A DNA stretch of 64,000 nt from Streptomyces sp. V1I1 (GTDB taxonomy: Bacteria > Actinomycetota > Actinomycetes > Streptomycetales > Streptomycetaceae). Of this stretch, positions 1 through 64,000 are shown in pieces. The translations under genes were made by a program, and so were the position numbers. The stretch covers positions 1,860,001-1,924,000 of the forward strand of contig NZ_JAUSZH010000001.1 of NCBI RefSeq assembly GCF_030817355.1. The letters run 5' to 3'. The notes under the pieces are model-generated. The model searched no databases, was not told the origin of the DNA, and was given only the letters and a program-made list of their open reading frames with translations. Numbering within the stretch: the first letter of the stretch is position 1; every line of letters begins with the position of its first letter.

Positions 1-57
1 CGAAAGCGGCTGCTGAACACACAGTGGCCCGAGTCGGCGACCGTCCCGGGCTGGTCA

Positions 58-258
58 CAAGGGGTTCCACTGGAGTACCTGCGGGAGTTCCGCTGCCAGC
101 ACGGTGTCGAGGTTGCGGACGATCTGTGCCGCCTGCGCGCCATGGTCGTCCGGTCCTACGGGTCGCCCGTCTCCATCCCACGCTACTTGCCCGGACAGAT
201 GCACGAGCCGGGTGTCCTCGACGCTGACGATCTGGCTGATCCGGTCGGACGGGCAGTT
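58..258 (-). pseudogene. RidA/YjgF-family fragment
   Basis: The minus strand encodes a stretch typical of the N-terminal half of RidA (YjgF/YER057c/UK114) enamine deaminases: a LSGQVAWDGDGRPVG segment followed by a helix ending NLDTVLAA. The frame then loses family similarity and stops near position 58, so only about 60 of the usual 120-150 residues remain. The conserved C-terminal arginine and glutamate motifs are absent. I read it as a truncated remnant that travelled with the neighbouring monooxygenase fragment on the same strand. No function should be assigned. Confidence 0.5.
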
Positions 259-286
259 CACGGACGGGGGTTGAGGCGGGTCACGG

Positions 287-433
287 TCATGAGGCGTCGC
301 CTCCCGCGGGTGCGCCTGCCCATGCGGCCAGTGCGGCGGTCCGCTCTGAACTGCGGACGTCGGCATCGGTGGCGCGTGTGGCCCAGGCGATGTGCCCGTC
401 GGGGCGGACGAGCACTTCGGTCACGCCGTGCAG
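287..433 (-). pseudogene. C-terminal fragment of FAD-dependent aromatic monooxygenase
   Basis: About 48 minus-strand codons encode VLVRPDGHIAWAT, the C-terminal signature of PheA/TfdB-type flavin monooxygenases. The rest of the enzyme, including the FAD-binding GxGxxG fold, is missing. The fragment stops abruptly at about 433, next to a TetR remnant on the opposite strand that lacks its N-terminus. Both genes have therefore lost their 5' ends at the same place, as expected if a divergent regulator/monooxygenase pair suffered one deletion across its intergenic region. Length is far too short for a working enzyme. Confidence 0.55.
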
Positions 434-859
434 GTCCGCGTGTTCGTCGTGATTCGTGCCGGCCTGGCCAGAGCGATGCGTACAGCGCTGCTCGCCCACC
501 GCGACGGCGCCCGCGTCTTCGCCGGCACGCACTCGACCGGGGCGCACACCCTGCACTTAGCCGACACCGTGATCGGCGTCCTGCGTGAGGCCGGCTTCGA
601 CGATGCGGACGCGGCGCGCGCCCTGATGGCGGTGGCCAATTTCACCGTCGGCCACACCCTGGAAGAGCAAGCCGCTCTGGAACCGGGTGCAGAGGCCCCC
701 GCAGACCCGGGTCGCCTGGTTGACGCCGTGGCGGCCGGGTCGTACCCGCACCTCACGACCACCCTGCCCGTGCTCACCAGCACGGACTTCACCGCCCACT
801 TCGAGTTCGGCCTGCGCCTGCTCATCGAGGGGCTGCGCGCCCTGCGACAGCAGCGCTGA
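392..859 (+). pseudogene. TetR-family regulator, C-terminal domain only
   Basis: From about position 465 the frame encodes the ligand-binding and dimerisation domain of TetR repressors of the TetR_C_1 type, including LARAMRTALLAHRDGARVF and a later TVGHTLEEQAAL helix. The N-terminal helix-turn-helix, about 60-70 residues, is absent and nothing upstream resembles it. The first in-frame start gives 155 codons against about 210-230 for intact relatives. Without a DNA-binding domain it cannot be a normal repressor. The break point coincides with the truncated monooxygenase on the other strand. Confidence 0.6.
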
Positions 860-925
860 CGGCCACCGTTCACGATCCGCATCCAGAGCGTGTGAAGTTC
901 GGGGTTCGGGCGCCGACGGGTGTCG

Positions 926-1400
926 TCAGCGCATGCGGCGGAGGAAAGCGTCGACAAGTCGGTTGGTGAAGTCCTGGCCGAGCGGCTCGTCCGTTACCAG
1001 CACACGGTAGTAGAGGGGGCCGACGAGTTGGTCGGCCTCGGCCGCCATGTCGAGGTCGGCGGGCAACTGGCCCCGCCGCGCGGCGCGTTTCAGAGGCAGG
1101 CGGTCGCGGCGACGCTGCTCGTCGAGGTACCTGGCCCGGAAGTCCGCGGCGAACACCGGATCGTGCTGCGCCTGTGCGATCAGGGCCTCGAAGACGGCTC
1201 CGGAGTCGGACTCGCTGAGGAAATGAGCCAGTTGACGCAGATAGGCACGTAGATCGAGGGTGATGTCGCCGTGATCGGGCGGGATCAGCTCCTCGGCCAT
1301 GTCCTGCAGGAAAGCGTCCACGAGGACGTCGGTCTTGGAGTTCCACCAGCGGTAGATGGTCTGCTTGGCGACACCGCTCTCGCCGCGATGCCCTCACCAC
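926..1400 (-). pseudogene. TetR-family regulator, truncated and frameshifted
   Basis: The minus strand encodes most of a second TetR regulator. The recognition helix reads GVAKQTIYRWWNSKTDVLVD and is followed by a C-terminal domain ending in FLRRMR. Just before that helix the expected sequence EGIAARA is present but in another frame: one G appears to be missing around position 1376. Upstream of about 1400 no first helix can be found, and the neighbouring HAF-repeat gene begins, so the gene has lost its 5' end as well. It is probably inactive. A sequencing error would explain the frameshift but not the truncation. Confidence 0.6.
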
Positions 1401-1692
1401 TTCTGGATGGCCGACACCTCACCCGGCCGCCTGGGATGGCTGCTGGGCCTGCGGGATTCGTCGTGGGCAGGTACGAGACCCACGTGGGGTCGGGGGTGGT
1501 GCGGGGGTCGCCCACGGACCCCGGCGCCGGGGCGTCCGGCCGATCGGCTTCACGGCGTCCGACGCCGGCGGCACGGCTTCCGATGCCGACGGCACGCGGG
1601 CCGGGACCGGCGTCCGGTTCCACGGCGTCGGCTCGCTCGCCGGGGCCGGCACGCAGAGCGAGGCCACCGACATCAACGACCGTGGCGTCGTC

Positions 1693-2649
1693 GTGGGCGC
1701 CAGTGCGGTCCCGGGCACCCAGGCGACCCACGCCTTCGTCATGAACCCCGGCGTCGACGGCGGCCGGCTCACCGACATCACGCCGTCGGAGGCGCGCAGC
1801 ACGCGGGCCGAGGCGGTCAACCGGTTTGGTGTGGTGGCCGGCACACTCGGGTCCGTACCGGGTGCCGGGCTGCCGGAGCCCTTCGTCTGGCGGCCACGCA
1901 CCGGGCTGGAGGTCCTTCCGCTGCCGCCCGGCGCCGCCGGTGGCCAGGCCGCGGACATCAACGACGCGGGCACGGTGCTCGTCGTCGGCACGGACTCCAC
2001 GGGCGTGGGCCTCCCGGTGGGCTCGTACCTGTGGGACCCGGCCGCGCGTACGTACACCGCGCTCCCGACGACCGGTCCGTCAGGCACCGGACCCGTGCCG
2101 ATCGCGCGCACGCTCAACGAGCGCGGCGGGGTGGCCGGGGGACTGGTGTCCCCGGTCAGCGAGCAGGCCTGGCAACACACGGCGACGGTGTGGGAGCCCG
2201 GCACCCTCGTCCCGCACACGCTCTCCTCCGGCGGTACCACCGACGCGTTCGCCACCGACCGCAACGAGAAAGGGATGATCGTCGGCTGGCGGACGAACGC
2301 GCCCGGCGCGGCGCCCACCGCCGTCTACTGGCCGAGCGCGGACGCGCTTCCCGTCGAGCTTCCCGGTCGGGTGGCGTTCGAGGTCAACGACCGCAACCAG
2401 ATCGTCGGCATCCGCGCCTTCCCCACTTCGTCCGCGTTCCCGTTCACCGCGGTGATGTGGGAGCCGGGCCGCGGAAGCCGGCTGCGTACGACCGACCTCG
2501 GCGACGAGAGCCTGGGCTCGTACGTCAACGCCGTCAACTCCTCGGGCCGGTCCACCAGTTACGTCGTGGCGGCAGGCGAGCAGACCCCGTACAACGCCGG
2601 CGGCTGGTGGAACCCGCCCCGGCGGGGCGGCTGTCCCGGGTCCTGCTGA
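1693..2649 (+). CDS. HAF-repeat extracellular protein, 5' end uncertain
   Basis: This encodes repeats of the HAF (probable extracellular repeat) type, each built around DINDxGxVVG followed by a WxP strand. Examples are ATDINDRGVVVG, ADINDAGTVLVVG and FEVNDRNQIVGI, which suggest a beta-propeller-like secreted protein. The given start is the first in-frame GTG, but repeat similarity continues upstream to about 1580 without a start codon or signal peptide. The true 5' end is therefore probably lost near 1400, where the TetR remnant ends. A strong hairpin follows the stop. The function of the family is unknown. Confidence 0.55.
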   Translation: MGASAVPGTQATHAFVMNPGVDGGRLTDITPSEARSTRAEAVNRFGVVAGTLGSVPGAGLPEPFVWRPRTGLEVLPLPPGAAGGQAADINDAGTVLVVGTDSTGVGLPVGSYLWDPAARTYTALPTTGPSGTGPVPIARTLNERGGVAGGLVSPVSEQAWQHTATVWEPGTLVPHTLSSGGTTDAFATDRNEKGMIVGWRTNAPGAAPTAVYWPSADALPVELPGRVAFEVNDRNQIVGIRAFPTSSAFPFTAVMWEPGRGSRLRTTDLGDESLGSYVNAVNSSGRSTSYVVAAGEQTPYNAGGWWNPPRRGGCPGSC

Positions 2650-2673
2650 CGTGAAGAAGTGACGCTCCCCCTC

Positions 2674-2700
2674 CGGGCGGTGCCCTCGCGGCACCGCCCG
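2674..2700 (+). terminator. Rho-independent-type hairpin
   Basis: Perfect 11-bp stem (CGGGCGGTGCC pairing with GGCACCGCCCG) around a 5-nt loop, 25 bases after the stop codon of the HAF-repeat gene. No T-run follows, which is common for streptomycete terminators. Confidence 0.7.
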
Positions 2701-3019
2701 AAGGCGTTCACCGCTCCGGTGCTCCACCGGCCCCGCCCTCGCGGGCCGGTGGCGGTACGACGGCGGAGTTCCACACCCTCCCGAGAACAGGCCTTGTGGT
2801 GCTCAGCGTTGTCGTCCTCCTCAGCCCTGGAGCAGGGCCCGTCCGGGCGTTTGCGGTGCGGTACCGCCATCCCGTAGTTGAGAGACGAAGAACCTGCTGG
2901 GCGCTCCACACATGTGGCTGAGCATGACCGCTTGGCACCACGAAACTCTCGGGGATTCTGCGTAACCGGCTTAGCCAACAGATCGCCTGACCAGCGACAC
3001 AACACGCCTGACACCCCAT
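2701..3019. other. Intergenic stretch without recognisable gene
   Basis: Both strands are open in places, but none of the possible products has a recognisable domain or a good ribosome binding site. I see no RNA gene. It separates the HAF gene from the first rumA-tail repeat. Confidence 0.5.
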
Positions 3020-3190
3020 CAGAACGAGCGTCAAATGAGCGTCACGAGCGTCGTTTCAGCGTCAAGATATCGCCTGTAACGCCCACACCGCACATAGTGC
3101 GCACGCACAAAACCCCAGGTCAGGACCCCTTCGCGACCGACTCCAGAATCGCCACGCACTCCACATGATGCGTCATAAGAAAGACGTGCA
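3020..3190 (-). repeat. rumA 3'-end repeat, copy 1
   Basis: The minus strand carries the last codons of a TrmA/RumA-type RNA uracil-C5 methyltransferase (MTHHVECVAILE, stop at 3120-3122) with no body of the gene. Beyond the stop lie four direct repeats, GAGCGTC at 3026, 3037 and 3046 and CAGCGTC at 3057, spaced 11, 9 and 11 bases, then a conserved ATATCGCC..GTAACGCCCACA block. The same arrangement with the same spacing recurs near 33.7 kb. This looks like an attachment-site or integration relic. Confidence 0.65.
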
Positions 3191-3210
3191 ACGAAAACAT
3201 GTGGAAGGAA

Positions 3211-3233
3211 GCAGCAGGTCAGCGACCTGCTGC
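3211..3233. repeat. Perfect inverted repeat next to rumA-tail copy 1
   Basis: GCAGCAGGTC and GACCTGCTGC form a perfect 10-bp inverted repeat around AGC. It contains the same CAGGTCAG motif that abuts the rumA tails elsewhere in the window. It could be a recombinase binding site or a small hairpin. Confidence 0.5.
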
Positions 3234-3350
3234 ACACACCTCGTGCCGATTGCAGATGTGCATTGCGTGCGGCGTGGGCGCTAGGTGCAGCCTCGCGCCG
3301 CTCCCCCGGGCAGCCGCGGGACACCCAGGACCCTCATCGATCGGGGGACC

Positions 3351-3560
3351 ATGGCCCTCGGCACAGACCGCATCCACGGCGGCCAGGTCATCTGCGCCAC
3401 CCACTCCCCGCTGCTGACCGCGCTGCTCCGGCGCGGACATCGTCGAGGTCGGCGAACATGGCATGCGCCGGGTGGCCTGGCGCGATCTCGCCCTGGTCGA
3501 CCACTGGCGCCGCTGTCTCGACGACCCGCAGTCCTTCACCACGGCGCGTCCTCGACTGAG
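3351..3560 (+). pseudogene. C-terminal fragment of AAA-family ATPase
   Basis: The plus strand encodes GGQVICATHSPLLTALL, the conserved strand and switch region near the C-terminus of RecF/SMC-like AAA ATPases. It continues in a second frame with ADIVEVGEHGMRRVAW and the closing helix ALVDHWRRCLDDPQSF. The two parts are joined only by a frameshift near 3425-3435, and the Walker A and B portions are missing. It is a decayed 3' end of about 65 codons. Nothing recognisable lies between it and the M6 protease gene. Confidence 0.6.
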
Positions 3561-3792
3561 AGGGACGAAGCCTTCAGAGGGCATGAAGCTCGGAACTCGT
3601 GGACAACCCGCCCCAGCTCGGGTTCGGGTGCATGAGCCGGGGCCGCTGCGGGAGAAGTGGTGGTGCTCGCCTGGGTGGGCAGTAGGCAGGCGCGGTGGAC
3701 AGGAAACGGCTGGCAGACGAAACCGACGGTTTCCCGGGCGCGCTCTTGAACGCCCGGAGACCGGAACCGGGATCGGCTCCCGACCACATGGC

Positions 3793-4990
3793 CTAGAACA
3801 TGCGGAGCCGCACCACATCGCCCGCTCTACCGCCCGCGAGAACGTCGATACGGACGCCGCCGTCCGGGTCCGTGAAGGTCTGGCCCGGTGCGTACGCCGC
3901 CAGGTCGAGTCCGGTGCAGCCGGTGCGCGGCGTCGCGGACCGGCTGCCGTTCATAAGCCGGACCGGCCCCTCGCCGGTCGGGGTCGCGGAGTCGACCTTG
4001 TAGATGAGGACACCGGCTGAGCACGCGTGCCGGTCGTTGCCCTCGGCCCGGCGGGACTCCGCGACGTACGCCATCGTCTCGCTGATGCGCAGTACGGCGA
4101 TCTTGGTACCGCCGGGCCGTTCCACGGGGGTCAGCCGTACGGTGCGCCGTCCGGGGGCGGCCAGGCAGGCGACCTGAGCGTCGCGGGTCCAGGCCAGCTT
4201 CCAGGAGTGCCAGCCCAGGTACTGGGGAGCGTGGCCGGCGATGTTGCCCATGACGTCCCAGCCGGCGACGTACTGATGGGTGGCGCCGGTGAAGGAGTAC
4301 AGGTCCGGGAGGCCGAAGGTGTGGCCGGTCTCGTGGGCGACGACCTTGTGGCCCCAGCGCCAGAGGTCCTGTCCGAAGGTCACGGCCCACTTCAGACGGG
4401 TGCCGTCGGCGGTCACGCCGGACGAGGCGGGGTCGTGGAGGTAGGTCGGGGAGAAGGAGATCGCTGACGCCGCCCTGGTGGGGACGGTGTAGACCATGTC
4501 GTAGCGGGGAGAAGTCCGCGTACGGGTCGGCGGCCGCGATCGCGTCGCGTACGTACCTCTCGTGGGCCTCGAAGGTGAGGCCGCGTTCGAAGCCGTACGA
4601 GTCCGAATCCGCCGGCATGCGGATCCAGCGGTGCAGTGAGGTGATGGCGAGTCGGGAGCGGCCGTAGCTGGCTGTGCGCATCCAGTCGGCGGCCGGGGCG
4701 AGCTGAGCGGCGTACGCGTCCGTGGAGTCGGTGGCCTGGGCGTCGGGGAAGTCGACGAACAGCGTCAGGACGCGCCGGGTTCCGGTGGCGGGCTGGAACT
4801 GGACGCGGTCGGTGTCGTGTCCTTCGTCGGTCCAGCCGGTCCTTCCGGGGAGCGCGCAATCGGAGGCGGGAGCGGCTGACTGGGGCGCAGGGGATGGGGC
4901 GGCCGCGTTCGCCGTGGCGGGGGCGGTGAGGCACGAGGCGAGGGCGAGAGCCACGGTGACGGAACGCAGACAGGTCGGCAGGACAGACAT
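3793..4990 (-). pseudogene. M6-family secreted metalloprotease, single-base frameshift
   Basis: Homologue of the intact protease at 19517-20719. The chosen ATG at 4990 has a good CAGGAG site upstream and begins a signal peptide. The N-terminal frame runs through a WTDEG segment to DPYADFSP, where a run of four C (about 4503-4507) shifts the frame. The second frame resumes with DMVYTVPTRAASAISF and contains the zinc site HETGHTFGLPDLY. Removing one C restores an uninterrupted protein of about 400 residues. Either a real loss-of-function mutation or a homopolymer sequencing error explains it. If intact it would be an exported zinc endopeptidase acting with the nearby collagenase. Confidence 0.75.
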
Positions 4991-5054
4991 GGGACTCCTG
5001 TCGGAGGCGGGCGATGACTGACAGGGCAAAAGCGGCGAAGCGAGGATGGGCGGG

Positions 5055-6320
5055 TTAGGCGCGGCCCGCGGCCAGGTCCATCAGGCGGGCGAGTACGCGG
5101 CCGCCGGAGGCGGTGACGCCGTCGTGCTCCCACTCGTTGGTGACCCAGGCACGGGTGGCGCCGACTTCGCGCGCCGTGCGCAGGGAGAGGTCCGCGTCGA
5201 CGTACATGTCGTCGTGGTAGACGACCGCGGCGAGGGGGACGTGGTTGGCGGCCAGGCCGTGGGGATCGTAGAGCGCGGGCCAGTCGGTGCGCTGGGCCAG
5301 GAGGTCCGCGGCGTCCGCGAAGGGGCGCAGGCCCTTGATCTCCTGAAACATCCAGGGGTAGATCATTTCGCCAGTGAGGAGGAGAGGGTCCGCGTCCTCG
5401 GCAAACTCGGGGAAGCCGGCGAGCGAGCGGGACGCCGCCCAGGCGCTCGGGGCGGCTCCTTGCCCGTACAGGGTCTCCTGCATGACCGCGAACAGCGGGT
5501 TGTCGGTGAAGCAGGTCAGGGCTTCGACCTGGTGGAGGAAGGTGTCCGTCAACTCGCCGTCCATGTCCAGGGATTCGTCGAGCAGCCAGTGGATCCGTTC
5601 GAAGCCTTCACCCATGCCGAGGGCGAGGCCGAGGGTGCGCAGGCGGCGGGTGGTGAGGCGGTCTCCGCCGGGCAGTCGGATGTCGTCGGCCGCGAGGAGA
5701 TCGGCGATCTTGCGGAGGCGTGAGGCGTCGTCCGGGTAGCGCGCGTAGAAGTCGAGGACGCGCTCCCGCACCCGGGGGTACGTGCGGGCGTACACGTCGT
5801 CGGCGGTCGCGGTGAGACCGGGGAGGCCGCCGGTGACGTAGCAGGCCCGCAGACCTTCTGGGGCCTGGGAGAGGTAGGTGAGGGTGATGAAGCCGCCGTA
5901 GCTCTGGCCGAGCGTCTCCCAGGGCGCGTCGCCGCACAGTTGGCGGCGTATCAGTTCCGCGTCGGCCACGATGGCGTCGGCGCGGAAGCAGGCCAGATGC
6001 GCGGCCAGTCGGGCCGGGGAGTCGAACCGGGAGGCCGTGCGGGCGGTGATCGGGGTGGAGCGGCCGGTGCCGCGCTGGTCGAGAAGCAACACCCGGTGGG
6101 TCTTCAGCGCCTGAGGCAGCCACCCCGGCGAACCTGCCGAAGGGCGTGGTGCCTTGCCGCCGGGACCGCCCTGCAGATAGAGCAGGCAAGGCAGTTGTTC
6201 ACCGGTGCGGGCCGGGTCGACGACCTCGCGCGCGAACACCTGGATGGTCGGGCCGGTCGGAAGGGAGTGGTCCAGCGGGACGGTGAAGAAGTGATCGGTG
6301 GTGGCGTACGCCGGGTTCAT
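5055..6320 (-). CDS. Prolyl aminopeptidase-type alpha/beta hydrolase (S33)
   Basis: Predicted to release N-terminal proline or hydroxyproline from short peptides in the cytoplasm. The 421-residue protein has the oxyanion-hole motif LQGGPGG, the nucleophile elbow GQSYGG, the DQRGTGRS segment characteristic of S33 prolyl aminopeptidases, and a C-terminal EWEHDG carrying the probable catalytic histidine. No signal peptide is visible. Start is ATG 6320, preceded by AAAGGGA. A TGTGACATTGCATA motif lies 36 bases upstream, linking it to the hydroxyproline genes next door. Tripeptidyl aminopeptidase is an alternative within the same fold. The context of collagen-type proteases and peptide uptake supports a role in proline-rich peptide breakdown. 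Confidence 0.8.
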   Translation of the reverse strand: MNPAYATTDHFFTVPLDHSLPTGPTIQVFAREVVDPARTGEQLPCLLYLQGGPGGKAPRPSAGSPGWLPQALKTHRVLLLDQRGTGRSTPITARTASRFDSPARLAAHLACFRADAIVADAELIRRQLCGDAPWETLGQSYGGFITLTYLSQAPEGLRACYVTGGLPGLTATADDVYARTYPRVRERVLDFYARYPDDASRLRKIADLLAADDIRLPGGDRLTTRRLRTLGLALGMGEGFERIHWLLDESLDMDGELTDTFLHQVEALTCFTDNPLFAVMQETLYGQGAAPSAWAASRSLAGFPEFAEDADPLLLTGEMIYPWMFQEIKGLRPFADAADLLAQRTDWPALYDPHGLAANHVPLAAVVYHDDMYVDADLSLRTAREVGATRAWVTNEWEHDGVTASGGRVLARLMDLAAGRA

Positions 6321-6355
6321 GGGTCCCTTTCACAGCACGCAAGCGCCGAGTGGTG

Positions 6356-6369
6356 TGTGACATTGCATA
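6356..6369 (-). promoter_or_regulatory. Candidate GntR operator, site 1
   Basis: TGTGACATTGCATA lies 36 bases upstream of the prolyl aminopeptidase start. It belongs to a motif family found in front of most units of the collagen/hydroxyproline block. Confidence 0.5.
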
Positions 6370-6444
6370 GGGAGCGTGCATCACCGACCCCGCTCCGAGG
6401 AGCTCTCACTCGGGCATAGCACCGCGTTATGGGGCCCGTGCGCC

Positions 6445-7167
6445 TCAAGCCGAGCGCTTTCCGGCGCCGCGCACCGATCGCTTGGTTCCGGCCGAGGAAG
6501 AGCCGCCGCTGCCGGCCCACAGCGAGCGGACATGCCCCAGGTGCCTGGCCATGCACTTCTCGGCCCTCTTGGCCTCGCCCGCGAGCATCAGGTCGAGGAG
6601 CTCCAGGTGCTCCTCGGCAGAGGGGATCAGCTCGCCACGCTTGTCCAGGGCGGTGAGCCCGTACAGTCGGGAGCGCTTGCGCAGGTCGCCGACGGTCTCG
6701 ACGAGGCGCTCATTGCCTGAGAGCGCGAGGAGCGACAGATGGAACTGCCGGTCGGCCTCCAGGTAACCGATCAGGTCGTGGTCACGGGCTGCCCGGACGA
6801 TCTCCTCGGCGACCGGGCGCAGCGCCTCCAGTTCCTCGCGCGCGGCGCTGCGGGTGACCCGGCCGACCGTGGGGATCTCGATCAGGGCGCGGATCTCCGT
6901 GTACTGGTCGAGGTCGCGCTCGCTGACCTCGGTGACCCTGAAGCCCTTGTTCCGGACGGGCTCGACCAGGCCCTCACGGGCCAGGTCGAGCATCGCCTCG
7001 CGCACGGGGGTGGCGGAGATGCCGAAGTCCTCGGCGAGCGTGGGCGCCGAATACACCATGCCCGGCCGCAGCTCACCGGAGATCAAAGCCGCTCGCAGGG
7101 CGTTGCTCACCTGGTCGCGCAGCCGCTCCCGGGTGGCGTTGAGATCGTGGTGCTTCAGGTGCCCCAT
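6445..7167 (-). CDS. GntR/FadR-type transcriptional regulator
   Basis: 240-residue regulator. The N-terminal winged helix contains the GntR signature AALISGELRPGMVYSAPTLA followed by ISATPVREAMLDLAREGLV. The all-helical FCD ligand-binding domain follows (YTEIRALIEIPTV, the ADRQFHLSLLALSGN helix with metal-ligand-type histidines, and EEHLELLDLMLAG). The ATG at 7167 is chosen because GAAGGGA lies just upstream. It is the last gene of the hydroxyproline operon, 46 bases after the dehydrogenase stop, and a motif copy lies in that gap, suggesting autoregulation. The effector is probably a hydroxyproline intermediate, an inference from context. It is the best candidate to bind the shared TGTGA motif. 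Confidence 0.85.
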   Translation of the reverse strand: MGHLKHHDLNATRERLRDQVSNALRAALISGELRPGMVYSAPTLAEDFGISATPVREAMLDLAREGLVEPVRNKGFRVTEVSERDLDQYTEIRALIEIPTVGRVTRSAAREELEALRPVAEEIVRAARDHDLIGYLEADRQFHLSLLALSGNERLVETVGDLRKRSRLYGLTALDKRGELIPSAEEHLELLDLMLAGEAKRAEKCMARHLGHVRSLWAGSGGSSSAGTKRSVRGAGKRSA

Positions 7168-7204
7168 GCGGTGGTGATCCCTTCGATCTGGTCCGGACCA
7201 CAAC

Positions 7205-7221
7205 CGTACAATGTCACGTTG
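7205..7221 (-). promoter_or_regulatory. Candidate GntR operator, site 2
   Basis: On the minus strand CAACGTGACATTGTACG overlaps the dehydrogenase stop and lies 38 bases upstream of the gntR start. It matches the CGTGACATTGTAC form of the shared motif. Confidence 0.4.
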
Positions 7222-8596
7222 CCCCAGCGGCCGACAGGGTGTAGGTCCGGCTTGAGGTGTAGAACTCCAGCGCCGCCCGGCCCTGTTCGCGCGGCCCGTG
7301 GCTGGATGCCTTGGCACCGCCGAACGGCAAGTGGAAGTCGACGCCGGTGGACGGTGCGTTGATCCTGATCATTCCGGTGTCAAGCCGGTCGAGTCCGCAC
7401 AGCGCCGTGTTCAGATCGGCGGTGTGGACGGAGGTGACCAGGCCGTACGGCACGGAGTTGGTGATCCGCACCGCGTGGGCCAGATCGTCGGCGGGCAGCA
7501 GGGCCGCGATGGGGCCGAAGACCTCTTCGCGCAGCAGCCGGTGACCCACCGGGACCTTCTCGACCAAGGTCGGGGCCGCGTACCAGCCGGGCTTGTCGGA
7601 CACGGTGCCGCCGGCCAGCGCGCAAAGGCCGTGCCAGGCGTCGCCGACCTGGCCTCGGGCGTGCTCGTTGATGAGCGGCCCGCACACGGTCGCCGCGTCG
7701 GCCGGGTCGCCCACCGGCACGGCCCGCAGCGCTTCGGCGAGTGCTTCGCGCAGGGGCTCAAGAGCCGCGCCGACCGCGATGACGCGGCTGGTGGCGGTGC
7801 ACTTCTGGCCCGCGTACCCGGCGATGGACGCGGCGAGGTGGGTGGCAGCCTGCTCGATGTCGGCGTCCGGGAGGACGATAGCCGCGTTCAGGCCGCCCAT
7901 CTCGGCTTGGACCGGAACGCCACGGGCCGTGGCGGCGCGGGCGACGGCCTGGCCGACGGCGGTCGAGCCGGTGAAGGAGACCACGTCGGCGGCGGAGACG
8001 AGCGCGTTGCCCTCCGTCGCCCCGCCCGGCAGGACGGTGAACACCCCGGCGGGCACGGCCTGTTGGATGATCTCGGCCAGGCGCTGCGCACAGGCGGTGG
8101 CCTCGGGTGCGGACTTGAGGACGACCGCGTTGCCCGCCGCGAGCGCCGGGGCGGACTTCCAACTCGGAATGGCGAAGGGGAAGTTCCAGGGCGTGATCAG
8201 CCCGGCCACGCCGTACGGGCGGCGGCGGGAGAGCAGCAGTCCGGGGCCCGCGGCGGTCTCGTGGACCGCGCCGACGGGCTCGTACGGAGCCTGGGCGTAG
8301 TAGCGCCAGATCGCGGCGGTGCGCGCGACTTCGGCCCGGGCCTCGGTGAGGGGCTTGCCCACCTCGCGGACGGCGAGTGCGGCGAGCTCGGCGCTTGCGG
8401 CATCGATGGCATCGGCGACCGCGCCGAGGGCGGCCGAGCGGGCGGCCGCCCCGCCGAGCAGCCAGCCCGGCTGAGCGGCGCGGGCCCGCTCCATGGTCTC
8501 GACCGCCGCGAAGGCGCCGGGCGCCGGAATCTGAAGGAGTACGTCGGACGGGTCGGCCGGATTGCGTGAGGTGATGAGGGATGCGGTGGCGGTCAC
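7214..8596 (-). CDS. Aldehyde dehydrogenase, probable alpha-ketoglutarate semialdehyde dehydrogenase
   Basis: Predicted last step of hydroxyproline breakdown: NAD(P)-dependent oxidation of alpha-ketoglutarate semialdehyde to alpha-ketoglutarate. The 460-residue protein has the ALDH cofactor motif FTGSTAVG, the general-base region EMGGLN (E232) and the catalytic cysteine in GQKCTATS (C266). PWNFPFAIP in the cofactor domain is also canonical. The GTG start at 8596 overlaps the epimerase stop (GTGA), so the two are translationally coupled, and the upstream frame belongs to the epimerase region rather than to a fusion. Substrate assignment rests on the complete pathway around it; succinate semialdehyde is a less likely alternative. 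Confidence 0.85.
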   Translation of the reverse strand: MTATASLITSRNPADPSDVLLQIPAPGAFAAVETMERARAAQPGWLLGGAAARSAALGAVADAIDAASAELAALAVREVGKPLTEARAEVARTAAIWRYYAQAPYEPVGAVHETAAGPGLLLSRRRPYGVAGLITPWNFPFAIPSWKSAPALAAGNAVVLKSAPEATACAQRLAEIIQQAVPAGVFTVLPGGATEGNALVSAADVVSFTGSTAVGQAVARAATARGVPVQAEMGGLNAAIVLPDADIEQAATHLAASIAGYAGQKCTATSRVIAVGAALEPLREALAEALRAVPVGDPADAATVCGPLINEHARGQVGDAWHGLCALAGGTVSDKPGWYAAPTLVEKVPVGHRLLREEVFGPIAALLPADDLAHAVRITNSVPYGLVTSVHTADLNTALCGLDRLDTGMIRINAPSTGVDFHLPFGGAKASSHGPREQGRAALEFYTSSRTYTLSAAGAT

Positions 8597-9597
8597 AGGA
8601 GGAAACCTCCGGGGAAGGGGTCGTCCGGGTCGAGGAAGTACTGGGCGGTGCCGGTGATCCAGGCGCGGCCGGTGACGGTCGGCACGACGGCGGGCACCGT
8701 GCCGACGGTGGTCTTCTCGATCAGGCGGCCGGTGAAGCGGGTTCCGATGAAGGACTCGTTGACGAAGTCGCGGCCCAGTGGCAGCTGCCTGCGCGCGTAC
8801 AGCTGGGCCATCCGGGCCGAGGTGCCCGTGCCGCACGGGGAGCGGTCGAACCAGCCGGGATGGATGGCCATCGCGTGCCGGGAATGGCGGGCGTCGGAGC
8901 CGGGAGCTGCCAGGTACACGTGCTTGACTCCGGCGATCTCCGGGCGCTCGGGGTGCATGGGCCGCTGCGGCGAGGCGTTGATCGCGTCCATGATGGCGAG
9001 CCCGGCGGCCAGCAGGTCGTCCTTGCGTGCACGGTCGAACGGCAGCCCCAGCGCGTCGAGTTCGACGAAGGCGTAGAAGTTCCCGCCGAACGCGAGGTCG
9101 TAGGTGACCGTGCCGTAGCCGGGCACGGAAATCTTGCTGTCCAGAGCGGCACAGAAGGCCGGCACATTGGTGAGCGTGACCGCCCTTGCCGCCCCGTCCG
9201 TCACCTGGACCTCGGCGGTCACGAGCCCCGCCGGGGTGTCGAGCCGGACTGTGGTGACCGGTTCGGTCACCGGCACCATGCCCGTCTCGACCAGGACGGT
9301 GGCGACCCCGATCGTGCCGTGTCCGCACATCGGGAGCAGCCCGGAGACCTCGATGTAGAGGACGCCGTAGTCGGCGTCGGGGCGGGTGGGCGGCTGGAGG
9401 ATGGCGCCGCTCATGGCGGCGTGGCCACGCGGCTCGTACATCAGGAGCGTCCGGAGATGATCCATGTGCTCGATGAAGTGGAGCCGCCGCTCGGCCATGG
9501 TGGCGCCGGGGATCGTACCGACGCCGCCAGTGATGACGCGCGTGGGCATCCCCTCGGTGTGTGAGTCGACTGCGTGGAAGACATGGCGCGTACGCAC
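8593..9597 (-). CDS. 4-hydroxyproline 2-epimerase (proline racemase family)
   Basis: Converts trans-4-hydroxy-L-proline to cis-4-hydroxy-D-proline, the entry step of the bacterial pathway. The 334-residue protein carries both catalytic cysteines, C91 in MCGHGTIG and C255 in RSPCGTGTSARMA. Having both indicates a racemase/epimerase; the related trans-3-hydroxyproline dehydratases replace the second cysteine by threonine. A DSHTEGMP segment near the N-terminus is also typical. GTG start at 9597 with AAAGGAA upstream. It lies in an operon after the deaminase and before the aldehyde dehydrogenase, which argues for hydroxyproline rather than proline as substrate. Confidence 0.9.
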   Translation of the reverse strand: MRTRHVFHAVDSHTEGMPTRVITGGVGTIPGATMAERRLHFIEHMDHLRTLLMYEPRGHAAMSGAILQPPTRPDADYGVLYIEVSGLLPMCGHGTIGVATVLVETGMVPVTEPVTTVRLDTPAGLVTAEVQVTDGAARAVTLTNVPAFCAALDSKISVPGYGTVTYDLAFGGNFYAFVELDALGLPFDRARKDDLLAAGLAIMDAINASPQRPMHPERPEIAGVKHVYLAAPGSDARHSRHAMAIHPGWFDRSPCGTGTSARMAQLYARRQLPLGRDFVNESFIGTRFTGRLIEKTTVGTVPAVVPTVTGRAWITGTAQYFLDPDDPFPGGFLL

Positions 9598-9627
9598 GGG
9601 CTTCCTTTCGGTTAGCGGGCGGAGTGG

Positions 9628-10533
9628 TCAGCGGTGGCCGTCGGCGGCAGCCTTCTCGGTGGCGGCCCGCACTCCCGCCTCGGTCTCCCCGGTGAGGGGG
9701 AAACGCGGCGGGCGGGTGGGCCCGCCGGGCCGCCCGACGATCTCCATGGACAGCTTGATGGACTGAACGAACTCCGTCTTGGAGTCCCAGCGCAGCAAGG
9801 AGTGCAGGGACTTGTAGAGCGGGAGGGCCGTGGCCAGGTCACCTGCGACGGCGGCGTGGTACAGCGTGGAGCAGCTGGCGGGGAAGGCGTTGGGGTATCC
9901 GGCGATCCATCCGACGGCACCGGCGACGGCGAGCTCGAGCAGGACGTCGTCGGCGCCGATCAGCAGATCCAGTTCCGGAGCGAGTTCGGCCATCTCGTAC
10001 GCCCTGCGGACGTCACCGGTGAACTCCTTCACGGCGACGATACTGCCATCCTGGTGCAGCCGGGCCAGCATGCCGGGGGTGAGATCGACCTTCGTGTCGA
10101 TGGGGTTGTTGTACGCGACGACCGGCACCCCGGCCCGGGCGACCTCGGCGTAGTGGGCGCACACGGCCGACTCGTCGGCCCGGTAGGCGTTCGGGGGCAG
10201 CAGGAGCACCGAGCCACAGCCTTCCTCGGCCGCCTGCTCCGCCCAGCGCCGGGCTTCGGCGCTGCCGTAAGCGGAGACTCCGGGCATGACCCGTGCGCCG
10301 CCCGCCACTTCGACCGCGGTGCGCACGACGCGGGCCCGCTCCTCGTCGGTGAGGGTCTGGTACTCGCCGAGCGAGCCGTTGGGCACGACGCCGTCGCAGC
10401 CGTTGTCGAGCAGCCAGCGGACGTGGTCGGCGTAGGCGTCGTAGTCGACGGACAGGTCGGCCCGCAGGGGAAGGGCAGTTGCGACCATGATGCCGCGCCA
10501 GGGGTGGTTGCTGTTCCAGGTGGTGGCGGTCAT
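9628..10533 (-). CDS. DapA-family lyase, probable pyrroline-4-hydroxy-2-carboxylate deaminase
   Basis: TIM-barrel class I lyase of 301 residues in the dihydrodipicolinate synthase/N-acetylneuraminate lyase superfamily. The Schiff-base lysine is in VAVKEFTGD (K169) and the conserved tyrosine in AYNNP (Y141); GSLGEYQTLT corresponds to the substrate carboxylate loop. In this operon it should convert 1-pyrroline-4-hydroxy-2-carboxylate, made by D-hydroxyproline dehydrogenase, to alpha-ketoglutarate semialdehyde plus ammonia. It starts at ATG 10533, has its own upstream motif copy and is followed 30 bases on by the epimerase. A true lysine-pathway DapA is unlikely given the neighbours. Confidence 0.85.
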   Translation of the reverse strand: MTATTWNSNHPWRGIMVATALPLRADLSVDYDAYADHVRWLLDNGCDGVVPNGSLGEYQTLTDEERARVVRTAVEVAGGARVMPGVSAYGSAEARRWAEQAAEEGCGSVLLLPPNAYRADESAVCAHYAEVARAGVPVVAYNNPIDTKVDLTPGMLARLHQDGSIVAVKEFTGDVRRAYEMAELAPELDLLIGADDVLLELAVAGAVGWIAGYPNAFPASCSTLYHAAVAGDLATALPLYKSLHSLLRWDSKTEFVQSIKLSMEIVGRPGGPTRPPRFPLTGETEAGVRAATEKAAADGHR

Positions 10534-10553
10534 GCCAGAACCTCTCTATGGAA

Positions 10554-10567
10554 TGTGACATATCACT
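10554..10567 (-). promoter_or_regulatory. Candidate GntR operator, site 3
   Basis: TGTGACATATCACT, a near-palindrome with TGTGA and TCAC arms, 20 bases upstream of the deaminase start. It implies an internal promoter for deaminase, epimerase, aldehyde dehydrogenase and gntR. Confidence 0.55.
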
Positions 10568-10597
10568 AGGGGTGGGTGCCCACGAGGGGTGTCTCGG

Positions 10598-12106
10598 TCA
10601 GCCGTCGGCGGGTGGGAGGGCGCCGGGCTCGGATTGGGTTTCCGTCTCGGCGGCCCGGCCCTCGTGCTGATGCACGACCGGGCTGTCGAGGGCCGCGAGC
10701 GCCGCGAGGGGAAGGGGGACAGCGAAGGGACGGCGTTCGGCCGGGAGGTCGGCAGCTCCGTCTCGGGCCGCGAGGCAGGCCACGGCCGGACCGCACATGC
10801 GCCCCTGGCACCAGCCCATGCCAGCCCTGGTGAACAGCTTGACGGTGCGTGCATCACGCGCTCCCAGGTCCTCGACCGACTCACGGATCGTCCCGGCGGT
10901 GACCTCCTCGCAGCGGCATACGTCGGTGTCGTCCGTGAGCCAGCACGGCCAGCCAGAACCGGGCGCGTGGGTGGCGGCCATCACATCGGCGAAGGAGCGC
11001 ATCCGGTCCCGGCGGCGCTGGAGCTCCCGCACCCGGCCGCCATGGGCAGGGCGTCCCAGCAACCGGGCGGCAGCGGCGACTCCCGCCAGCTCCCCTTCCG
11101 CACCCGCGAGTTGAGCCCCTCCCACTCCCCCGGTCTCGCCTGCCGCCCACAGACCGCGCACCGTGGTCTCCTGAAGGCCGTCCAGAGCCAGGGCGCTGGT
11201 GCCGTCGGGCAGTGGGCGGGTGGCGCAGCCGAGCGCTGTGGCCAGTTCGATCTGGGGGACCAGGCCGTGCCCGACGACCAGCGCGTCGCACTCGATCCGG
11301 CGTCCCGACCCCTGTACGGGACGCCAGTCACGATCGAGGCGAGTGACGGTGACCGCCTCCACCCGGTCGGTGCCATGCACCTCGGTGACCGCGCTGCGCG
11401 GCCGGACCCGCACCCGGTGCCACAGCAACGCGGTGCCGTGGACCAGCGCCTCGACGGCCTTCTGCGGATTGGTGACGAGCGCCCGGGGATGCCTGGCGTA
11501 CTGCAGATATCCGGACGCCTCGACGACGACCGGCACCCTAGCGCCCGCCGCGGCCAGCGAGGAGGCGACCGCGAGCAGCAAGGGGCCGCTTCCCGCCACG
11601 ACGATCCGCCGGCCGGGCAGCACCAGGCCGGACTTGAGCATGGCCTGCGCTCCCCCGGCGCCGACGACACCGGGCAATGTCCAGCCCGGGAAGGGGAGTT
11701 GACGCTCGTACGCGCCGGTTGCCAGCAGGACCGCTCGGGCCTGCACGCGTACGGGACGCTCGCCGTCGCCGTCGGCCCCGGTGACGGCGTGCACCGCCCA
11801 GACGTCGCCCCCTTCCTCATCCTTCATCACGCTCCACACGTGATGTCCGGGAAGGTGCCTTACATCGCTCTCCGCAAGCCGTCGGCGCAGATCGGCGTAG
11901 GCGGACCAGTCGTGGTGCAGAGCCTCGGGCCGGACAGCGCCCACCACCGGCGCAGGATGCCGGTAGAACTGCCCGCCCGTCTGGGCGGAGGCATCCAGCA
12001 AAGCTACGGAGAGGCCGAGTTCACTGGCCGTGACGGCACCGGCGAGGCCGGCGGAGCCGGCTCCGACGACCGCCAGGTCGTACAGCTCAGACTCTGAGGC
12101 GGTCAT
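10598..12106 (-). CDS. D-hydroxyproline dehydrogenase, large FAD/NAD-binding subunit with Fe-S domain
   Basis: 502-residue FAD oxidoreductase of the HcnB/SoxA-like alpha-subunit family. The N-terminal dinucleotide fold reads VVGAGSAGLAGA, and a second NAD-type fold follows (VVVAGSGPLLLAVA). The C-terminus has a BFD-like [2Fe-2S] domain with CRCEE and a later GWCQGRMCGP. In hydroxyproline operons this subunit pairs with a small ferredoxin-like protein and a DAO-type subunit to oxidise cis-4-hydroxy-D-proline, passing electrons toward the respiratory chain. ATG 12106 has GGAGG upstream, and the gene overlaps the stop of the 2Fe-2S subunit by 20 bases, indicating coupling. Confidence 0.8.
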   Translation of the reverse strand: MTASESELYDLAVVGAGSAGLAGAVTASELGLSVALLDASAQTGGQFYRHPAPVVGAVRPEALHHDWSAYADLRRRLAESDVRHLPGHHVWSVMKDEEGGDVWAVHAVTGADGDGERPVRVQARAVLLATGAYERQLPFPGWTLPGVVGAGGAQAMLKSGLVLPGRRIVVAGSGPLLLAVASSLAAAGARVPVVVEASGYLQYARHPRALVTNPQKAVEALVHGTALLWHRVRVRPRSAVTEVHGTDRVEAVTVTRLDRDWRPVQGSGRRIECDALVVGHGLVPQIELATALGCATRPLPDGTSALALDGLQETTVRGLWAAGETGGVGGAQLAGAEGELAGVAAAARLLGRPAHGGRVRELQRRRDRMRSFADVMAATHAPGSGWPCWLTDDTDVCRCEEVTAGTIRESVEDLGARDARTVKLFTRAGMGWCQGRMCGPAVACLAARDGAADLPAERRPFAVPLPLAALAALDSPVVHQHEGRAAETETQSEPGALPPADG

Positions 12107-12401
12107 GACCGTGTCCCTCCTGTGTGGTGATCACGTCCCCGGGACGCGCGGGCACCAGGCAGGCCCTGCGATTGGGCTGCGCGTTGATGGTGGCCAGGCA
12201 GTCGAAGCACTGGCCGATGCCGCAGAACACGCCTCGCGGGCGGCCTTCACCTCGTGTGGTACGCCAGGCCAGAATGCCGGCGCCCCACAGTGCGGCGGCA
12301 ACAGACTGCCCGGGCCGGGCGGTGATGCGACGGCCGTCGAAGGTGATCTCGAATGGTGGATCCGGCTGCGCCCCGACCAGTTCGGCGGGTGTACGGGCCA
12401 C
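12087..12401 (-). CDS. D-hydroxyproline dehydrogenase, small 2Fe-2S subunit
   Basis: 104-residue ferredoxin-like protein. The cysteine cluster FCGIGQCFDC followed by RRAC matches the HcnA-type (2Fe-2S)-binding subunits of multicomponent amino-acid dehydrogenases. The frame is open further upstream, but GTG 12401 is chosen because a near-ideal AAAGGAGG lies six bases before it and the resulting length fits the family. It sits between the DAO-type and FAD/NAD-type subunits and should transfer electrons between them. Confidence 0.8.
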   Translation of the reverse strand: MARTPAELVGAQPDPPFEITFDGRRITARPGQSVAAALWGAGILAWRTTRGEGRPRGVFCGIGQCFDCLATINAQPNRRACLVPARPGDVITTQEGHGHDRLRV

Positions 12402-12447
12402 TGCGGGCCTCCTTTCTCGACGGGCGCGGATGAACGGTCGGACGGAT

Positions 12448-13623
12448 TCAGACATCGGCAAGCGGACTCGGCGCGGCCGGAGTGAACCGCTCGGGCCTGA
12501 AGGGGCTGATGTCAAGGGGTGGTTCCCCATCGGTCAGGCACCCGGCGACGATCAGACCCGTCGCCGGCGCGAGTCCGATTCCCGCCCCCTCATGGCCGCA
12601 CGCGTGCAGCAGGCCGGGGACGCGCGGGTCGGGGCCGATCGCGGGCAGGTGATCCGGGAGATACGGGCGGAAGCCGGCGTATGTACGCATCGCCCGCACC
12701 TCGGCCAGTACCGGGAAGAGCGCCGTGGCCCCGGCCGCCAGGCGCCGCAAGGCTTCCACCGACAGCGTCCGGTCGAAGCCGACCCGCTCACGGCTGGCGC
12801 CGATCAGGACCGGTCCTGCCGCAGTGCCCTCGACCACCGCCGAGGTCTGCAGCGCGGCGGACCCGCTCGCCACGTCCGCCACATAGTCGGCCGCGTACAC
12901 CTTGTGGCGCACGACGCGCGGCAGCGGCTCGGTGACGAGGACGAATCCCCGACGGGGCCGCACGGGAAGGTCCATGCCCGCGAGGCGGGCGAAGTCGCCG
13001 CCCCAGGTCCCGGCGGCGTTCACCACGTACGGGGCGTGGAGCTCCCCCCTGGGCGTACGCACTCCGCGCACCTCGCGGCCGGCACCGAGAAGGAGTCCGG
13101 TGACCTCCTCCCCCGGTCTCAGACGCACCCGGTCGCCACAGGCGCGCAACAGGTGCGCGGCGGCGAGTGCGGGCATGACCTGGGCGTCTGTGGGGTAGTG
13201 GAAGCCGCCCGTCAGACCGGGGGCAAGGTGCGGCTCCAGGTCGTGGAGTCCGCCACCGGAGAACTCCTCGGCGGTGACGCCCGCCTTCCGCTGCCGCGCC
13301 GCGAACTGCCTCAGTGCCGCCATCCCGGCCTCGTCCGAGGCGACGACGAGACCGCCTTTGGGTTCATACTCGACCTGCGGCGGCAGCAACCCGGCCAGTT
13401 CGGTCCACAACCGCGCGGACAGCAAGGCGAGTTCCAGCTCAGGGCCCGGCCCTTTGTCGGAGACGAGGAGGTTGCCCTCGCCGGCCCCTGTGGTGCCGCC
13501 CGCGACGGAACCGCGGTCGATCACGGTGACCCGGAGACCGGCGACGGCGGCGTAGTAGGCGCAGGCCGCGCCGACCGCACCGGCGCCGACGACGATGACG
13601 TCCGAAGAGTTTCTCGTGAGCAC
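12448..13623 (-). CDS. D-hydroxyproline dehydrogenase, DAO-type FAD subunit
   Basis: 391-residue member of the D-amino-acid oxidase/HcnC family. The FAD-binding motif is VVGAGAVGAACAYYAA, followed by the ATG-type AAGTWGGDFARLAG strand and a C-terminal HACGHEGAGIGLAPATG, where the isoalloxazine ring docks. It should be the catalytic subunit oxidising cis-4-hydroxy-D-proline to 1-pyrroline-4-hydroxy-2-carboxylate. Start is GTG 13623. The ribosome binding site is weak because the candidate operator lies immediately upstream, which makes this start less certain. It is the first gene of the degradation operon and is divergent from the peptide transporter. Confidence 0.8.
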   Translation of the reverse strand: MLTRNSSDVIVVGAGAVGAACAYYAAVAGLRVTVIDRGSVAGGTTGAGEGNLLVSDKGPGPELELALLSARLWTELAGLLPPQVEYEPKGGLVVASDEAGMAALRQFAARQRKAGVTAEEFSGGGLHDLEPHLAPGLTGGFHYPTDAQVMPALAAAHLLRACGDRVRLRPGEEVTGLLLGAGREVRGVRTPRGELHAPYVVNAAGTWGGDFARLAGMDLPVRPRRGFVLVTEPLPRVVRHKVYAADYVADVASGSAALQTSAVVEGTAAGPVLIGASRERVGFDRTLSVEALRRLAAGATALFPVLAEVRAMRTYAGFRPYLPDHLPAIGPDPRVPGLLHACGHEGAGIGLAPATGLIVAGCLTDGEPPLDISPFRPERFTPAAPSPLADV

Positions 13624-13628
13624 GGCAG

Positions 13629-13646
13629 TAATATTTCACATTGCAC
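13629..13646 (-). promoter_or_regulatory. Candidate GntR operator, site 4
   Basis: Minus-strand GTGCAATGTGAAATATTA lies within 25 bases of the DAO-type subunit start. It shares the GTGCAATGTGAAAT core with the copy near 13720 on the transporter side. Confidence 0.5.
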
Positions 13647-13718
13647 TCCCGCTCGCCAGACCACAACGCCGAGCTCTTCGGACACGGGTGGGTAACGAGG
13701 CGGCCGACATCTTGTCAG

Positions 13719-13754
13719 TGCAATTTCACATTACTATGTTACAGGTCACATTCC
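13719..13754. promoter_or_regulatory. Candidate GntR operators, sites 5 and 6
   Basis: Two tandem motif copies, GTGCAATTTCACATTAC at 13719-13735 and GTTACAGGTCACATTCC at 13738-13754, lie 42-77 bases upstream of the peptide-binding protein start. Together with site 4 they frame the divergent promoter region between catabolic and uptake genes. Confidence 0.5.
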
Positions 13755-13795
13755 AGCAGCCCTCGGCTGTCCAACTGCTTCCGGAGTGACCACTC

Positions 13796-15541
13796 ATGGA
13801 CAAGCGCACCTGTACCGCTCTCGCCACAGCGCTGGTGGCGACCCTCGCCCTCGGCATAGCCGGCTGCTCCGGTGGGCCGGAGGCGAGCGGCTCCCGCAAC
13901 GGCAAGAACCCAGCAACGACCAACAACGGCCAAGTGGTTGGCGGGACGCCGAAGAAGGGCGGCACCCTCACCGTCCTGTCCAACCAGGACTTCACCCACC
14001 TCGACCCGGCCCGTAACTGGGTGATGGGCGACATGGACTTCGGAACCCGGCTGCTCTACCGCACCCTCGTCACGTACAAGGCGGAACCGGGCGCCAAGGG
14101 CGGGGAGCTGGTCCCCGACCTCGCTGAGGACCTCGGTGTCTCCTCCAACGGGGCCAAGACGTGGACCTTCAGGCTCAAGAAGGGCCTGAAGTACGAGGAC
14201 GGCTCGCCGATAAGCGCCCAGGACATCAAGTACAACGTGGAGCGGTCCTTCTCTCCCGACCTGCCCGGCGGCCCCGACTACGCGGCCCGCTACCTCGCGG
14301 GCGCCGAGGGCTACCGGGGTCCGGCCCAGGGCAAGCACCTCGACTCCGTCAAGACCCCCGACGAGCACACGATCGTCTTCGAACTGCGCAAGCCCTTCGC
14401 GGAGTTCCCCTACGCGACGGTCCTGCCCACCTTCGCCCCGGTGCCGAAGGCGAAGGACAAGGGGCCCCAGTACGACAACCGCCCGTTCTCGTCCGGGCCG
14501 TACAAGATCGAATCGTACGGCCGCGACAAGCAGCTGGTGCTGGTCCGCAACACCCACTGGAACCCGGGAACCGACACCGTGCGCAAGGCGTATCCGGACA
14601 AGGTCGTCGTGGTGATGGGACTCAAGGCCAACCAGATCGACGACCGGCTCATCGCCGGCCAGGGCCAGGACGCCTCCGCTGTGCCCTGGGGCAAGCTGCG
14701 TCCCGAGAGCACCCCCAAGGTGCTGACCAAGGGCGACGTCAGGAAGCGGCTGCTCGCCGAGTCCACCAACTGCACCGAGATGGTGCAGATGCACACTGGC
14801 CGCGCGCCTTTCGACAACGTCAAGGTGCGTCAAGCCGTGCAGTACGCCCTGGACCGCGAGGGCATCCTGACCGCCTCCGGCGGGCCGGCTCTCAACGACG
14901 TGGCCACCGCCTACATGCCGGGTCCGCTCTTCGGCGGCAAGCAGCCCGACATCCTCAAGATCCCGGCGACCGGTGACGTGGAGAAGGCCAAGCAGCTGCT
15001 GAAGGAAGCGGGCGAGCCGGACGGCTTCTCCACCAGCATCACCGTCTCCAACGGCGACAAGGGCGTCGCGGAGGCGGTCCAGCAGTCCCTCGGCCGGGCC
15101 GGGATCAAGGTCACCATCGAGACGGTGGACCCGTCCGCCTTCTACGACACCATCGGCGACACCAAGAACCGCACCGATCTGGTCTACACCGGCTGGTGCC
15201 CCGACTACCCCTCCGGCTCCACCTTCCTTCCCTTCGTCTTCGACGGCCGCTACATCAAGGAGAAGGGCAACTCCGGCAATCACTCGCTCTTCCGCGACGA
15301 GGCGACCATGAAGCGGATGGACGAGATCGCCGCCATGACCGATGCCGAACAGGCGGGCAAGGCGTGGCGCGAGCTGGACAGAACGATCCTCGCCAAGGCC
15401 CCCGCGGCACCCGCCGTCATCGAGCGCATGCCCCTCCTGCTCGGTACCAACGTCGCGGGCGCGTTCGGCCACACATCCTTCGGCGGCCAGATCGACTACG
15501 CCACGGTCGGCCTCAAGGACCCCTCCAAGAGCAGCAATTGA
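13796..15541 (+). CDS. Oligopeptide ABC transporter, substrate-binding lipoprotein
   Basis: 581-residue family 5 solute-binding protein. The N-terminus is a lipoprotein signal with the lipobox LGIAGC (C24), so it should be anchored outside the membrane. The SBP_bac_5 signature appears as LVPDLAEDLGVSSNGAKTWT followed by FRLKKGLKYEDGSPISA. It is first in a five-gene operon with two permeases and two ATPases. Given the collagenase, M6 protease and hydroxyproline pathway around it, the likely cargo is proline- and hydroxyproline-rich peptides, an inference from context. ATG 13796 follows GGAGTGACC. Confidence 0.9.
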   Translation: MDKRTCTALATALVATLALGIAGCSGGPEASGSRNGKNPATTNNGQVVGGTPKKGGTLTVLSNQDFTHLDPARNWVMGDMDFGTRLLYRTLVTYKAEPGAKGGELVPDLAEDLGVSSNGAKTWTFRLKKGLKYEDGSPISAQDIKYNVERSFSPDLPGGPDYAARYLAGAEGYRGPAQGKHLDSVKTPDEHTIVFELRKPFAEFPYATVLPTFAPVPKAKDKGPQYDNRPFSSGPYKIESYGRDKQLVLVRNTHWNPGTDTVRKAYPDKVVVVMGLKANQIDDRLIAGQGQDASAVPWGKLRPESTPKVLTKGDVRKRLLAESTNCTEMVQMHTGRAPFDNVKVRQAVQYALDREGILTASGGPALNDVATAYMPGPLFGGKQPDILKIPATGDVEKAKQLLKEAGEPDGFSTSITVSNGDKGVAEAVQQSLGRAGIKVTIETVDPSAFYDTIGDTKNRTDLVYTGWCPDYPSGSTFLPFVFDGRYIKEKGNSGNHSLFRDEATMKRMDEIAAMTDAEQAGKAWRELDRTILAKAPAAPAVIERMPLLLGTNVAGAFGHTSFGGQIDYATVGLKDPSKSSN

Positions 15542-15555
15542 AGGTACGTCATCTC

Positions 15556-16475
15556 ATGGCTTCCACCGTCTCCGTTCCGGTGGGGAGCAGCCCCTGGCAG
15601 CTCGCCCGCGCGGAACTGCGCCGTCGCCCCTCTGTGAAGGTCTCCCTCGTCGTGGTCGCGCTCTTCGCGGTCATGGCAGTGGCCGCCCCCCTGCTCAGCG
15701 CGCTGGGCGGCTGGTCTCCCGAGGAGTTCGACAAGTCCGCCGTCGACTTCTATCTGGGCGGACAGCCCATCGGTCCGCTCGGTGGCGTCTCGGCCGAGCA
15801 CTGGCTCGGCGTCGAACCCGTCACAGGCCGGGACCTGTTCGCCCGTGTCGTGCACGGCGCCCGGATCTCCCTGCTCATCGCCTTCGCCGCCACCGCGATC
15901 GTCGTCATCGCGGGGACGGTGGCCGGGATCGCGGCCGGCTACTTCGGCGGCCGCACCGACGCTGTGCTCTCCCGCCTGATGGACCTCACCATGTCCTTCC
16001 CGTCCCTCATCTTCATGATCGCGATGATGTCCGTGGCCAAGGACGTCAACCGGGTCGTCCTGATGACCGCCGTGATCGGCCTGTTCGGCTGGCCGGGCAT
16101 CGCCCGCGTCGTGCGCGGCCAGACACTCTCGCTGAGGCATCGCGAGTACGTGGACGCAGCACGCGTCGCCGGATCGGGGCCCTGGCGGATCATCGGCCGG
16201 TCCATCCTCCCGGGCGTCGCCGGGCCCGTCATCGCGTACACCACCCTGATCATCCCGGGGATGATCGCCACCGAGGCGGCCCTGAGCTACCTGGGCGTCG
16301 GCGTCCGTCCGCCCACCCCCTCCTGGGGGCAGATGATCGCCGAGAGCGTCGCCTTCTACGACACCGATCCGATGTACTTCGTCATCCCGAGCCTCTGTCT
16401 GTTCCTCACCGTGCTCGCGTTCACCCTGCTCGGCGACGCGCTGCGCGACGTCCTCGACCCGAGAGGGAACCGCAC

Positions 16476-16479
<4 letters not shown>
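15556..16479 (+). CDS. Peptide ABC transporter permease, DppC type
   Basis: 307-residue inner-membrane permease with an N-terminal transmembrane segment (VSLVVVALFAVMAVAAPLL). The BPD_transp_1 domain carries the EAA loop EYVDAARVAGSGPWRIIGRS, which contacts the ATPases. ATG 15556 is 15 bases after the binding-protein stop. The stop overlaps the next permease's GTG. DppC-type proteins usually follow DppB; here the order is reversed, which does not affect function. Confidence 0.9.
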
Positions 16480-18462
<1,983 letters not shown>

Positions 18463-18466
<4 letters not shown>

Positions 18467-19437
18467 CTCCCACTGAACCCCTGTTGTCTGTACAGAACTT
18501 GACGATGACGTTTCCCGGACGGCGTCGGTCCGCCCCGGTCCGGGCCGTCGACGGCATCACCTTCCACGTGGCGGCGGGCGAGACGCTGGGACTGGTCGGA
18601 GAGTCCGGCTGTGGCAAGTCCACCACCGGCCGCATGATTGTCCGGCTCCTGGAACCCACCACCGGCTCCGTCACCTACGACGGACGCGACATCAGTCACC
18701 TGTCACAGCGGGAACTGAAGCCGCTCCGCAAGGACCTGCAGATGGTCTTCCAGGACCCGCACTCCTCCCTCAACCCCCGCCAGACGGTGGCCCGGATCAT
18801 CTCCGACCCGCTACTCGTACAGGGCAGTCCGGCGGCGGACGCCCGCAAGCGGGCCGCTGAGCTGATGGAGCTGGTGGGGCTCATCCCCGAGCACATCGAC
18901 CGCTATCCCCACGAGTTCTCCGGCGGGCAGGCCCAGCGCATCGGCATCGCCCGCGCACTGGCCACCGGCCCCCGGCTCGTCGTCGCCGACGAGCCGGTCT
19001 CCGCCCTCGACGTCTCCGTCCAGGCCCAGATCGTCAACCTGATGGAGCGTCTCCAGGACGAACTCGGCCTGGCCTACCTCTTCATCGCCCACGACCTGTC
19101 GGTCGTCAAGCGGGTGTGCGACCGGGTCGCCGTGATGTACCTGGGCCGGATCGTCGAGATCGGCCCGAAGGACCAGGTCTACGCCGCCCCGGCCCACCCG
19201 TACACACGCGCGCTGCTGTCCGCCGTACCGCTGCCCGACCCGGCCACCGAACGGTCCCGAGAGCGGATCACCCTGCTCGGGGACCCGCCCAGCCCGGCCT
19301 CGCCCCCGCCCGGCTGCACCTTCCACCCGCGCTGCCTCAAGGCCCAGGAGATCTGCCGAACCGAGGCACCGTCACTGGGGAACACGGTGCCGGGCGCGAC
19401 GCGGCAGGTGGCCTGCCACTTCCCCGAAGCGGCCTGA
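18463..19437 (+). CDS. Peptide ABC transporter ATPase, DppF type
   Basis: 324-residue partner ATPase with Walker [10 protein letters not shown], signature [15 protein letters not shown], Walker [13 protein letters not shown] and H-loop AHDLS, plus the oligopeptide-type C-terminal GCTFHPRC motif. It overlaps the DppD-type gene by four bases (ATGA) and closes the operon. A hairpin terminator shared with the convergent M6 protease gene follows. Confidence 0.9.
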
Positions 19438-19466
19438 GCCGGTGCCCGGCCTGCGCTGACCACGAC

Positions 19467-19501
19467 TGTGCCCCGGCTCCTCGGGCAGGAACCGGGGCAC
19501 A
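19467..19501. terminator. Bidirectional terminator hairpin
   Basis: Perfect 10-bp stem (TGTGCCCCGG and CCGGGGCACA) with a 15-nt loop, lying between the convergent DppF-type gene and the M6 protease gene. Confidence 0.7.
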
Positions 19502-19516
19502 GCCCTCCGCGTCACG

Positions 19517-20719
19517 CTACGACTTGGTGATCCGCACGGTCTCGCCGTACCCGTCGGCGCTCAGTACGTCGATCCGGACACCGGCCGCGGTGTCGGTGAA
19601 CGTCTCGCCGGCCCAGTACGGGGCGTCGTCCAGCGGGCGGCAGCCCGACGCCGGCGTGGCCGTCGGCTTGGCATCCATGACCCGGATCGCCCCTTCACCG
19701 GTCGGTACGGAGGAGTCGACCCCGTAGACCAGCGCACCGGTGGAGCAGACGCCGGTGTCCGCCTGGACGCTCCGCCTCGATTCGACGACGTACGCGGTCG
19801 TGGGACCGGTGCGTATGACCGCCATCTTGGTGCCGGATCCGTACTCGACGGCGGTGAGATACACGGTGTCGCTGCCTGCCGAGGCCCGGCAGACGACCTG
19901 ACTGTCCTGGGTCCAGCCGAGCTTCCAGGAGTGCCAGGCGAAGTACTGCGGTCCCGCTCCTCCAATCAGGCCCATCACATCCCATCCGCCCACGAAGCGG
20001 TGGGCGTCGTCGCCCGCGGCGAAGGCGTACAGGTCGGGCAGGCCGAAGGTGTGGCCGGTCTCGTGGGCCACCAGCTTCTTGCCCCAGTGCCACATGTCCT
20101 GGCCGAAGGTCACCGCCCACTTGATCCGGCTGCCGTCGGCAACGACACCCGCTGTTCCAGGGTCGTACACATAGGTGGGGGTGAAGGAGATCGCCGACGC
20201 GTTCCTCGTCGCCACGGCGTAGACCATGTCGTACTGCGAGAAGTCCACGTACGGGTCGGCCGCCGTGACCGCGTCCTTGACGTACGCCTCGTGCTCCTCG
20301 TGCGACAGCCCGCGCGCGTAGCCGTAGTCGGTGGAGCGGTGCGGCATCCTGACCCAGCGCTGGTGCTGGGTGATGGCCAGCCAGGCCTTGCCGTACGAGG
20401 CGTTCCACAGCCAGTCCGCACCGGGTGTGATCTGTGCCGCGTCCTCGGCAGGGGACGCGGTGGCGGGTGCATCCGGGAAGTCCACGAAGATCATGGCGAC
20501 CTTGATGGTCCCCGACGGGCGCTTGAACACGGAGTAGTCCGTGTTCTGTCCTTCGTCCGTCCAGCCGGTGGTGCCGCGCAGCGCACAGGCCGACACGCTG
20601 TCCGCGGCCGTCGCAGCCCGGGCGGGAGGGGTGCCGAGGAGGAGGAGCGGGAGCAGGGCAGCGAGCAGCAGCGGCAGAAGAGCCGGCCGGGTGGTCGACG
20701 AGAGATGTGGGGGTCTCAC
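19517..20719 (-). CDS. M6-family secreted metalloprotease
   Basis: Intact 400-residue exported zinc endopeptidase of the immune-inhibitor-A (M6) type. The N-terminal signal peptide has a long hydrophobic run (LLPLLLAALLPLLLLG). The catalytic site is HETGHTFGLPDLYAF, and the M6 pattern GGWDVMG follows. It is a paralogue of the frameshifted gene at 3793-4990, which it matches along its whole length. Start is GTG 20719, next to a perfect TGTGA-CATT-TCACA motif shared with the divergent LysR gene. In context it probably helps degrade collagen or gelatin outside the cell. Confidence 0.85.
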   Translation of the reverse strand: MRPPHLSSTTRPALLPLLLAALLPLLLLGTPPARAATAADSVSACALRGTTGWTDEGQNTDYSVFKRPSGTIKVAMIFVDFPDAPATASPAEDAAQITPGADWLWNASYGKAWLAITQHQRWVRMPHRSTDYGYARGLSHEEHEAYVKDAVTAADPYVDFSQYDMVYAVATRNASAISFTPTYVYDPGTAGVVADGSRIKWAVTFGQDMWHWGKKLVAHETGHTFGLPDLYAFAAGDDAHRFVGGWDVMGLIGGAGPQYFAWHSWKLGWTQDSQVVCRASAGSDTVYLTAVEYGSGTKMAVIRTGPTTAYVVESRRSVQADTGVCSTGALVYGVDSSVPTGEGAIRVMDAKPTATPASGCRPLDDAPYWAGETFTDTAAGVRIDVLSADGYGETVRITKS

Positions 20720-20746
20720 GTGATCACTACCTTTCCATGAATGGCG

Positions 20747-20760
20747 TGTGACATTTCACA
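20747..20760. promoter_or_regulatory. Candidate GntR operator, site 7
   Basis: TGTGACATTTCACA, the most symmetrical copy of the shared motif, sits 28 bases upstream of the M6 protease start and 60 bases upstream of the divergent LysR start. Confidence 0.55.
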
Positions 20761-20819
20761 TAAGACTGATGACGCACGGCCCTGTCCGAAAGCTGTCGCC
20801 GGTCCATAACATCCGCGCC

Positions 20820-21794
20820 ATGGATCTGGAGATACGGCACCTGCGGGTGGTGTGCGCGATCGCCGAGGCGGGGAGCCTCACCCGCGCTGCCGCCGCACTC
20901 CGCATGACGCAGCCAGGACTCAGCGCCCAACTGCGCCGTATCGAAGCCATGCTGGGCGGGACCCTGTTCGCCCGGCGACAGGAGGGCACCGTCCCCACGC
21001 CCTTCGGCGAGCTCGTCATCGGGCGGGCCCGCGCCGTCCTGCCGGGCATCGACGGGCTGCTCGCCGACACGGCCCGGGCCGCCCGCCGCATGTCGGCCGC
21101 GGACCGGATCCGCGTCGGCTCGGTCGGCGCTCCGCTGCTCGGTCATCTCCTCCTGGCCGTAAAGGCGTTGCTGCCCGAAGCCCACCTGACCGCCCGCTGT
21201 CAGTACTCGCCCGTCGCTCTGCTCGACGACCTCGCCGCGGGCCGGCTGGAAGCGGCGGTGCTCGGTGACCACCCGGACCTGGAGCTGCCGCAGCGTGAGG
21301 GCGTGGCACTCCACGCGATCGTCACGGAGCCGGTCTTCGTCCTCCTGCCGGCGACCCACCCGCTTGCCGCGCGGGACGAGGTCCCGCTGCCCGAGCTTCT
21401 GGACGAGGACTGGGCGGTTCCCCGGCCCGACGGCGACCGGACCCGCGAATACTGGGCTTCCGTCTGCGCCCTGACGGACCGCGCTCCGTTCGCCCCTTAC
21501 GAAGCGGAGGGGCGGCAGCTGATCGAGATCGTCAGGGCGGGCCTGGCCGTCAGCCTCTGCCAGGCCACGTTCATCGAGGTGCCCGGCGTCACGGTCCGCC
21601 CTCTGGCCGAAAACCCCTTGTGGTACCGGCACATTCTGGCCTGGCACCACGATGGCCCTCTCGCGGCCTGCGGCACCGAGGTCCTGCGCCGGGTCGCCGA
21701 TGGTTACCTGTCCACCTGCTCCGCCAGCCCGACGTACGCGCGCTGGCGGGAGCGGCACCGGGCTGCAGCCCGGCCGGTGGCGGTGCCGCCCTGA
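20820..21794 (+). CDS. LysR-family transcriptional regulator
   Basis: 324-residue LysR regulator. The N-terminal helix-turn-helix reads LRVVCAIAEAGSLTRAAAAL, followed by MTQPGLSAQLRRIEAMLG, and the effector domain is complete to about residue 300. ATG 20820 is preferred over upstream in-frame starts because LysR proteins begin directly with MDLEIRHLR. It is divergent from the M6 protease and could regulate it. A truncated paralogue lies at 25080-25544. The coding sequence ends only two bases from an IS5 transposase half, so its last ~20 residues may not be original. Confidence 0.85.
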   Translation: MDLEIRHLRVVCAIAEAGSLTRAAAALRMTQPGLSAQLRRIEAMLGGTLFARRQEGTVPTPFGELVIGRARAVLPGIDGLLADTARAARRMSAADRIRVGSVGAPLLGHLLLAVKALLPEAHLTARCQYSPVALLDDLAAGRLEAAVLGDHPDLELPQREGVALHAIVTEPVFVLLPATHPLAARDEVPLPELLDEDWAVPRPDGDRTREYWASVCALTDRAPFAPYEAEGRQLIEIVRAGLAVSLCQATFIEVPGVTVRPLAENPLWYRHILAWHHDGPLAACGTEVLRRVADGYLSTCSASPTYARWRERHRAAARPVAVPP

Positions 21795-21795
21795 C

Positions 21796-22149
21796 GAGGG
21801 CGCCGTCCAGCAGGACGACGACCCCGCCCTTCCGGGCGATCTTCTTCAACGCGCGGTCCAGGCGCGGGGCGCGGGCGGAGAGCAGGTTGATCACTTCGAT
21901 CGCCCAACGGCGCACGGTGGAGGCGGAGACGTCGTTGCCGCCGACCATTTCCGCCAGCCGCTGGTCGTGGCGCAGGACGGCGAGCACGATCAGGGCCTGG
22001 GTGCCCGGGGTGGCCATGCGCCAGCGGGCGCCAAGTCGCTTGCGTCGGGCGCGTATCAGGTCGGCGACGAGATCGATGGTTCGCTTCGACAGCGGCAGGC
22101 GAACCTGGTAGACAGCATCATGAGGGCCTTCCGTGGGCTGGTGTTTCAC
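21796..22149 (-). pseudogene. IS5-type DDE transposase, N-terminal half
   Basis: The minus strand from GTG 22149 encodes the helix-turn-helix region of an IS5-family (DDE_Tnp_4) transposase: RLPLSKRTIDLVADLIRAR, then ASTVRRWAIEVINLL, ending VVVLLDGAL. The frame then runs into the reverse complement of the LysR gene. The missing C-terminal half is on the plus strand at 25545-26033 and starts with EDGTLIRTRRR, so the halves meet at the same codons. This suggests an inversion of the collagenase-containing segment. Confidence 0.7.
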
Positions 22150-22223
22150 AGATTCCCCAACTCGCGGCCGGGGCCCTCGTGTTACGGCAGGAAGCGGCGC
22201 GTCCGCGGCTGGGCGGGTCGGTG

Positions 22224-22540
22224 TCAGCGCGCGCTGTAGCGGCCCGAGGGGGTGCGGTGCTGCCAGCCCCTGTCCGCGAGCCGCTTGAGCTTTCCCCGCA
22301 TCGGCTCGGTCTGCTGCGGCTGCACCCCATGCCCAGCGCCTCACACACCTCCCGCATCATCACCGCCTGCTTGCCCTTGCCCTCCGCGGCACGCGGGATC
22401 CGCTGGTAGTCGGCGGGCAGCACGTCCATGGTCACGCCCTCGGCGTGGTGCGGCACGAGCAGCAACCCACCGGCCCCCGGCCCGGACACGACCCCGACCG
22501 GCCCGAGTACGCCACCCGCCACCCACGCCAGCACCCGTGA
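22224..22540 (-). pseudogene. Small IS-associated protein, frameshifted
   Basis: The minus strand encodes VLPADYQRIPRAAEG and VMMREVCEALGMG in one frame, then EPMRGKLKRLADRGW and TPSGRYSAR, with stop at 22224, in another. This is the layout of a small helical protein I associate with streptomycete transposon-linked genes, broken by a frameshift near 22330. I cannot name a function. Confidence 0.4.
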
Positions 22541-22554
22541 CCTCGGAACACCTT

Positions 22555-22690
22555 CGCCTGCGACCAGCCGACGAAGTCCTCGTCACTCCACGGCCCGTCC
22601 AGCCGGTCTCGTACCCATGTCGCCGTCGTGCCACCGGGATTGCTTGCCCGCGCCACCCGCGCGGTCCGGGGCGGAATCCGCGCACCAGAG
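22555..22690 (-). pseudogene. IS1182-type transposase N-terminal fragment
   Basis: The minus strand encodes GGTTATWVRDRLDGPWSDED, the start of IS1182-family transposases. Similarity ends after about 45 codons. Together with the neighbouring remnants it fills the space between the IS5 half and the collagenase promoter. Confidence 0.5.
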
Positions 22691-22869
22691 TGGGGATGGA
22701 GGGGCACCGGCTCACCTCAGGGACGACGGTCGTCCCTCGAAACCGGCATGAGCATGCCCAGCGATCACGTATTTCCGTCCGGGAACCCCAAGGTCCCCGA
22801 CAGGACCCCTCTCTGACGGCTCATCAATTTCTTCCGTTGCTTGCAAGTCCCTTTCACTGCCATGTGAAC

Positions 22870-22889
22870 TGTGAAATTGTACGGTCACA
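22870..22889. promoter_or_regulatory. Candidate GntR operator, site 8 (collagenase)
   Basis: TGTGAAATTGTACGGTCACA contains a TGTGA half and a TCACA half, about 115-130 bases upstream of the collagenase start. TGTGAAATTGYAC is shared with the copies near 13720 and 7205. Confidence 0.5.
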
Positions 22890-23002
22890 CTTTCCGCGGG
22901 CATGACAGCTCCGGGAGTGCTCAACTTCCGTTGCCATCACGGTCCGCACCCCCCACCGCCGTGCCCCACGCACGGCTGCCGACCGGCCTGGAGGCCATCG
23001 CT

Positions 23003-24976
23003 ATGCGCAGACCCCCCACCCTCAGGAAACTCGCCCAACTGCTGATACCTACCGTGGCCGCCGCCGGCCTGGGGCTCACCATGCTCGCCCCCAATGGCGC
23101 GGCGGCCCCGGCCGGCTCCGGGGCACCCAAGTCCGCACCGAGGTCGGCCCCCGCCCCACAGCCCGCCTCCGCCACCGTGCTTGCCGCCGATCTCGCACCC
23201 GGACACGCCGCCGACCCCGCGCGATCGGCCACGAAGACCTCGAACCCCGCGCAACGCCCTCCGCTCCCCGCGGCCCAGAACGCCGCACAGCGCAAGCAGG
23301 CCCACTCTGCGGCGAAGACCGCGGCGGACTGCAACGTCAGCGACTTCACCTCGAAGACCGGCGCTGCCCTGGTCGAGCAGATCAAGCAGTCGGAAACCAC
23401 CTGCATCAACACGCTGTTCAGCGTGACCGGTGAGGACTCCAAGGCCCTCTTCCGCGAGGAACAGATGGTCACGGTGGCGAACGCACTCAAGGATGTCGCG
23501 ACCAACTACCCGGGGGACAACAGCACTTTCACAACCCAGGTGGTGCTGTACCTGCGCGCCGGCTACTACATCCAGTACAACCAGCCGGAGAACGTCGGCG
23601 AATACGGCCCGACGCTGAAGAGCGCCATCCAGGGCGCTCTGGATGCCTTCTTCGGCTCGTCCCACGCCTTCGACGTCACCGAGGCCAACGGCGAAACCCT
23701 GGCCGAGACGGTCACCCTGATCGACAGCTCCGGAGAGAACGCCGGCCACCTCGACGTGGTCAAGCGTCTGCAGAAGGACTACAACTCGTCGTACGACCAG
23801 TTCTACGGGATGGTCGCGGCGGTCAACAACACCTACACCGTGCTCTTCCGCGGCCACCAGCTGCCGGAGTTCGTGTCCGCCGTGCAGGCGGACCCGAGCG
23901 TCCTCACCGGACTGCGCGACTTCGCCGTCGCCCACGACGACCTACTCGGCACCGACAAGTCCTACCTGGCCAGCAACGCCGGACGCGAACTCGGCCGCTT
24001 CCTGCAGCACGCCGACCTCAAGGACACCGTCAAGCCGCTGGTCAAGGAACTGCTCGACCGCAGCGAGATCACTGGACGCACCGCCCCGCTCTGGGTCGGC
24101 CTTGCCGAGATGACGGACGAGCACGACAAGGAGAACTGCGCCGAGTACGACACCTGCGACCTGCAGAGCCGCGTGCGTGACGCCGTGCTGACGGTCAAGC
24201 ACGAATGCGGTCCGAGCGCGAAGATCCTCGCACAGGCGCTGACCGCGGCCGAACTGTCGGCCACCTGTGACAGCGTCCTCAAGCAGGACCCGGTCTTCCA
24301 CAACATCGTCAAGGACAACGGTCCGGTCAAGGACGACAACAACACCAACATCGAGATCGTCGCCTTCAACTCCAGTACCGACTACAAGACCTACGCCGGT
24401 GTCGTCTTCGGCATCGACACCAACAACGGCGGCATGTACCTGGAGGGTGACCCGGCCGCTGAGGGCAACCAGCCGCGCTTCATCGCCTACGAGCAGCCGG
24501 CCGAGGACGGTGCCTTCCAGATCTGGAACCTCAACCACGAGTACACCCACTACCTCGACGGCCGCTACGACATGTACGGCGACTTCGCAGCCGGGCAGAC
24601 CACCCCGACCGTGATGTGGATCGAGGGTTTCGCCGAGTACGTCTCCTACTCGTACCGCGACGTCACCTACGACAGGGCGATCGAGGAGGCGGGCAAGAAC
24701 ACCTACAAGCTCAGCCAGCTCTTCGGGACCACCTACGACAACGCCGATACCACCCGTATCTACCAGTGGGGCTATCTGGGCGTCCGCTACATGCTCCAGT
24801 CGCACCCCGAGGACGTGACCACCCTGCTCGGCCACTACCGCGCAGGCGAGTACGACGCGGCCCACAGCCTGCTCCGCGACACCATCGGCACCAAGTACGA
24901 CGCCGACTTCGCCGACTGGCTGAGCAAGTGCGCCGGCGGCGACTGCGGCCAACTGCCGGCCCGGAGCGGCCGGTGA
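23003..24976 (+). CDS. Secreted microbial collagenase (peptidase M9)
   Basis: 657-residue exported zinc collagenase. ATG 23003 is chosen because GGAGG lies just before it and it begins a twin-arginine-containing signal region (MRRPPTLRKL then a hydrophobic run). The M9 N-terminal activator-type domain starts near CNVSDFTSKTG, and the catalytic site is HEYTHYLDGRYDMYGDF (H512 and H516), with the third ligand in WIEGFAEY. It ends without obvious collagen-binding or PKD domains, so it is shorter than clostridial enzymes but normal for streptomycete ones. It should cut native collagen outside the cell and feed the peptide transporter and hydroxyproline operon. It lies in a segment that appears inverted. 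Confidence 0.9.
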   Translation: MRRPPTLRKLAQLLIPTVAAAGLGLTMLAPNGAAAPAGSGAPKSAPRSAPAPQPASATVLAADLAPGHAADPARSATKTSNPAQRPPLPAAQNAAQRKQAHSAAKTAADCNVSDFTSKTGAALVEQIKQSETTCINTLFSVTGEDSKALFREEQMVTVANALKDVATNYPGDNSTFTTQVVLYLRAGYYIQYNQPENVGEYGPTLKSAIQGALDAFFGSSHAFDVTEANGETLAETVTLIDSSGENAGHLDVVKRLQKDYNSSYDQFYGMVAAVNNTYTVLFRGHQLPEFVSAVQADPSVLTGLRDFAVAHDDLLGTDKSYLASNAGRELGRFLQHADLKDTVKPLVKELLDRSEITGRTAPLWVGLAEMTDEHDKENCAEYDTCDLQSRVRDAVLTVKHECGPSAKILAQALTAAELSATCDSVLKQDPVFHNIVKDNGPVKDDNNTNIEIVAFNSSTDYKTYAGVVFGIDTNNGGMYLEGDPAAEGNQPRFIAYEQPAEDGAFQIWNLNHEYTHYLDGRYDMYGDFAAGQTTPTVMWIEGFAEYVSYSYRDVTYDRAIEEAGKNTYKLSQLFGTTYDNADTTRIYQWGYLGVRYMLQSHPEDVTTLLGHYRAGEYDAAHSLLRDTIGTKYDADFADWLSKCAGGDCGQLPARSGR

Positions 24977-25013
24977 CCGGGGCCTCGGTCACCGACAAGA
25001 ACTGAGCCAGGAG

Positions 25014-25056
25014 AGCCTGGTGTCCCGCGCATCGTTCGTGCGCGGGACACCAGGCT
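25014..25056 (+). terminator. Strong terminator hairpin after collagenase
   Basis: An 18-bp perfect stem (AGCCTGGTGTCCCGCGCA and its complement) closes a 7-nt loop, 38 bases after the collagenase stop codon. Confidence 0.85.
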
Positions 25057-25079
25057 TCTCAACTGTCCCGGTTCATCTG

Positions 25080-25544
25080 TCAATCCCCTGAGAACGTGGA
25101 GGCTCCTCCGGGACCTGGGCCAGGGCCACCTCCTTCTGGGAAGCCGGCGGATGGGCCGTGGGGAGCAGGGCGCAGACCGGCTCGGTGACGAGCGGGGCGA
25201 AAACCACGCCGCCCCGGGGGCTGGAGCTCCTGATCGCGGTTGTCGCCGCGGACGGCGGCTTCCAGGCGGCCCGCCGCCCGGTCGTCCAGGAGCGGTACGG
25301 GGGAGTGCCGGGAGCGGGATGTCACTTCGGTACGGGGCATCAACTCCCGTACAGCCAGGCTGAGATGACTCAGCAAGGGAGCGTCGGCGGACCCAGGCGG
25401 ACGCGGTCCGGGAGCCGACACGCGGCGGGCGGCGCGGGCGGTGTCGGCGAGCGGGCCGTCGACGCCTGGCAGGATGGGCCGGGCCCGGGCAAGGACCAGT
25501 TCGCCGAAGTCGGTGGGGACCGCACCCGCCTGGCGGCAGTCGAA
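25080..25544 (-). pseudogene. LysR-family regulator, truncated paralogue
   Basis: Minus-strand sequence matching the LysR protein at 20820-21794 from the wing to mid-effector domain. It includes VPTDFGELVLARARPILPG and LLDDRAAGRLEAAVRG, then GVVFAPLVTEPVCALLPTAH in a shifted frame. The helix-turn-helix is missing, cut off at 25545 where the IS5 C-terminal half begins, and the 3' end is also lost. It cannot be a functional regulator. Its likely original neighbour was the collagenase, with which it is convergent. Confidence 0.7.
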
Positions 25545-26033
25545 GACGGCACCCTCATCCGCACCCGCCGCCGCACCGGGGTGGACAACCGCGAGAACTT
25601 CTCCGGGAAACACAAGGCCCATGGCCTGCTGTTCCTCGCCCTCACCGACGAGACGGGCAACCTGATCTGGATCTCCGCGGCCCGTCCCGGACGCTCCAGT
25701 GAGATCACCACCGCCCGCCACAACAAGCTCACCGGCCATCTGCGTGAGGCCGGGCTCGGCGCCCTGGCCGACCTCGGCTTCGTCGGCCTGGACGACGACC
25801 CCGACGACAACCCGGTGGTCACCACCGGCCGCAAAGCCACCCGCACCCACCAACTGACCGACGCCGAGAGAGAGATGAACGGTCTGATCAGTCGCGAACG
25901 CGCCGCGAACGAACACGGCTTCGCGAACCTGAAGTCCTGGCGCGTCCTGACCAAGGTCCGCATGAACGCCCGCCACGCGACCACTCTCCTGCGGGCCCTG
26001 CTCGTCCTGGCGATCACCGAGGTCCAGAGGTGA
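25545..26033 (+). pseudogene. IS5-type DDE transposase, C-terminal half
   Basis: Plus-strand reading frame for the catalytic half of a DDE_Tnp_4 transposase: EDGTLIRTRRRTGVDNRENF, KHKAHGLLFLALTD, then ALADLGFVGLDDD and the closing RERAANEHGFANLKSW. The first acidic residue region matches the end of the N-terminal half at 21796-22149, which lies on the other strand. The boundary sequence GACGGC(A/G)CCCTC is present at both break points. Confidence 0.7.
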
Positions 26034-26270
26034 CAGACGATCACCTGCCGCCGATCACGCCCACGGCCAGCACGAGTACGTCACTCCCGCCCCACGCCAG
26101 CCCTGTGGCCTGCGAAATCAGGATGGAATCTTCTCAGTGCTCCCGGCCTGCGCCAGCACCAACTTCCCCTCATCAAGCGGGCGCTGGCCACCATGGACCC
26201 GGACCACCCGGACACCAACAAGGACACCTCCTGGGCAGGGGCGGCGCTCGCCGCGCTCTCCCTCAATTAA

Positions 26271-27967
26271 GGGCTTGCAGGGAATCAAGGTGTTGCTTCC
26301 CGTTCTCGGGGTCGTTGATGTGGTATGCGCATCCCGGACGAGACACGTGACCAACTCGCTGTGAAGCTTGCCGTGTTGCTGCCGCATCTGGACGAGCGGC
26401 AACGGCGGCTGTTGATGGCCGCGGAGGCGCGTGCTCTGGGGCATGGTGGTGTTCGGGCCGTCGCGCGGGCGGCCGCGGTCAGCGAGACACGGTCCGCAAA
26501 GGTGTGTTCGAGCTGGAGTCCGGCGAGGAGCCTCTGGGGCGGGTGCGGCGTCCGGGTGGAGGCCGCAAGCGGGTCGCGGATCTGGATCCGGGGCTGCGGC
26601 CGGCGCTGTTGGCGCTGGTCGAGCCGGATGTGCGGGGTGATCCGATGTCGCCGCTGCGGTGGACGGTGAGGTCGACCCGCGCTCTGGCGCGGGAGCTGAC
26701 CCTGGCCGGACACCGGGTCGGTGCCGACACGGTCGCCGGCCTGCTGCGCGAGGAGGGCTTCAGTCTGCAGGCCAACGCCAAGACCATCGAGGGCAGCGAG
26801 CATCCGGATCGGGATGCCCAGTTCTGCTATCTCAACGAGCAGGCCCGCGAGCACCGGGACACCGGTCAGCCGGTGATCAGCGTGGACACCAAGAAGAAGG
26901 AGCTCGTCGGCGCGTTCAAGAACAGCGGACGGCAGTGGCGGCCCGCGGCCGATCCGGTACGGGTGAACGTCCATGACTTCGCCGACCCGCAACTGGGCAA
27001 GGCCGTCCCCTACGGGATCTACGATCTCGCGGCGGACACCGGCTGGGTCAACGTCGGCACCGACCACGACACCGCCGCGTTCGCGGTGGAATCGATCCGC
27101 CGCTGGTGGCACGACCAGGGCCGGGGCACCTACCCAGGCGCGACACGACTACTGATCACCGCTGACGCGGGCGGTTCCAACGGCTACCGCACCCGGGCCT
27201 GGAAACTCGAACTGGCCACGCTCGCCGCGGAAACGGGATTGGTCATCACTGTGTATCACCTGCCGCCGGGGACTTCGAAGTGGAACAAGATCGAGCACCG
27301 GCTCTTCTCCCACATCACCATGAACTGGCGCGGCCGCCCGCTGACCAGCCACGAAGTCATCGTCCAGTCCATCGCCGCGACCACCACCCGCACCGGACTG
27401 CGCGTGAGGGCAGAACTCGACACCAACACCTACCCGACAGGAGTCCACATCGGCGACGCGGACATGGCCGCCCTGCCACTGGCCCGGCACGCCTTCCACG
27501 GCGACTGGAACTACGTCTTGCACCCGCAGCCATGCCCAGCCATCCCGGCGGCCAAGGCCCCGAAGATGCCGAGCCCGGAATGGGACCAGGCCCTGCTGTC
27601 CGACCCCACTCTGACCGGAATGTCCCCACAGCAACTGGCCGACCTCGCACAGACTTTGGCCCCGGACGGCGATACCCAGCGCGGCCGCCCGCCCCGGCTC
27701 GCCTTCCCCGACCAGGTCCTGGCCACCGTGCTCCACCTGCGGGTCGCCCTGGCCGCAGAACCCCTCGCCGTGCTGTTCGACAGCAGTCGGACCGCCATGC
27801 ACCGCACCCTGCTGAAGATCAGGAGGCTACTCAAGGCACACGGCATCGTCATCGCGCCGGCGGCCACCCCGCCCGCCGCCCTCACAGCCCTCCAAGCTCG
27901 GGTTCGAGCCCAGAGCGACAACCCCAACAGCGTGATCAAGACGACGTGTTAATGATCTGCAAGCCCT
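26271..27967 (+). mobile_element. ISAzo13-type insertion sequence
   Basis: Bounded by 11-bp inverted repeats, AGGGCTTGCAG at 26271-26281 and its complement CTGCAAGCCCT at 27957-27967. It contains a single transposase gene that is frameshifted. No clear target duplication is visible. Confidence 0.65.
26325..27952 (+). pseudogene. ISAzo13-family transposase, frameshifted near 26490
   Basis: The first frame starts at 26325 and encodes the N-terminal helical region up to VARAAAVSET. The remaining ~480 codons are in another frame (VRKGVFELESGEEPLGRVR onward) and contain the DDE core: ISVDTKKKELVGAFKN, LLITADAGGSNGYR and TSKWNKIEHRLFSHI. One base appears to be missing in GAGACACGG around 26485. 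With that base restored the protein would be about 540 residues, normal for the family. As written the element is probably immobile unless frameshifting occurs. Confidence 0.75.
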
Positions 27968-28193
27968 AAGGGCTGTCCCGTAACTGATCTTTGGCATGAG
28001 GGTGGTCGGGATAGGATCCTGGGCCCCACCGGTGGGCTACGCCGCCAGGGTTACGTCGTTCTTGTGGGCTGTTGGTCTGATCACCTGGTGCCCAAGGCGG
28101 CCCAGGACTCGGCCGGGTTGGGGCCGTCCTCTCGACAGCATGCGGATCCACCTGGGGAAATGAGCAACAGAGCCCCCTTGGTAGGGTGCGCCG

Positions 28194-28622
28194 ATGTCAT
28201 CGATCAAACAGTTCCAAGTCACCTTCGACTGCGCGGAACCTGAGCGCCTCGCTCGTTTCTGGTGTGAGGTGTTGGGGTACGTCCTACCTCCGCCACCGGA
28301 GGGGTTTGCCACTTGGGACGAGTTCAAGAGCTCGCTGCCACCTGAGCAGCAGGACGCATGGTTTGCCTGCATTGATCCCTCAGGCGTGGGCCCGCGACTG
28401 TACTTCCAGCGCGTCCCCGAAGGGAAGGCCGCCAAGAACCGGCTGCACCTTGACGTGCGGGTCGGCACCGGACTCGTAGGTGAAGAGCGCCTCGCCGCAC
28501 TTGAGGCCGAGTGCGCACGACTGGTCCCGCTCGGCGCGGTACACGTCCAAACTCTTTATGACGGCAATGATTCGTGCATCCCGATGCAGGACATCGAGGG
28601 CAACGAGTTCTGCATCGACTGA
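28194..28622 (+). CDS. VOC-family (glyoxalase-like) protein
   Basis: Intact 142-residue protein with the paired beta-alpha-beta-beta-beta modules of the vicinal-oxygen-chelate fold. The first module is QFQVTFDCAEPERLARFWCE; the second has NRLHLDVRVG and ends with the typical MQDIEGNEFCID. The Glyoxalase_6 subgroup includes antibiotic-binding and hydrolytic members as well as many of unknown role. It stands alone among transposase remnants, so context gives no substrate. Confidence 0.75.
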   Translation: MSSIKQFQVTFDCAEPERLARFWCEVLGYVLPPPPEGFATWDEFKSSLPPEQQDAWFACIDPSGVGPRLYFQRVPEGKAAKNRLHLDVRVGTGLVGEERLAALEAECARLVPLGAVHVQTLYDGNDSCIPMQDIEGNEFCID

Positions 28623-28691
28623 ACGTCCTCCGAGCCGTCGAGGTGGGGAGTCACCTCCCTTGGACCTCTCTGGTCTCGTATGGGGCGGGAG

Positions 28692-29087
28692 TTACCCCGT
28701 GAGGGCGAGGTTGTGCAGCCGGGCGATGCCCAGCATGGCGGTGTGAACGCCGTCGCCCTTCAGGCGGCAGTCGCGAAGGATCTTCCAGGTCTTCATCCGG
28801 GCAAAGGCGTGCTCGACGCGGGCGCGGACCTGTTTGTGGGAGCGGTTGTGCTGCTGCTTCCAGTCGGGGAGTTCCTCGCCGGCCCGGCGGCGGTGCGGCA
28901 TCACGAGTCCGGTGCCTGGATAGCCGCCGTCGGCGATCGTCATGGTCTTGCCCACGGCGGCCTTGGCCCCGGATTCTTCCCATGCCTTGCAGTCGTTGCG
29001 GTTGCCCGGCAGGGGCCGGCCGACGGCGGCGACGAGTCGGGTGTCGGCGTCGATGACGACCTGGTGGTTGGTGGAGTACCGGTAGTT
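28692..29087 (-). pseudogene. IS5-family transposase, C-terminal part (interrupted by IS110)
   Basis: The minus strand encodes NYRYSTNHQVVIDADTRLVA, GKTMTIADGGYPGTGLV and the conserved RARVEHAFARMKTWKILR, the catalytic and C-terminal parts of a DDE_Tnp_4 transposase. The frame opens directly at the IS110 junction without a start codon. The N-terminal part continues on the other side of the IS110 element, at 30768 onward. Confidence 0.8.
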
Positions 29088-29199
29088 CTAATAGGTGACC
29101 GGTGACCCCAGGTGCATGAGCACAAGGGGTGCCATCGCGAGGTGGAGGCCTGCCGCCCTTCAGGGACTGTGATCCCCGTGGTCAGACCGGCTCCACTCT

Positions 29200-29470
29200 G
29201 CCCCGCCCTGCCGGGCGGAGACCTTCGGTAGTTTCGGGACCTTGATCTCTTGTCTAAGACCGGTCCCGCCCGGCGGAAGCACGGGCACCACAGATTTCAT
29301 GTCACCAGCCCGCTGGCAGGGGCCGACCTCTCAGTAATTCGCGAGCCCGGGAGCTCTTCAGCAGACCGAGGTCCCTGCCGGTCGCTGGAGACACGAACGG
29401 CTCATGAGATGGCGTGCCCCGAGCACTTCTATTAGAGCGCCGCGTGCTCCGCTCGGGAAAGGACTGGCAA
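29200..29470 (+). ncRNA. Candidate bridge RNA of the IS110 element
   Basis: In the 5' noncoding region, CGGTAGTT (29226-29233) equals the eight bases left of the CT core at the insertion site. GTCTAAG (29252-29258) matches the reverse complement of the core and right target, GTCGAAG, at six of seven positions. Further on, ATGAGATG (29404-29411) equals the element's right end before the core, and CTATTAG (29429-29435) is the reverse complement of core plus left end (CTAATAG). The order target loop then donor loop is as known for IS621. The donor loop is enclosed by GAGCAC/GTGCTC. RNA ends are approximate. Confidence 0.65.
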
Positions 29471-29476
29471 GTTGAC

Positions 29477-30733
29477 ATGGAGGTACAGGAGTTGAGCGCG
29501 ATCTACTGCGGCATCGACTGGGCGGAAGGACACCACGACATAGCCCTTGTCGACCAGGACGGCACCCAGGTGGCCAAGCTTCGGATCAGCGATGACAGCG
29601 CCGGATTCCACGCGCTGATGGAACTACTGGCTCGGCATGGCGATACCGCAGAGACTCCGATCCCGGTTGCTATCGAGACTCCGCGCGGCCTGCTGGTTGC
29701 CAGCCTGCGGGCCACCGGTCGGAAGATCTACGCGATCAACCCCCTGGCCGCCGCCCGCTACCGCGACCGCGACCGCGGCAGCGTCTCCCGGGCCAAGTCA
29801 GACGCCGCCGACGCCCGGATCCTGGCGAACATCCTCCGCACCGATCGGCACGCCCACCGGCCCTTGCCCGCAGACAGTGAGGCCGTGCAGGCCGTTGCGG
29901 TTCTCGCCCGCGCCCACCAAGACGCGATCTGGGACCGGCAGCAGATGATCAATAGGCTCCGCTCTCACCTGCGTGAGTACTACCCGGCTGCCCTCGTGGC
30001 CTTCCACGGACCGGGCAAGACCGGACTCGACTCACCACGCGCTCGCGTGATCCTCGCCGCCGCACCCACGCCGGCTGACGCCGCCAATCTCACCCGCAGC
30101 CAGCTGCGTGCACTGATCAAGCGCACCGCCCGCCCGCGCTGCGGAATCGACACCGAGGTCGAGCGGCTCCGGAACATCTTCCGCGCGGACAGCCTTCGCC
30201 AGCTGCCGCAGGTCGAACTGGCCCTGGGACACCAAGCGATGGCTCTCATCCAGCAGCTCGATGCCGCCTGCAACAGTGTCGCCCAGCTTGCGGCAGCGAC
30301 GGAGGAAGCGTTTCTCGCGCACCCGGATGCCGGCATCATCACCAGCTTCCCGGGCCTGTCAGTACTGTCCGGAGCGCGGGTCCTCGCCGAAATCGGCGAC
30401 GACCGCGAACGCTTCGCGGACGCCAGAGCGGTGAAGGCATACTCCGGCGCGGCTCCCGTCACCCGGGCATCAGGCCGCAGCCACGTCGTCGTGGCCCGAA
30501 CAGTCAAGAACCAGCGGCTGGCCGCCGCCGGATACATGTGGGCCTTCGCCGCCCTCCGCACCGAGGCCCCACGCCCCCACTACGACCGACGACGAGCAGG
30601 CGGGGAACGTCACACAGCCGCGCTGAGGAACCTATTCAACAAGTTGCTCGGCTGCCTCTACCACTGTCTTCAGAACCGGGCACACTACGACCCCGATCGC
30701 GCCTTCGCAGTACCTCTGGACCTTGCCGCCTAA
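29477..30733 (+). CDS. IS110-family transposase (DEDD recombinase)
   Basis: Intact 418-residue transposase. The N-terminal RuvC-like DEDD domain shows CGIDWAEGHHDIALVDQDG (first D at residue 14), AIETPRG for the glutamate, and KSDAADARILA for the two later aspartates. The C-terminal Transposase_20 domain has ITSFPGLSVLSGARVLAEIG with the probable catalytic serine and GAAPVTRASG. ATG 29477 is used because it begins just ahead of the DEDD fold. Enzymes of this group act with an RNA that pairs with donor and target. Confidence 0.9.
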   Translation: MEVQELSAIYCGIDWAEGHHDIALVDQDGTQVAKLRISDDSAGFHALMELLARHGDTAETPIPVAIETPRGLLVASLRATGRKIYAINPLAAARYRDRDRGSVSRAKSDAADARILANILRTDRHAHRPLPADSEAVQAVAVLARAHQDAIWDRQQMINRLRSHLREYYPAALVAFHGPGKTGLDSPRARVILAAAPTPADAANLTRSQLRALIKRTARPRCGIDTEVERLRNIFRADSLRQLPQVELALGHQAMALIQQLDAACNSVAQLAAATEEAFLAHPDAGIITSFPGLSVLSGARVLAEIGDDRERFADARAVKAYSGAAPVTRASGRSHVVVARTVKNQRLAAAGYMWAFAALRTEAPRPHYDRRRAGGERHTAALRNLFNKLLGCLYHCLQNRAHYDPDRAFAVPLDLAA

Positions 30734-30767
30734 CGCCGACTTGACCCACCAGCGACATGAGATGTCT

Positions 30768-30960
30768 TCGACTGCTCGGCAACCGTGTGATCCCGCGTGG
30801 GGACCAGGGTGCCGTCCACGATGAGCACGGTGTCCTTCGCGAAACGCTGCCTGGGCTGGAGCACGAGGAGTGGACCGACCTGGTCGATAATCCGGTCCGC
30901 GGCCGACTTGGAGACGCCGAACAGCGGCGCGAGCTGGCGCATCGTCAAGTTCGTGGCCCG
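30768..30960 (-). pseudogene. IS5-family transposase, N-terminal part (interrupted by IS110)
   Basis: The minus strand encodes RLRATNLTMRQLAPLFGVSK, VLIVDGTLVPTRD and HTVAEQSK, which joins in frame with NYRYSTN at 29087 when the IS110 element is removed. The first ~40 codons of the IS5 transposase are missing beyond about 30960, where another gene fragment abuts on the opposite strand. Confidence 0.75.
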
Positions 30961-31147
30961 CAACCTGAAGTGGATCGAGCAGGCGAAGAAGGACACCGGC
31001 GGGAAGATCAACCACGCCCTCGACATGGTGGCCGTGCTGATCCTGGAGACCGGCGACCCTGACGGCGTCTACAACGAAGTGCTGCAGCTGCTCCACCAGG
31101 TCCGCGCCGAGCGGGCGACGGCCACCACCCCCGCCACAGCGGCCTGA
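30955..31147 (+). pseudogene. C-terminal fragment of unidentified protein
   Basis: About 64 codons encode ARNLKWIEQAKKDTGGKINH, then ALDMVAVLILETGDPDGVYNE and an alanine-rich tail. The frame has no start of its own and opens at the truncated IS5 remnant. I do not recognise the family; it is helical and acidic-basic mixed. A strong hairpin follows the stop. Confidence 0.4.
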
Positions 31148-31164
31148 GCTTCCATTCAGCACGG

Positions 31165-31197
31165 CCCGGAACTGGCGGCTCTAGCGCCAGTTCCGGG
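31165..31197. terminator. Terminator-type hairpin
   Basis: Perfect 13-bp stem (CCCGGAACTGGCG and CGCCAGTTCCGGG) with a 7-nt loop, 18 bases downstream of the preceding stop codon. Confidence 0.65.
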
Positions 31198-31276
31198 TCG
31201 CTCTGCTGGGTCCCATACGCCAGGCCCCAGCAGCGCTCGTTGGTCCCGGCGAGGGTCGGGGTGCGATCAAAGGCCG

Positions 31277-31558
31277 TCCAGGTCGAAGCGGATGCTGATC
31301 GACGGGATCCGGTGGCGAGTGCGGACCGGGGCTCCGTGGCGGGACCTCCCGCCCTGCTATGGGCCTGGCAGACGGTCTACGGACTGTTCCGCCGCTGGCA
31401 GCGCCTGGGAGTGTGGGCAGGGCTGCTCACCAAGCTCCAGGCGCGAGCCAACGCGCGGTCGCATCGGGTGGACGGTGAACGTCGACTCCACGATCTGCCG
31501 GACTCACCAGCACGCCGCCGGGGCACGCCGGGACGGCCAGGCCCAGAAGGAACCGCCT
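31277..31558 (+). pseudogene. IS5-family (two-frame type) transposase, N-terminal half
   Basis: Encodes SKRMLIDGIRWRVRTGAPWR and later QTVYGLFRRWQRLGVWAGLL in a second frame. It returns to the first frame for RGRIGWTVNVDSTICRTHQH and stops matching at DGQAQKEPP. The catalytic half, starting [13 protein letters not shown], lies inverted at 32617-33123. CCGCCT is present at both break points. Confidence 0.65.
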
Positions 31559-31643
31559 TAGCCCAGGGGATCCCGCGAGCCGCGATGAGTCCTGCGGCGT
31601 CCGGCGGTCGTACTGTCGAACCCGTTACCGAGGAGGACTTCTG

Positions 31644-32207
31644 ATGCGCAGCGTGACCTATTCGATGAGCGTCTCACTTGACGGCTACATCGTCGGGCCG
31701 GACGGCGACTTCGACTGGACGGCACCCGACGAGGAGGTCTTTCGCTTCTGGATCAACGAGATACGAGAGGTCGGCGTCCACCTGTTGGGACGACGGCTGT
31801 ACGAGACGATGCTGTACTGGGAGACCGCCGACCAGGATCCATCGCTCGACGACTCCATGCTCGAGTGGGCCGCGCTCTGGAAGCCGCTCCCCAAGGTGGT
31901 GTTCTCCACCACGCTGTCCGCGGTGCAGGGCAATGCCCGCCTGGCCTCCGGCGGCCTGGCGGAGGAGATCGAGCGGTTGCGAGCCGAGCCGGGGGAGGGC
32001 GACATCGCGATCGGCGGCGCGACTCTCGCCGCCGAGGCGGCCGCGTCAGGTCTGATCGACGAGTACCGAGCCATGGTCTACCCGGTGCTGGTTGGCGGTG
32101 GCATTCCGTTCTTTCCCCAGCACGAGCGCCGGATGGATCTCGAACTCGTCGAGACCCGCACCTTCAGCTCGAGAGTCGTCTACCTCCGCTACCGCGTGGC
32201 GCGCTAG
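31644..32207 (+). CDS. Dihydrofolate reductase family protein (RibD C-terminal type)
   Basis: Intact 187-residue protein with the DHFR/RibD_C fold: TYSMSVSLDGYIVGPDGDFD at the N-terminus, LLGRRLYETMLYW, and the NADPH-binding-type AIGGATLAAEAAASGLIDE followed by YPVLVGGGIPFF. ATG 31644 follows GAGGAGG at good distance. Members of this family are NADPH-dependent reductases of unknown substrate, distinct from folate FolA. It lies inside a segment whose flanks are two inverted halves of one IS5 transposase, so it may have been inverted or imported with it. Confidence 0.8.
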   Translation: MRSVTYSMSVSLDGYIVGPDGDFDWTAPDEEVFRFWINEIREVGVHLLGRRLYETMLYWETADQDPSLDDSMLEWAALWKPLPKVVFSTTLSAVQGNARLASGGLAEEIERLRAEPGEGDIAIGGATLAAEAAASGLIDEYRAMVYPVLVGGGIPFFPQHERRMDLELVETRTFSSRVVYLRYRVAR

Positions 32208-32231
32208 GCCGTGTCTTAGAACGCTGCCGCC

Positions 32232-32546
32232 TCAGCTTGTTGGCCTGGGGCGGCTCCGGCCCTTGAGCCGCGAGACGATCTCGTGCGCGATGTCGCTGAT
32301 GTCGTCGCCCGTGGTGACATCGTGCTCGCGGCTACGGGTGTCACGGCGGACTACTTCGTAGCCCTCGCCCGTGTCGAGGACGGCCACTGAGACGTACCAA
32401 GCGGGGTCGTCCTCGTCGGGCTAGATGACGACGAACGTGTTGTCGCTGTCGTTTAGGTCGTCGATCAGCATGTAGATGGCGTCTTCGGACGGGTCGTCGA
32501 TGTGGTCACCGTTCTCGCTGTCGGCGCGGTGGTAGGTGGCGGCCAC
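32232..32546 (-). pseudogene. Hypothetical actinobacterial protein with nonsense codon
   Basis: From GTG 32546 the minus strand encodes AATYHRADSENGDHIDDPSE, then YMLIDDLNDSDNTFVVI, then a TAG at 32421-32423, then PDEDDPAWYVSVAVLD and EVVRRDTRSREHDVTTGDD to a stop at 32232. The frame is unbroken on both sides, so a single CAG-to-TAG change is the simplest explanation. The intact protein would be about 104 residues, acidic and cytoplasmic, and is of unknown function. Confidence 0.55.
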
Positions 32547-32616
32547 GAACCTCCGAGGGACACGGATTGCTGTCGCGGGACAGGATGGCATGCCGGGCCG
32601 ACGGGACGGCGGCCCC

Positions 32617-33123
32617 TCACAGCCACTCGCCGATCGCGGCGACGAGCACGGTCGCCTGGAATCGGACGGCGAGCTTGTCGAAGCGGCAGGCGACGGCTCG
32701 GTGGCGCTTGAGGCGATTGATCCCGCACTCGACGGCATGACGGCCCTTGTAGTCCTCGCGGTCGAACGCCGGCGGCCTGCCGCCCGAGCGGCCACGGCGC
32801 TTGCGGTTGCGGATCTGGTCGGCCGGCTCGGGGATGGTGCAGGCGATGCCGGGTCGGCGCAGGTAGTCCCGATTGGCCCAGGAGGAATAGGCCTTGTCGC
32901 CTCGCACCCGATCCGGTCGGGTGCGTGGGCGGCCGGGCCCGTCGCAGGGCACGCGTATGGCTTCGAGCACCGCGGTGAACTGCGGCGAGTCGCCGCGCTG
33001 GCCCGCCGTGACCAGGATGGCCAACGGCTTCTGGCCCTGCTCGCAGGTCAGGTGGATCTTCGCGGTCAGCCCGCCACGGGACCTGCCGAGGGCGTGATCG
33101 GCAGGCTCGGTGGCCAGGCCGCC
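32617..33123 (-). pseudogene. IS5-family (two-frame type) transposase, C-terminal half
   Basis: Minus-strand frame encoding [37 protein letters not shown], then [17 protein letters not shown] and the terminal [20 protein letters not shown] with the DDE glutamate. It lacks the N-terminus, which is at 31277-31558 on the other strand and ends at the matching codon. Confidence 0.7.
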
Positions 33124-33128
33124 AGGCG

Positions 33129-33564
33129 GGCACCTACGACGCAGCGTGCCGCACCCTCACGCTGGGAGGCGGCACCCATCACACCCGTCGCACCGGAGAT
33201 CTGGGAATACCGGATCGGCGGCGTGCAAGTGATCCGCAAGTGGTTCGCCTTCCGGAAGCGCAAGCCCGATGTCGAGTGGCAGACGCCTCTCAACGACATG
33301 CTGCCTGGAATTTGGCCTGCACGATGGACCGTGGAGCTGCTGGACCTCATCAACGTGCTTGGCCTGCTCGTTGCCCTCGAGCCCAAGCAGGACCAGCTCC
33401 TGGACAAAGTCACCGCAGGCCCGTTGATAACAACGGACGACCTCAAAGACCTGCGTGTACTTCCTGTCCCGCCCTACGCAACCAAGGAACCAAAGGTTCC
33501 GCGAGCGCCTCGCCCAACCGCTGGATCTCCTGGAGTCCAGGAGACCTTCGACTTCCCAAGTTGA
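33129..33564 (+). pseudogene. Type ISP restriction-modification enzyme, C-terminal fragment
   Basis: Starts with [16 protein letters not shown] in one frame. It continues after a frameshift near 33175 with PEIWEYRIGGVQVIRKWFAF, WTVELLDLINVLGLLVALEP and ITTDDLKDLRVLPVPPYATK. These match the target-recognition and C-terminal region of the large single-chain type ISP enzymes common in Streptomyces. The helicase, nuclease and methyltransferase parts are missing, cut at the IS5 junction. Confidence 0.6.
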
Positions 33565-33711
33565 CAGCATGCCCCAACCCCCTGCAACGGCTGAGAACAT
33601 GCCAGTAAGCACTTCGCACGAAAGGGGGTTCAGTGCCGAGACAGCTAAACGAACGTAACCGGGCCATCCATCCTGCGTGAGCTGCAGGATCAGCGTGGTG
33701 ACGACCCCTCA

Positions 33712-33985
33712 GAACGTGCGTCAAACGTGCGTCACGTGCGTCGAATATGCGTCAATATATCGCCCGTAACGCCCACAGCGCACATAACGCACACGGCACG
33801 AACCTGCAGGTCAGACGCCCTTTGCGGCAGGCTCAAGGATCGCTACGCACTCCACATGGTGCGTCATCGGAAAAGTGTCGGCCTGGGCGAGTCACGGAAA
33901 AGCCCAGGTCAGAGCCGAATTATCGGCTCGCTGTTCCGCGTGTGGGCGCCCGGAGCGTCAAACGAGCGTCATGACCAACAGTCCA
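33712..33985 (-). repeat. rumA 3'-end repeat, copy 2
   Basis: The minus strand encodes QADTFPMTHHVECVAILEPA with stop at 33811-33813. Direct repeats at 33716, 33727, 33736 (GTGCGTC) and 33747 (ATGCGTC) have the same 11-9-11 spacing as copy 1. On the other side lie CCAGGTCAGAGCCG, a GAGCCG-N6-CGGCTC stem-loop (33912-33929), and two GAGCGTC repeats 11 bases apart (33953, 33964). No rumA body is present. Confidence 0.7.
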
Positions 33986-34120
33986 TCCCTCCTCTTCGGG
34001 CGGAAATGGCTGCCACGACCAGCTCACCTACACGAGCCCGCTCCCGCTCACTCCGGACACAGGCTCGCACATCAGCACATCAACGACCCGCACCGCTTCT
34101 CAGACCGCCATAATGGAGTC

Positions 34121-34513
34121 ATGCCCTCCAGCCCGCAGTCTGCCGCACCCACGCCGAGCAACCTCTCGGGCGCGGTCGCCGAGGACCTCGCGCTGTACCG
34201 GGAGAAGTTCCGGCTCCGGCTGCCGGAGTCGCTGGACGAGCTGCACGGCCCGCCCCAGGGGGTCGTGGAGCTGCCACTGCACATGGCCTGGTCGGGGATG
34301 ACCTCGTACGACATGAGCAAGCCTCGCCAGCGCATGGGCCTGTACCGCACTGTCCTGCACGAGGGTCTGCGCGATGACCTGCCCCGGTACCTCAACCAGG
34401 ACCTGCTCCTCCAGCTGTGGCCGGTGCTGCGCACCCTCGTCGGTCGCACCGTGCGCGCCGTATGGGAGGACGCCTTCCCCCAGCTCGCCTCCCGCCACCG
34501 GGCAGCCGCGTGA
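34121..34513 (+). CDS. Small protein paired with AbiEii-type nucleotidyltransferase
   Basis: 130-residue soluble protein, mostly helical, with LALYREKFRLRLPESLDELH and a C-terminal PVLRTLVGRTVRAVWEDAFP. I do not recognise a named domain, and there is no signal peptide or membrane segment. ATG 34121 follows GGAGTC. Its stop overlaps the GTG start of the nucleotidyltransferase (GTGA), so the two are translationally coupled. The layout, small gene first and AbiEii-like gene second, is that of a type IV-like toxin-antitoxin pair, but the protein does not look like the winged-helix AbiEi antitoxin. Confidence 0.7.
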   Translation: MPSSPQSAAPTPSNLSGAVAEDLALYREKFRLRLPESLDELHGPPQGVVELPLHMAWSGMTSYDMSKPRQRMGLYRTVLHEGLRDDLPRYLNQDLLLQLWPVLRTLVGRTVRAVWEDAFPQLASRHRAAA

Positions 34514-35187
34514 CGGACATGCCGGAGCTGCACACGCGGCTCCTGGCGGATGTGATCGCGCTCGGTTCCCCGTATCCACTGGTTCTCACCGGTGGATATG
34601 CCGTGCGGGCGCACCGCCTCGTGAACCGCCCCAGCCAGGACCTTGATGTCGCCACCGAGAACCCGGCGCCCATGGCCGACATCGCAGCCACGCTCCGCGT
34701 CGGCCTGGAAGCCCGCGGCTGGAAGGTGCACGCGCTGGAGACCGCCCCGCTGTCCGCCCGCTTCACCGTGACCGACCCGGCCACCGGGCAGGAATGCGAA
34801 GTCGACATCCTCAAGGAGATCTTCTGGCGGCCTGTCGCCCAGAGCCCGTACGGCCCCGTCCTCGCGGAGGAGGACGTGATCGGGACCAAGGTCCGCGCCC
34901 TCGCCGATCGCGGAGCGCCTCGCGACTTGATCGACGTTTTCGCGGCCTCCCGCCGCTGGAACAATGCCGAGCTTGAGGAGTTCGGGCGCCGCCATGCCCG
35001 AGGCCGCTTTGAGCGCGAGGACCTGCAGGCGAACCTGACGGGCGCCGAGTGGACCGACGACGAAGCTTTCGCCGCCTACGGACTCGATGACGCCACCATC
35101 ACCGCTCTTCGCACTTGGGCCGTGGAGTGGGCCGACGACCTCGCGACCCGGCTCCTCGAAGAGGCCGATGAGCCGGACATCGACTGA
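34510..35187 (+). CDS. AbiEii/AbiGii-family nucleotidyltransferase
   Basis: 225-residue nucleotidyltransferase of the AbiEii/MenT superfamily. The core reads LVLTGGYAVRAHRLVNRPSQ then DLDVAT, giving the GG...DxD metal site; VDILKEIFW carries the third acidic residue, and the GTKVRALADRGAPRDLIDVF helix is typical of the family. Relatives include abortive-infection toxins that add nucleotides to tRNA, but the family also contains proteins without proven toxicity. It is coupled to the small upstream gene and lies between rumA-tail repeats, so it could be a stability or defence cargo of that segment. Confidence 0.75.
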   Translation: MTDMPELHTRLLADVIALGSPYPLVLTGGYAVRAHRLVNRPSQDLDVATENPAPMADIAATLRVGLEARGWKVHALETAPLSARFTVTDPATGQECEVDILKEIFWRPVAQSPYGPVLAEEDVIGTKVRALADRGAPRDLIDVFAASRRWNNAELEEFGRRHARGRFEREDLQANLTGAEWTDDEAFAAYGLDDATITALRTWAVEWADDLATRLLEEADEPDID

Positions 35188-35549
35188 TCACGTCCGGATG
35201 AGATCACGCCTGCAAGCGATCAGAGCAAGAGCCAAGAGATGAGCGGGTAGGAAAGCAGTCGGAGCGTACATGCCCTCCGGCCGCAGATGCACCGCGAACC
35301 GCTTTTGGCGACCAGGAAGGTCCGCATCTCCTGCCGGTAGAGGGAGGCGTTGGGAACGGGTGAGGTGGGCGAAGGGGGCAGGGTCGACGGGCGGGGAGGA
35401 CTGGGGCGTTTCTGAGCTCTCGGAGGTCATCGTCGATCCATTGTTCCGGGCCGGCGCCCTCTGCTGAGCGGGATGTCTGTTTTCCGTGTGTCCGCCAGGC
35501 CCATACCGCCCTTGCCCTCGTCCAGCCGGAGCACCACGACGATGTCACG
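35188..35549. other. Intergenic stretch without recognisable gene
   Basis: No frame on either strand yields a known domain. It probably includes decayed 3' sequence of the helicase remnant that follows on the minus strand. Confidence 0.4.
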
Positions 35550-35995
35550 TCAGCTCCGGACAAAACGCACCGGTTCCGCGAGCAGGGCGGTAGCTGACTG
35601 CGTGTCGGCCAGCCTGGCCGACAAGGTGGCCTCCGCGAGGCGTGGAGGCAGGGCCTCGCCGAACTTCAGTCTGCGCACCGCACATTCGTCGACGTCCGGC
35701 AGACCCAACCGGTCCGTCACGTCCCGCGTCGCGTCGTTCCAGGTGCGCGCGGTGCTGTCCTCCCGAAGCCGGATCCATCGGTCGTTGATGTGCTGCCCGG
35801 CACGGCGACCGTGCCGAGGGTCGCGGCAAGTGTGGCGTTCGTGCGGTGGCCCGCCCAGGTCCACCAGCGCATGTGGCCGCCCGTGTCCTGAATGATCAGG
35901 GTGCCTCCGGGGTGTACCCGCTCCAGGTAATCCTCGCGGTCATCGCTCGGTGGACGTGCCTTCGATCTGGTTGCGCTCCCACTCCGACCGTGCGG
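35550..35995 (-). pseudogene. Large DEAD/DEAH helicase, C-terminal remnant
   Basis: Minus-strand pieces in different frames resemble the C-terminal region of large streptomycete helicases: SEWERNQIEGTSTER, then HPGGTLIIQDTGGHMRWWTW followed by AGHRTNATLAATLG, then DRWIRLREDSTARTWNDATR and LAEATLSARLADTQSATALL to a final FVRS. At least two frameshifts separate them, and no helicase motifs I-VI are left. Confidence 0.45.
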
Positions 35996-36008
35996 ACACG
36001 TCCTCGGC

Positions 36009-36920
36009 TCACCTCCCCGCCTTCACCGGCTGCCGCTCGGCGCTGCCGGTGAAGGCGGGTCCGGCATGTCGGAGGAGGGCGTGGACTGCCGGGTTGCCGG
36101 TGTCCTTCCAGGCGAGGACGAGGAGGGCCGGGTCCGTGGCGTCGTCGATGGGGCGGGACAGCAGGCGTTCGTGCTGCGGGGCGGTCATCGACTCGGTCAG
36201 GACGGCGACGGCGAGGCCGCGGGCGGCGAGGTCGGCGACGGCGTTCGCGGCGCTCGCCTGGAGCGTGATCGTGGGGGTGAGCCCCTGGGCGGCGCACGCG
36301 TCGTCGAACGCCGCGCGCACCCCGGTGCCGGGCGGCATGCACACGACCGGGTAGCCGACGACGTCACGCAGGGGCGGCCGGGGCGACGCCGTCAGGGGGT
36401 GCCCGGGCGGGACAGCGACGATCAGCCGTTCGCTGACGACGGTCAGCGTCCGAAGGTCCTGTGCGGTGGGTCCGGTGGTTCCGGCCAGGGCCAGGTCGAC
36501 GCTTCCGGCGCGCACAGCGTCGAACAGCCGGTCGGAACGGTCCTCCAAGAGGGAGATCTCGACGCCGGGGTGCTCGTTGTGGAAGGCGGCCAGCGCGTCG
36601 AAGAGCGGCGTGACGGTGCACCCGACGACCATGCCCACCACCAGCCGGCCCCGGATCAGGCCGGTCACCTCGTCCACCGCCTGTCCGACGCCCTCGGCGG
36701 CAGCGAGGACGGCACGGGCGCGCCCCATGGCCGCCCGTCCGGCCACGCTCAGGATGACGCGGCGGGCGGAGCGCTCGAAGAGGTCGGCGCCCAGTTCGCG
36801 TTCGAGCTGGCGGATCTGCGCGCTCACGCCGGACTGACTGATGCCCACCCGGTCGGCGGCCCGGGTGAAGCTCTCCTCTTCGGCCACCGCGACGAAGTAC
36901 TCCAGCTGCCTCAGGTTCAT
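36009..36920 (-). CDS. LysR-family transcriptional regulator
   Basis: Intact 303-residue LysR regulator: helix-turn-helix in LEYFVAVAEEESFTRAADRV then GISQSGVSAQIRQLERELG, and a complete LysR_substrate domain (GRLVVGMVVGCTVTPLFDAL, VDLALAG). ATG 36920 is selected because the family starts with MNLRQLEYF. It is divergent from the SnoaL-like gene 99 bases away and most likely controls it. Confidence 0.85.
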   Translation of the reverse strand: MNLRQLEYFVAVAEEESFTRAADRVGISQSGVSAQIRQLERELGADLFERSARRVILSVAGRAAMGRARAVLAAAEGVGQAVDEVTGLIRGRLVVGMVVGCTVTPLFDALAAFHNEHPGVEISLLEDRSDRLFDAVRAGSVDLALAGTTGPTAQDLRTLTVVSERLIVAVPPGHPLTASPRPPLRDVVGYPVVCMPPGTGVRAAFDDACAAQGLTPTITLQASAANAVADLAARGLAVAVLTESMTAPQHERLLSRPIDDATDPALLVLAWKDTGNPAVHALLRHAGPAFTGSAERQPVKAGR

Positions 36921-37019
36921 GAGCAGAAATTCTAGATCGCAGAATTTCCACCTGTTGGACTTCTGGCGCATCGGTGACGACCACCTGGAGGAAGTCACGA
37001 CGAAACCGAGGAGGATCTT

Positions 37020-37385
37020 GTGTCGGACCACGAGAAGGCCATGCGCCCCGAGGAGATCACCCGCCTCTTCGTGGAGCGGGCCAATGCGGGCGACGTGGAC
37101 GGTGTCGCCGCCCTCTACGAGGAAGACGCCGTGCTGGCCTACCCGCCCGGCGAGCAGACGATGGGCCGCGAGGCGATCCGCGCGCTGTGGGAGAAGGTGC
37201 TGTCCAGTGGGGCCGAGTTCGCCCCCGAGACACCCCTGCCCACCTTGCTCAGCGGCGACCTCGCGCTCACCTCGACCCCGCCGAAGGACGGGACCGGGGC
37301 CCGCGCCCAGGTGGTGCGGCGGCAGCCGGACGGAAGCTGGCTGCGCGTGCTCGACCAGCCCGAATTCGTCACACCGACCGGCTGA
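37020..37385 (+). CDS. SnoaL-like/NTF2-fold protein
   Basis: 121-residue protein of the SnoaL_2/nuclear-transport-factor-2 fold: ITRLFVERANAGDVDGVAAL then YEEDAVLAYPPGEQTMGREA at the N-terminus and RRQPDGSWLRVLDQP near the end. Members are small cone-shaped proteins, often isomerases, dehydratases or ligand-binding proteins with no fixed substrate. GTG 37020 follows GAGGAGG. The divergent LysR partner suggests induction by a small molecule. Confidence 0.8.
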   Translation: MSDHEKAMRPEEITRLFVERANAGDVDGVAALYEEDAVLAYPPGEQTMGREAIRALWEKVLSSGAEFAPETPLPTLLSGDLALTSTPPKDGTGARAQVVRRQPDGSWLRVLDQPEFVTPTG

Positions 37386-37425
37386 GCGGACTGAGGGACG
37401 AGTGAGGGGCTAGCGAGGAGAGGTG

Positions 37426-37482
37426 AGGCCCCCGGGCCGTGAGCGACCGGCCTACAGTGCGGCTCGCGGGGCCCGGGGGCCT
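37426..37482. terminator. Long GC-rich hairpin
   Basis: 13-bp perfect stem (AGGCCCCCGGGCC and GGCCCGGGGGCCT) around a 31-nt loop, 41 bases after the SnoaL-like gene. Confidence 0.6.
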
Positions 37483-37694
37483 TCTCACGCGCGGTGAGGA
37501 AGACACGGGGACTACCCAACCTTGTGTGCGGGAAGTCGAGTTGAGGGTGCGCTGGACGGGTGCGACCGAGCATGCGACCGCGGGCAAAATGGCAGCAAAT
37601 ACCGTCCGGCGGATTTCGGCCCGACACGACGCGGTCACGAGGACGAAGTTCTCGCCACCTCTGTTCACAGTTTCATCGAGACCGGAGATGCACG

Positions 37695-38753
37695 GTGCGC
37701 CACGACGGTGCCTCGTCCCACCCGGCCCAGCCGCCCCTGAACACCCACACGCCAGAGACGCCCTTGACCGCGGAGACCACCATCGAGGTGGAGCATTTAC
37801 GAGAGGCGGGCACGCCCCGCAGCAGCGGCGAGGACAACGAGCATGTCAAGGCGCTCACCGACGTGGAGGACCGGCTGCCGCCGATCATCGTGCACCGTCC
37901 CACCATGCGGGTCATCGACGGCATGCACCGGCTGCGTGCCGCCAAGCTGCGCGGAGCGCGGCGCATCCGGGCCCGGTACTTCGAGGGCGACGAGGCGGAC
38001 GCATTCGTCCTCGCGGTGCGCACCAACGTCTCGCACGGTCTGCCGCTCTCCCTGAGCGACCGCCGCGCCGCCGCGGCGCGCATCGTCGCCACCCATCCGC
38101 GCTGGTCCGACCGCCGGATAGCGGCCGCCACCGGCCTCGCCGCCCGGACGGTGGCCTCGCTGCGCCAGGAGACCGGCGTGGACGGCACCGCCGGCGGCAC
38201 CCGGCGGATCGGCCAGGACGGCGAGGAGCGGCCGGTCAGCAGCGCAGAAGGGCGCCGCATCACCGGGGAGTTGATCGCCGGGGACCCGGAGCTGTGACTG
38301 CGCGCGGTGGCCCGGCAGGCCGGCATCTCACCGGAGACGGTGCGTGACGTGCGCAACCGTATCCGGCGCGGCGAGGACCCGACGCCGCCCCGGGGGACCG
38401 TGAACCGCTCCGAGGTCGAGCCGGAACGGGCGGAGGGCGGGCCCGGCCGGGACGGGCAGACCCGCCGCGCCGGCGGCGTCCGCCGCGTGCCCGTCCCGCC
38501 CCGGCGCCCACCGCCTGCTCCGGCGGCTGCGCAACGACCCGGCGCTGCGGCTCAGCGAACCGGCCGGGCCCTGCTCCGGCTGCTCGACGCCCAGGCTATA
38601 GGCGAGGACGGCTGGCGACGGATCGCGGCGAGCGTGCCCCCGCACAGCAGGCAGATGACCGTGCAGGCCGCCCTCGGCTGCGCGCAGGCGTGGCGGGAGT
38701 TCGCCCAACGCCTGGATCCGGAGGTGGAGTCGGTGGAGCCGCCGAACAGTTGA
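37695..38753 (+). pseudogene. StrR-like ParB-domain transcriptional activator with in-frame TGA
   Basis: The N-terminal half has the ParB/Sulfiredoxin-type domain of StrR family pathway activators: LPPIIVHRPTMRVIDGMHRL then RAAKLRGARRIRARYFEG. A helix-turn-helix follows (RIVATHPRWSDRRIAAATGL). A TGA at 38295-38297 interrupts GDPEL-LRAVARQAGISPE, after which the same frame continues with a second helix-turn-helix to 38753. Reading through gives 352 residues, the size of StrR. One CGA-to-TGA change would explain it. Such activators usually sit in antibiotic clusters, so this may be a decayed remnant of one. GTG 37695 is the likeliest start. Confidence 0.65.
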
Positions 38754-38817
38754 GAGACGGCACGTCCGGCGCGCGGTACCGAGACCGCGCGCCGGACGCC
38801 TCCTCGCACCCGGCTCC

Positions 38818-39190
38818 TCAGGTCTCGCTCCGCCGGACCCGCACCGTCCCGTCGCGCATCGCGAGGCAGGCGAGCATGCCGACGAGGAGCATGCCCACCG
38901 GCAGCCACAGGGCGCCGGAGACGGCGTCGGCCACCGCCCCGGCGTCGGAGCCGTTCCCGGCGGAGGCCATCCCGCGCTGGAGCAGGACGCTCACCGCGGC
39001 GCTGCCGAAGACGCTGCCCACCTGGCGCGCGGTGTTGTAGACGCCGGACGCGGCGCCCATCACCGGGCCCGGAATCTCGCGGGTCGCCACATGGGCGAGG
39101 GGCGAGAACAGCGAGCCGGTGCCGATGCCGCACAGCGTGAGCGCCAGGACCCACGCCCACACCGGGGTCGCGGCCACCCGAGTACCAGGC
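38818..39190 (-). pseudogene. MFS drug exporter (DHA2 type), C-terminal fragment
   Basis: Encodes the last ~120 residues of an EmrB/QacA-type exporter: WAWVLALTLCGIGTGSLFSP, then GPVMGAASGVYNTARQVGSV and a final membrane helix LWLPVGMLLVGMLACLAM. The first dozen helices are missing; the frame is cut at about 39190, where a streptogramin-lyase fragment on the plus strand begins. Confidence 0.65.
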
Positions 39191-39383
39191 ACACCGCATC
39201 GGGCGACTCACCACTCACGGCACCGTCACCGAGTTCGCTTTGCCCACCGCGGGCTGCGGACCGTTCGGCACCGCCGCCGGACCCGACGGCGCCCTCTGGT
39301 TCACCGAGTCCACTGTCGACCGCATCGGCCGGATCACCACTGCCGGCCACGCCATCGAACTGATCACCAAGCCCTACCCGTGA
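39183..39383 (+). pseudogene. Streptogramin B lyase (Vgb-like), C-terminal fragment
   Basis: Plus-strand frame without a start codon encoding HRIGRLTTHGTVTEFALPT, then AAGPDGALWFTESTVDRIGR and ITKPYP before the stop. These are two blades of the seven-bladed propeller of virginiamycin B lyase-type proteins. The fragment abuts the truncated exporter, so both lost their 5' parts at one junction. Confidence 0.6.
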
Positions 39384-39614
39384 ACCGAACCGCCCCCGAA
39401 AGAAACCGCATGACCAGTCCACCGCCCTGCCCGGTCGCGTGTTCGACGCTGTAGCCGGACGTCATATGCAGATCTGCCGACCGGATGCGCTCCCCGTCAG
39501 ATCTGCCGTCCCGTTTCACTGTCTACCCGCCCGTCTGCCCCAGCGCTTCCCCGTGCTGCCCGGGGAAGACGTCGCCGCCGCAGTCGGGCAGGAGGGCAGC
39601 GCTTTGGGACTACT

Positions 39615-39800
39615 GGCCTGACGCACCATCAGGATGAGCGTCACGTGAGCGTCGAGACTGCCGTGCGCCGTCCTTGCGAACCGGTGGCACGACGTTTCGT
39701 CACCCCCACGTCACTGGCCGAAACCGCAGGTCAGAGACGTTCGTCGGGGATACGGCACACTCCACGTCGTGTGCCTTGGGAAACAGGTCGGCCCCACCCG
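39615..39800 (-). repeat. rumA 3'-end repeat, copy 3a (degenerate)
   Basis: Minus-strand ADLFPKAHDVECA resembles the rumA tail but is mutated and has lost its stop. It is preceded on the plus strand by CAGGTCAGA, the motif found beside the other copies. Two GAGCGTC repeats 11 bases apart (39636, 39647) lie to its left. Confidence 0.5.
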
Positions 39801-39824
39801 CCCAGAGCTTGGGTGCAAGAAGAA

Positions 39825-40000
39825 CCAGCAGGTCAGAGGCTCTTCGCGGCGGGCTCCAGAATCGCGACACACTCCACATGGTGCGTCATCGGAAAGATGT
39901 CGGCCTGAACAGATCCCAGAAACTCCCTGGTCAGAGCCGGTTTCTCGGCTCATCGTCCTTCGTGTGAACGGCCAGAGCGTCGAACGAGCGTCAAAGACGA
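39825..40000 (-). repeat. rumA 3'-end repeat, copy 3b
   Basis: Minus strand QADIFPMTHHVECVAILEPA with stop at 39833-39835, almost identical to copy 2. To the right are CTGGTCAGAGCCG, a GAGCCG-N6-CGGCTC stem-loop (39934-39951) with a different loop from copy 2, and GAGCGTC repeats at 39975 and 39986. It lies directly at the left border of the NRPS cluster. Confidence 0.7.
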
Positions 40001-40002
40001 GA

Positions 40003-40150
40003 GTCCCGCGAGGAGGTGCGGAGAACAGCAGCACCAGGCCGCCCAGCGCCGGCAGCAGCCCGGCGACGAACCTGAACCGATGACCAAGCCGACGACGATC
40101 ACCACGACGAAGTTGATCAGCGGGACCACGGGCACGACGAGCGGCATGGT
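40003..40150 (-). pseudogene. ABC-2 permease remnant
   Basis: Two minus-strand pieces, PLINFVVVIVVGLVIG and RFVAGLLPALGGLVLLFS, join across a one-base frameshift into the central hydrophobic region of a DrrB-type ABC-2 permease. No start or ATPase partner is present. Confidence 0.4.
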
Positions 40151-40175
40151 GCCCGCTGCAAGCGACAAAGCTCAG

Positions 40176-41558
40176 TCAATCGCTGTCTTTCGGTCGGATG
40201 TTGTGGTTGAACCGGAACAGGTTGTGCGGATCGTGCAGCGTCTTTACGCGTCGCAGCCGCTCGAAGTCCTCGGCCGCGAAGAGTTCCCGCACCTGCTCCT
40301 GGCGGACCGGGGCGCCGTCGTTGTAGACGGAGTTGAGGCTGCGGCCGACGGTCCACTGCTTCAGGGCGTCGTAGACGCGCTGGTGGACCGGCCGGGCTGC
40401 GGTGGACGGCGCGGCCGTGCCGCCGGTCATCACTCGCAGCATGTACGCGGCGTCACGGCCCCCGACCGCGCCCGGATCGGTGGGCCGGCGGGCGAAGGCC
40501 CCGCCGAGGTGACGGATGTCGACGATGCAGGGGACGGTCGCATCGGGTCCGGCCACCTCCACGACGGTCCGCAGGGCCCTGGGATCGAGTTCGCTCAGCA
40601 GGACGTTCCCGCCGAAGTAGGCATGCGGGACGTGCGGGTCCTGGTAGATGGTGCCGACCTCCGTGTACGGCATCTCCCGGACGGTGTCGATCAGACGCGG
40701 GCCGAGAGCGCGCAGGGGCGCCACGAGCCGTTCGCCCCCCTCGGCGGAGCCCGTGAAGGCGATCCGAACGTGTGCGACGTAGCGTCCGCGCAGCGGCTCG
40801 GGGACGGACGGCAACGGTGGGAAGGTCATGACGCCGATCGAGGAGGTGAGTTCCTCGGGCAGCGTGAGGGTCCACGCGCGGTAGGCCTGCAGCAGGTCGA
40901 CGGGGTGGTCCGCGGCGAAGTGGAGGCCGCCGCCGTAGATCCTGGTCACCGGCACGAGGGCGGTCTCGATGGCGGTGACGGCGCCGAAGTTGCCGCCGCC
41001 ACCGCGCAGCGCCCAGAACAGGTCGGTGTCGGATCCGGCCGTGACGTGGCGCAGCGCGCCGTCGGCGGTGACGATGTCGATGGCGCGGACGTAGTCGCTG
41101 GCGTAACCGGTCCGGCGGCCGAGCAGGCCGACACCGCCGCCGAGGAGGTAGCCGACGACGCCGATGTGCGGAGCTGAGCCGTTGACAGGGGCCAGACCGT
41201 ACGGGGCGGCCCGCTCGATGACCTCTCCCCACAGCACGCCGGCCTGGGCTCTGACGGTTCCGCCCTCCGCGTCCACCACGACGGCCTTCATCCGGCGGGT
41301 GGTGATGAGTACGCCCTCACCGTCCAGGGCCGTGACGATGCCGTGTCCGGTGGACTGCACGGCGACGGGCAGCCGCCGCTCGGCGGCGAAGCGGACCGCG
41401 GCGCGCACGTCCTCGGGGCGGGTGGCGCCGACGACGACGGCGGGCCGGTGCCGGAAGCCGGTCTGGAAACCGGTCCGTTCCTCGTCGTATCCTCGGCTGC
41501 CGGGCAGCAGGACGGGTCCTCGCACCTCCGCGGCCAGCGTCTCCACGTCCGCGCTCAT
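40176..41558 (-). CDS. FAD-linked oxidase, berberine-bridge-enzyme type
   Basis: 460-residue oxidoreductase with the PCMH-type FAD domain: PAVVVGATRPEDVRAAVRFA, then the QSTGHG histidine that typically bears 8-alpha-histidyl FAD, LLGGGVGLLGRRTGYASD, and a C-terminal BBE segment KTLHDPHNLFRFNHNI. ATG 41558 follows GGGAGGAGAAC; longer frames upstream overlap the next gene. It is the last gene on the left of the cluster. Enzymes of this family perform two-electron oxidations including ring formation and aromatisation, so a role in chromophore oxidation is possible, but it could also lie outside the pathway. Confidence 0.75.
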   Translation of the reverse strand: MSADVETLAAEVRGPVLLPGSRGYDEERTGFQTGFRHRPAVVVGATRPEDVRAAVRFAAERRLPVAVQSTGHGIVTALDGEGVLITTRRMKAVVVDAEGGTVRAQAGVLWGEVIERAAPYGLAPVNGSAPHIGVVGYLLGGGVGLLGRRTGYASDYVRAIDIVTADGALRHVTAGSDTDLFWALRGGGGNFGAVTAIETALVPVTRIYGGGLHFAADHPVDLLQAYRAWTLTLPEELTSSIGVMTFPPLPSVPEPLRGRYVAHVRIAFTGSAEGGERLVAPLRALGPRLIDTVREMPYTEVGTIYQDPHVPHAYFGGNVLLSELDPRALRTVVEVAGPDATVPCIVDIRHLGGAFARRPTDPGAVGGRDAAYMLRVMTGGTAAPSTAARPVHQRVYDALKQWTVGRSLNSVYNDGAPVRQEQVRELFAAEDFERLRRVKTLHDPHNLFRFNHNIRPKDSD

Positions 41559-41623
41559 CCGTTGTTCTCCTCCCGTGGACGGCGGGCCGCCGTCCCGTGT
41601 GTGCCGCCCGGTCGACTGGTCCG

Positions 41624-43006
41624 CTACCGCAGGTACGAGTTGTCCTGCACCCAGTGGAAGCCACGGCCGACCAGCGGGAAGGTGCCGAGATCGCGGCGGC
41701 GCAGATGCAGGCGGAGGTGGTAGCCGTCGGCGTCGCCCTCCAGGATCAGGCGGTCGTCGGCCGGGCGCTCGAAGGTGAACGTCACTTGCCACTTGGGGTC
41801 GGCCATCTTGGTCAGCGCGACCGAACGGGCGTTCATGTCGATCGCCGCCATGCAGGGGTCGAGCGAGTCGTCCATGTGCTGGATGGCCACGGCGTCGACG
41901 GAGTCCACGACGACTCGGCGCCAGCGCTGGCCGTCGGTCGTCATGGGCGGGTGCCGCTCGCCGTCGATGGAGAAGTCGGTGACGTCCCAGACGCCGTACA
42001 ACTCGGGCTTTTCCCGTCCGCCCCCGTGGTTCTTCCAGAACGACCAGTCGTTGCGCAGCTGTGCGCCGAGCAGCCAGAGCCCCGCCCCGGCCTGCAGTGC
42101 GGTGGCGATCCGGTTCGCCCGGCGGGAGCGGAAGAGGTCCGCGGGGGCGGCCGCGGGGACCCGGCGCTCCGTGAGCAGGGCTTCGGCCAGGCGAGGCGTG
42201 TGCGGGGCCAGCAGAAGCAGGCTGAGCAGGAGGAGGTGGAAGGAGTGGACCTTGACGGGGACGTCGAAGGTCATGTTGAGGAGAAGCACCTGGGCCATCT
42301 CCGCGGCCGACACCAGCGCGCCCAGCGACGCCGTGCGCGGAACGATGAGCAGCAGCCCGCCCGCGATCTCCGCACAGCCGAGCAGCATCTGGTACGGCTT
42401 CGAGGACCCCGTCTGCGCCCACAGCAGGCCCATCGGGCTGAGGTCGCCGAGCGGCTCGACGAGCTTGGACGGCGGCAGCTGGAACTGGAGCGGGACGGCC
42501 TTGGCCGCGCCGTAGGAGAACATCTGCCCCGCGAGGCAGAAACGGGCGGCCAGGCGGACCCACTTGTCCAGCGCCGCGTAGTCCGTCCGGTTCCGGTCCA
42601 GCACCGACCAGACCGGGGTGGCCGCGGCGGCGCCCGCGAGCCAGCAGAGCTGCCCCGCCCAGGTGTGCGGGTCGTCGCCGCCGTCGAAGCGGTCACCCAA
42701 CTCCCTGCCGAGGACCCGGAGGGACATCCAGTTCCGCACCGGGCGTACCTCCCAGAGCTTCGCCCAGGAGTCGGCCGCTTCCTGGAGACGCCCCATTCCG
42801 CCCCCGCGCAAGGCCAGATAGACCTGAGGGGAGGTCAGGCAGTACAGGCCGGCGTAGGCGAAACCGAACCGGTAGGCGGCGCGGGCGGCCCCGGTCCAGG
42901 GAGGCGGGGCCGGGGAGGCGCCGGCCGACGGGACCACCCGTCGGGCCGCCCGGCCGGCCGGTGAGGACGCGACGGTCCGCAGCCACTTGCCTACTCGCAC
43001 CTTCAT
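41624..43006 (-). CDS. DoxX-like multi-pass membrane protein
   Basis: 460-residue protein with several hydrophobic helices: AYRFGFAYAGLYCLTSPQVY, WAGQLCWLAGAAAATPVW, then MFSYGAAKAVPLQF and LLGCAEIAGGLLLIVP as in DoxX/HTTM-like proteins, and HSFHLLLLSLLLLAPHTP. A soluble C-terminal domain of about 150 residues begins near ELYGVWDVTDFSIDG. No cofactor motif is visible. It is co-directional with the oxidase and the methyltransferase. Function is unknown; it could serve in redox at the membrane or in export. Confidence 0.55.
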   Translation of the reverse strand: MKVRVGKWLRTVASSPAGRAARRVVPSAGASPAPPPWTGAARAAYRFGFAYAGLYCLTSPQVYLALRGGGMGRLQEAADSWAKLWEVRPVRNWMSLRVLGRELGDRFDGGDDPHTWAGQLCWLAGAAAATPVWSVLDRNRTDYAALDKWVRLAARFCLAGQMFSYGAAKAVPLQFQLPPSKLVEPLGDLSPMGLLWAQTGSSKPYQMLLGCAEIAGGLLLIVPRTASLGALVSAAEMAQVLLLNMTFDVPVKVHSFHLLLLSLLLLAPHTPRLAEALLTERRVPAAAPADLFRSRRANRIATALQAGAGLWLLGAQLRNDWSFWKNHGGGREKPELYGVWDVTDFSIDGERHPPMTTDGQRWRRVVVDSVDAVAIQHMDDSLDPCMAAIDMNARSVALTKMADPKWQVTFTFERPADDRLILEGDADGYHLRLHLRRRDLGTFPLVGRGFHWVQDNSYLR

Positions 43007-43046
43007 CGTTCATCACCTTCGCAAGGGCCGTCTTCGGTGGTCGCGG

Positions 43047-43769
43047 TCAGCTACGGCGGAAGCGTCCGAGCCAGGCGTGCACGTCGAGGAGTTCGGACGT
43101 GGTCGGGATGATGCCCCGTATGTGGGTCTCGTCGATCGACTCCACCGTCCAGCCGTCGGCGAAGCCGTGGCGCAAGTGGTCGGCGGAGCGCTTGAGGCCG
43201 GGCGGCTCGTCGTTGTCCGGAAGCGGCGCCGGTATCTCCTCGATGGCCTCGGCGAGCCGCGCCTGCATCTCCGCGGACCCCCGGTCGCTGATCGAGAGGA
43301 TGTGCGCCACCGCCCCCGGGCGGCAGGCCCGGTGCAGGGCCGCCGCGTAGGAACGCAGAGTGTCGCCCTCGAAGGTGTGGGCGAGGCCGGAGTCGATCAC
43401 GGTGTCGAAGCGCCCTTCCCAGCCCTTGAGGTCGAGGGCGTCGGCGACTTCGAAGACGGCGTCGAGTCCGCGTGCCCCCGCCTTGTCCCGGGCGAGGGAG
43501 ATCGCCGTCGGGGACAGGTCCAACCCTGTCACCGCGTACCCCTTGCCCGCCAGGTGGAGGGCGTCCTCACCGGTGCCGCAGCCCGCGTCGAGGACCGCGC
43601 CGCCGATGAGTCCCGCTTCCTCAAGGGCGACGTAGGCGGGCTGGGGCGCCCCGATGTCCCACGGCGGGCGTTTGCCGAAAGGGCTCTCCCCGCGGTAAAC
43701 GGCGTCGAACACCTCGGTCATCGGGGCGGGTCCGTCGGGTGCGGCGACAGGTTCAGTCATGGCTGCCAT
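43047..43769 (-). CDS. SAM-dependent methyltransferase, Ecm18-like candidate
   Basis: 240-residue class I methyltransferase: SAM motif I VLDAGCGTGEDALHLAG, acidic motif II region GLDLSP, and motif III-type FDTVIDSGLAHTF. In echinomycin biosynthesis a small methyltransferase of this size (Ecm18) turns the disulfide bridge of triostin into a thioacetal. Position beside the dithiol oxidase, exporter and UvrA-like genes supports the same role, but sequence alone cannot separate it from other small methyltransferases. ATG 43769 is chosen over 43760; the two differ by three residues. Confidence 0.7.
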   Translation of the reverse strand: MAAMTEPVAAPDGPAPMTEVFDAVYRGESPFGKRPPWDIGAPQPAYVALEEAGLIGGAVLDAGCGTGEDALHLAGKGYAVTGLDLSPTAISLARDKAGARGLDAVFEVADALDLKGWEGRFDTVIDSGLAHTFEGDTLRSYAAALHRACRPGAVAHILSISDRGSAEMQARLAEAIEEIPAPLPDNDEPPGLKRSADHLRHGFADGWTVESIDETHIRGIIPTTSELLDVHAWLGRFRRS

Positions 43770-43837
43770 GATTGCGTCGCCCCCCGGTGCGTCCTCGGTC
43801 TCTTGCGGACTTCTGTCAGGGAGGCACCGCCCGCCGG

Positions 43838-44652
43838 TCAGCGCGAGCCGTACTTGCGGACCGCGAGCGGGGCGAACACCGCGATCAGGCCGACCGACCA
43901 GGCCACGGTCTGGAGGACGTAGCTCGTCGCCGGGCCCCCGGTGAACAGTGCGCGCAGGGCGTTCACGGCCGCCGTCATGGGGCTGTGGGCAGCGTACGCC
44001 TGGAGCCAGCCCGGCATCGTGTCGGTAGGTACGAACGCCGAGGAGATCAGTGTGAACGGGAAGATCCACACGCCGCCGACCGCCTGGGCGGCTTCCGCGT
44101 TGCGCACCGACAGCCCGAGGTAGGCGGCGAACCACGACACCGCGTAGCCGAACAGCAGCAACAGCAGCAGGTCGGCCAGCGCGGGCAGGAGGCCGTTGTG
44201 GAACCGGAAGCCGACCAGCACGCCGACTCCCACGGTCACACAGGCCACGCCGACGTTGCGGAAGATCTCCGACAGCGTGCGTCCGATGAGCACGGCGGTA
44301 CGGCTCATCGGCATCGAGCGGAAGCGGTCCATGAGGCCCTCGCGCATCTCGGCGGCGACCCCGATGGTCGTGCCGGCGGCGGAGCCGTAGAGCGCCATCT
44401 GGACGAGGACGCCGGGCAGTAGGAACTGGGCGTAGCGTTCGCCGCCGACGTCCATGGCGCCGCCGAAGACGTACGTGAACAGCAGGATGAACATCACCGG
44501 CTGGACCAGCGAGAACATCACCAGATCGGGGCTGCGCAGCACGTGCCGCACGTTGCGCAGGGTCATCTGCCACACGTCGGAGAGCCACCACCCGAAGGTG
44601 TTCCGCGACTGCGTGTACGACGTGCCGCTCTCCCGTGTCAGGGTGGTGGAGG

Positions 44653-44656
<4 letters not shown>
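43838..44656 (-). CDS. ABC-2 transporter permease, DrrB type
   Basis: 272-residue permease with about six membrane helices: SLVQPVMFILLFTYVFGGAM near the start, LLPGVLVQMALYGSAAGTTI, and MREGLMDRFRSMPMSRTAVL, the typical ABC2 signature loop. Its ATG overlaps the ATPase stop (ATGA). It should export the cluster's product together with that ATPase, as DrrAB does for daunorubicin. Confidence 0.85.
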
Positions 44657-45636
<980 letters not shown>

Positions 45637-45698
45637 CTGCCGTGGTTCCTTTCCGGATCCGACGCAACCCTGAATTGAGTGGTGGCGGGGCAACCGGT

Positions 45699-46637
45699 TC
45701 AGCGGCGCACAGCGCCGAGCAACGCCGACATGTGGATGGCGTCGGCGGCCGCGGCGCCCGCCGCGGCCGACACGGTGACCGACTGCTTCCAGCGGCTGGT
45801 CAGGTCCCCGGCCGCGTACAGGCCCGGAACGCTGGTGCACTGGGAGGCGTCGACGCCGATGAAGCCGGCGTCGTCGACCGTCAGCTTCAGCTCTTCGGCG
45901 GTCCGCCTGACGACGGGTTGCTGCCGCTGTCGTGGCGTCCAGACCAGTGTCTCCCGCTCCAGGACCCGGCCGTCGTCCAACTCGACTGCGTACAAAGCCC
46001 CTTGGCGGTGGTGCAGGCGGCGGACCGTTCCCGTGACGACCTCGCCCCCGCTGCTCCGCGCCGTCGCGCGAGCGGTCTCCAGGCCGGGCATGGACTCCTG
46101 GCAGATCGCGATGGTGTCCTCACTCCAGGCGAGGAAGGCCACGGCCGACAGTCCCGCGAGTTCCGCGTTGTCGGCGACGGTCGCCCAGCGCCCGCCGGCG
46201 TTCTCCTCGCCGAGGCAGAACGGACAGTGGATCACGCTGCGGCCCCAGCACTCCGCGAAACCGTCCACGTCGGCCGGGTGGACGTCCACGACACCGGTGG
46301 CGAGCAGAACGGTTCGGGCCTCGACGGTCTCACCGCCGCCGACGGCGACCCGGAAGCCTCCGCCCGGAGCGGGGGTCACACTTTCGGCGTCGGCCTCCAG
46401 CCGCTCGACGGTCGCGTACCGGGAGAGTTCCCGCCAGGCGCGCGCCCGGAACTCGCCGGGCGTGACGCCGTCCATTCCGACATGGCCGTGAACACCCGCC
46501 GACGCGCTGTTGCGCGGTGCCCGAGGGCTGTCCACGACGGTCACCGGGTGCCGGTATCTGGCCAGGCTGAGCGCCGCGGTGAGCCCGGCGGGGCCGGCTC
46601 CCACGATCACGGTGGTGTGGTCGGCGTGCGAGGACAT
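45699..46637 (-). CDS. Thioredoxin-reductase-like dithiol oxidase, Ecm17/GliT/HlmI type
   Basis: 312-residue flavoprotein: FAD-binding TTVIVGAGPAGLTAALSLAR, the redox-active CxxC in SVIHCPFCLGEE (C138 and C141), NAD-type second domain and a C-terminal GLYAAGDLTSRWKQSVTVSA. Enzymes of this group close disulfide bonds in natural products such as echinomycin, gliotoxin and holomycin. The cluster predicts two N-methyl-cysteines per dimer, which gives an obvious substrate. ATG 46637 is used because GAAGGGA lies upstream. A housekeeping thioredoxin reductase is unlikely given the position and the divergent CPFC motif. Confidence 0.85.
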   Translation of the reverse strand: MSSHADHTTVIVGAGPAGLTAALSLARYRHPVTVVDSPRAPRNSASAGVHGHVGMDGVTPGEFRARAWRELSRYATVERLEADAESVTPAPGGGFRVAVGGGETVEARTVLLATGVVDVHPADVDGFAECWGRSVIHCPFCLGEENAGGRWATVADNAELAGLSAVAFLAWSEDTIAICQESMPGLETARATARSSGGEVVTGTVRRLHHRQGALYAVELDDGRVLERETLVWTPRQRQQPVVRRTAEELKLTVDDAGFIGVDASQCTSVPGLYAAGDLTSRWKQSVTVSAAAGAAAADAIHMSALLGAVRR

Positions 46638-46920
46638 CGGTCTGATCCCTTCCGTCGGGCGGCGTGAGCGGGGTCCGTCCACCGTGGGTGCGGTCCGGCA
46701 GGCGCGCGGTGGGGAACGCCGGAACGGGCTGTCAGCGGGCGGAGGCCGTCGGCCCGCATTGTGGTCGCCGCCGCGGTGCGGGAGAGGTACGGGCGAAAGA
46801 GGTGAGCCAGACAGTCGTGCGCGTACGGCGGTGTGAGCAACGTCGACTTTCGGCCCGGCGCAGGCCGGCCACGGTCAACGCCCCCTGTCACCAGGCGGGG
46901 GCCGGGCGGGCCGCGTCGTG

Positions 46921-49299
<2,379 letters not shown>

Positions 49300-49403
49300 G
49301 TTGTCCCTCCCGTTTGTCGGACGCGGCATGCCTTCGTCAGGTGACGTGGTGACGAGTTCCTGAACGTCCCGGTTCATGGGACTCAAGCGTATACCTGCAA
49401 AGT

Positions 49404-49458
49404 CGGTTGAGGCTTTTGGGGGAGCTACGCGGATTCTTTAGGATAAAGTCTCAAACCG
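49404..49458. promoter_or_regulatory. Inverted repeat upstream of MerR-type gene
   Basis: CGGTTGAGGCTTT at 49404 and AAAGTCTCAAACCG ending at the GTG start form an imperfect inverted repeat (one gap, one mismatch). It is a plausible operator for autoregulation and for control of the divergent uvrA-like gene. Confidence 0.4.
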
Positions 49459-50231
49459 TGAAGCACCTGCGTCCGTTCGACCTGGCCCGTGAGCACGGCA
49501 TCTCCACCCAGGCGGTCCGCAACTACGAGCGGGACGGGTTCATCCCGCTCGCCCAGCGCACCCCGTCCGGCTACCGCACCTACACCGAGACCCACGCGGC
49601 GGCCCTGCGCGCCTATCTGGCGCTCGTCCAGGCGTACGGGTACGCCACGGGCGGAGAGATCATGCGGTCGCTCAACACCGGCGACCTCGACGCCGCGCTG
49701 ACGGCCGTCGACCGCGGCCACGCCCAACTGCTCCGCGACCGAAGCACGCTGGACGCGGTGGGACGGGCGGTGGAGCACCTCACCTCCGCCCCCGGCCTCG
49801 CCGAGCACACGTCCGCCGGCAGCGAGCCGCTGAGCATCGGCGAACTCGCGCGCCGTCTGGGGGTGACCGCGGCGACCCTGCGGAACTGGGAAGCGGTGGG
49901 CATCCTGACCCCGGCGCGCGAGCCAGTCACCGGCCACCGCTCGTTCGACGCCCCGGACGTACGCGACGCCGAGCTGACCCATCTCCTGCGGCGCGGGGGC
50001 TACCCGCTGGAGCACATCCGCACGGTGGTCCGGCAGATCCGCACGGCCGGCGGCACCGAGGCGCTGTCCGCCGCCCTCGACGACTGGCGGCGACGGCTCA
50101 CAGCACGCGGCGTATCCATGCTCGGCGCGGCGGCCCAGCTCGGCGGGTACGTGGCCCATTTGGGCGTCCCAGCCGGACCGCCGGCCACCACGGAACCGGC
50201 TCCCGCGCCGGGGCCCCCGCCGACGGTTTGA
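49458..50231 (+). CDS. MerR-type regulator with two helix-turn-helix domains
   Basis: 257-residue protein starting at GTG 49458. The first MerR DNA-binding domain is FDLAREHGISTQAVRNYERD followed by GFIPLAQR; a second complete one appears near residue 128 as LSIGELARRLGVTAATLRNW followed by EAVGILTPAR. MerR proteins normally have one such domain and a coiled coil; here the halves are joined by a helical linker. It is divergent from the uvrA-like gene and upstream of the esterase-like gene, so it may sense the product or DNA damage. Confidence 0.8.
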   Translation: MKHLRPFDLAREHGISTQAVRNYERDGFIPLAQRTPSGYRTYTETHAAALRAYLALVQAYGYATGGEIMRSLNTGDLDAALTAVDRGHAQLLRDRSTLDAVGRAVEHLTSAPGLAEHTSAGSEPLSIGELARRLGVTAATLRNWEAVGILTPAREPVTGHRSFDAPDVRDAELTHLLRRGGYPLEHIRTVVRQIRTAGGTEALSAALDDWRRRLTARGVSMLGAAAQLGGYVAHLGVPAGPPATTEPAPAPGPPPTV

Positions 50232-50298
50232 GACCTCGCGGCCCGGTGTGTCCGACCGCTGCACCGCGGCATCGCAGTAAGCCTCAACGGGTCTTTCA

Positions 50299-51501
50299 AT
50301 GATTCGATTGACAGACATGAGCAAGGACTTTCACGACCTTCCCGTGGCCTCGTGTGCTGTGCTGGCGCTCGGCGAACCCACCCACCGGGAGCCCGCCTTC
50401 GGGTGGGTGCGCAACGAGCTGTTCGCCCGACTGGCCGAAATCGGCTTCCGCTCGATCGCCCTGGAGACCGACCGCGTGGCCGCGCTGCGCGTCGACGACT
50501 TCGTCAAGGGCGGCGACGGGGATCTCGGCGAGGTGACGCGGGAGGGCTTCTCCCACGACTTCGGGAACCTGGAGACCAACCGGTGCCTCGTCGCCTGGAT
50601 GCGCGACCACAACACGAGCCGGCCGCCGGAGGAGCGGCTGAGCTTTCACGGCTTCGACGTCCCTACGGAGACGACGAGTGCCCCCAGCCCGCGGCGCTGT
50701 CTCGAATTCGCCCGGGAGTATCTGCGGCTCGACCTCGACCTCGCCGGGCTGCTGGGCGCGGACGAGCAGTGGAGCCGTGCGGAGGCGGTGATGGACCCGG
50801 CCATGTCGGTCGGCGCCACGCCCGAGGCCGAGCGGCTGTGGTCCCTCGCCGACGACATGCTCACCCTGCTCCACTCCAACGCCGCCGAGCGGATCGCGCA
50901 GACCTCGCGCGCGGAGTGGCTCCGGGCCAGGGCACACCTCACCGCCGGCCTCGGTCTGCTGCGCTACCACCGGCAGGCGGCCCAGCGCCTGGAGAACAAC
51001 GACCGGCTGTCCCGGCTGTTCGCCACCCGGGACGCGCTCATGGCGCAGAACCTCCTCGACATCCGCAGCATCGAGGGCCGCCGGGGCGCGACCCTGGTCT
51101 TCGCCCACAATGTGCACCTCCAGCGGACCCCGAGCACCTGGAGCCTGGGAGACCTGTCCGTCAACTGGCCCGGGGCGGGCACCGTCGTGGCACCGCTGCT
51201 GGGCGAGCAGTACGTCTTCATCGTCGGCAGCCTGGGGCGCAGCGAGGCCGTCGGGCTGGGCGATCCCGAGCCGGGCACCTACGAGAGCCGCCTACAGGAC
51301 CGCGTCACCGATTGGGCCATGGCCCCCACCGGCAAGGTCGCCTCCGCCCGGACCCGGACGGACACCACCCCGCAGCAGGGCTACTTCCCGCTCGACCGGG
51401 CCACGCTGGACACCGCCGACGCGGTCCTGCACGTCAGCGACGGCGCCGCCGTCAGCCGGGACCTCCTGCGCGTACCCGCCGGTGCTGGGAGCGGGTACTG
51501 A
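50299..51501 (+). CDS. Erythromycin-esterase-like protein
   Basis: 400-residue member of the EreA/EreB (erythromycin esterase, PF05139) superfamily. The catalytic region reads VLALGEPTHREPAFGWVRNE followed by ALETDR, and the second histidine motif is VFAHNVHLQR, corresponding to AHNxH in Ere proteins. Ere enzymes open macrolide lactones by hydrolysis; others in the family are uncharacterised. Situated between the MerR-type regulator and the A-T protein in one orientation, it should be co-expressed with the chromophore genes. It could hydrolyse an ester or thioester intermediate or protect against the depsipeptide. Start uncertain (50299 or 50317). Confidence 0.7.
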   Translation: MIRLTDMSKDFHDLPVASCAVLALGEPTHREPAFGWVRNELFARLAEIGFRSIALETDRVAALRVDDFVKGGDGDLGEVTREGFSHDFGNLETNRCLVAWMRDHNTSRPPEERLSFHGFDVPTETTSAPSPRRCLEFAREYLRLDLDLAGLLGADEQWSRAEAVMDPAMSVGATPEAERLWSLADDMLTLLHSNAAERIAQTSRAEWLRARAHLTAGLGLLRYHRQAAQRLENNDRLSRLFATRDALMAQNLLDIRSIEGRRGATLVFAHNVHLQRTPSTWSLGDLSVNWPGAGTVVAPLLGEQYVFIVGSLGRSEAVGLGDPEPGTYESRLQDRVTDWAMAPTGKVASARTRTDTTPQQGYFPLDRATLDTADAVLHVSDGAAVSRDLLRVPAGAGSGY

Positions 51502-51590
51502 CAGAGACGGGAAGGATTCGCCGGGCTCCCCGGTCGCCGGAGATTAGATTCGCCGTCGATCAGGGAGCCCCCCGAAGGAGCTGACCGCGC

Positions 51591-53351
51591 TTGAACACGG
51601 TTCCGGCACTGTTCGAGTCAACGGTCGCCAGACGGGGCGGAGAACCCGCCCTCATCGACGGGGAAAGCACCCTCGGTTACGCGGAGCTGAACACCCGGAT
51701 CAACCGGCTCGCCCGCAGGCTCATCGCGCACGGTGTCGGCCCCGACTCGCTCGTCGCGGTCGCGATGCCGAAGTCAAGCGAACTGATCGTGGCGATCATG
51801 GCGGTGCTCAAGGCCGGCGGCGCCTACCTCCCGCTCGATCCGGGCTATCCGGCAGAACGCCTGCGGTTCATGCTGGCCGACTCGCGGCCGGTGCTGCTGC
51901 TGCGTTCCTCCTCGGTGGCACCCCTCATCGCGGGTCCGAAGGAACTCGTCCTTGACGACCCGGCGTTCCGCGCCGCGTGCGCGGCTCTGCCGGGGCACGA
52001 CGTCGCCCAGCATGAGCGCCGTGCCGTACTGCGCCCCGAGCACCTGATGTACGTCATCTACACCTCGGGGTCGACCGGAACGCCCAAGGGCGTCGCCGTG
52101 CCGCACAGCGGTGTGCGCGACATGGCCGCCACCCAGGCGGCTGTCCTGCGCGCGGGCCCGGGCGACCGCGTGCTCCAGTGGGCGTCCATCAGTTTCGACG
52201 CCGCCTTCTGGGACGTGTCCCTGGCGCTGCTGTCCGGGGCGGCACTCGTGATGGTGCCCGCCGACGACCTGCTGCCGGGCCATCCGCTGTGGAACACCTT
52301 GTTCAAGTACGGCATCACGCACGCGGTACTGCCCCCGGTGGCGCTCAGCGAGACCGACGCCGAGGACATTCTGCTCGGCGGGACCGTCATGTCCACGGGA
52401 GACAGCTGTACGCCGACGCTGGTGCGCAAGTGGTCGCGGGCACGGCGGATGTTCAACGGTTACGGCCCGACCGAGGTGACCGTCGGGGCGACGATCGGCG
52501 GGCCGGTGCGCGACGCCGGTGACGTCGGGATCGGCATGCCGTGGATCGGCAACGAGGTGCACGTGCTCGACGAGAGCCTGCGCCCGGTGCCGCCCGGCAC
52601 GGAGGGCGAGCTGTACATCGCGGGCAGCGGACTGGCGCGCGGCTATCTCAACCGGTTCGGGGCGACCGCGGTGAAGTTCGTGGCCGACCCGTTCGGGCCG
52701 CCCGGCAGCCGGATGTACCGCACGGGCGACCGGGGCCGCAAGGGGCCGGACGGCGAGCTGTTCTTCGCGGGCCGCGCGGACGGCCAGGTGAAGCTGCGCG
52801 GTTTCCGCGTCGAACTCGGTGAGATCGAAACCCGGCTCGCCGCCCATCCGGCGGTGGACGTCGCCGTCGCCGTGGTGCGGGGTGAACTGGCCGAGGCGCA
52901 TGTCGTCGGCTACGTCACCACCACGGCGCCGGTCGAGCCGGATGACCTGCGCGCCCATGTCGCCGAGTCGCTGCCCGCGCACATGGTGCCCGCACGGGTC
53001 ACGGTGCTGGAGCGGTTCCCCACGCTGGCCAACGGCAAGATCGACCGGGGGGCCCTGCCGCAGCCGGACGCGGGGGCAGAGGGGTTCCCGGACGGCGGCC
53101 GAGCGCCGGACGCCGCCGAGGCGGATGGCTGCGCGGCCGTGGTCTGCGCGATCGTGCGGGACATCCTCGGGGTCCCGGAGGCGAGGCTCTCCGACAACTT
53201 CTTCCAGCTCGGCGGGCACTCGGTGCAGGCGACCAGGCTGGCCGCCCGGATCCGGGAGCGGTTCGAGGTCGCGCTGTCGATCCGGACCGTGCTGGAGGCG
53301 GCGACGATCGGCGAGCTGGCCGCGGCCGTCGAGAGCCGGTTGTCCGGCTGA
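51591..53351 (+). CDS. Stand-alone adenylation-thiolation protein, chromophore precursor loading
   Basis: 586-residue NRPS didomain. A domain: A3 [12 protein letters not shown]4 with D203 in SFDAAFWD, A5 NGYGPTE, A7 YRTGD, A8 [13 protein letters not shown] and A10 ANGKIDR (K483). T domain: [12 protein letters not shown] with S544 for phosphopantetheine. There is no condensation domain. The ten-residue code I align is DAWVMTGVGK, which I cannot match to a tabulated substrate. In echinomycin and thiocoraline pathways the equivalent protein loads L-Trp for hydroxylation by the adjacent P450. TTG start with GAAGGAG upstream. Confidence 0.8.
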
Positions 53352-53357
53352 CGGCCG

Positions 53358-54545
53358 TCAGCGGAAGGCGACCGGCAGGCTGCCGTAGCCGTTCAGGAAG
53401 TTGGAGTAGATCGGTGTGGGCTTGCCGCACACCTCGATCTCGTTGACCGACTCGGTGAGCGCGCTCAGCAGTGCGCGCAGTTCCGTCCGGCCGAGGAACG
53501 CGCCGACGCAGAAGTGCGGGCCGTGGCCGAAGGAGAGGTGCTTGTTGGGCGAGCGGGCCGGGTCGAACCGGCGCGGCTGGTCGAACACCTCCTCGTCGTT
53601 GTTGGCGGAGGTGTTCCACAGCGTCACGATGTCGCCCGCGCGCACCCGCCGGCCGCCTATCTCCATGTCCCGGGTCGCGGTGCGGGCGAAGTGCATGGCT
53701 GGCGTGGCCCAGCGCAGTACTTCCTCGACCGCCGTGTCGATCGCGGCCGACCCTTCGCGCAGCGCCCGCCACTGGGCGGGGTGCTCGGCGAACGTCTTCA
53801 CCGCGCAGATCGCGGACACGCGGGAGGACTCGTCGCCGCCGAGCACGAGGCTGTAGCAGTTGAGAGCGACCTCCTCCAGCGTCAGCGGGCGGTCTCCCAG
53901 CTCCGCCGTCGCGATCATGCTGATGACGTCGTCGCCGGGGTCGCCGCGGCGGTGCCGGGCGAGGTCCATGAAGTAACCGATGATCTCGTTCCGGGCCTCC
54001 AGGGAGTCCAGCCTGTCGGACTCGGCGTCGTGCGAGGAGAGGGCCAGCTTGTTCCAGCGCAGCAGCTTCTCGCGGTCCGCCTCCGGAATGGAGAGCAAAT
54101 CACAGATCGTGTTCATCGGAATGTGCTCGGCGACCTCCGCCGCGAAGTCGAACTCGCCCTGCCCGGTGACGGTCTTGATGAGCCCTGACGTCCGTTCCCA
54201 TATCTTCTGTTCGACCGCGCCGAGGACGCGCGGGGAGAAGGCGCGCAGCATCAGGTTGCGCAGTTCGCGGTGGCGGGGCCGGTCGGTGACCGCGAGCATC
54301 TTGCCGCCTGCCGAGTCACCGCCGCTCAGAAGGACGTCCAGCACGGTCCCGCGAGCGGAACTCAGGGATCGTACGTCGGCGTAGCAGGACAGCACGTCGG
54401 CGTGGCGGGCGACGACCCAGAAGCCGGGGTCCCCCTGGTGCCAGTACACGGGCCGGGACTTCCGCACGTCGCGCCAGAACTCGTATGCGTCGTGCCGTAC
54501 GAAGGCGGTCGCGTCGGTCAGGTCCAGCTCGGTCGGGATGGTCAT
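53358..54545 (-). CDS. Cytochrome P450, PCP-amino-acid beta-hydroxylase type
   Basis: 395-residue bacterial class I P450. Heme ligand C346 lies in SFGHGPHFCVGAFLGR, the I-helix reads VLGGDESSR in place of the usual AGxDT, and the K-helix ExxR is in EEVLRWATP. NikQ/NovI-type enzymes with this motif set hydroxylate the beta-carbon of carrier-bound amino acids. Lying tail to tail with the A-T gene and divergent from the dioxygenase-like gene, it likely hydroxylates carrier-bound tryptophan as in the quinoxaline and quinaldic acid pathways. Confidence 0.85.
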   Translation of the reverse strand: MTIPTELDLTDATAFVRHDAYEFWRDVRKSRPVYWHQGDPGFWVVARHADVLSCYADVRSLSSARGTVLDVLLSGGDSAGGKMLAVTDRPRHRELRNLMLRAFSPRVLGAVEQKIWERTSGLIKTVTGQGEFDFAAEVAEHIPMNTICDLLSIPEADREKLLRWNKLALSSHDAESDRLDSLEARNEIIGYFMDLARHRRGDPGDDVISMIATAELGDRPLTLEEVALNCYSLVLGGDESSRVSAICAVKTFAEHPAQWRALREGSAAIDTAVEEVLRWATPAMHFARTATRDMEIGGRRVRAGDIVTLWNTSANNDEEVFDQPRRFDPARSPNKHLSFGHGPHFCVGAFLGRTELRALLSALTESVNEIEVCGKPTPIYSNFLNGYGSLPVAFR

Positions 54546-54732
54546 GCCGGAAGCGTGCCAACGGCGGCGCCGACGCCGGGTATTTCTTGCTCAGGTATTT
54601 CTACTTGAATGAGAGACGACAGATTGTTGATCAGCTGGTTCGTTTCCGTGTCACGCTCAGGCATATGGGTCGTTGGCCGCGCCGGACTGTCCGGCGCGGC
54701 CGGCAGATCACCTTTGACGAGGAGGCGGCGTC
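54546..54732. promoter_or_regulatory. Divergent promoter region with direct repeat
   Basis: The P450/TDO intergenic region is AT-richer than its surroundings and contains the direct repeat GGTATTTCT at 54579 and 54594 (15 bases apart). It is a plausible site for the cluster's winged-helix regulator. AGGAGG at 54720-54725 serves the TTG start of the dioxygenase-like gene. Confidence 0.35.
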
Positions 54733-55428
54733 TTGAGCAGTCTGACGTATGCGGACTATCTCCGAATGGAGAGTCTGCTTTCGCTCCAGGAGCCGCGGAC
54801 CCCACACACGGCCGGCCGTGCGGTCGTCCTGGCCGAGCAGTTCTTCATCATCACCCACCAGTCCTGCGAGCTGTGGCTGAAGCAGCTCGGGGCTGATCTG
54901 GACGCCGCTGCCGAGGCGCTCCTGCCGCCCTGTGACACGCACGATCTGGAGCTCGGGCTCGAATTCCTGCTGCGGTCCGGCGAGTTGATACGGGTGCTCC
55001 AGCAGCAGCTTCTGGTGCTGGAGAAACTGCCACTGCGTTACTTCGCCGAGTTCCGGTCCTACCTGGACACGGCGAGCGGCGCGCAGTCCGCGCAGTTCCG
55101 GCGGCTGACCACGCTGCTGGGCAACAGCCACCACCAGGGCAGTCTCTACGAGGTGTTCGCGGCGGCGGTCGAGTACCACGGGCAGACCGTGGACGACGTC
55201 TGCCGACGTGGCGTGGAGTCCGGCGTGCTGCACCGCCTCGCGGAAGCGCTGGTGGACCTGGGGAACGGGTACTGGCACTGGAAAGTGGCACACCTGGCAC
55301 TGGTGTCCAAGATGGTCGGGGAGCAGGGCGGAACCGGCGGGTCGAGCGGTGTCGACTTCCTCGCCCGCCGAGTCACCCGGCCCTTCCCCGAACTTCGCCG
55401 GCTGCGCGGGAAGGTGCACCACCCATAG
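54733..55428 (+). CDS. Tryptophan 2,3-dioxygenase-like heme enzyme
   Basis: 231-residue TDO-family protein. Conserved elements: YADYLRMESLLSLQ, FFIITHQSCELWLKQL with the distal H42, ASGAQSAQFR, and the proximal heme ligand H187 in WKVAHLALVSKMVG, followed by GTGGSSGVDFL. It is shorter than catabolic TDOs (about 280). In quinoxaline and 3-hydroxyquinaldic acid biosynthesis (Ecm11, TioF) such an enzyme opens the indole ring of beta-hydroxytryptophan to the kynurenine stage. Divergent from the P450. TDO-like monooxygenases (MarE) are an alternative reaction type. Confidence 0.85.
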   Translation: MSSLTYADYLRMESLLSLQEPRTPHTAGRAVVLAEQFFIITHQSCELWLKQLGADLDAAAEALLPPCDTHDLELGLEFLLRSGELIRVLQQQLLVLEKLPLRYFAEFRSYLDTASGAQSAQFRRLTTLLGNSHHQGSLYEVFAAAVEYHGQTVDDVCRRGVESGVLHRLAEALVDLGNGYWHWKVAHLALVSKMVGEQGGTGGSSGVDFLARRVTRPFPELRRLRGKVHHP

Positions 55429-55799
55429 CCTTCGGCCGCCGGCCAGGGCGTGTCCACAGCGCCGAGGCAGTCTGCCCGGCTTTCGCGGGCCGCGGTCAGC
55501 GATGTCGGAACGGGCCGCACCCCCGTCGGTTCCGCCTCGTCCTGAACCGCCCCCGGCATCGTGCCGGGGCCGGTTCGCGGGCGGGGCATGTCGTCCTGGG
55601 CGTCGGGGTGGACGACGGCCGGCTCCTCGGGGCGGGGTCGCGGGTGCCGCCCGCGCCGACGGTGATCACGTCGGTGCCTTCGCCCACCGCCACGGACTGG
55701 GGTGGCGCGATGCGGAACGGGCCACGTGCCGTCCCGTGCGATCACCCCGCGTCATGAGCGTGATCATTGAGGGCTCAAGACCCGCTTTCGCCGCACCGC
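55429..55799. other. Convergent intergenic region, no gene seen
   Basis: No supported coding sequence on either strand between the dioxygenase-like gene and the winged-helix gene. It contains a strong hairpin listed separately. Confidence 0.5.
55544..55576. terminator. Terminator-type hairpin
   Basis: GAACCGCCCCCGGCA pairs with TGCCGGGGCCGGTTC around TCG with one mismatch, between two convergent genes. Confidence 0.6.
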
Positions 55800-56303
55800 C
55801 TAGCCGGCCTCGGTCTCCAGCGCATAACCGCGCCCCCAGGCCGTGCGGATGACCAGGTCGGTCGGTAAGAGACGGCGGCGAAGCCGCATGATGTGGAGGT
55901 CGAGCGAATTCCTCGTCGGCCTCTGCACGCAGTCCGCCAGCCGTTGAGTGAGTTCATGCCGGTACACCACCTCCCCGAAGTGCTCGATGAGCAGTTCCAT
56001 CAATTCGGTCTGGACATTCGAGATAGTGATCGAGTGCGGTCCGTAGCTGAGCGTTCCGGCGGAGTCGAGGGTTGGTATCTGCCGGTCGTCGAGCCGGTTC
56101 TGGAGAGCTTTGACCCGGGCGTCGAGATCCTCCCGGGAGATGGGCGCTCGGACCCAGTCTTCGAACGGATCGTTGCAGACTGGCGGACGGGCACCCGCCT
56201 CCACTACGAGGAGACGGGGTACGCCGTCCCTCTTACATCGGTTCCGAAGGTCTATTTGTGCCGGCCATCGGACGAACATGACATCGCTGGTTGTGCACCC
56301 CAC
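55800..56303 (-). CDS. Winged-helix (OmpR/PhoB-type) regulator with degenerate receiver
   Basis: 167-residue protein. The C-terminal half is an OmpR-type DNA-binding domain: ISNVQTELMELLIEHFGEVV, RHELTQRLADCV, then LDLHIMRLRRRLLPTDLVIR and TAWGRGYALE. The N-terminal half (LLVVEAGARPP, DWVRAPISREDLDARVKALQ) resembles the end of a receiver domain but lacks the phosphorylated aspartate region. It is probably phosphorylation-independent and is the only activator-type gene in this part of the cluster. Start could also be ATG 56279. Confidence 0.7.
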   Translation of the reverse strand: MGCTTSDVMFVRWPAQIDLRNRCKRDGVPRLLVVEAGARPPVCNDPFEDWVRAPISREDLDARVKALQNRLDDRQIPTLDSAGTLSYGPHSITISNVQTELMELLIEHFGEVVYRHELTQRLADCVQRPTRNSLDLHIMRLRRRLLPTDLVIRTAWGRGYALETEAG

Positions 56304-56490
56304 AGCACACGCCTCCCCGTCGACGCAAAGAGATGGTCACTGTCATCGCCGGCCGACGGCGTTCTTGTGTCGGCCGAGCACGCGTAAAGGGCCTGAGCCG
56401 TGGTGGTCTGGTTCGGTCTCCACGGCCTCGACCGCAGAGGCGCCGCGCTTCCTCAGGTCAGCATCCGCGACGGCGCCTCACCGCACGGCC

Positions 56491-56703
56491 TCAGCCGTTC
56501 ATCGCCTCCCGGAGACTGCGCGGCCGCATGTCGGTCCAGTGCTCCTCCACGTAGGCGACGCTCTCCGCTCTTGCGGCGGGGCCGAAGACGCTGCGCCACC
56601 CGGCGGGCACCTCGGCGAATGCCGGCCAGAGGGAGTGCTGGTCCTCGTCGTTGACCAGCACGTGGAACTGGCCGTTCTCATCGTCGAACGGATTGGTGCT
56701 CAC
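56491..56703 (-). CDS. MbtH-family NRPS accessory protein
   Basis: 70-residue MbtH protein: [33 protein letters not shown] and the closing CxR-type region [13 protein letters not shown]. It binds adenylation domains and is needed for activity or solubility of many of them. GTG 56703 with GGAGG upstream. It lies 47 bases after the NRPS stop and probably serves both the NRPS and the A-T protein. Confidence 0.9.
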
Positions 56704-56750
56704 CTGTGTCCTCCAGAACTCGTTCCACCAGTTGGGGCTTCGAAACAGGA

Positions 56751-59700
56751 TCAATGCGCTGCCCGCAGATACCGGTTGATGGCGCGGCTGATCTCAGCCG
56801 CGTTCCGCGGCCAGTACATCTCGCTGTGAGCGCAGGCGATGTCGATGCGCTGCACACGACCGTCGACGTGCTCCTGCCAGAGCACGTCCAGTTCCTCGTC
56901 CAGTTCCCGCTTGTCGTGGGTCTCCGGGTCGAGAAGTGCGTTGAAGAAGACGACGTCACCGCGGTACAGCGGTGAGGTGAACCGCCGCATCTGCTCCATC
57001 TGTCCGATGAAGATCGAGGAGGCGGTGGTGACCAGCGACGGGTACTCCTCCATCCCCGCCAGGTGTCCCATGTAGTTGGCGAGGTAGCGGCGGACCATGG
57101 CCTCGTCCAGCGCTTCCAGGTCGGCGAAGTGGCTGGAGGGCGCAGCGTCCAGCAGCGCCAGGAGTGCCACCTCATGTCCGCGGCGCTGGAGTTCGGCCGC
57201 CATGGCGTGCGCGAGAGTGCCACCGAAGGACCAGCCCAGCAGGTGGTAGGGGCCGCTCGGCTGGACCTGGAGCACCTGCCCGAGATAGTCCTCGACCATC
57301 TCCTCGATGGAGCCGGCCGGCGGGGTGGTGCCGTCGAAGCCGCGTGCCTGGATGCCGTACAGCGGCCAGGACGGCTCGACGTGGCGGGCGAATCCCAGGT
57401 AGGGCCAGCTCAACCCGCCACCCGGGTGCAGCCACCACAGCGGGGGCCGGTGCCCCTCGGTGCGGATCGGCAGCAGGACGGCGAACGGGTCCTCGAAGTC
57501 GGCCTCGGTGTCGGCGGACAGCTGTGCCGCCAGTGCGGCTACGGTCGGGTACTGGAATACCGTGCGGATCGGGACGTCCACACCCAGCTTCTCGTGGATC
57601 CGCCAGACGAGGCGCGTCAGCCGCAGGGAGTGGCCGCCACAGGCGAAGAAGTCGTCGTCGATGCCGATCCGGTCCATGCCCAGCACCTCGGCGAAGAGCG
57701 CGGCGAGTTCCTCCTCGCGCGGGGTGCGCGGGGCCCGGTGTTCGCCGCCGACCGGGTCCGGCTCGGGAAGCGCGGCACGGTCCACCTTGCCGTTCTCGGT
57801 GAGCGGCAGCCGGTCGAGGACGACGATGTCGGCGGGCATCATGAACTCCGGGAGCCGGCCTGCGAGCCGCTCGCGCAGCAGGGAAGGCAGCCGGGAGACG
57901 CGGCGGGAGACCGCGGGCACGTTCGCCAGCCGGGCCGAGCTGGCGCCGGCGGGCCGGTAGAGGCCGTCGCAGCAGACGGCGTCGACTTCGGGCATGACGA
58001 TCGCTTCGAAGCAGTCACCCGCCTGTGCCGACCAGGTGCAGTACACCGCGAGCCCGCGCCGGGCTCCCCATGCCTCCAGGTCGGCGGGGTCGAGGGTGCC
58101 GCCCACTTCGGCGGGGGCGCCCCACTCGGCGGCCTCGCCGGCCAGGCGGGTGTTGGGGATACGGGTCAGGCGCAGCCGGCCGCCCTGGCGGGCCAGCGCG
58201 GTCTCCAGGTCGGCTAGTTCGCGGACCTCCGCTCCCCAGACCTCCTCAGGCAGGTCACCGAGGTGCAATGGCCTCGCGGGCGCCTTGTGCAGCACGACCT
58301 CGTAGCGGTGGCGAGTCAGCTCGTTGTGGTGGGTGCCCTGCTTGAGGCGGATGTCGGCGGCAACGGCGTCCGGCCGGGTCTCGGCCCAGCGGGTGAAGAA
58401 GCCCGGGTCGACGACGAGTTCCTTCTCGCCGAGCACCGCGCGCTCGACGGCGGCCTGTACGGCGGCCGGGCCGTCGTCGGGCTGCCGGCAGCGGTGGACC
58501 GCGGCGGCGAACGTGCGCAGGGTGCGGTAATTGCGGACGTCGCCGATCACGACACGTCCGCCGGGTGCGAGCCGGTCCATCGCGAGGTCGAGCACCCGGG
58601 TGAGGTAGTCGGCGTCCGGGAAGTACTGCAGGACCGAGTTGAGGATCACCGTGTCGAAGTACCCGGTGGGCAGGCCCTCGGCGTCGTCGGCGGGCTGGCA
58701 GCGCAGGGTCACCTTGTCCGACAGCACCGGGTCGGCGCCGGTCCGGGCGCGCAGCCGTTCGACGACGGGGGCCGAGAAGTCGGTGCCCCAGTACTCCTCG
58801 GCCTCCGGTGCGAGCGGGCCGAGCAGCAGGCCGGAGCCGACACCGATCTCCAGCACCCGGCGCGGGCGCAGAGACCGTACCCGTCGCAGCACGGCCTCGC
58901 GCCAGGCCCGCATCTCGGGGAGCGGGATGGGGCGGCTCGTGTAGGAGCTGTTCCAGCCGGTGAAGTCCTCGGACTCGTCGGTGTCGACCTCCGTCCCGCC
59001 GTACATGGTGTCGTAGATCTCGCGCCACTCGCCGACCTGTTCGGCGGCGTCGCGGCCCGTGGACACGGAGCCGTCGGGCACCACGTAGGCGACCATGCGG
59101 CGTTCACCGAGCCGGTCCTGACGCACGGTGACCACCGCGTTCGCCACGCCGTCCTCTTCGCGCAGGACCGTTTCCAGCTCACCAGGCTCGACGCGGAAGC
59201 CGCGCAGCTTGATCTGCTCGTCGCTGCGGCTGATGTACTGAAGGCAGCCGGCGGTGTTCCAGCGCACCAGGTCGCCGGTGCGGTACATCCGCGCCCCGGA
59301 CTGTCCGGACGGGTCGGGCACGAACCGGGTGGCGGTCAGGCCCGGCCGGCCCGCGTAACCGCGCGCCACGCCGTCGCCGCCGATGTACAGCTCGCCCACC
59401 ACGCCGGGCGGCACCGGCAGCAGCCGGTCGTCCAGGACGAGGAGCCGGCTGCCGTCCATCGGGCTGCCGATGGGCAGCGGGTCGGTGCACTCCGCCGCAG
59501 AGGCCACCCGGTGCCGGGAGGCGAACGTGGTGGTCTCGGTCGGGCCGTAGCCGTTGACCACGGTGACGCCGGGACAGGCGTCGAGCACCGCGCGGACGGC
59601 GGTCGGCGAGAGGACGTCGCCGCCCGCCCACACCTCCTGGACGGCGCCGAAGCACTCGGCGTGCTGTTCGGCCATCACGGCGAACAGTCCGGCGGTCAGC

Positions 59701-62700
59701 CACAGCCCCGTCACCTCCCGCTCGGTGATCACCCGGGCGAGTTCCGCGGTGTCCGGCCGGCCGGCGCGAGCCACCACGGCCGTGCCGCCGCCGAGCAGCG
59801 GCACCCACATCTCGTACGTCGACGCGTCGAAGGTGTGCGGCGAGTGGAGGAGGACGCGGTGGTGGGCCCCGGTGCCGAAGCAGCCGTCGAGCGCGAGGTC
59901 GACGACGTTCCGGTGGGTCACCTCCACGCCCTTGGGTCGGCCGGTGGAACCCGAGGTGTACATCACGTAGGCGACAGCGTGCTCGCCGACGCCCTCCGTC
60001 TCGGGCGGCGAGTCGGGCAGCCCGTCGAGATCCTCCTCGGCGAGGTCCTCGTACACGGTGACGGCCGGGGCGAGGTCCGCGAGCAGGTAGTCGATGCGCT
60101 CGGGCGGGTAGGTGGGGTCGACCGGCACGTAGGCGGCGCCGGTCTTGAGGACGCCGAGGACGGCGGCGACCAGCAGCGGCGAGCGTTCCAGCACGAGCGC
60201 GACGCGGCTGTCCGGGCGGGCGCCGCGGGCCCGGAAGTGGTGGGCGAGGCGGTTGGCCCAGCGGTCCAGTTCGGCGTAGGTCCAGGCGAGCGTGCCGTCC
60301 GCGGAGACCAGCACGGTCGCGTCCGGGGTCGCCGCGGCCGTGGCGGCGAACCGCTCGGGAAGGGTGCCGGCGTCGAACCGGGCGTCCCGGCCTCCGCCGC
60401 CCCAGCCGCTGAGCGCGGCGCGCTCGTGCTCGGCCAGGACGCCGACGGATCCGATGGGCGTCTCCGGCGCGGCGACCACCTGGCGCAGGAAGTGCAGCCA
60501 GCGGTCGAGCAGCGTGCTGACCGTCCCGGCGTCGAACAGCTCGGTGGCGTACTCCGCGAAGCCCTCGATACGGGCCGGCGCGCCGTCCTCGTCCTGTTCG
60601 GTGACGCTGATGAACAGGTCGAAGCGGGAGGTGCCCGGGGAGAACGGCTCCTCGGTCACGGTCAGGCCCGCCAGGTGGAACTCCGGCCGCGCGTTGTTCT
60701 GGAGCGCCAGGCACACCTGGAACAGCGGGTGGTGGGCGGGCGAGCGGACCGGGTTGAGCTTCTCGACCTGGTGCTCGAAGGGGATGTCCTGGTGGTCGTA
60801 GGCGGCGAGGCTGCTCTCGCGGACCCGGCCGACGAGCTCGGCGAAGGAGGGGTCGCCCGAGGTGTCCGCGCGCAACACCCACGTGTTGACGAAGAAGCCG
60901 ACCAACCGGTTGAGCGCCTCGTCGGTGCGTCCGGCGATGGGCGAGCCGATCGACACGTCCGTGCCCGCGCCGAGCCTGGTGAGCAGCGCGGCAAGGGCCG
61001 CCTGGAGCACCATCGACACCGTGGCACCGGTCTCCCGGGCCAGCCTGCGCACGCCGTCGGTGAGCTGCGGGTCGAGTGCGAGCGGCACCAGGTCGCCGGC
61101 GTACGACGCCGCGGCGGGCCGGGGCCGGTCGGCGGGCGGCGAGACGGTCTCGGGCAGGCCGGCCAGCTGGGTGGTCCAGTAGTCCAGCTGCCGCCGGTAG
61201 AGGCTGCCCGGGGTGTCGGTGTCGCCCAGCAGTTCCCGCTGCCAGAGGGTGTAGTCGGCGTACTGCACGGGAAGCGGTTCCCACTCGGGCGCCCGGCCTG
61301 CGCGGCGGGCCTCGTACGCGGTGGTGAGGTCCTGGGCCAGCGGGAGGGCGGACCAGCCGTCGGCGGCGATGTGGTGTGCGCCGATCAGGAACACCGCCTC
61401 GCGCTCGCCGGTCCGCAGCAGCCAGGAGCGGATGGGGATCTCGGCCGCCAGGTCGAACGGGCGGCGCGCCGCCGCCCGCAGGGCGCCGGGCAGCTCGGCC
61501 TCGGTGATCTCGCGCTCCTCCCACGGGACCTCGACCAGGGCCGGTTCCAGGATGCGCTGGTACGGCTGTCCGTCCGCCTCACCGAAGACGGTGCGCAGCG
61601 ATTCGTGCCGCACGACGACGTCGTGCACGGCGCGGCGCAGGGCCGCCGCGTCGAGTTCGCCGCGCATGCGCAGAGCCAGCGTGACGTTGTAGGTCGCCGA
61701 GGGTCCCTCGAAGCGGTGTATGAACCACAGCCGCTGCTGGGCGTACGACAGCGGCAGCCGTTCGGGCCGGACCTGGGGACGGAGCGGCGGGCGGACGTTG
61801 CTCAGGGTGTTCAGGTGGGCCGCCAGCTCGGCGACGGTGGGCGACTGGAAGACGACCCGGATGGGGATCTCCACACCGTGCTCGGCACGGATACGGCTGA
61901 CCAGCCGGGTGGCCAGGAGCGAGTGGCCGCCGACGGTGAAGAAGTTGTCGTCCACGCCGACCTGGTCGAGTCCGAGTACCGCGGCGAACAGCGCGCACAG
62001 CGACTCCTCCTCCGGGGTGGAGGGAGCCCGGCCGCCGCCGACCACGTAGTCGGGCACGGGCAGGGCGCGCCGGTCGGGCTTGCCGTTGTCGGTCAGCGGC
62101 ACGGCGGCGATGGGCACGATGGCGGCCGGGACCATGTACTCGGGCAAGGTCTCCCGCAGATGGCCGCGCAGGGCGGGCAGCAGCGCCGTGACGGCGGCGG
62201 CGGCCGCGGGGTCGTTCGCCGGGGTGCGTCCGTCGGTGGCCGGCAGGTACGTGCCGGTGAGGGTGGTGCCGGCGGCCGGGCCGTCGCGCAGCACGATCAC
62301 GTCGAGCAGGTCGACCGCGTCGGCCGACCAGGTCGGCACCGCGTCCCAGCCGTGCCGGGCGGCCCAGGCGCGGATCTCGGCGGGGTCGAGCGGGGGCAGT
62401 TCGGGCGGCGCGGAGTCGTCGAGGCCGAGGGCGCGGGCTGCCGCGGCCTCCTCGGTGAGGCGGGCGTTCGGGATTCCGGTGATCCGCACCGCCGGCTCGG
62501 ACCGGTCACGTAACCGGTCGGCGAGCCGGCCGAGGTCGCCCTCCCAGGTCAGGGTGGGGACGACGTCGAGCCGTCGCGGGGCGTCCGCCGGTGCCGTGCC
62601 CGGCTTGTGCAGCACGACCTCGTAGCGGTGCCGGGTCAGCTCGTTGTGGTGGATGCCGTTCTTGGCGCGGATGTCGGCACCGGTCGCCCCGGCCCGGTCT

Positions 62701-64000
62701 GCCCAGCGCAGGAACCACTCGGGGTCGACCACCAGTTCCTTCTCCAGCAGGACGGCCTGGTCGACCGTGGTGCGCAGTACGGCCGGTGCCGCATCGGGGT
62801 GCTTCGTCCGCTGGACGCCCGTCTGGAGCGTGCGCAGGGAGGACGCCCGCCGGATGTCGCCGAGGACGATCCGGCCGCCCGGCGCGAGCAGTTCCCAGGC
62901 GCCGTCCAGGACCCGGGCGAGGTAGCGCTCGTCGGGGAAGTACTGCACGACCGAGTTGAGCACCACGGTGTCGAATGTGCCCCGGGGCAGTCCGGTGAGG
63001 TCGTCGGCGGCCTGGCGGCGCAGCCGGACCCGGTCGGCCAGGCCGGCCCGGGTCACCTGGTCGCTGAGCCGGTCGATCACGGCCTGGGAGAAGTCGGTGG
63101 CCCAGTACTCCTCCACCCGGCCGGCGATGTGCGCGAGCAGGAGTCCGGTGCCGACGCCGAGTTCGAGGACGCGCTCGGGCGACCAGCACAGGACGCGTTC
63201 CACGGCGGCGTCGCGCCAGTCCCGCATCTCGTCGAGCGGGATCGGCTCGCCGGTGAAGGAGCTGCTCCAGCCGGTGAAGTCCTCACCGAATCCGTGTCCG
63301 TTGTCGTGGGAGTAGGCCTGGTCGTATACCTCCTGCCACTCCCCCACCTGTTCGTCGGCGTCGTCGTCGGGCCGCAGGGCGCCGGTGTCCGGGACGACGT
63401 AGGCGACCAGCCGCAGGTCACCGGGCCGGTCCTCGCGGGCGGTGACGATGGCTTGGCGGACGGCCGGGTGCCGGACCAGGGTGTGTTCGATCTCGCCGGG
63501 CTCGACGCGGAATCCGCGCAGCTTGACCTGGTTGTCGGCGCGGCCGAGGAAGCAGATGTTGCCGTCCGGGAAGAAACTGGCGCGGTCGCCGGTGCGGTAC
63601 AGCCTGTCGCCCTCACGCGCGCTGAACGGGTCGCGGACGAAACGTTCCGCGGTCAGCTCGGGCCGGTTGACGTAGCCGACGCAGAGGCAGTCCCCGCCGA
63701 TGTACAGGTCGCCCTCGACGCCGACGGGGCACGGCTCCATGTTCTCGTCGAGCACGTAGTAGCGGGCGTTGTCGATGGGACGGCCGTACGGAATGCTGCG
63801 CCAGGCCGGGTCGATCTCCCGGACCCGGAAGTAGTTGGACCACACCGTCGCCTCGGTGGCACCGCCGAGGCTGACGATCTCCGCGCCGGTGAACACCCGG
63901 CGGACCTCGTCGGGCAGCGACAGCGGGGTGTAGTCGCCGGAGAGGAACACCAGGCGCAGGTCGTCGGTGCCCTCGTACCCGCCGTCCTCCGTGAGCAAGG
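56751..64000 (-). CDS. Terminal NRPS, A-MT-T-C-A-MT-T-TE (5' end beyond window)
   Basis: 2415 residues are visible; numbering is from the right edge. First A domain (partial, 1-205) with LVFLSGD and [12 protein letters not shown], an N-methyltransferase inserted between A8 and A9 (206-470, VLELGVGTG), T (S693). C domain (745-1190, HHIAADG at 875). Second A (1213-1645; D1391; code read as DAYWVAGTFK), second N-MT (1650-1905), T (S2124). Thioesterase with GWSFGG (S2257), D2284 and H2391. The partial first code fits Cys and the second fits Val. This is the Ecm7/TrsJ layout, in which N-Me-Cys and N-Me-Val are added and the TE dimerises and cyclises two peptide halves. The first C domain and start lie past 64000. 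Confidence 0.9.

Follow-up and report, generated by a model that had tools for sequence, protein, structure and literature searches.

A complete echinomycin-type gene cluster in Streptomyces sp. V1I1 and a small conserved gene beside its FAD monooxygenase

The stretch of DNA analyzed, here called the window, covers 64,000 nucleotides (G000:C1:1860001-1924000) of an 8.27 Mb contig of Streptomyces sp. V1I1; positions above 64000 are given in window numbering extended rightward. A cluster of 21 genes starts with a BBE-type oxidase gene and ends near 79730, with about 15.7 kb to the right of the window, outside which the initial annotation had placed its right end. The parts named in that annotation were located where it had put them, by open reading frames, Pfam, NCBIfam and, for the UvrA-like protein, a PDB match. 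The MerR-type regulator is absent from its part list. The genes are as follows.

40176..41558, minus strand: BBE-type FAD oxidase (Pfam FAD_binding_4 and BBE); a syntenic neighbor
41624..43006, minus strand: DoxX-like membrane protein, counterpart of Qui9/TrsL (homologue list; 65-92% in relatives)
43047..43769, minus strand, start at 43721 or 43769: SAM methyltransferase, counterpart of Ecm18/TrsK/Qui8 (Pfam; PDB 4NEC)
43838..44656, minus strand: ABC-2 permease, TrsE-type (Pfam ABC2_membrane; table of PMC3578932)
44653..45636, minus strand: DrrA-like ABC ATPase, TrsD-type (Pfam ABC_tran and DrrA1-3_C)
45699..46637, minus strand: flavin dithiol oxidase, counterpart of Ecm17/TrsN/Qui11 (Pfam Pyr_redox_2; CxxC motif CPFC)
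46921..49299, minus strand: UvrA-like protein, counterpart of Ecm16/TrsM/Qui10 (match to PDB 7SH1)
about 49407..50231, plus strand: MerR-type regulator, divergent from the UvrA-like gene (Pfam MerR_1; in 9/9 relatives)
50299..51501, plus strand: erythromycin-esterase-like protein, counterpart of Ecm14/TrsF/Qui3 (Pfam Erythro_esteras; table of PMC3578932)
51591..53351, plus strand: stand-alone A-T NRPS protein, predicted to load Trp, counterpart of Ecm13/TrsR/Qui18 (motifs, code, NCBIfam)
53358..54545, minus strand: P450, predicted to beta-hydroxylate carrier-bound Trp, counterpart of Ecm12/TrsB/Qui15 (Pfam p450)
54733..55428, plus strand: short (231 aa) tryptophan 2,3-dioxygenase (TDO), counterpart of Ecm11 (Pfam Trp_dioxygenase; tree)
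55800..56303, minus strand: winged-helix regulator, counterpart of Ecm9/TrsG/Qui4 (Pfam Trans_reg_C; table of PMC3578932)
about 56491..56703, minus strand: MbtH-like protein, counterpart of Ecm8/TrsH/Qui5 (Pfam MbtH)
56751 to about 66155 (window part 56751..64000), minus strand: terminal NRPS, counterpart of Ecm7/TrsI/Qui6 (motifs, codes)
66164-74107 (frame; start not fixed), minus strand: first NRPS (motifs, codes)
74221-74559: 112-aa ABM-fold protein, its gene overlapping the FAD monooxygenase gene by 10 bases
74550-75926: FAD monooxygenase, Ecm4-like (Pfam FAD_binding_3)
75993-77027: isocitrate/isopropylmalate-dehydrogenase-like protein, Ecm3-like (Pfam Iso_dh)
77035-77781: type II thioesterase
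78144-79730, plus strand: DHB-type AMP ligase for the chromophore, Ecm1/TrsA/Qui16 (NCBIfam DHB-AMP ligase-like)
80506-81759: IS110-type transposase to the right of the cluster, followed by genes taken as lying outside it

The UvrA-like protein matched PDB 7SH1, the entry of Ecm16 (PMC10192343), with 1653 bits, and the methyltransferase matched PDB 4NEC, identified as Ecm18 in a review (PMC10491745), with 446 bits. When the methyltransferase was aligned to the PDB chain and inspected by eye, the residue matching the presumed His115 of Ecm18 (the proposed base) was found to be conserved, a placement that presumes the chain to be numbered less a 20-residue tag.

Named genomes were scanned for the FAD monooxygenase, which yielded 11 loci, and nine relatives with the cluster retrieved in full or for the most part were compared: S. 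echinatus, S. cupreus, S. narbonensis, sp. I6, sp. ADI96-02, S. typhae, S. diastatochromogenes, sp. A3M-1-3 and genome G389 (sp. XM83C, BK340 and Lentzea flava were seen in part). By this approach, the block was found to be collinear with its counterparts in S. echinatus, S. cupreus, S. narbonensis and sp. I6 at about 79-99% identity per protein, and its order, missing genes aside, was common to seven of the nine. S. diastatochromogenes and sp. A3M-1-3 have another arrangement and another class of TDO. All 21 genes have orthologues in identical order in S. echinatus, S. cupreus and S. narbonensis (FAD monooxygenase 92%, 94% and 91% identical, respectively), and thus a chance origin of the gene set is not an issue. 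The 21 genes of S. echinatus CECT 3313 (L026-L028), from BBE oxidase to AMP ligase, also lie on the same strands, with protein identities of about 89-96%. The UvrA-like protein (88-97%; 96.5% to the S. echinatus copy) and the flavin dithiol oxidase (73-92%) were detected in 9/9 relatives and the ABC ATPase (77-91%) in 8/9; the P450 is 67-95% identical in relatives and the AMP ligase 82-96% in ten named ones. The MerR and ABM genes are present in all nine, the ABC pair in eight (not in S. typhae), the esterase gene in seven and the BBE gene in five (84-93% in four, 82% in G389). S. typhae had no esterase match of note and no MbtH homologue at E ≤ 1e-10, and G389 retains a 23-residue remnant of the esterase.

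Comparison with published clusters gave a similar picture. Every S. lasaliensis ecm gene in the table of PMC3578932 has a counterpart at the locus, which from right to left presents those of ecm1, 2, 3, 4, 6, 7, 8, 9, 11, 12, 13, 14, 16, 17 and 18; these numbers presumably follow gene position in S. lasaliensis. Thus, the gene order, which had been said to match no known cluster, is that of the ecm numbering and of S. echinatus. Nor are the genes singled out as extra unusual: the esterase and DoxX-like proteins are standard members (Ecm14/Qui3 and Qui9/TrsL, respectively), the DoxX-like homologues including those of S. triostinicus (67%) and the SW-163 producer SNA15896 (61% over 91%), and the BBE gene recurs in relatives as given above. 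By contrast to S. lasaliensis, which is described as being without two ABC genes (PMC7093587), the locus carries the ABC pair, and the position of its ABM gene is probably taken by a transposase in S. lasaliensis, judging from the same source. All 18 gene types tabulated for the trs and qui clusters are present, the ABC pair included, but those clusters differ from the locus in gene arrangement and TDO class (PMC3578932). The order in sp. ADI96-02 is identical, including the ABC pair, ABM and MerR genes, with 76-89% identity, but no BBE gene was present in the 60 kb compared. The ADI96-02 cluster is reported to include a putative monooxygenase gene, at the site of the S. lasaliensis transposase, and two ABC genes absent from S. 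lasaliensis (PMC7093587); this putative monooxygenase is very probably the ABM gene.

On the left flank, the DNA resembles that of the relatives as far as about 40168, shortly past the BBE gene. From there leftward, S. echinatus, S. cupreus and S. narbonensis have an extra gene set that the window does not contain; in S. echinatus this set adjoins the cluster and encodes an A-T protein, long TDO, hydrolase, tryptophan halogenase, flavin reductase, kynureninase and P450. On the right flank, the RumA-like gene and those beyond it are common to the window's genome, S. cupreus and sp. XM83C, the latter two without the IS110 element; these genes were not found beside the S. echinatus cluster in the region compared.

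By motif order, the first NRPS is laid out as C-A-T-E-C-A-T and the terminal NRPS as C-A-M-T-C-A-M-T-TE, which agrees with the two N-methylating modules and TE that had been reported for the latter. Adenylation codes were taken as the nine variable positions of the PheA scheme of specificity positions, the tenth (Lys) being appended rather than read. In module order these are DVWHVSLVD and DILQITLVY for the first NRPS and DLFDFSLVW and DAYWWGGTF for the terminal NRPS; the code of the A-T protein is DAWVMTGVG. We take DVWHVSLVD to specify Ser, DLFDFSLVW a Cys-like residue and DAYWWGGTF Val. Module 2 (DILQITLVY) would accept Ala by analogy with the family, as its code alone would not settle the matter. 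Extension to the right, as the initial annotation had proposed, revealed the second NRPS (Ser and, by family analogy, Ala) together with the remaining quinoxaline genes. All five codes are identical in S. cupreus and S. narbonensis, and S. echinatus is one residue off in the Cys-like code. The terminal NRPS is 83-93% identical in one full-length alignment in 7/9 relatives; in sp. I6 and S. diastatochromogenes the best alignment piece is partial, the best alignments in sp. I6 covering just 46% and 82% of the two NRPSs. The same two layouts are given for Qui7 and Qui6 (PMC3578932).

Taken together, the sequence comparisons indicate that the cluster is almost certainly an orthologue of the gene cluster for echinomycin (quinomycin A), a DNA-binding antibiotic. 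Markers of the quinoxaline class are present (Trp-loading A-T protein, MbtH, P450, type II thioesterase and TDO), as are those of the quinoxaline branch (Ecm4-like FAD monooxygenase and Ecm3-like dehydrogenase, with relatives of both in 11/11 genomes of the named-genome scan) and those of the echinomycin subtype (Ecm17-type dithiol oxidase and Ecm18-type methyltransferase, both with intact frames, and the Ecm16-type UvrA-like resistance gene). The cluster is an ordinary, complete one of echinomycin type, a kind already known, in which one small conserved gene stands out. Echinomycin is the best prediction for the product of this strain's cluster, since the ADI96-02 cluster is collinear apart from the BBE gene and sp. 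ADI96-02 makes echinomycin, as checked against a standard, along with echinoserine (PMC7093587). S. echinatus is likewise known for echinomycin at the level of the species, the product of the sequenced strain aside (PMC7093587). The suggestion that the product may be new did not hold up, as the adenylation codes are those of other echinomycin-type clusters. Gene content, order, domain layout, adenylation codes and orthology were obtained directly here, and from these we infer activity, expression and product. The strain thereby joins the likely producers of echinomycin, with a locus that is well assembled. A decayed cluster was rejected based on the open reading frames of all 21 genes, and a new peptide scaffold based on adenylation codes and module order equal to those of the relatives.

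By the published pathway, Trp would be loaded on the A-T protein with the help of MbtH, beta-hydroxylated by the P450 and released by the type II thioesterase, after which the short TDO would open the indole ring. The FAD monooxygenase and isopropylmalate-dehydrogenase-like enzyme would convert beta-hydroxykynurenine to quinoxaline-2-carboxylate, to be activated by the AMP ligase. The two NRPSs would add D-Ser, Ala, N-Me-Cys and N-Me-Val, and the TE would dimerize and cyclize the chain. The flavin oxidase would then close the disulfide, followed by formation of the thioacetal by the methyltransferase, and the UvrA-like protein and ABC pair may provide self-resistance and export.

The near-certainty stated above concerns the identity of the cluster and overlaps with a reading that concerns the main product alone, namely that the pathway goes no further than the disulfide and yields mainly triostin A. 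There is precedent in S. triostinicus, which has the TrsK gene and yet makes mainly triostin A, a result its authors attribute to a weak promoter (PMC3578932). For the present cluster this outcome appears unlikely, considering that the methyltransferase frame is intact and the predicted protein is a close Ecm18 orthologue, 94% identical to the S. echinatus copy. An oxidized or other congener is possible, since the ABM, MerR and BBE genes are absent from the published qui/ecm table. The specific proposal that the BBE oxidase or ABM protein alters the product to yield a new quinomycin congener finds some encouragement in the absence of both from the 18-gene table (PMC3578932) and in the guess of the ADI96-02 authors that the additional monooxygenase might change the oxidation pattern (PMC7093587). 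We regard it as very improbable: sp. ADI96-02 carries the ABM gene yet makes echinomycin and echinoserine (PMC7093587), S. echinatus, known as a species for echinomycin, has the BBE oxidase at 91% and ABM protein at 95%, and the adenylation codes are unchanged. A thiocoraline- or SW-163-like cluster of the 3-hydroxyquinaldate type would share the A-T, P450, TDO, MbtH and UvrA-like genes and, in the SW-163 producer, the DoxX-like gene, but was rejected by gene content as next to inconceivable, given that the FAD monooxygenase (Ecm4 type) and isopropylmalate-dehydrogenase-like (Ecm3 type) genes mark the quinoxaline branch, the Ser, Cys-like and Val codes fit echinomycin, and no aminotransferase (as in the TioG/TioH-type aminotransferase/oxidoreductase pair) was among the Pfam matches of the cluster region. 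The bisintercalator class assigned by the initial annotation was therefore right, and the type is quinoxaline, not 3-hydroxyquinaldate.

As had been anticipated from its proposed counterparts, the TDO falls with those of echinomycin-type clusters, in a tree that is without Ecm11 itself. In this tree of 28 rows, 21 short TDOs form one group (100/99), apart from the three of S. diastatochromogenes, sp. A3M-1-3 and BK340 and from primary-type TDOs; many forks within the short group are unresolved, and the partial TDO of G018 and the TDO of sp. XM83C are left out. Two dissimilar classes of TDO have previously been described for clusters of the quinomycin family (PMC3578932). The window's genome also has an ordinary TDO at C1:3810058.

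The small conserved gene encodes the ABM-fold protein. Pfam assigned it no family at E ≤ 0.001; the ABM model matched 24/25 family members at E ≤ 1, with 3.5e-05 as the best value. Its predicted fold is strand-helix-strand-strand-helix-helix-strand, of middling confidence (mean pLDDT 63.8, pTM 0.51), and Foldseek returned 13 matches at E ≤ 0.001, including ABM-family proteins, the monooxygenase RslO4 and olivetolic acid cyclase. The gene directly adjoins that of the FAD monooxygenase in 16/16 loci of relatives examined. Deduplicated by contig and coordinates, these represent 13 genomes (the 11 of the named-genome scan, G389 and G336), so that with the window's own the two genes are side by side in 14/14 genomes with that enzyme, one of which is without bisintercalator NRPSs.

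Among 392 genomes of the genus, the FAD monooxygenase was detected in six, the window's own included (E ≤ 1e-120), and strong ABM matches (57% or more) occurred in exactly these six. Some ABM match at E ≤ 1e-5 was found in 173/392; outside the six genomes, none of the matches listed exceeded 43% identity, and the one ranking next by E-value was 40% identical. A short TDO (E ≤ 1e-40) is encoded in 17 genomes, five of which have both the FAD monooxygenase and a strong ABM match; both also occur in a sixth genome, G044, whose TDO belongs to the other class. The remaining 12 had neither at these cut-offs, some with a weak ABM-family match elsewhere. Around their TDO genes, six carry A-T and P450 relatives at 50-69%, including G356, which additionally encodes an AMP ligase (64%), and a partial dehydrogenase-like match (63%) was detected in G018. 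These 12 short-TDO loci may belong to other beta-hydroxykynurenine-derived pathways, so that the contrast they offer is less clean than one with proven 3-hydroxyquinaldate clusters. The 80 kb fetched from G336 contains a quinoxaline cassette (A-T 60%, P450 65%, TDO 56%, FAD monooxygenase 57%, ABM 56%, dehydrogenase 70%) in which the bisintercalator NRPSs, ligase and methyltransferase were not found; instead, a tryptophan halogenase, a luciferase-like monooxygenase and two single-module NRPSs are present. Thus, the ABM gene follows the chromophore genes and not the peptide genes.

We tentatively suggest that the ABM protein might be a partner dedicated to the oxidative rearrangement that yields quinoxaline-2-carboxylate, a poorly resolved part of the pathway, for example by raising the yield or fidelity of the Ecm4/Ecm3 steps, although we hold this somewhat less probable than its opposite. 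An E. coli system for triostin and echinomycin derivatives exists, and production in E. coli was reportedly achieved with ecm genes only. The idea of an essential quinoxaline enzyme is weakened by S. lasaliensis, which makes echinomycin with a transposase in place of the monooxygenase gene (PMC7093587); as this producer is probably without the ABM gene, the protein may be accessory. It does not appear in the 18-gene qui table (PMC3578932), and, as far as record listings tell, no paper on an ABM protein in the quinoxaline pathway was found. As an analogy only, a different aromatic pathway involves C-C bond cleavage by oxygenases of the AlpJ family, which are similar to ActVA-Orf6 (PMC11181247). 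Three testable points on chromophore formation emerge. First, the quinoxaline FAD monooxygenase is accompanied by a small gene of the ABM family. Second, in 2/9 relatives the Ecm14-type esterase, one candidate for removal of the formyl group, is absent or reduced to a remnant. Third, one cluster lacking bisintercalator NRPSs combines the quinoxaline cassette with a tryptophan halogenase.

The UvrA-like protein was too widespread for counting clusters, as a homologue at E ≤ 1e-180 was detected in 387/392 genus genomes, mostly 75-78% identical among the matches listed. A second homologue is encoded in the window's genome at C1:6883429 (77%). In three genomes without the FAD monooxygenase, a UvrA-like version at 85-89% adjoins a MerR gene (73-82%); none of the remaining cluster genes exceeded 32% in the 60 kb retrieved per genome, and thus the MerR/UvrA-like pair exists as a free-standing unit.

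We found that the echinomycin-type cluster of this strain carries a gene for an ABM-fold protein that is missing from the published 18-gene list of the qui, ecm and trs clusters (PMC3578932). This gene, located beyond the window, was adjacent to the gene for the quinoxaline FAD monooxygenase in all genomes having that enzyme (14 of 14).

74221-74559, window-based (G000:C1:1934221-1934559): ABM-fold protein, 112 aa, adjoining the FAD monooxygenase gene
46921-50231: UvrA-like and MerR genes, divergent pair

The UvrA-like/MerR divergent pair was also detected as a free-standing unit in three genomes (L106, L109 and L112), with no other cluster genes found near it. The Ecm14-type esterase was absent from S. 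typhae (L041), and only 23 residues of it were left as a remnant in a further relative (G389, L138-L140), although most of the cluster was present in both.

Differences were also observed at the cluster borders.

L026:5500-14240: gene set adjoining the S. echinatus cluster
37560-39192: short reading frames left of the cluster, ParB-like and MFS-like by eye
80506-81759, window-based, beyond the window: IS110-type transposase, separating the AMP ligase from the right flank

The S. echinatus set, which encodes an A-T protein, long TDO, hydrolase, tryptophan halogenase, flavin reductase, kynureninase and P450, is not found in the window; S. cupreus and S. narbonensis have this set in common with S. 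echinatus. Neither the transposase nor the short frames, which are perhaps remnants, had counterparts in the compared stretches of relatives.

G336:C1:3784001-3844000 (L061-L063): quinoxaline cassette of another genome

At this locus, where bisintercalator NRPSs were absent from the stretch, the cassette was accompanied by a tryptophan halogenase and single-module NRPSs; the product is perhaps a halogenated quinoxaline or something related. A weak chorismatase-like match was also detected.
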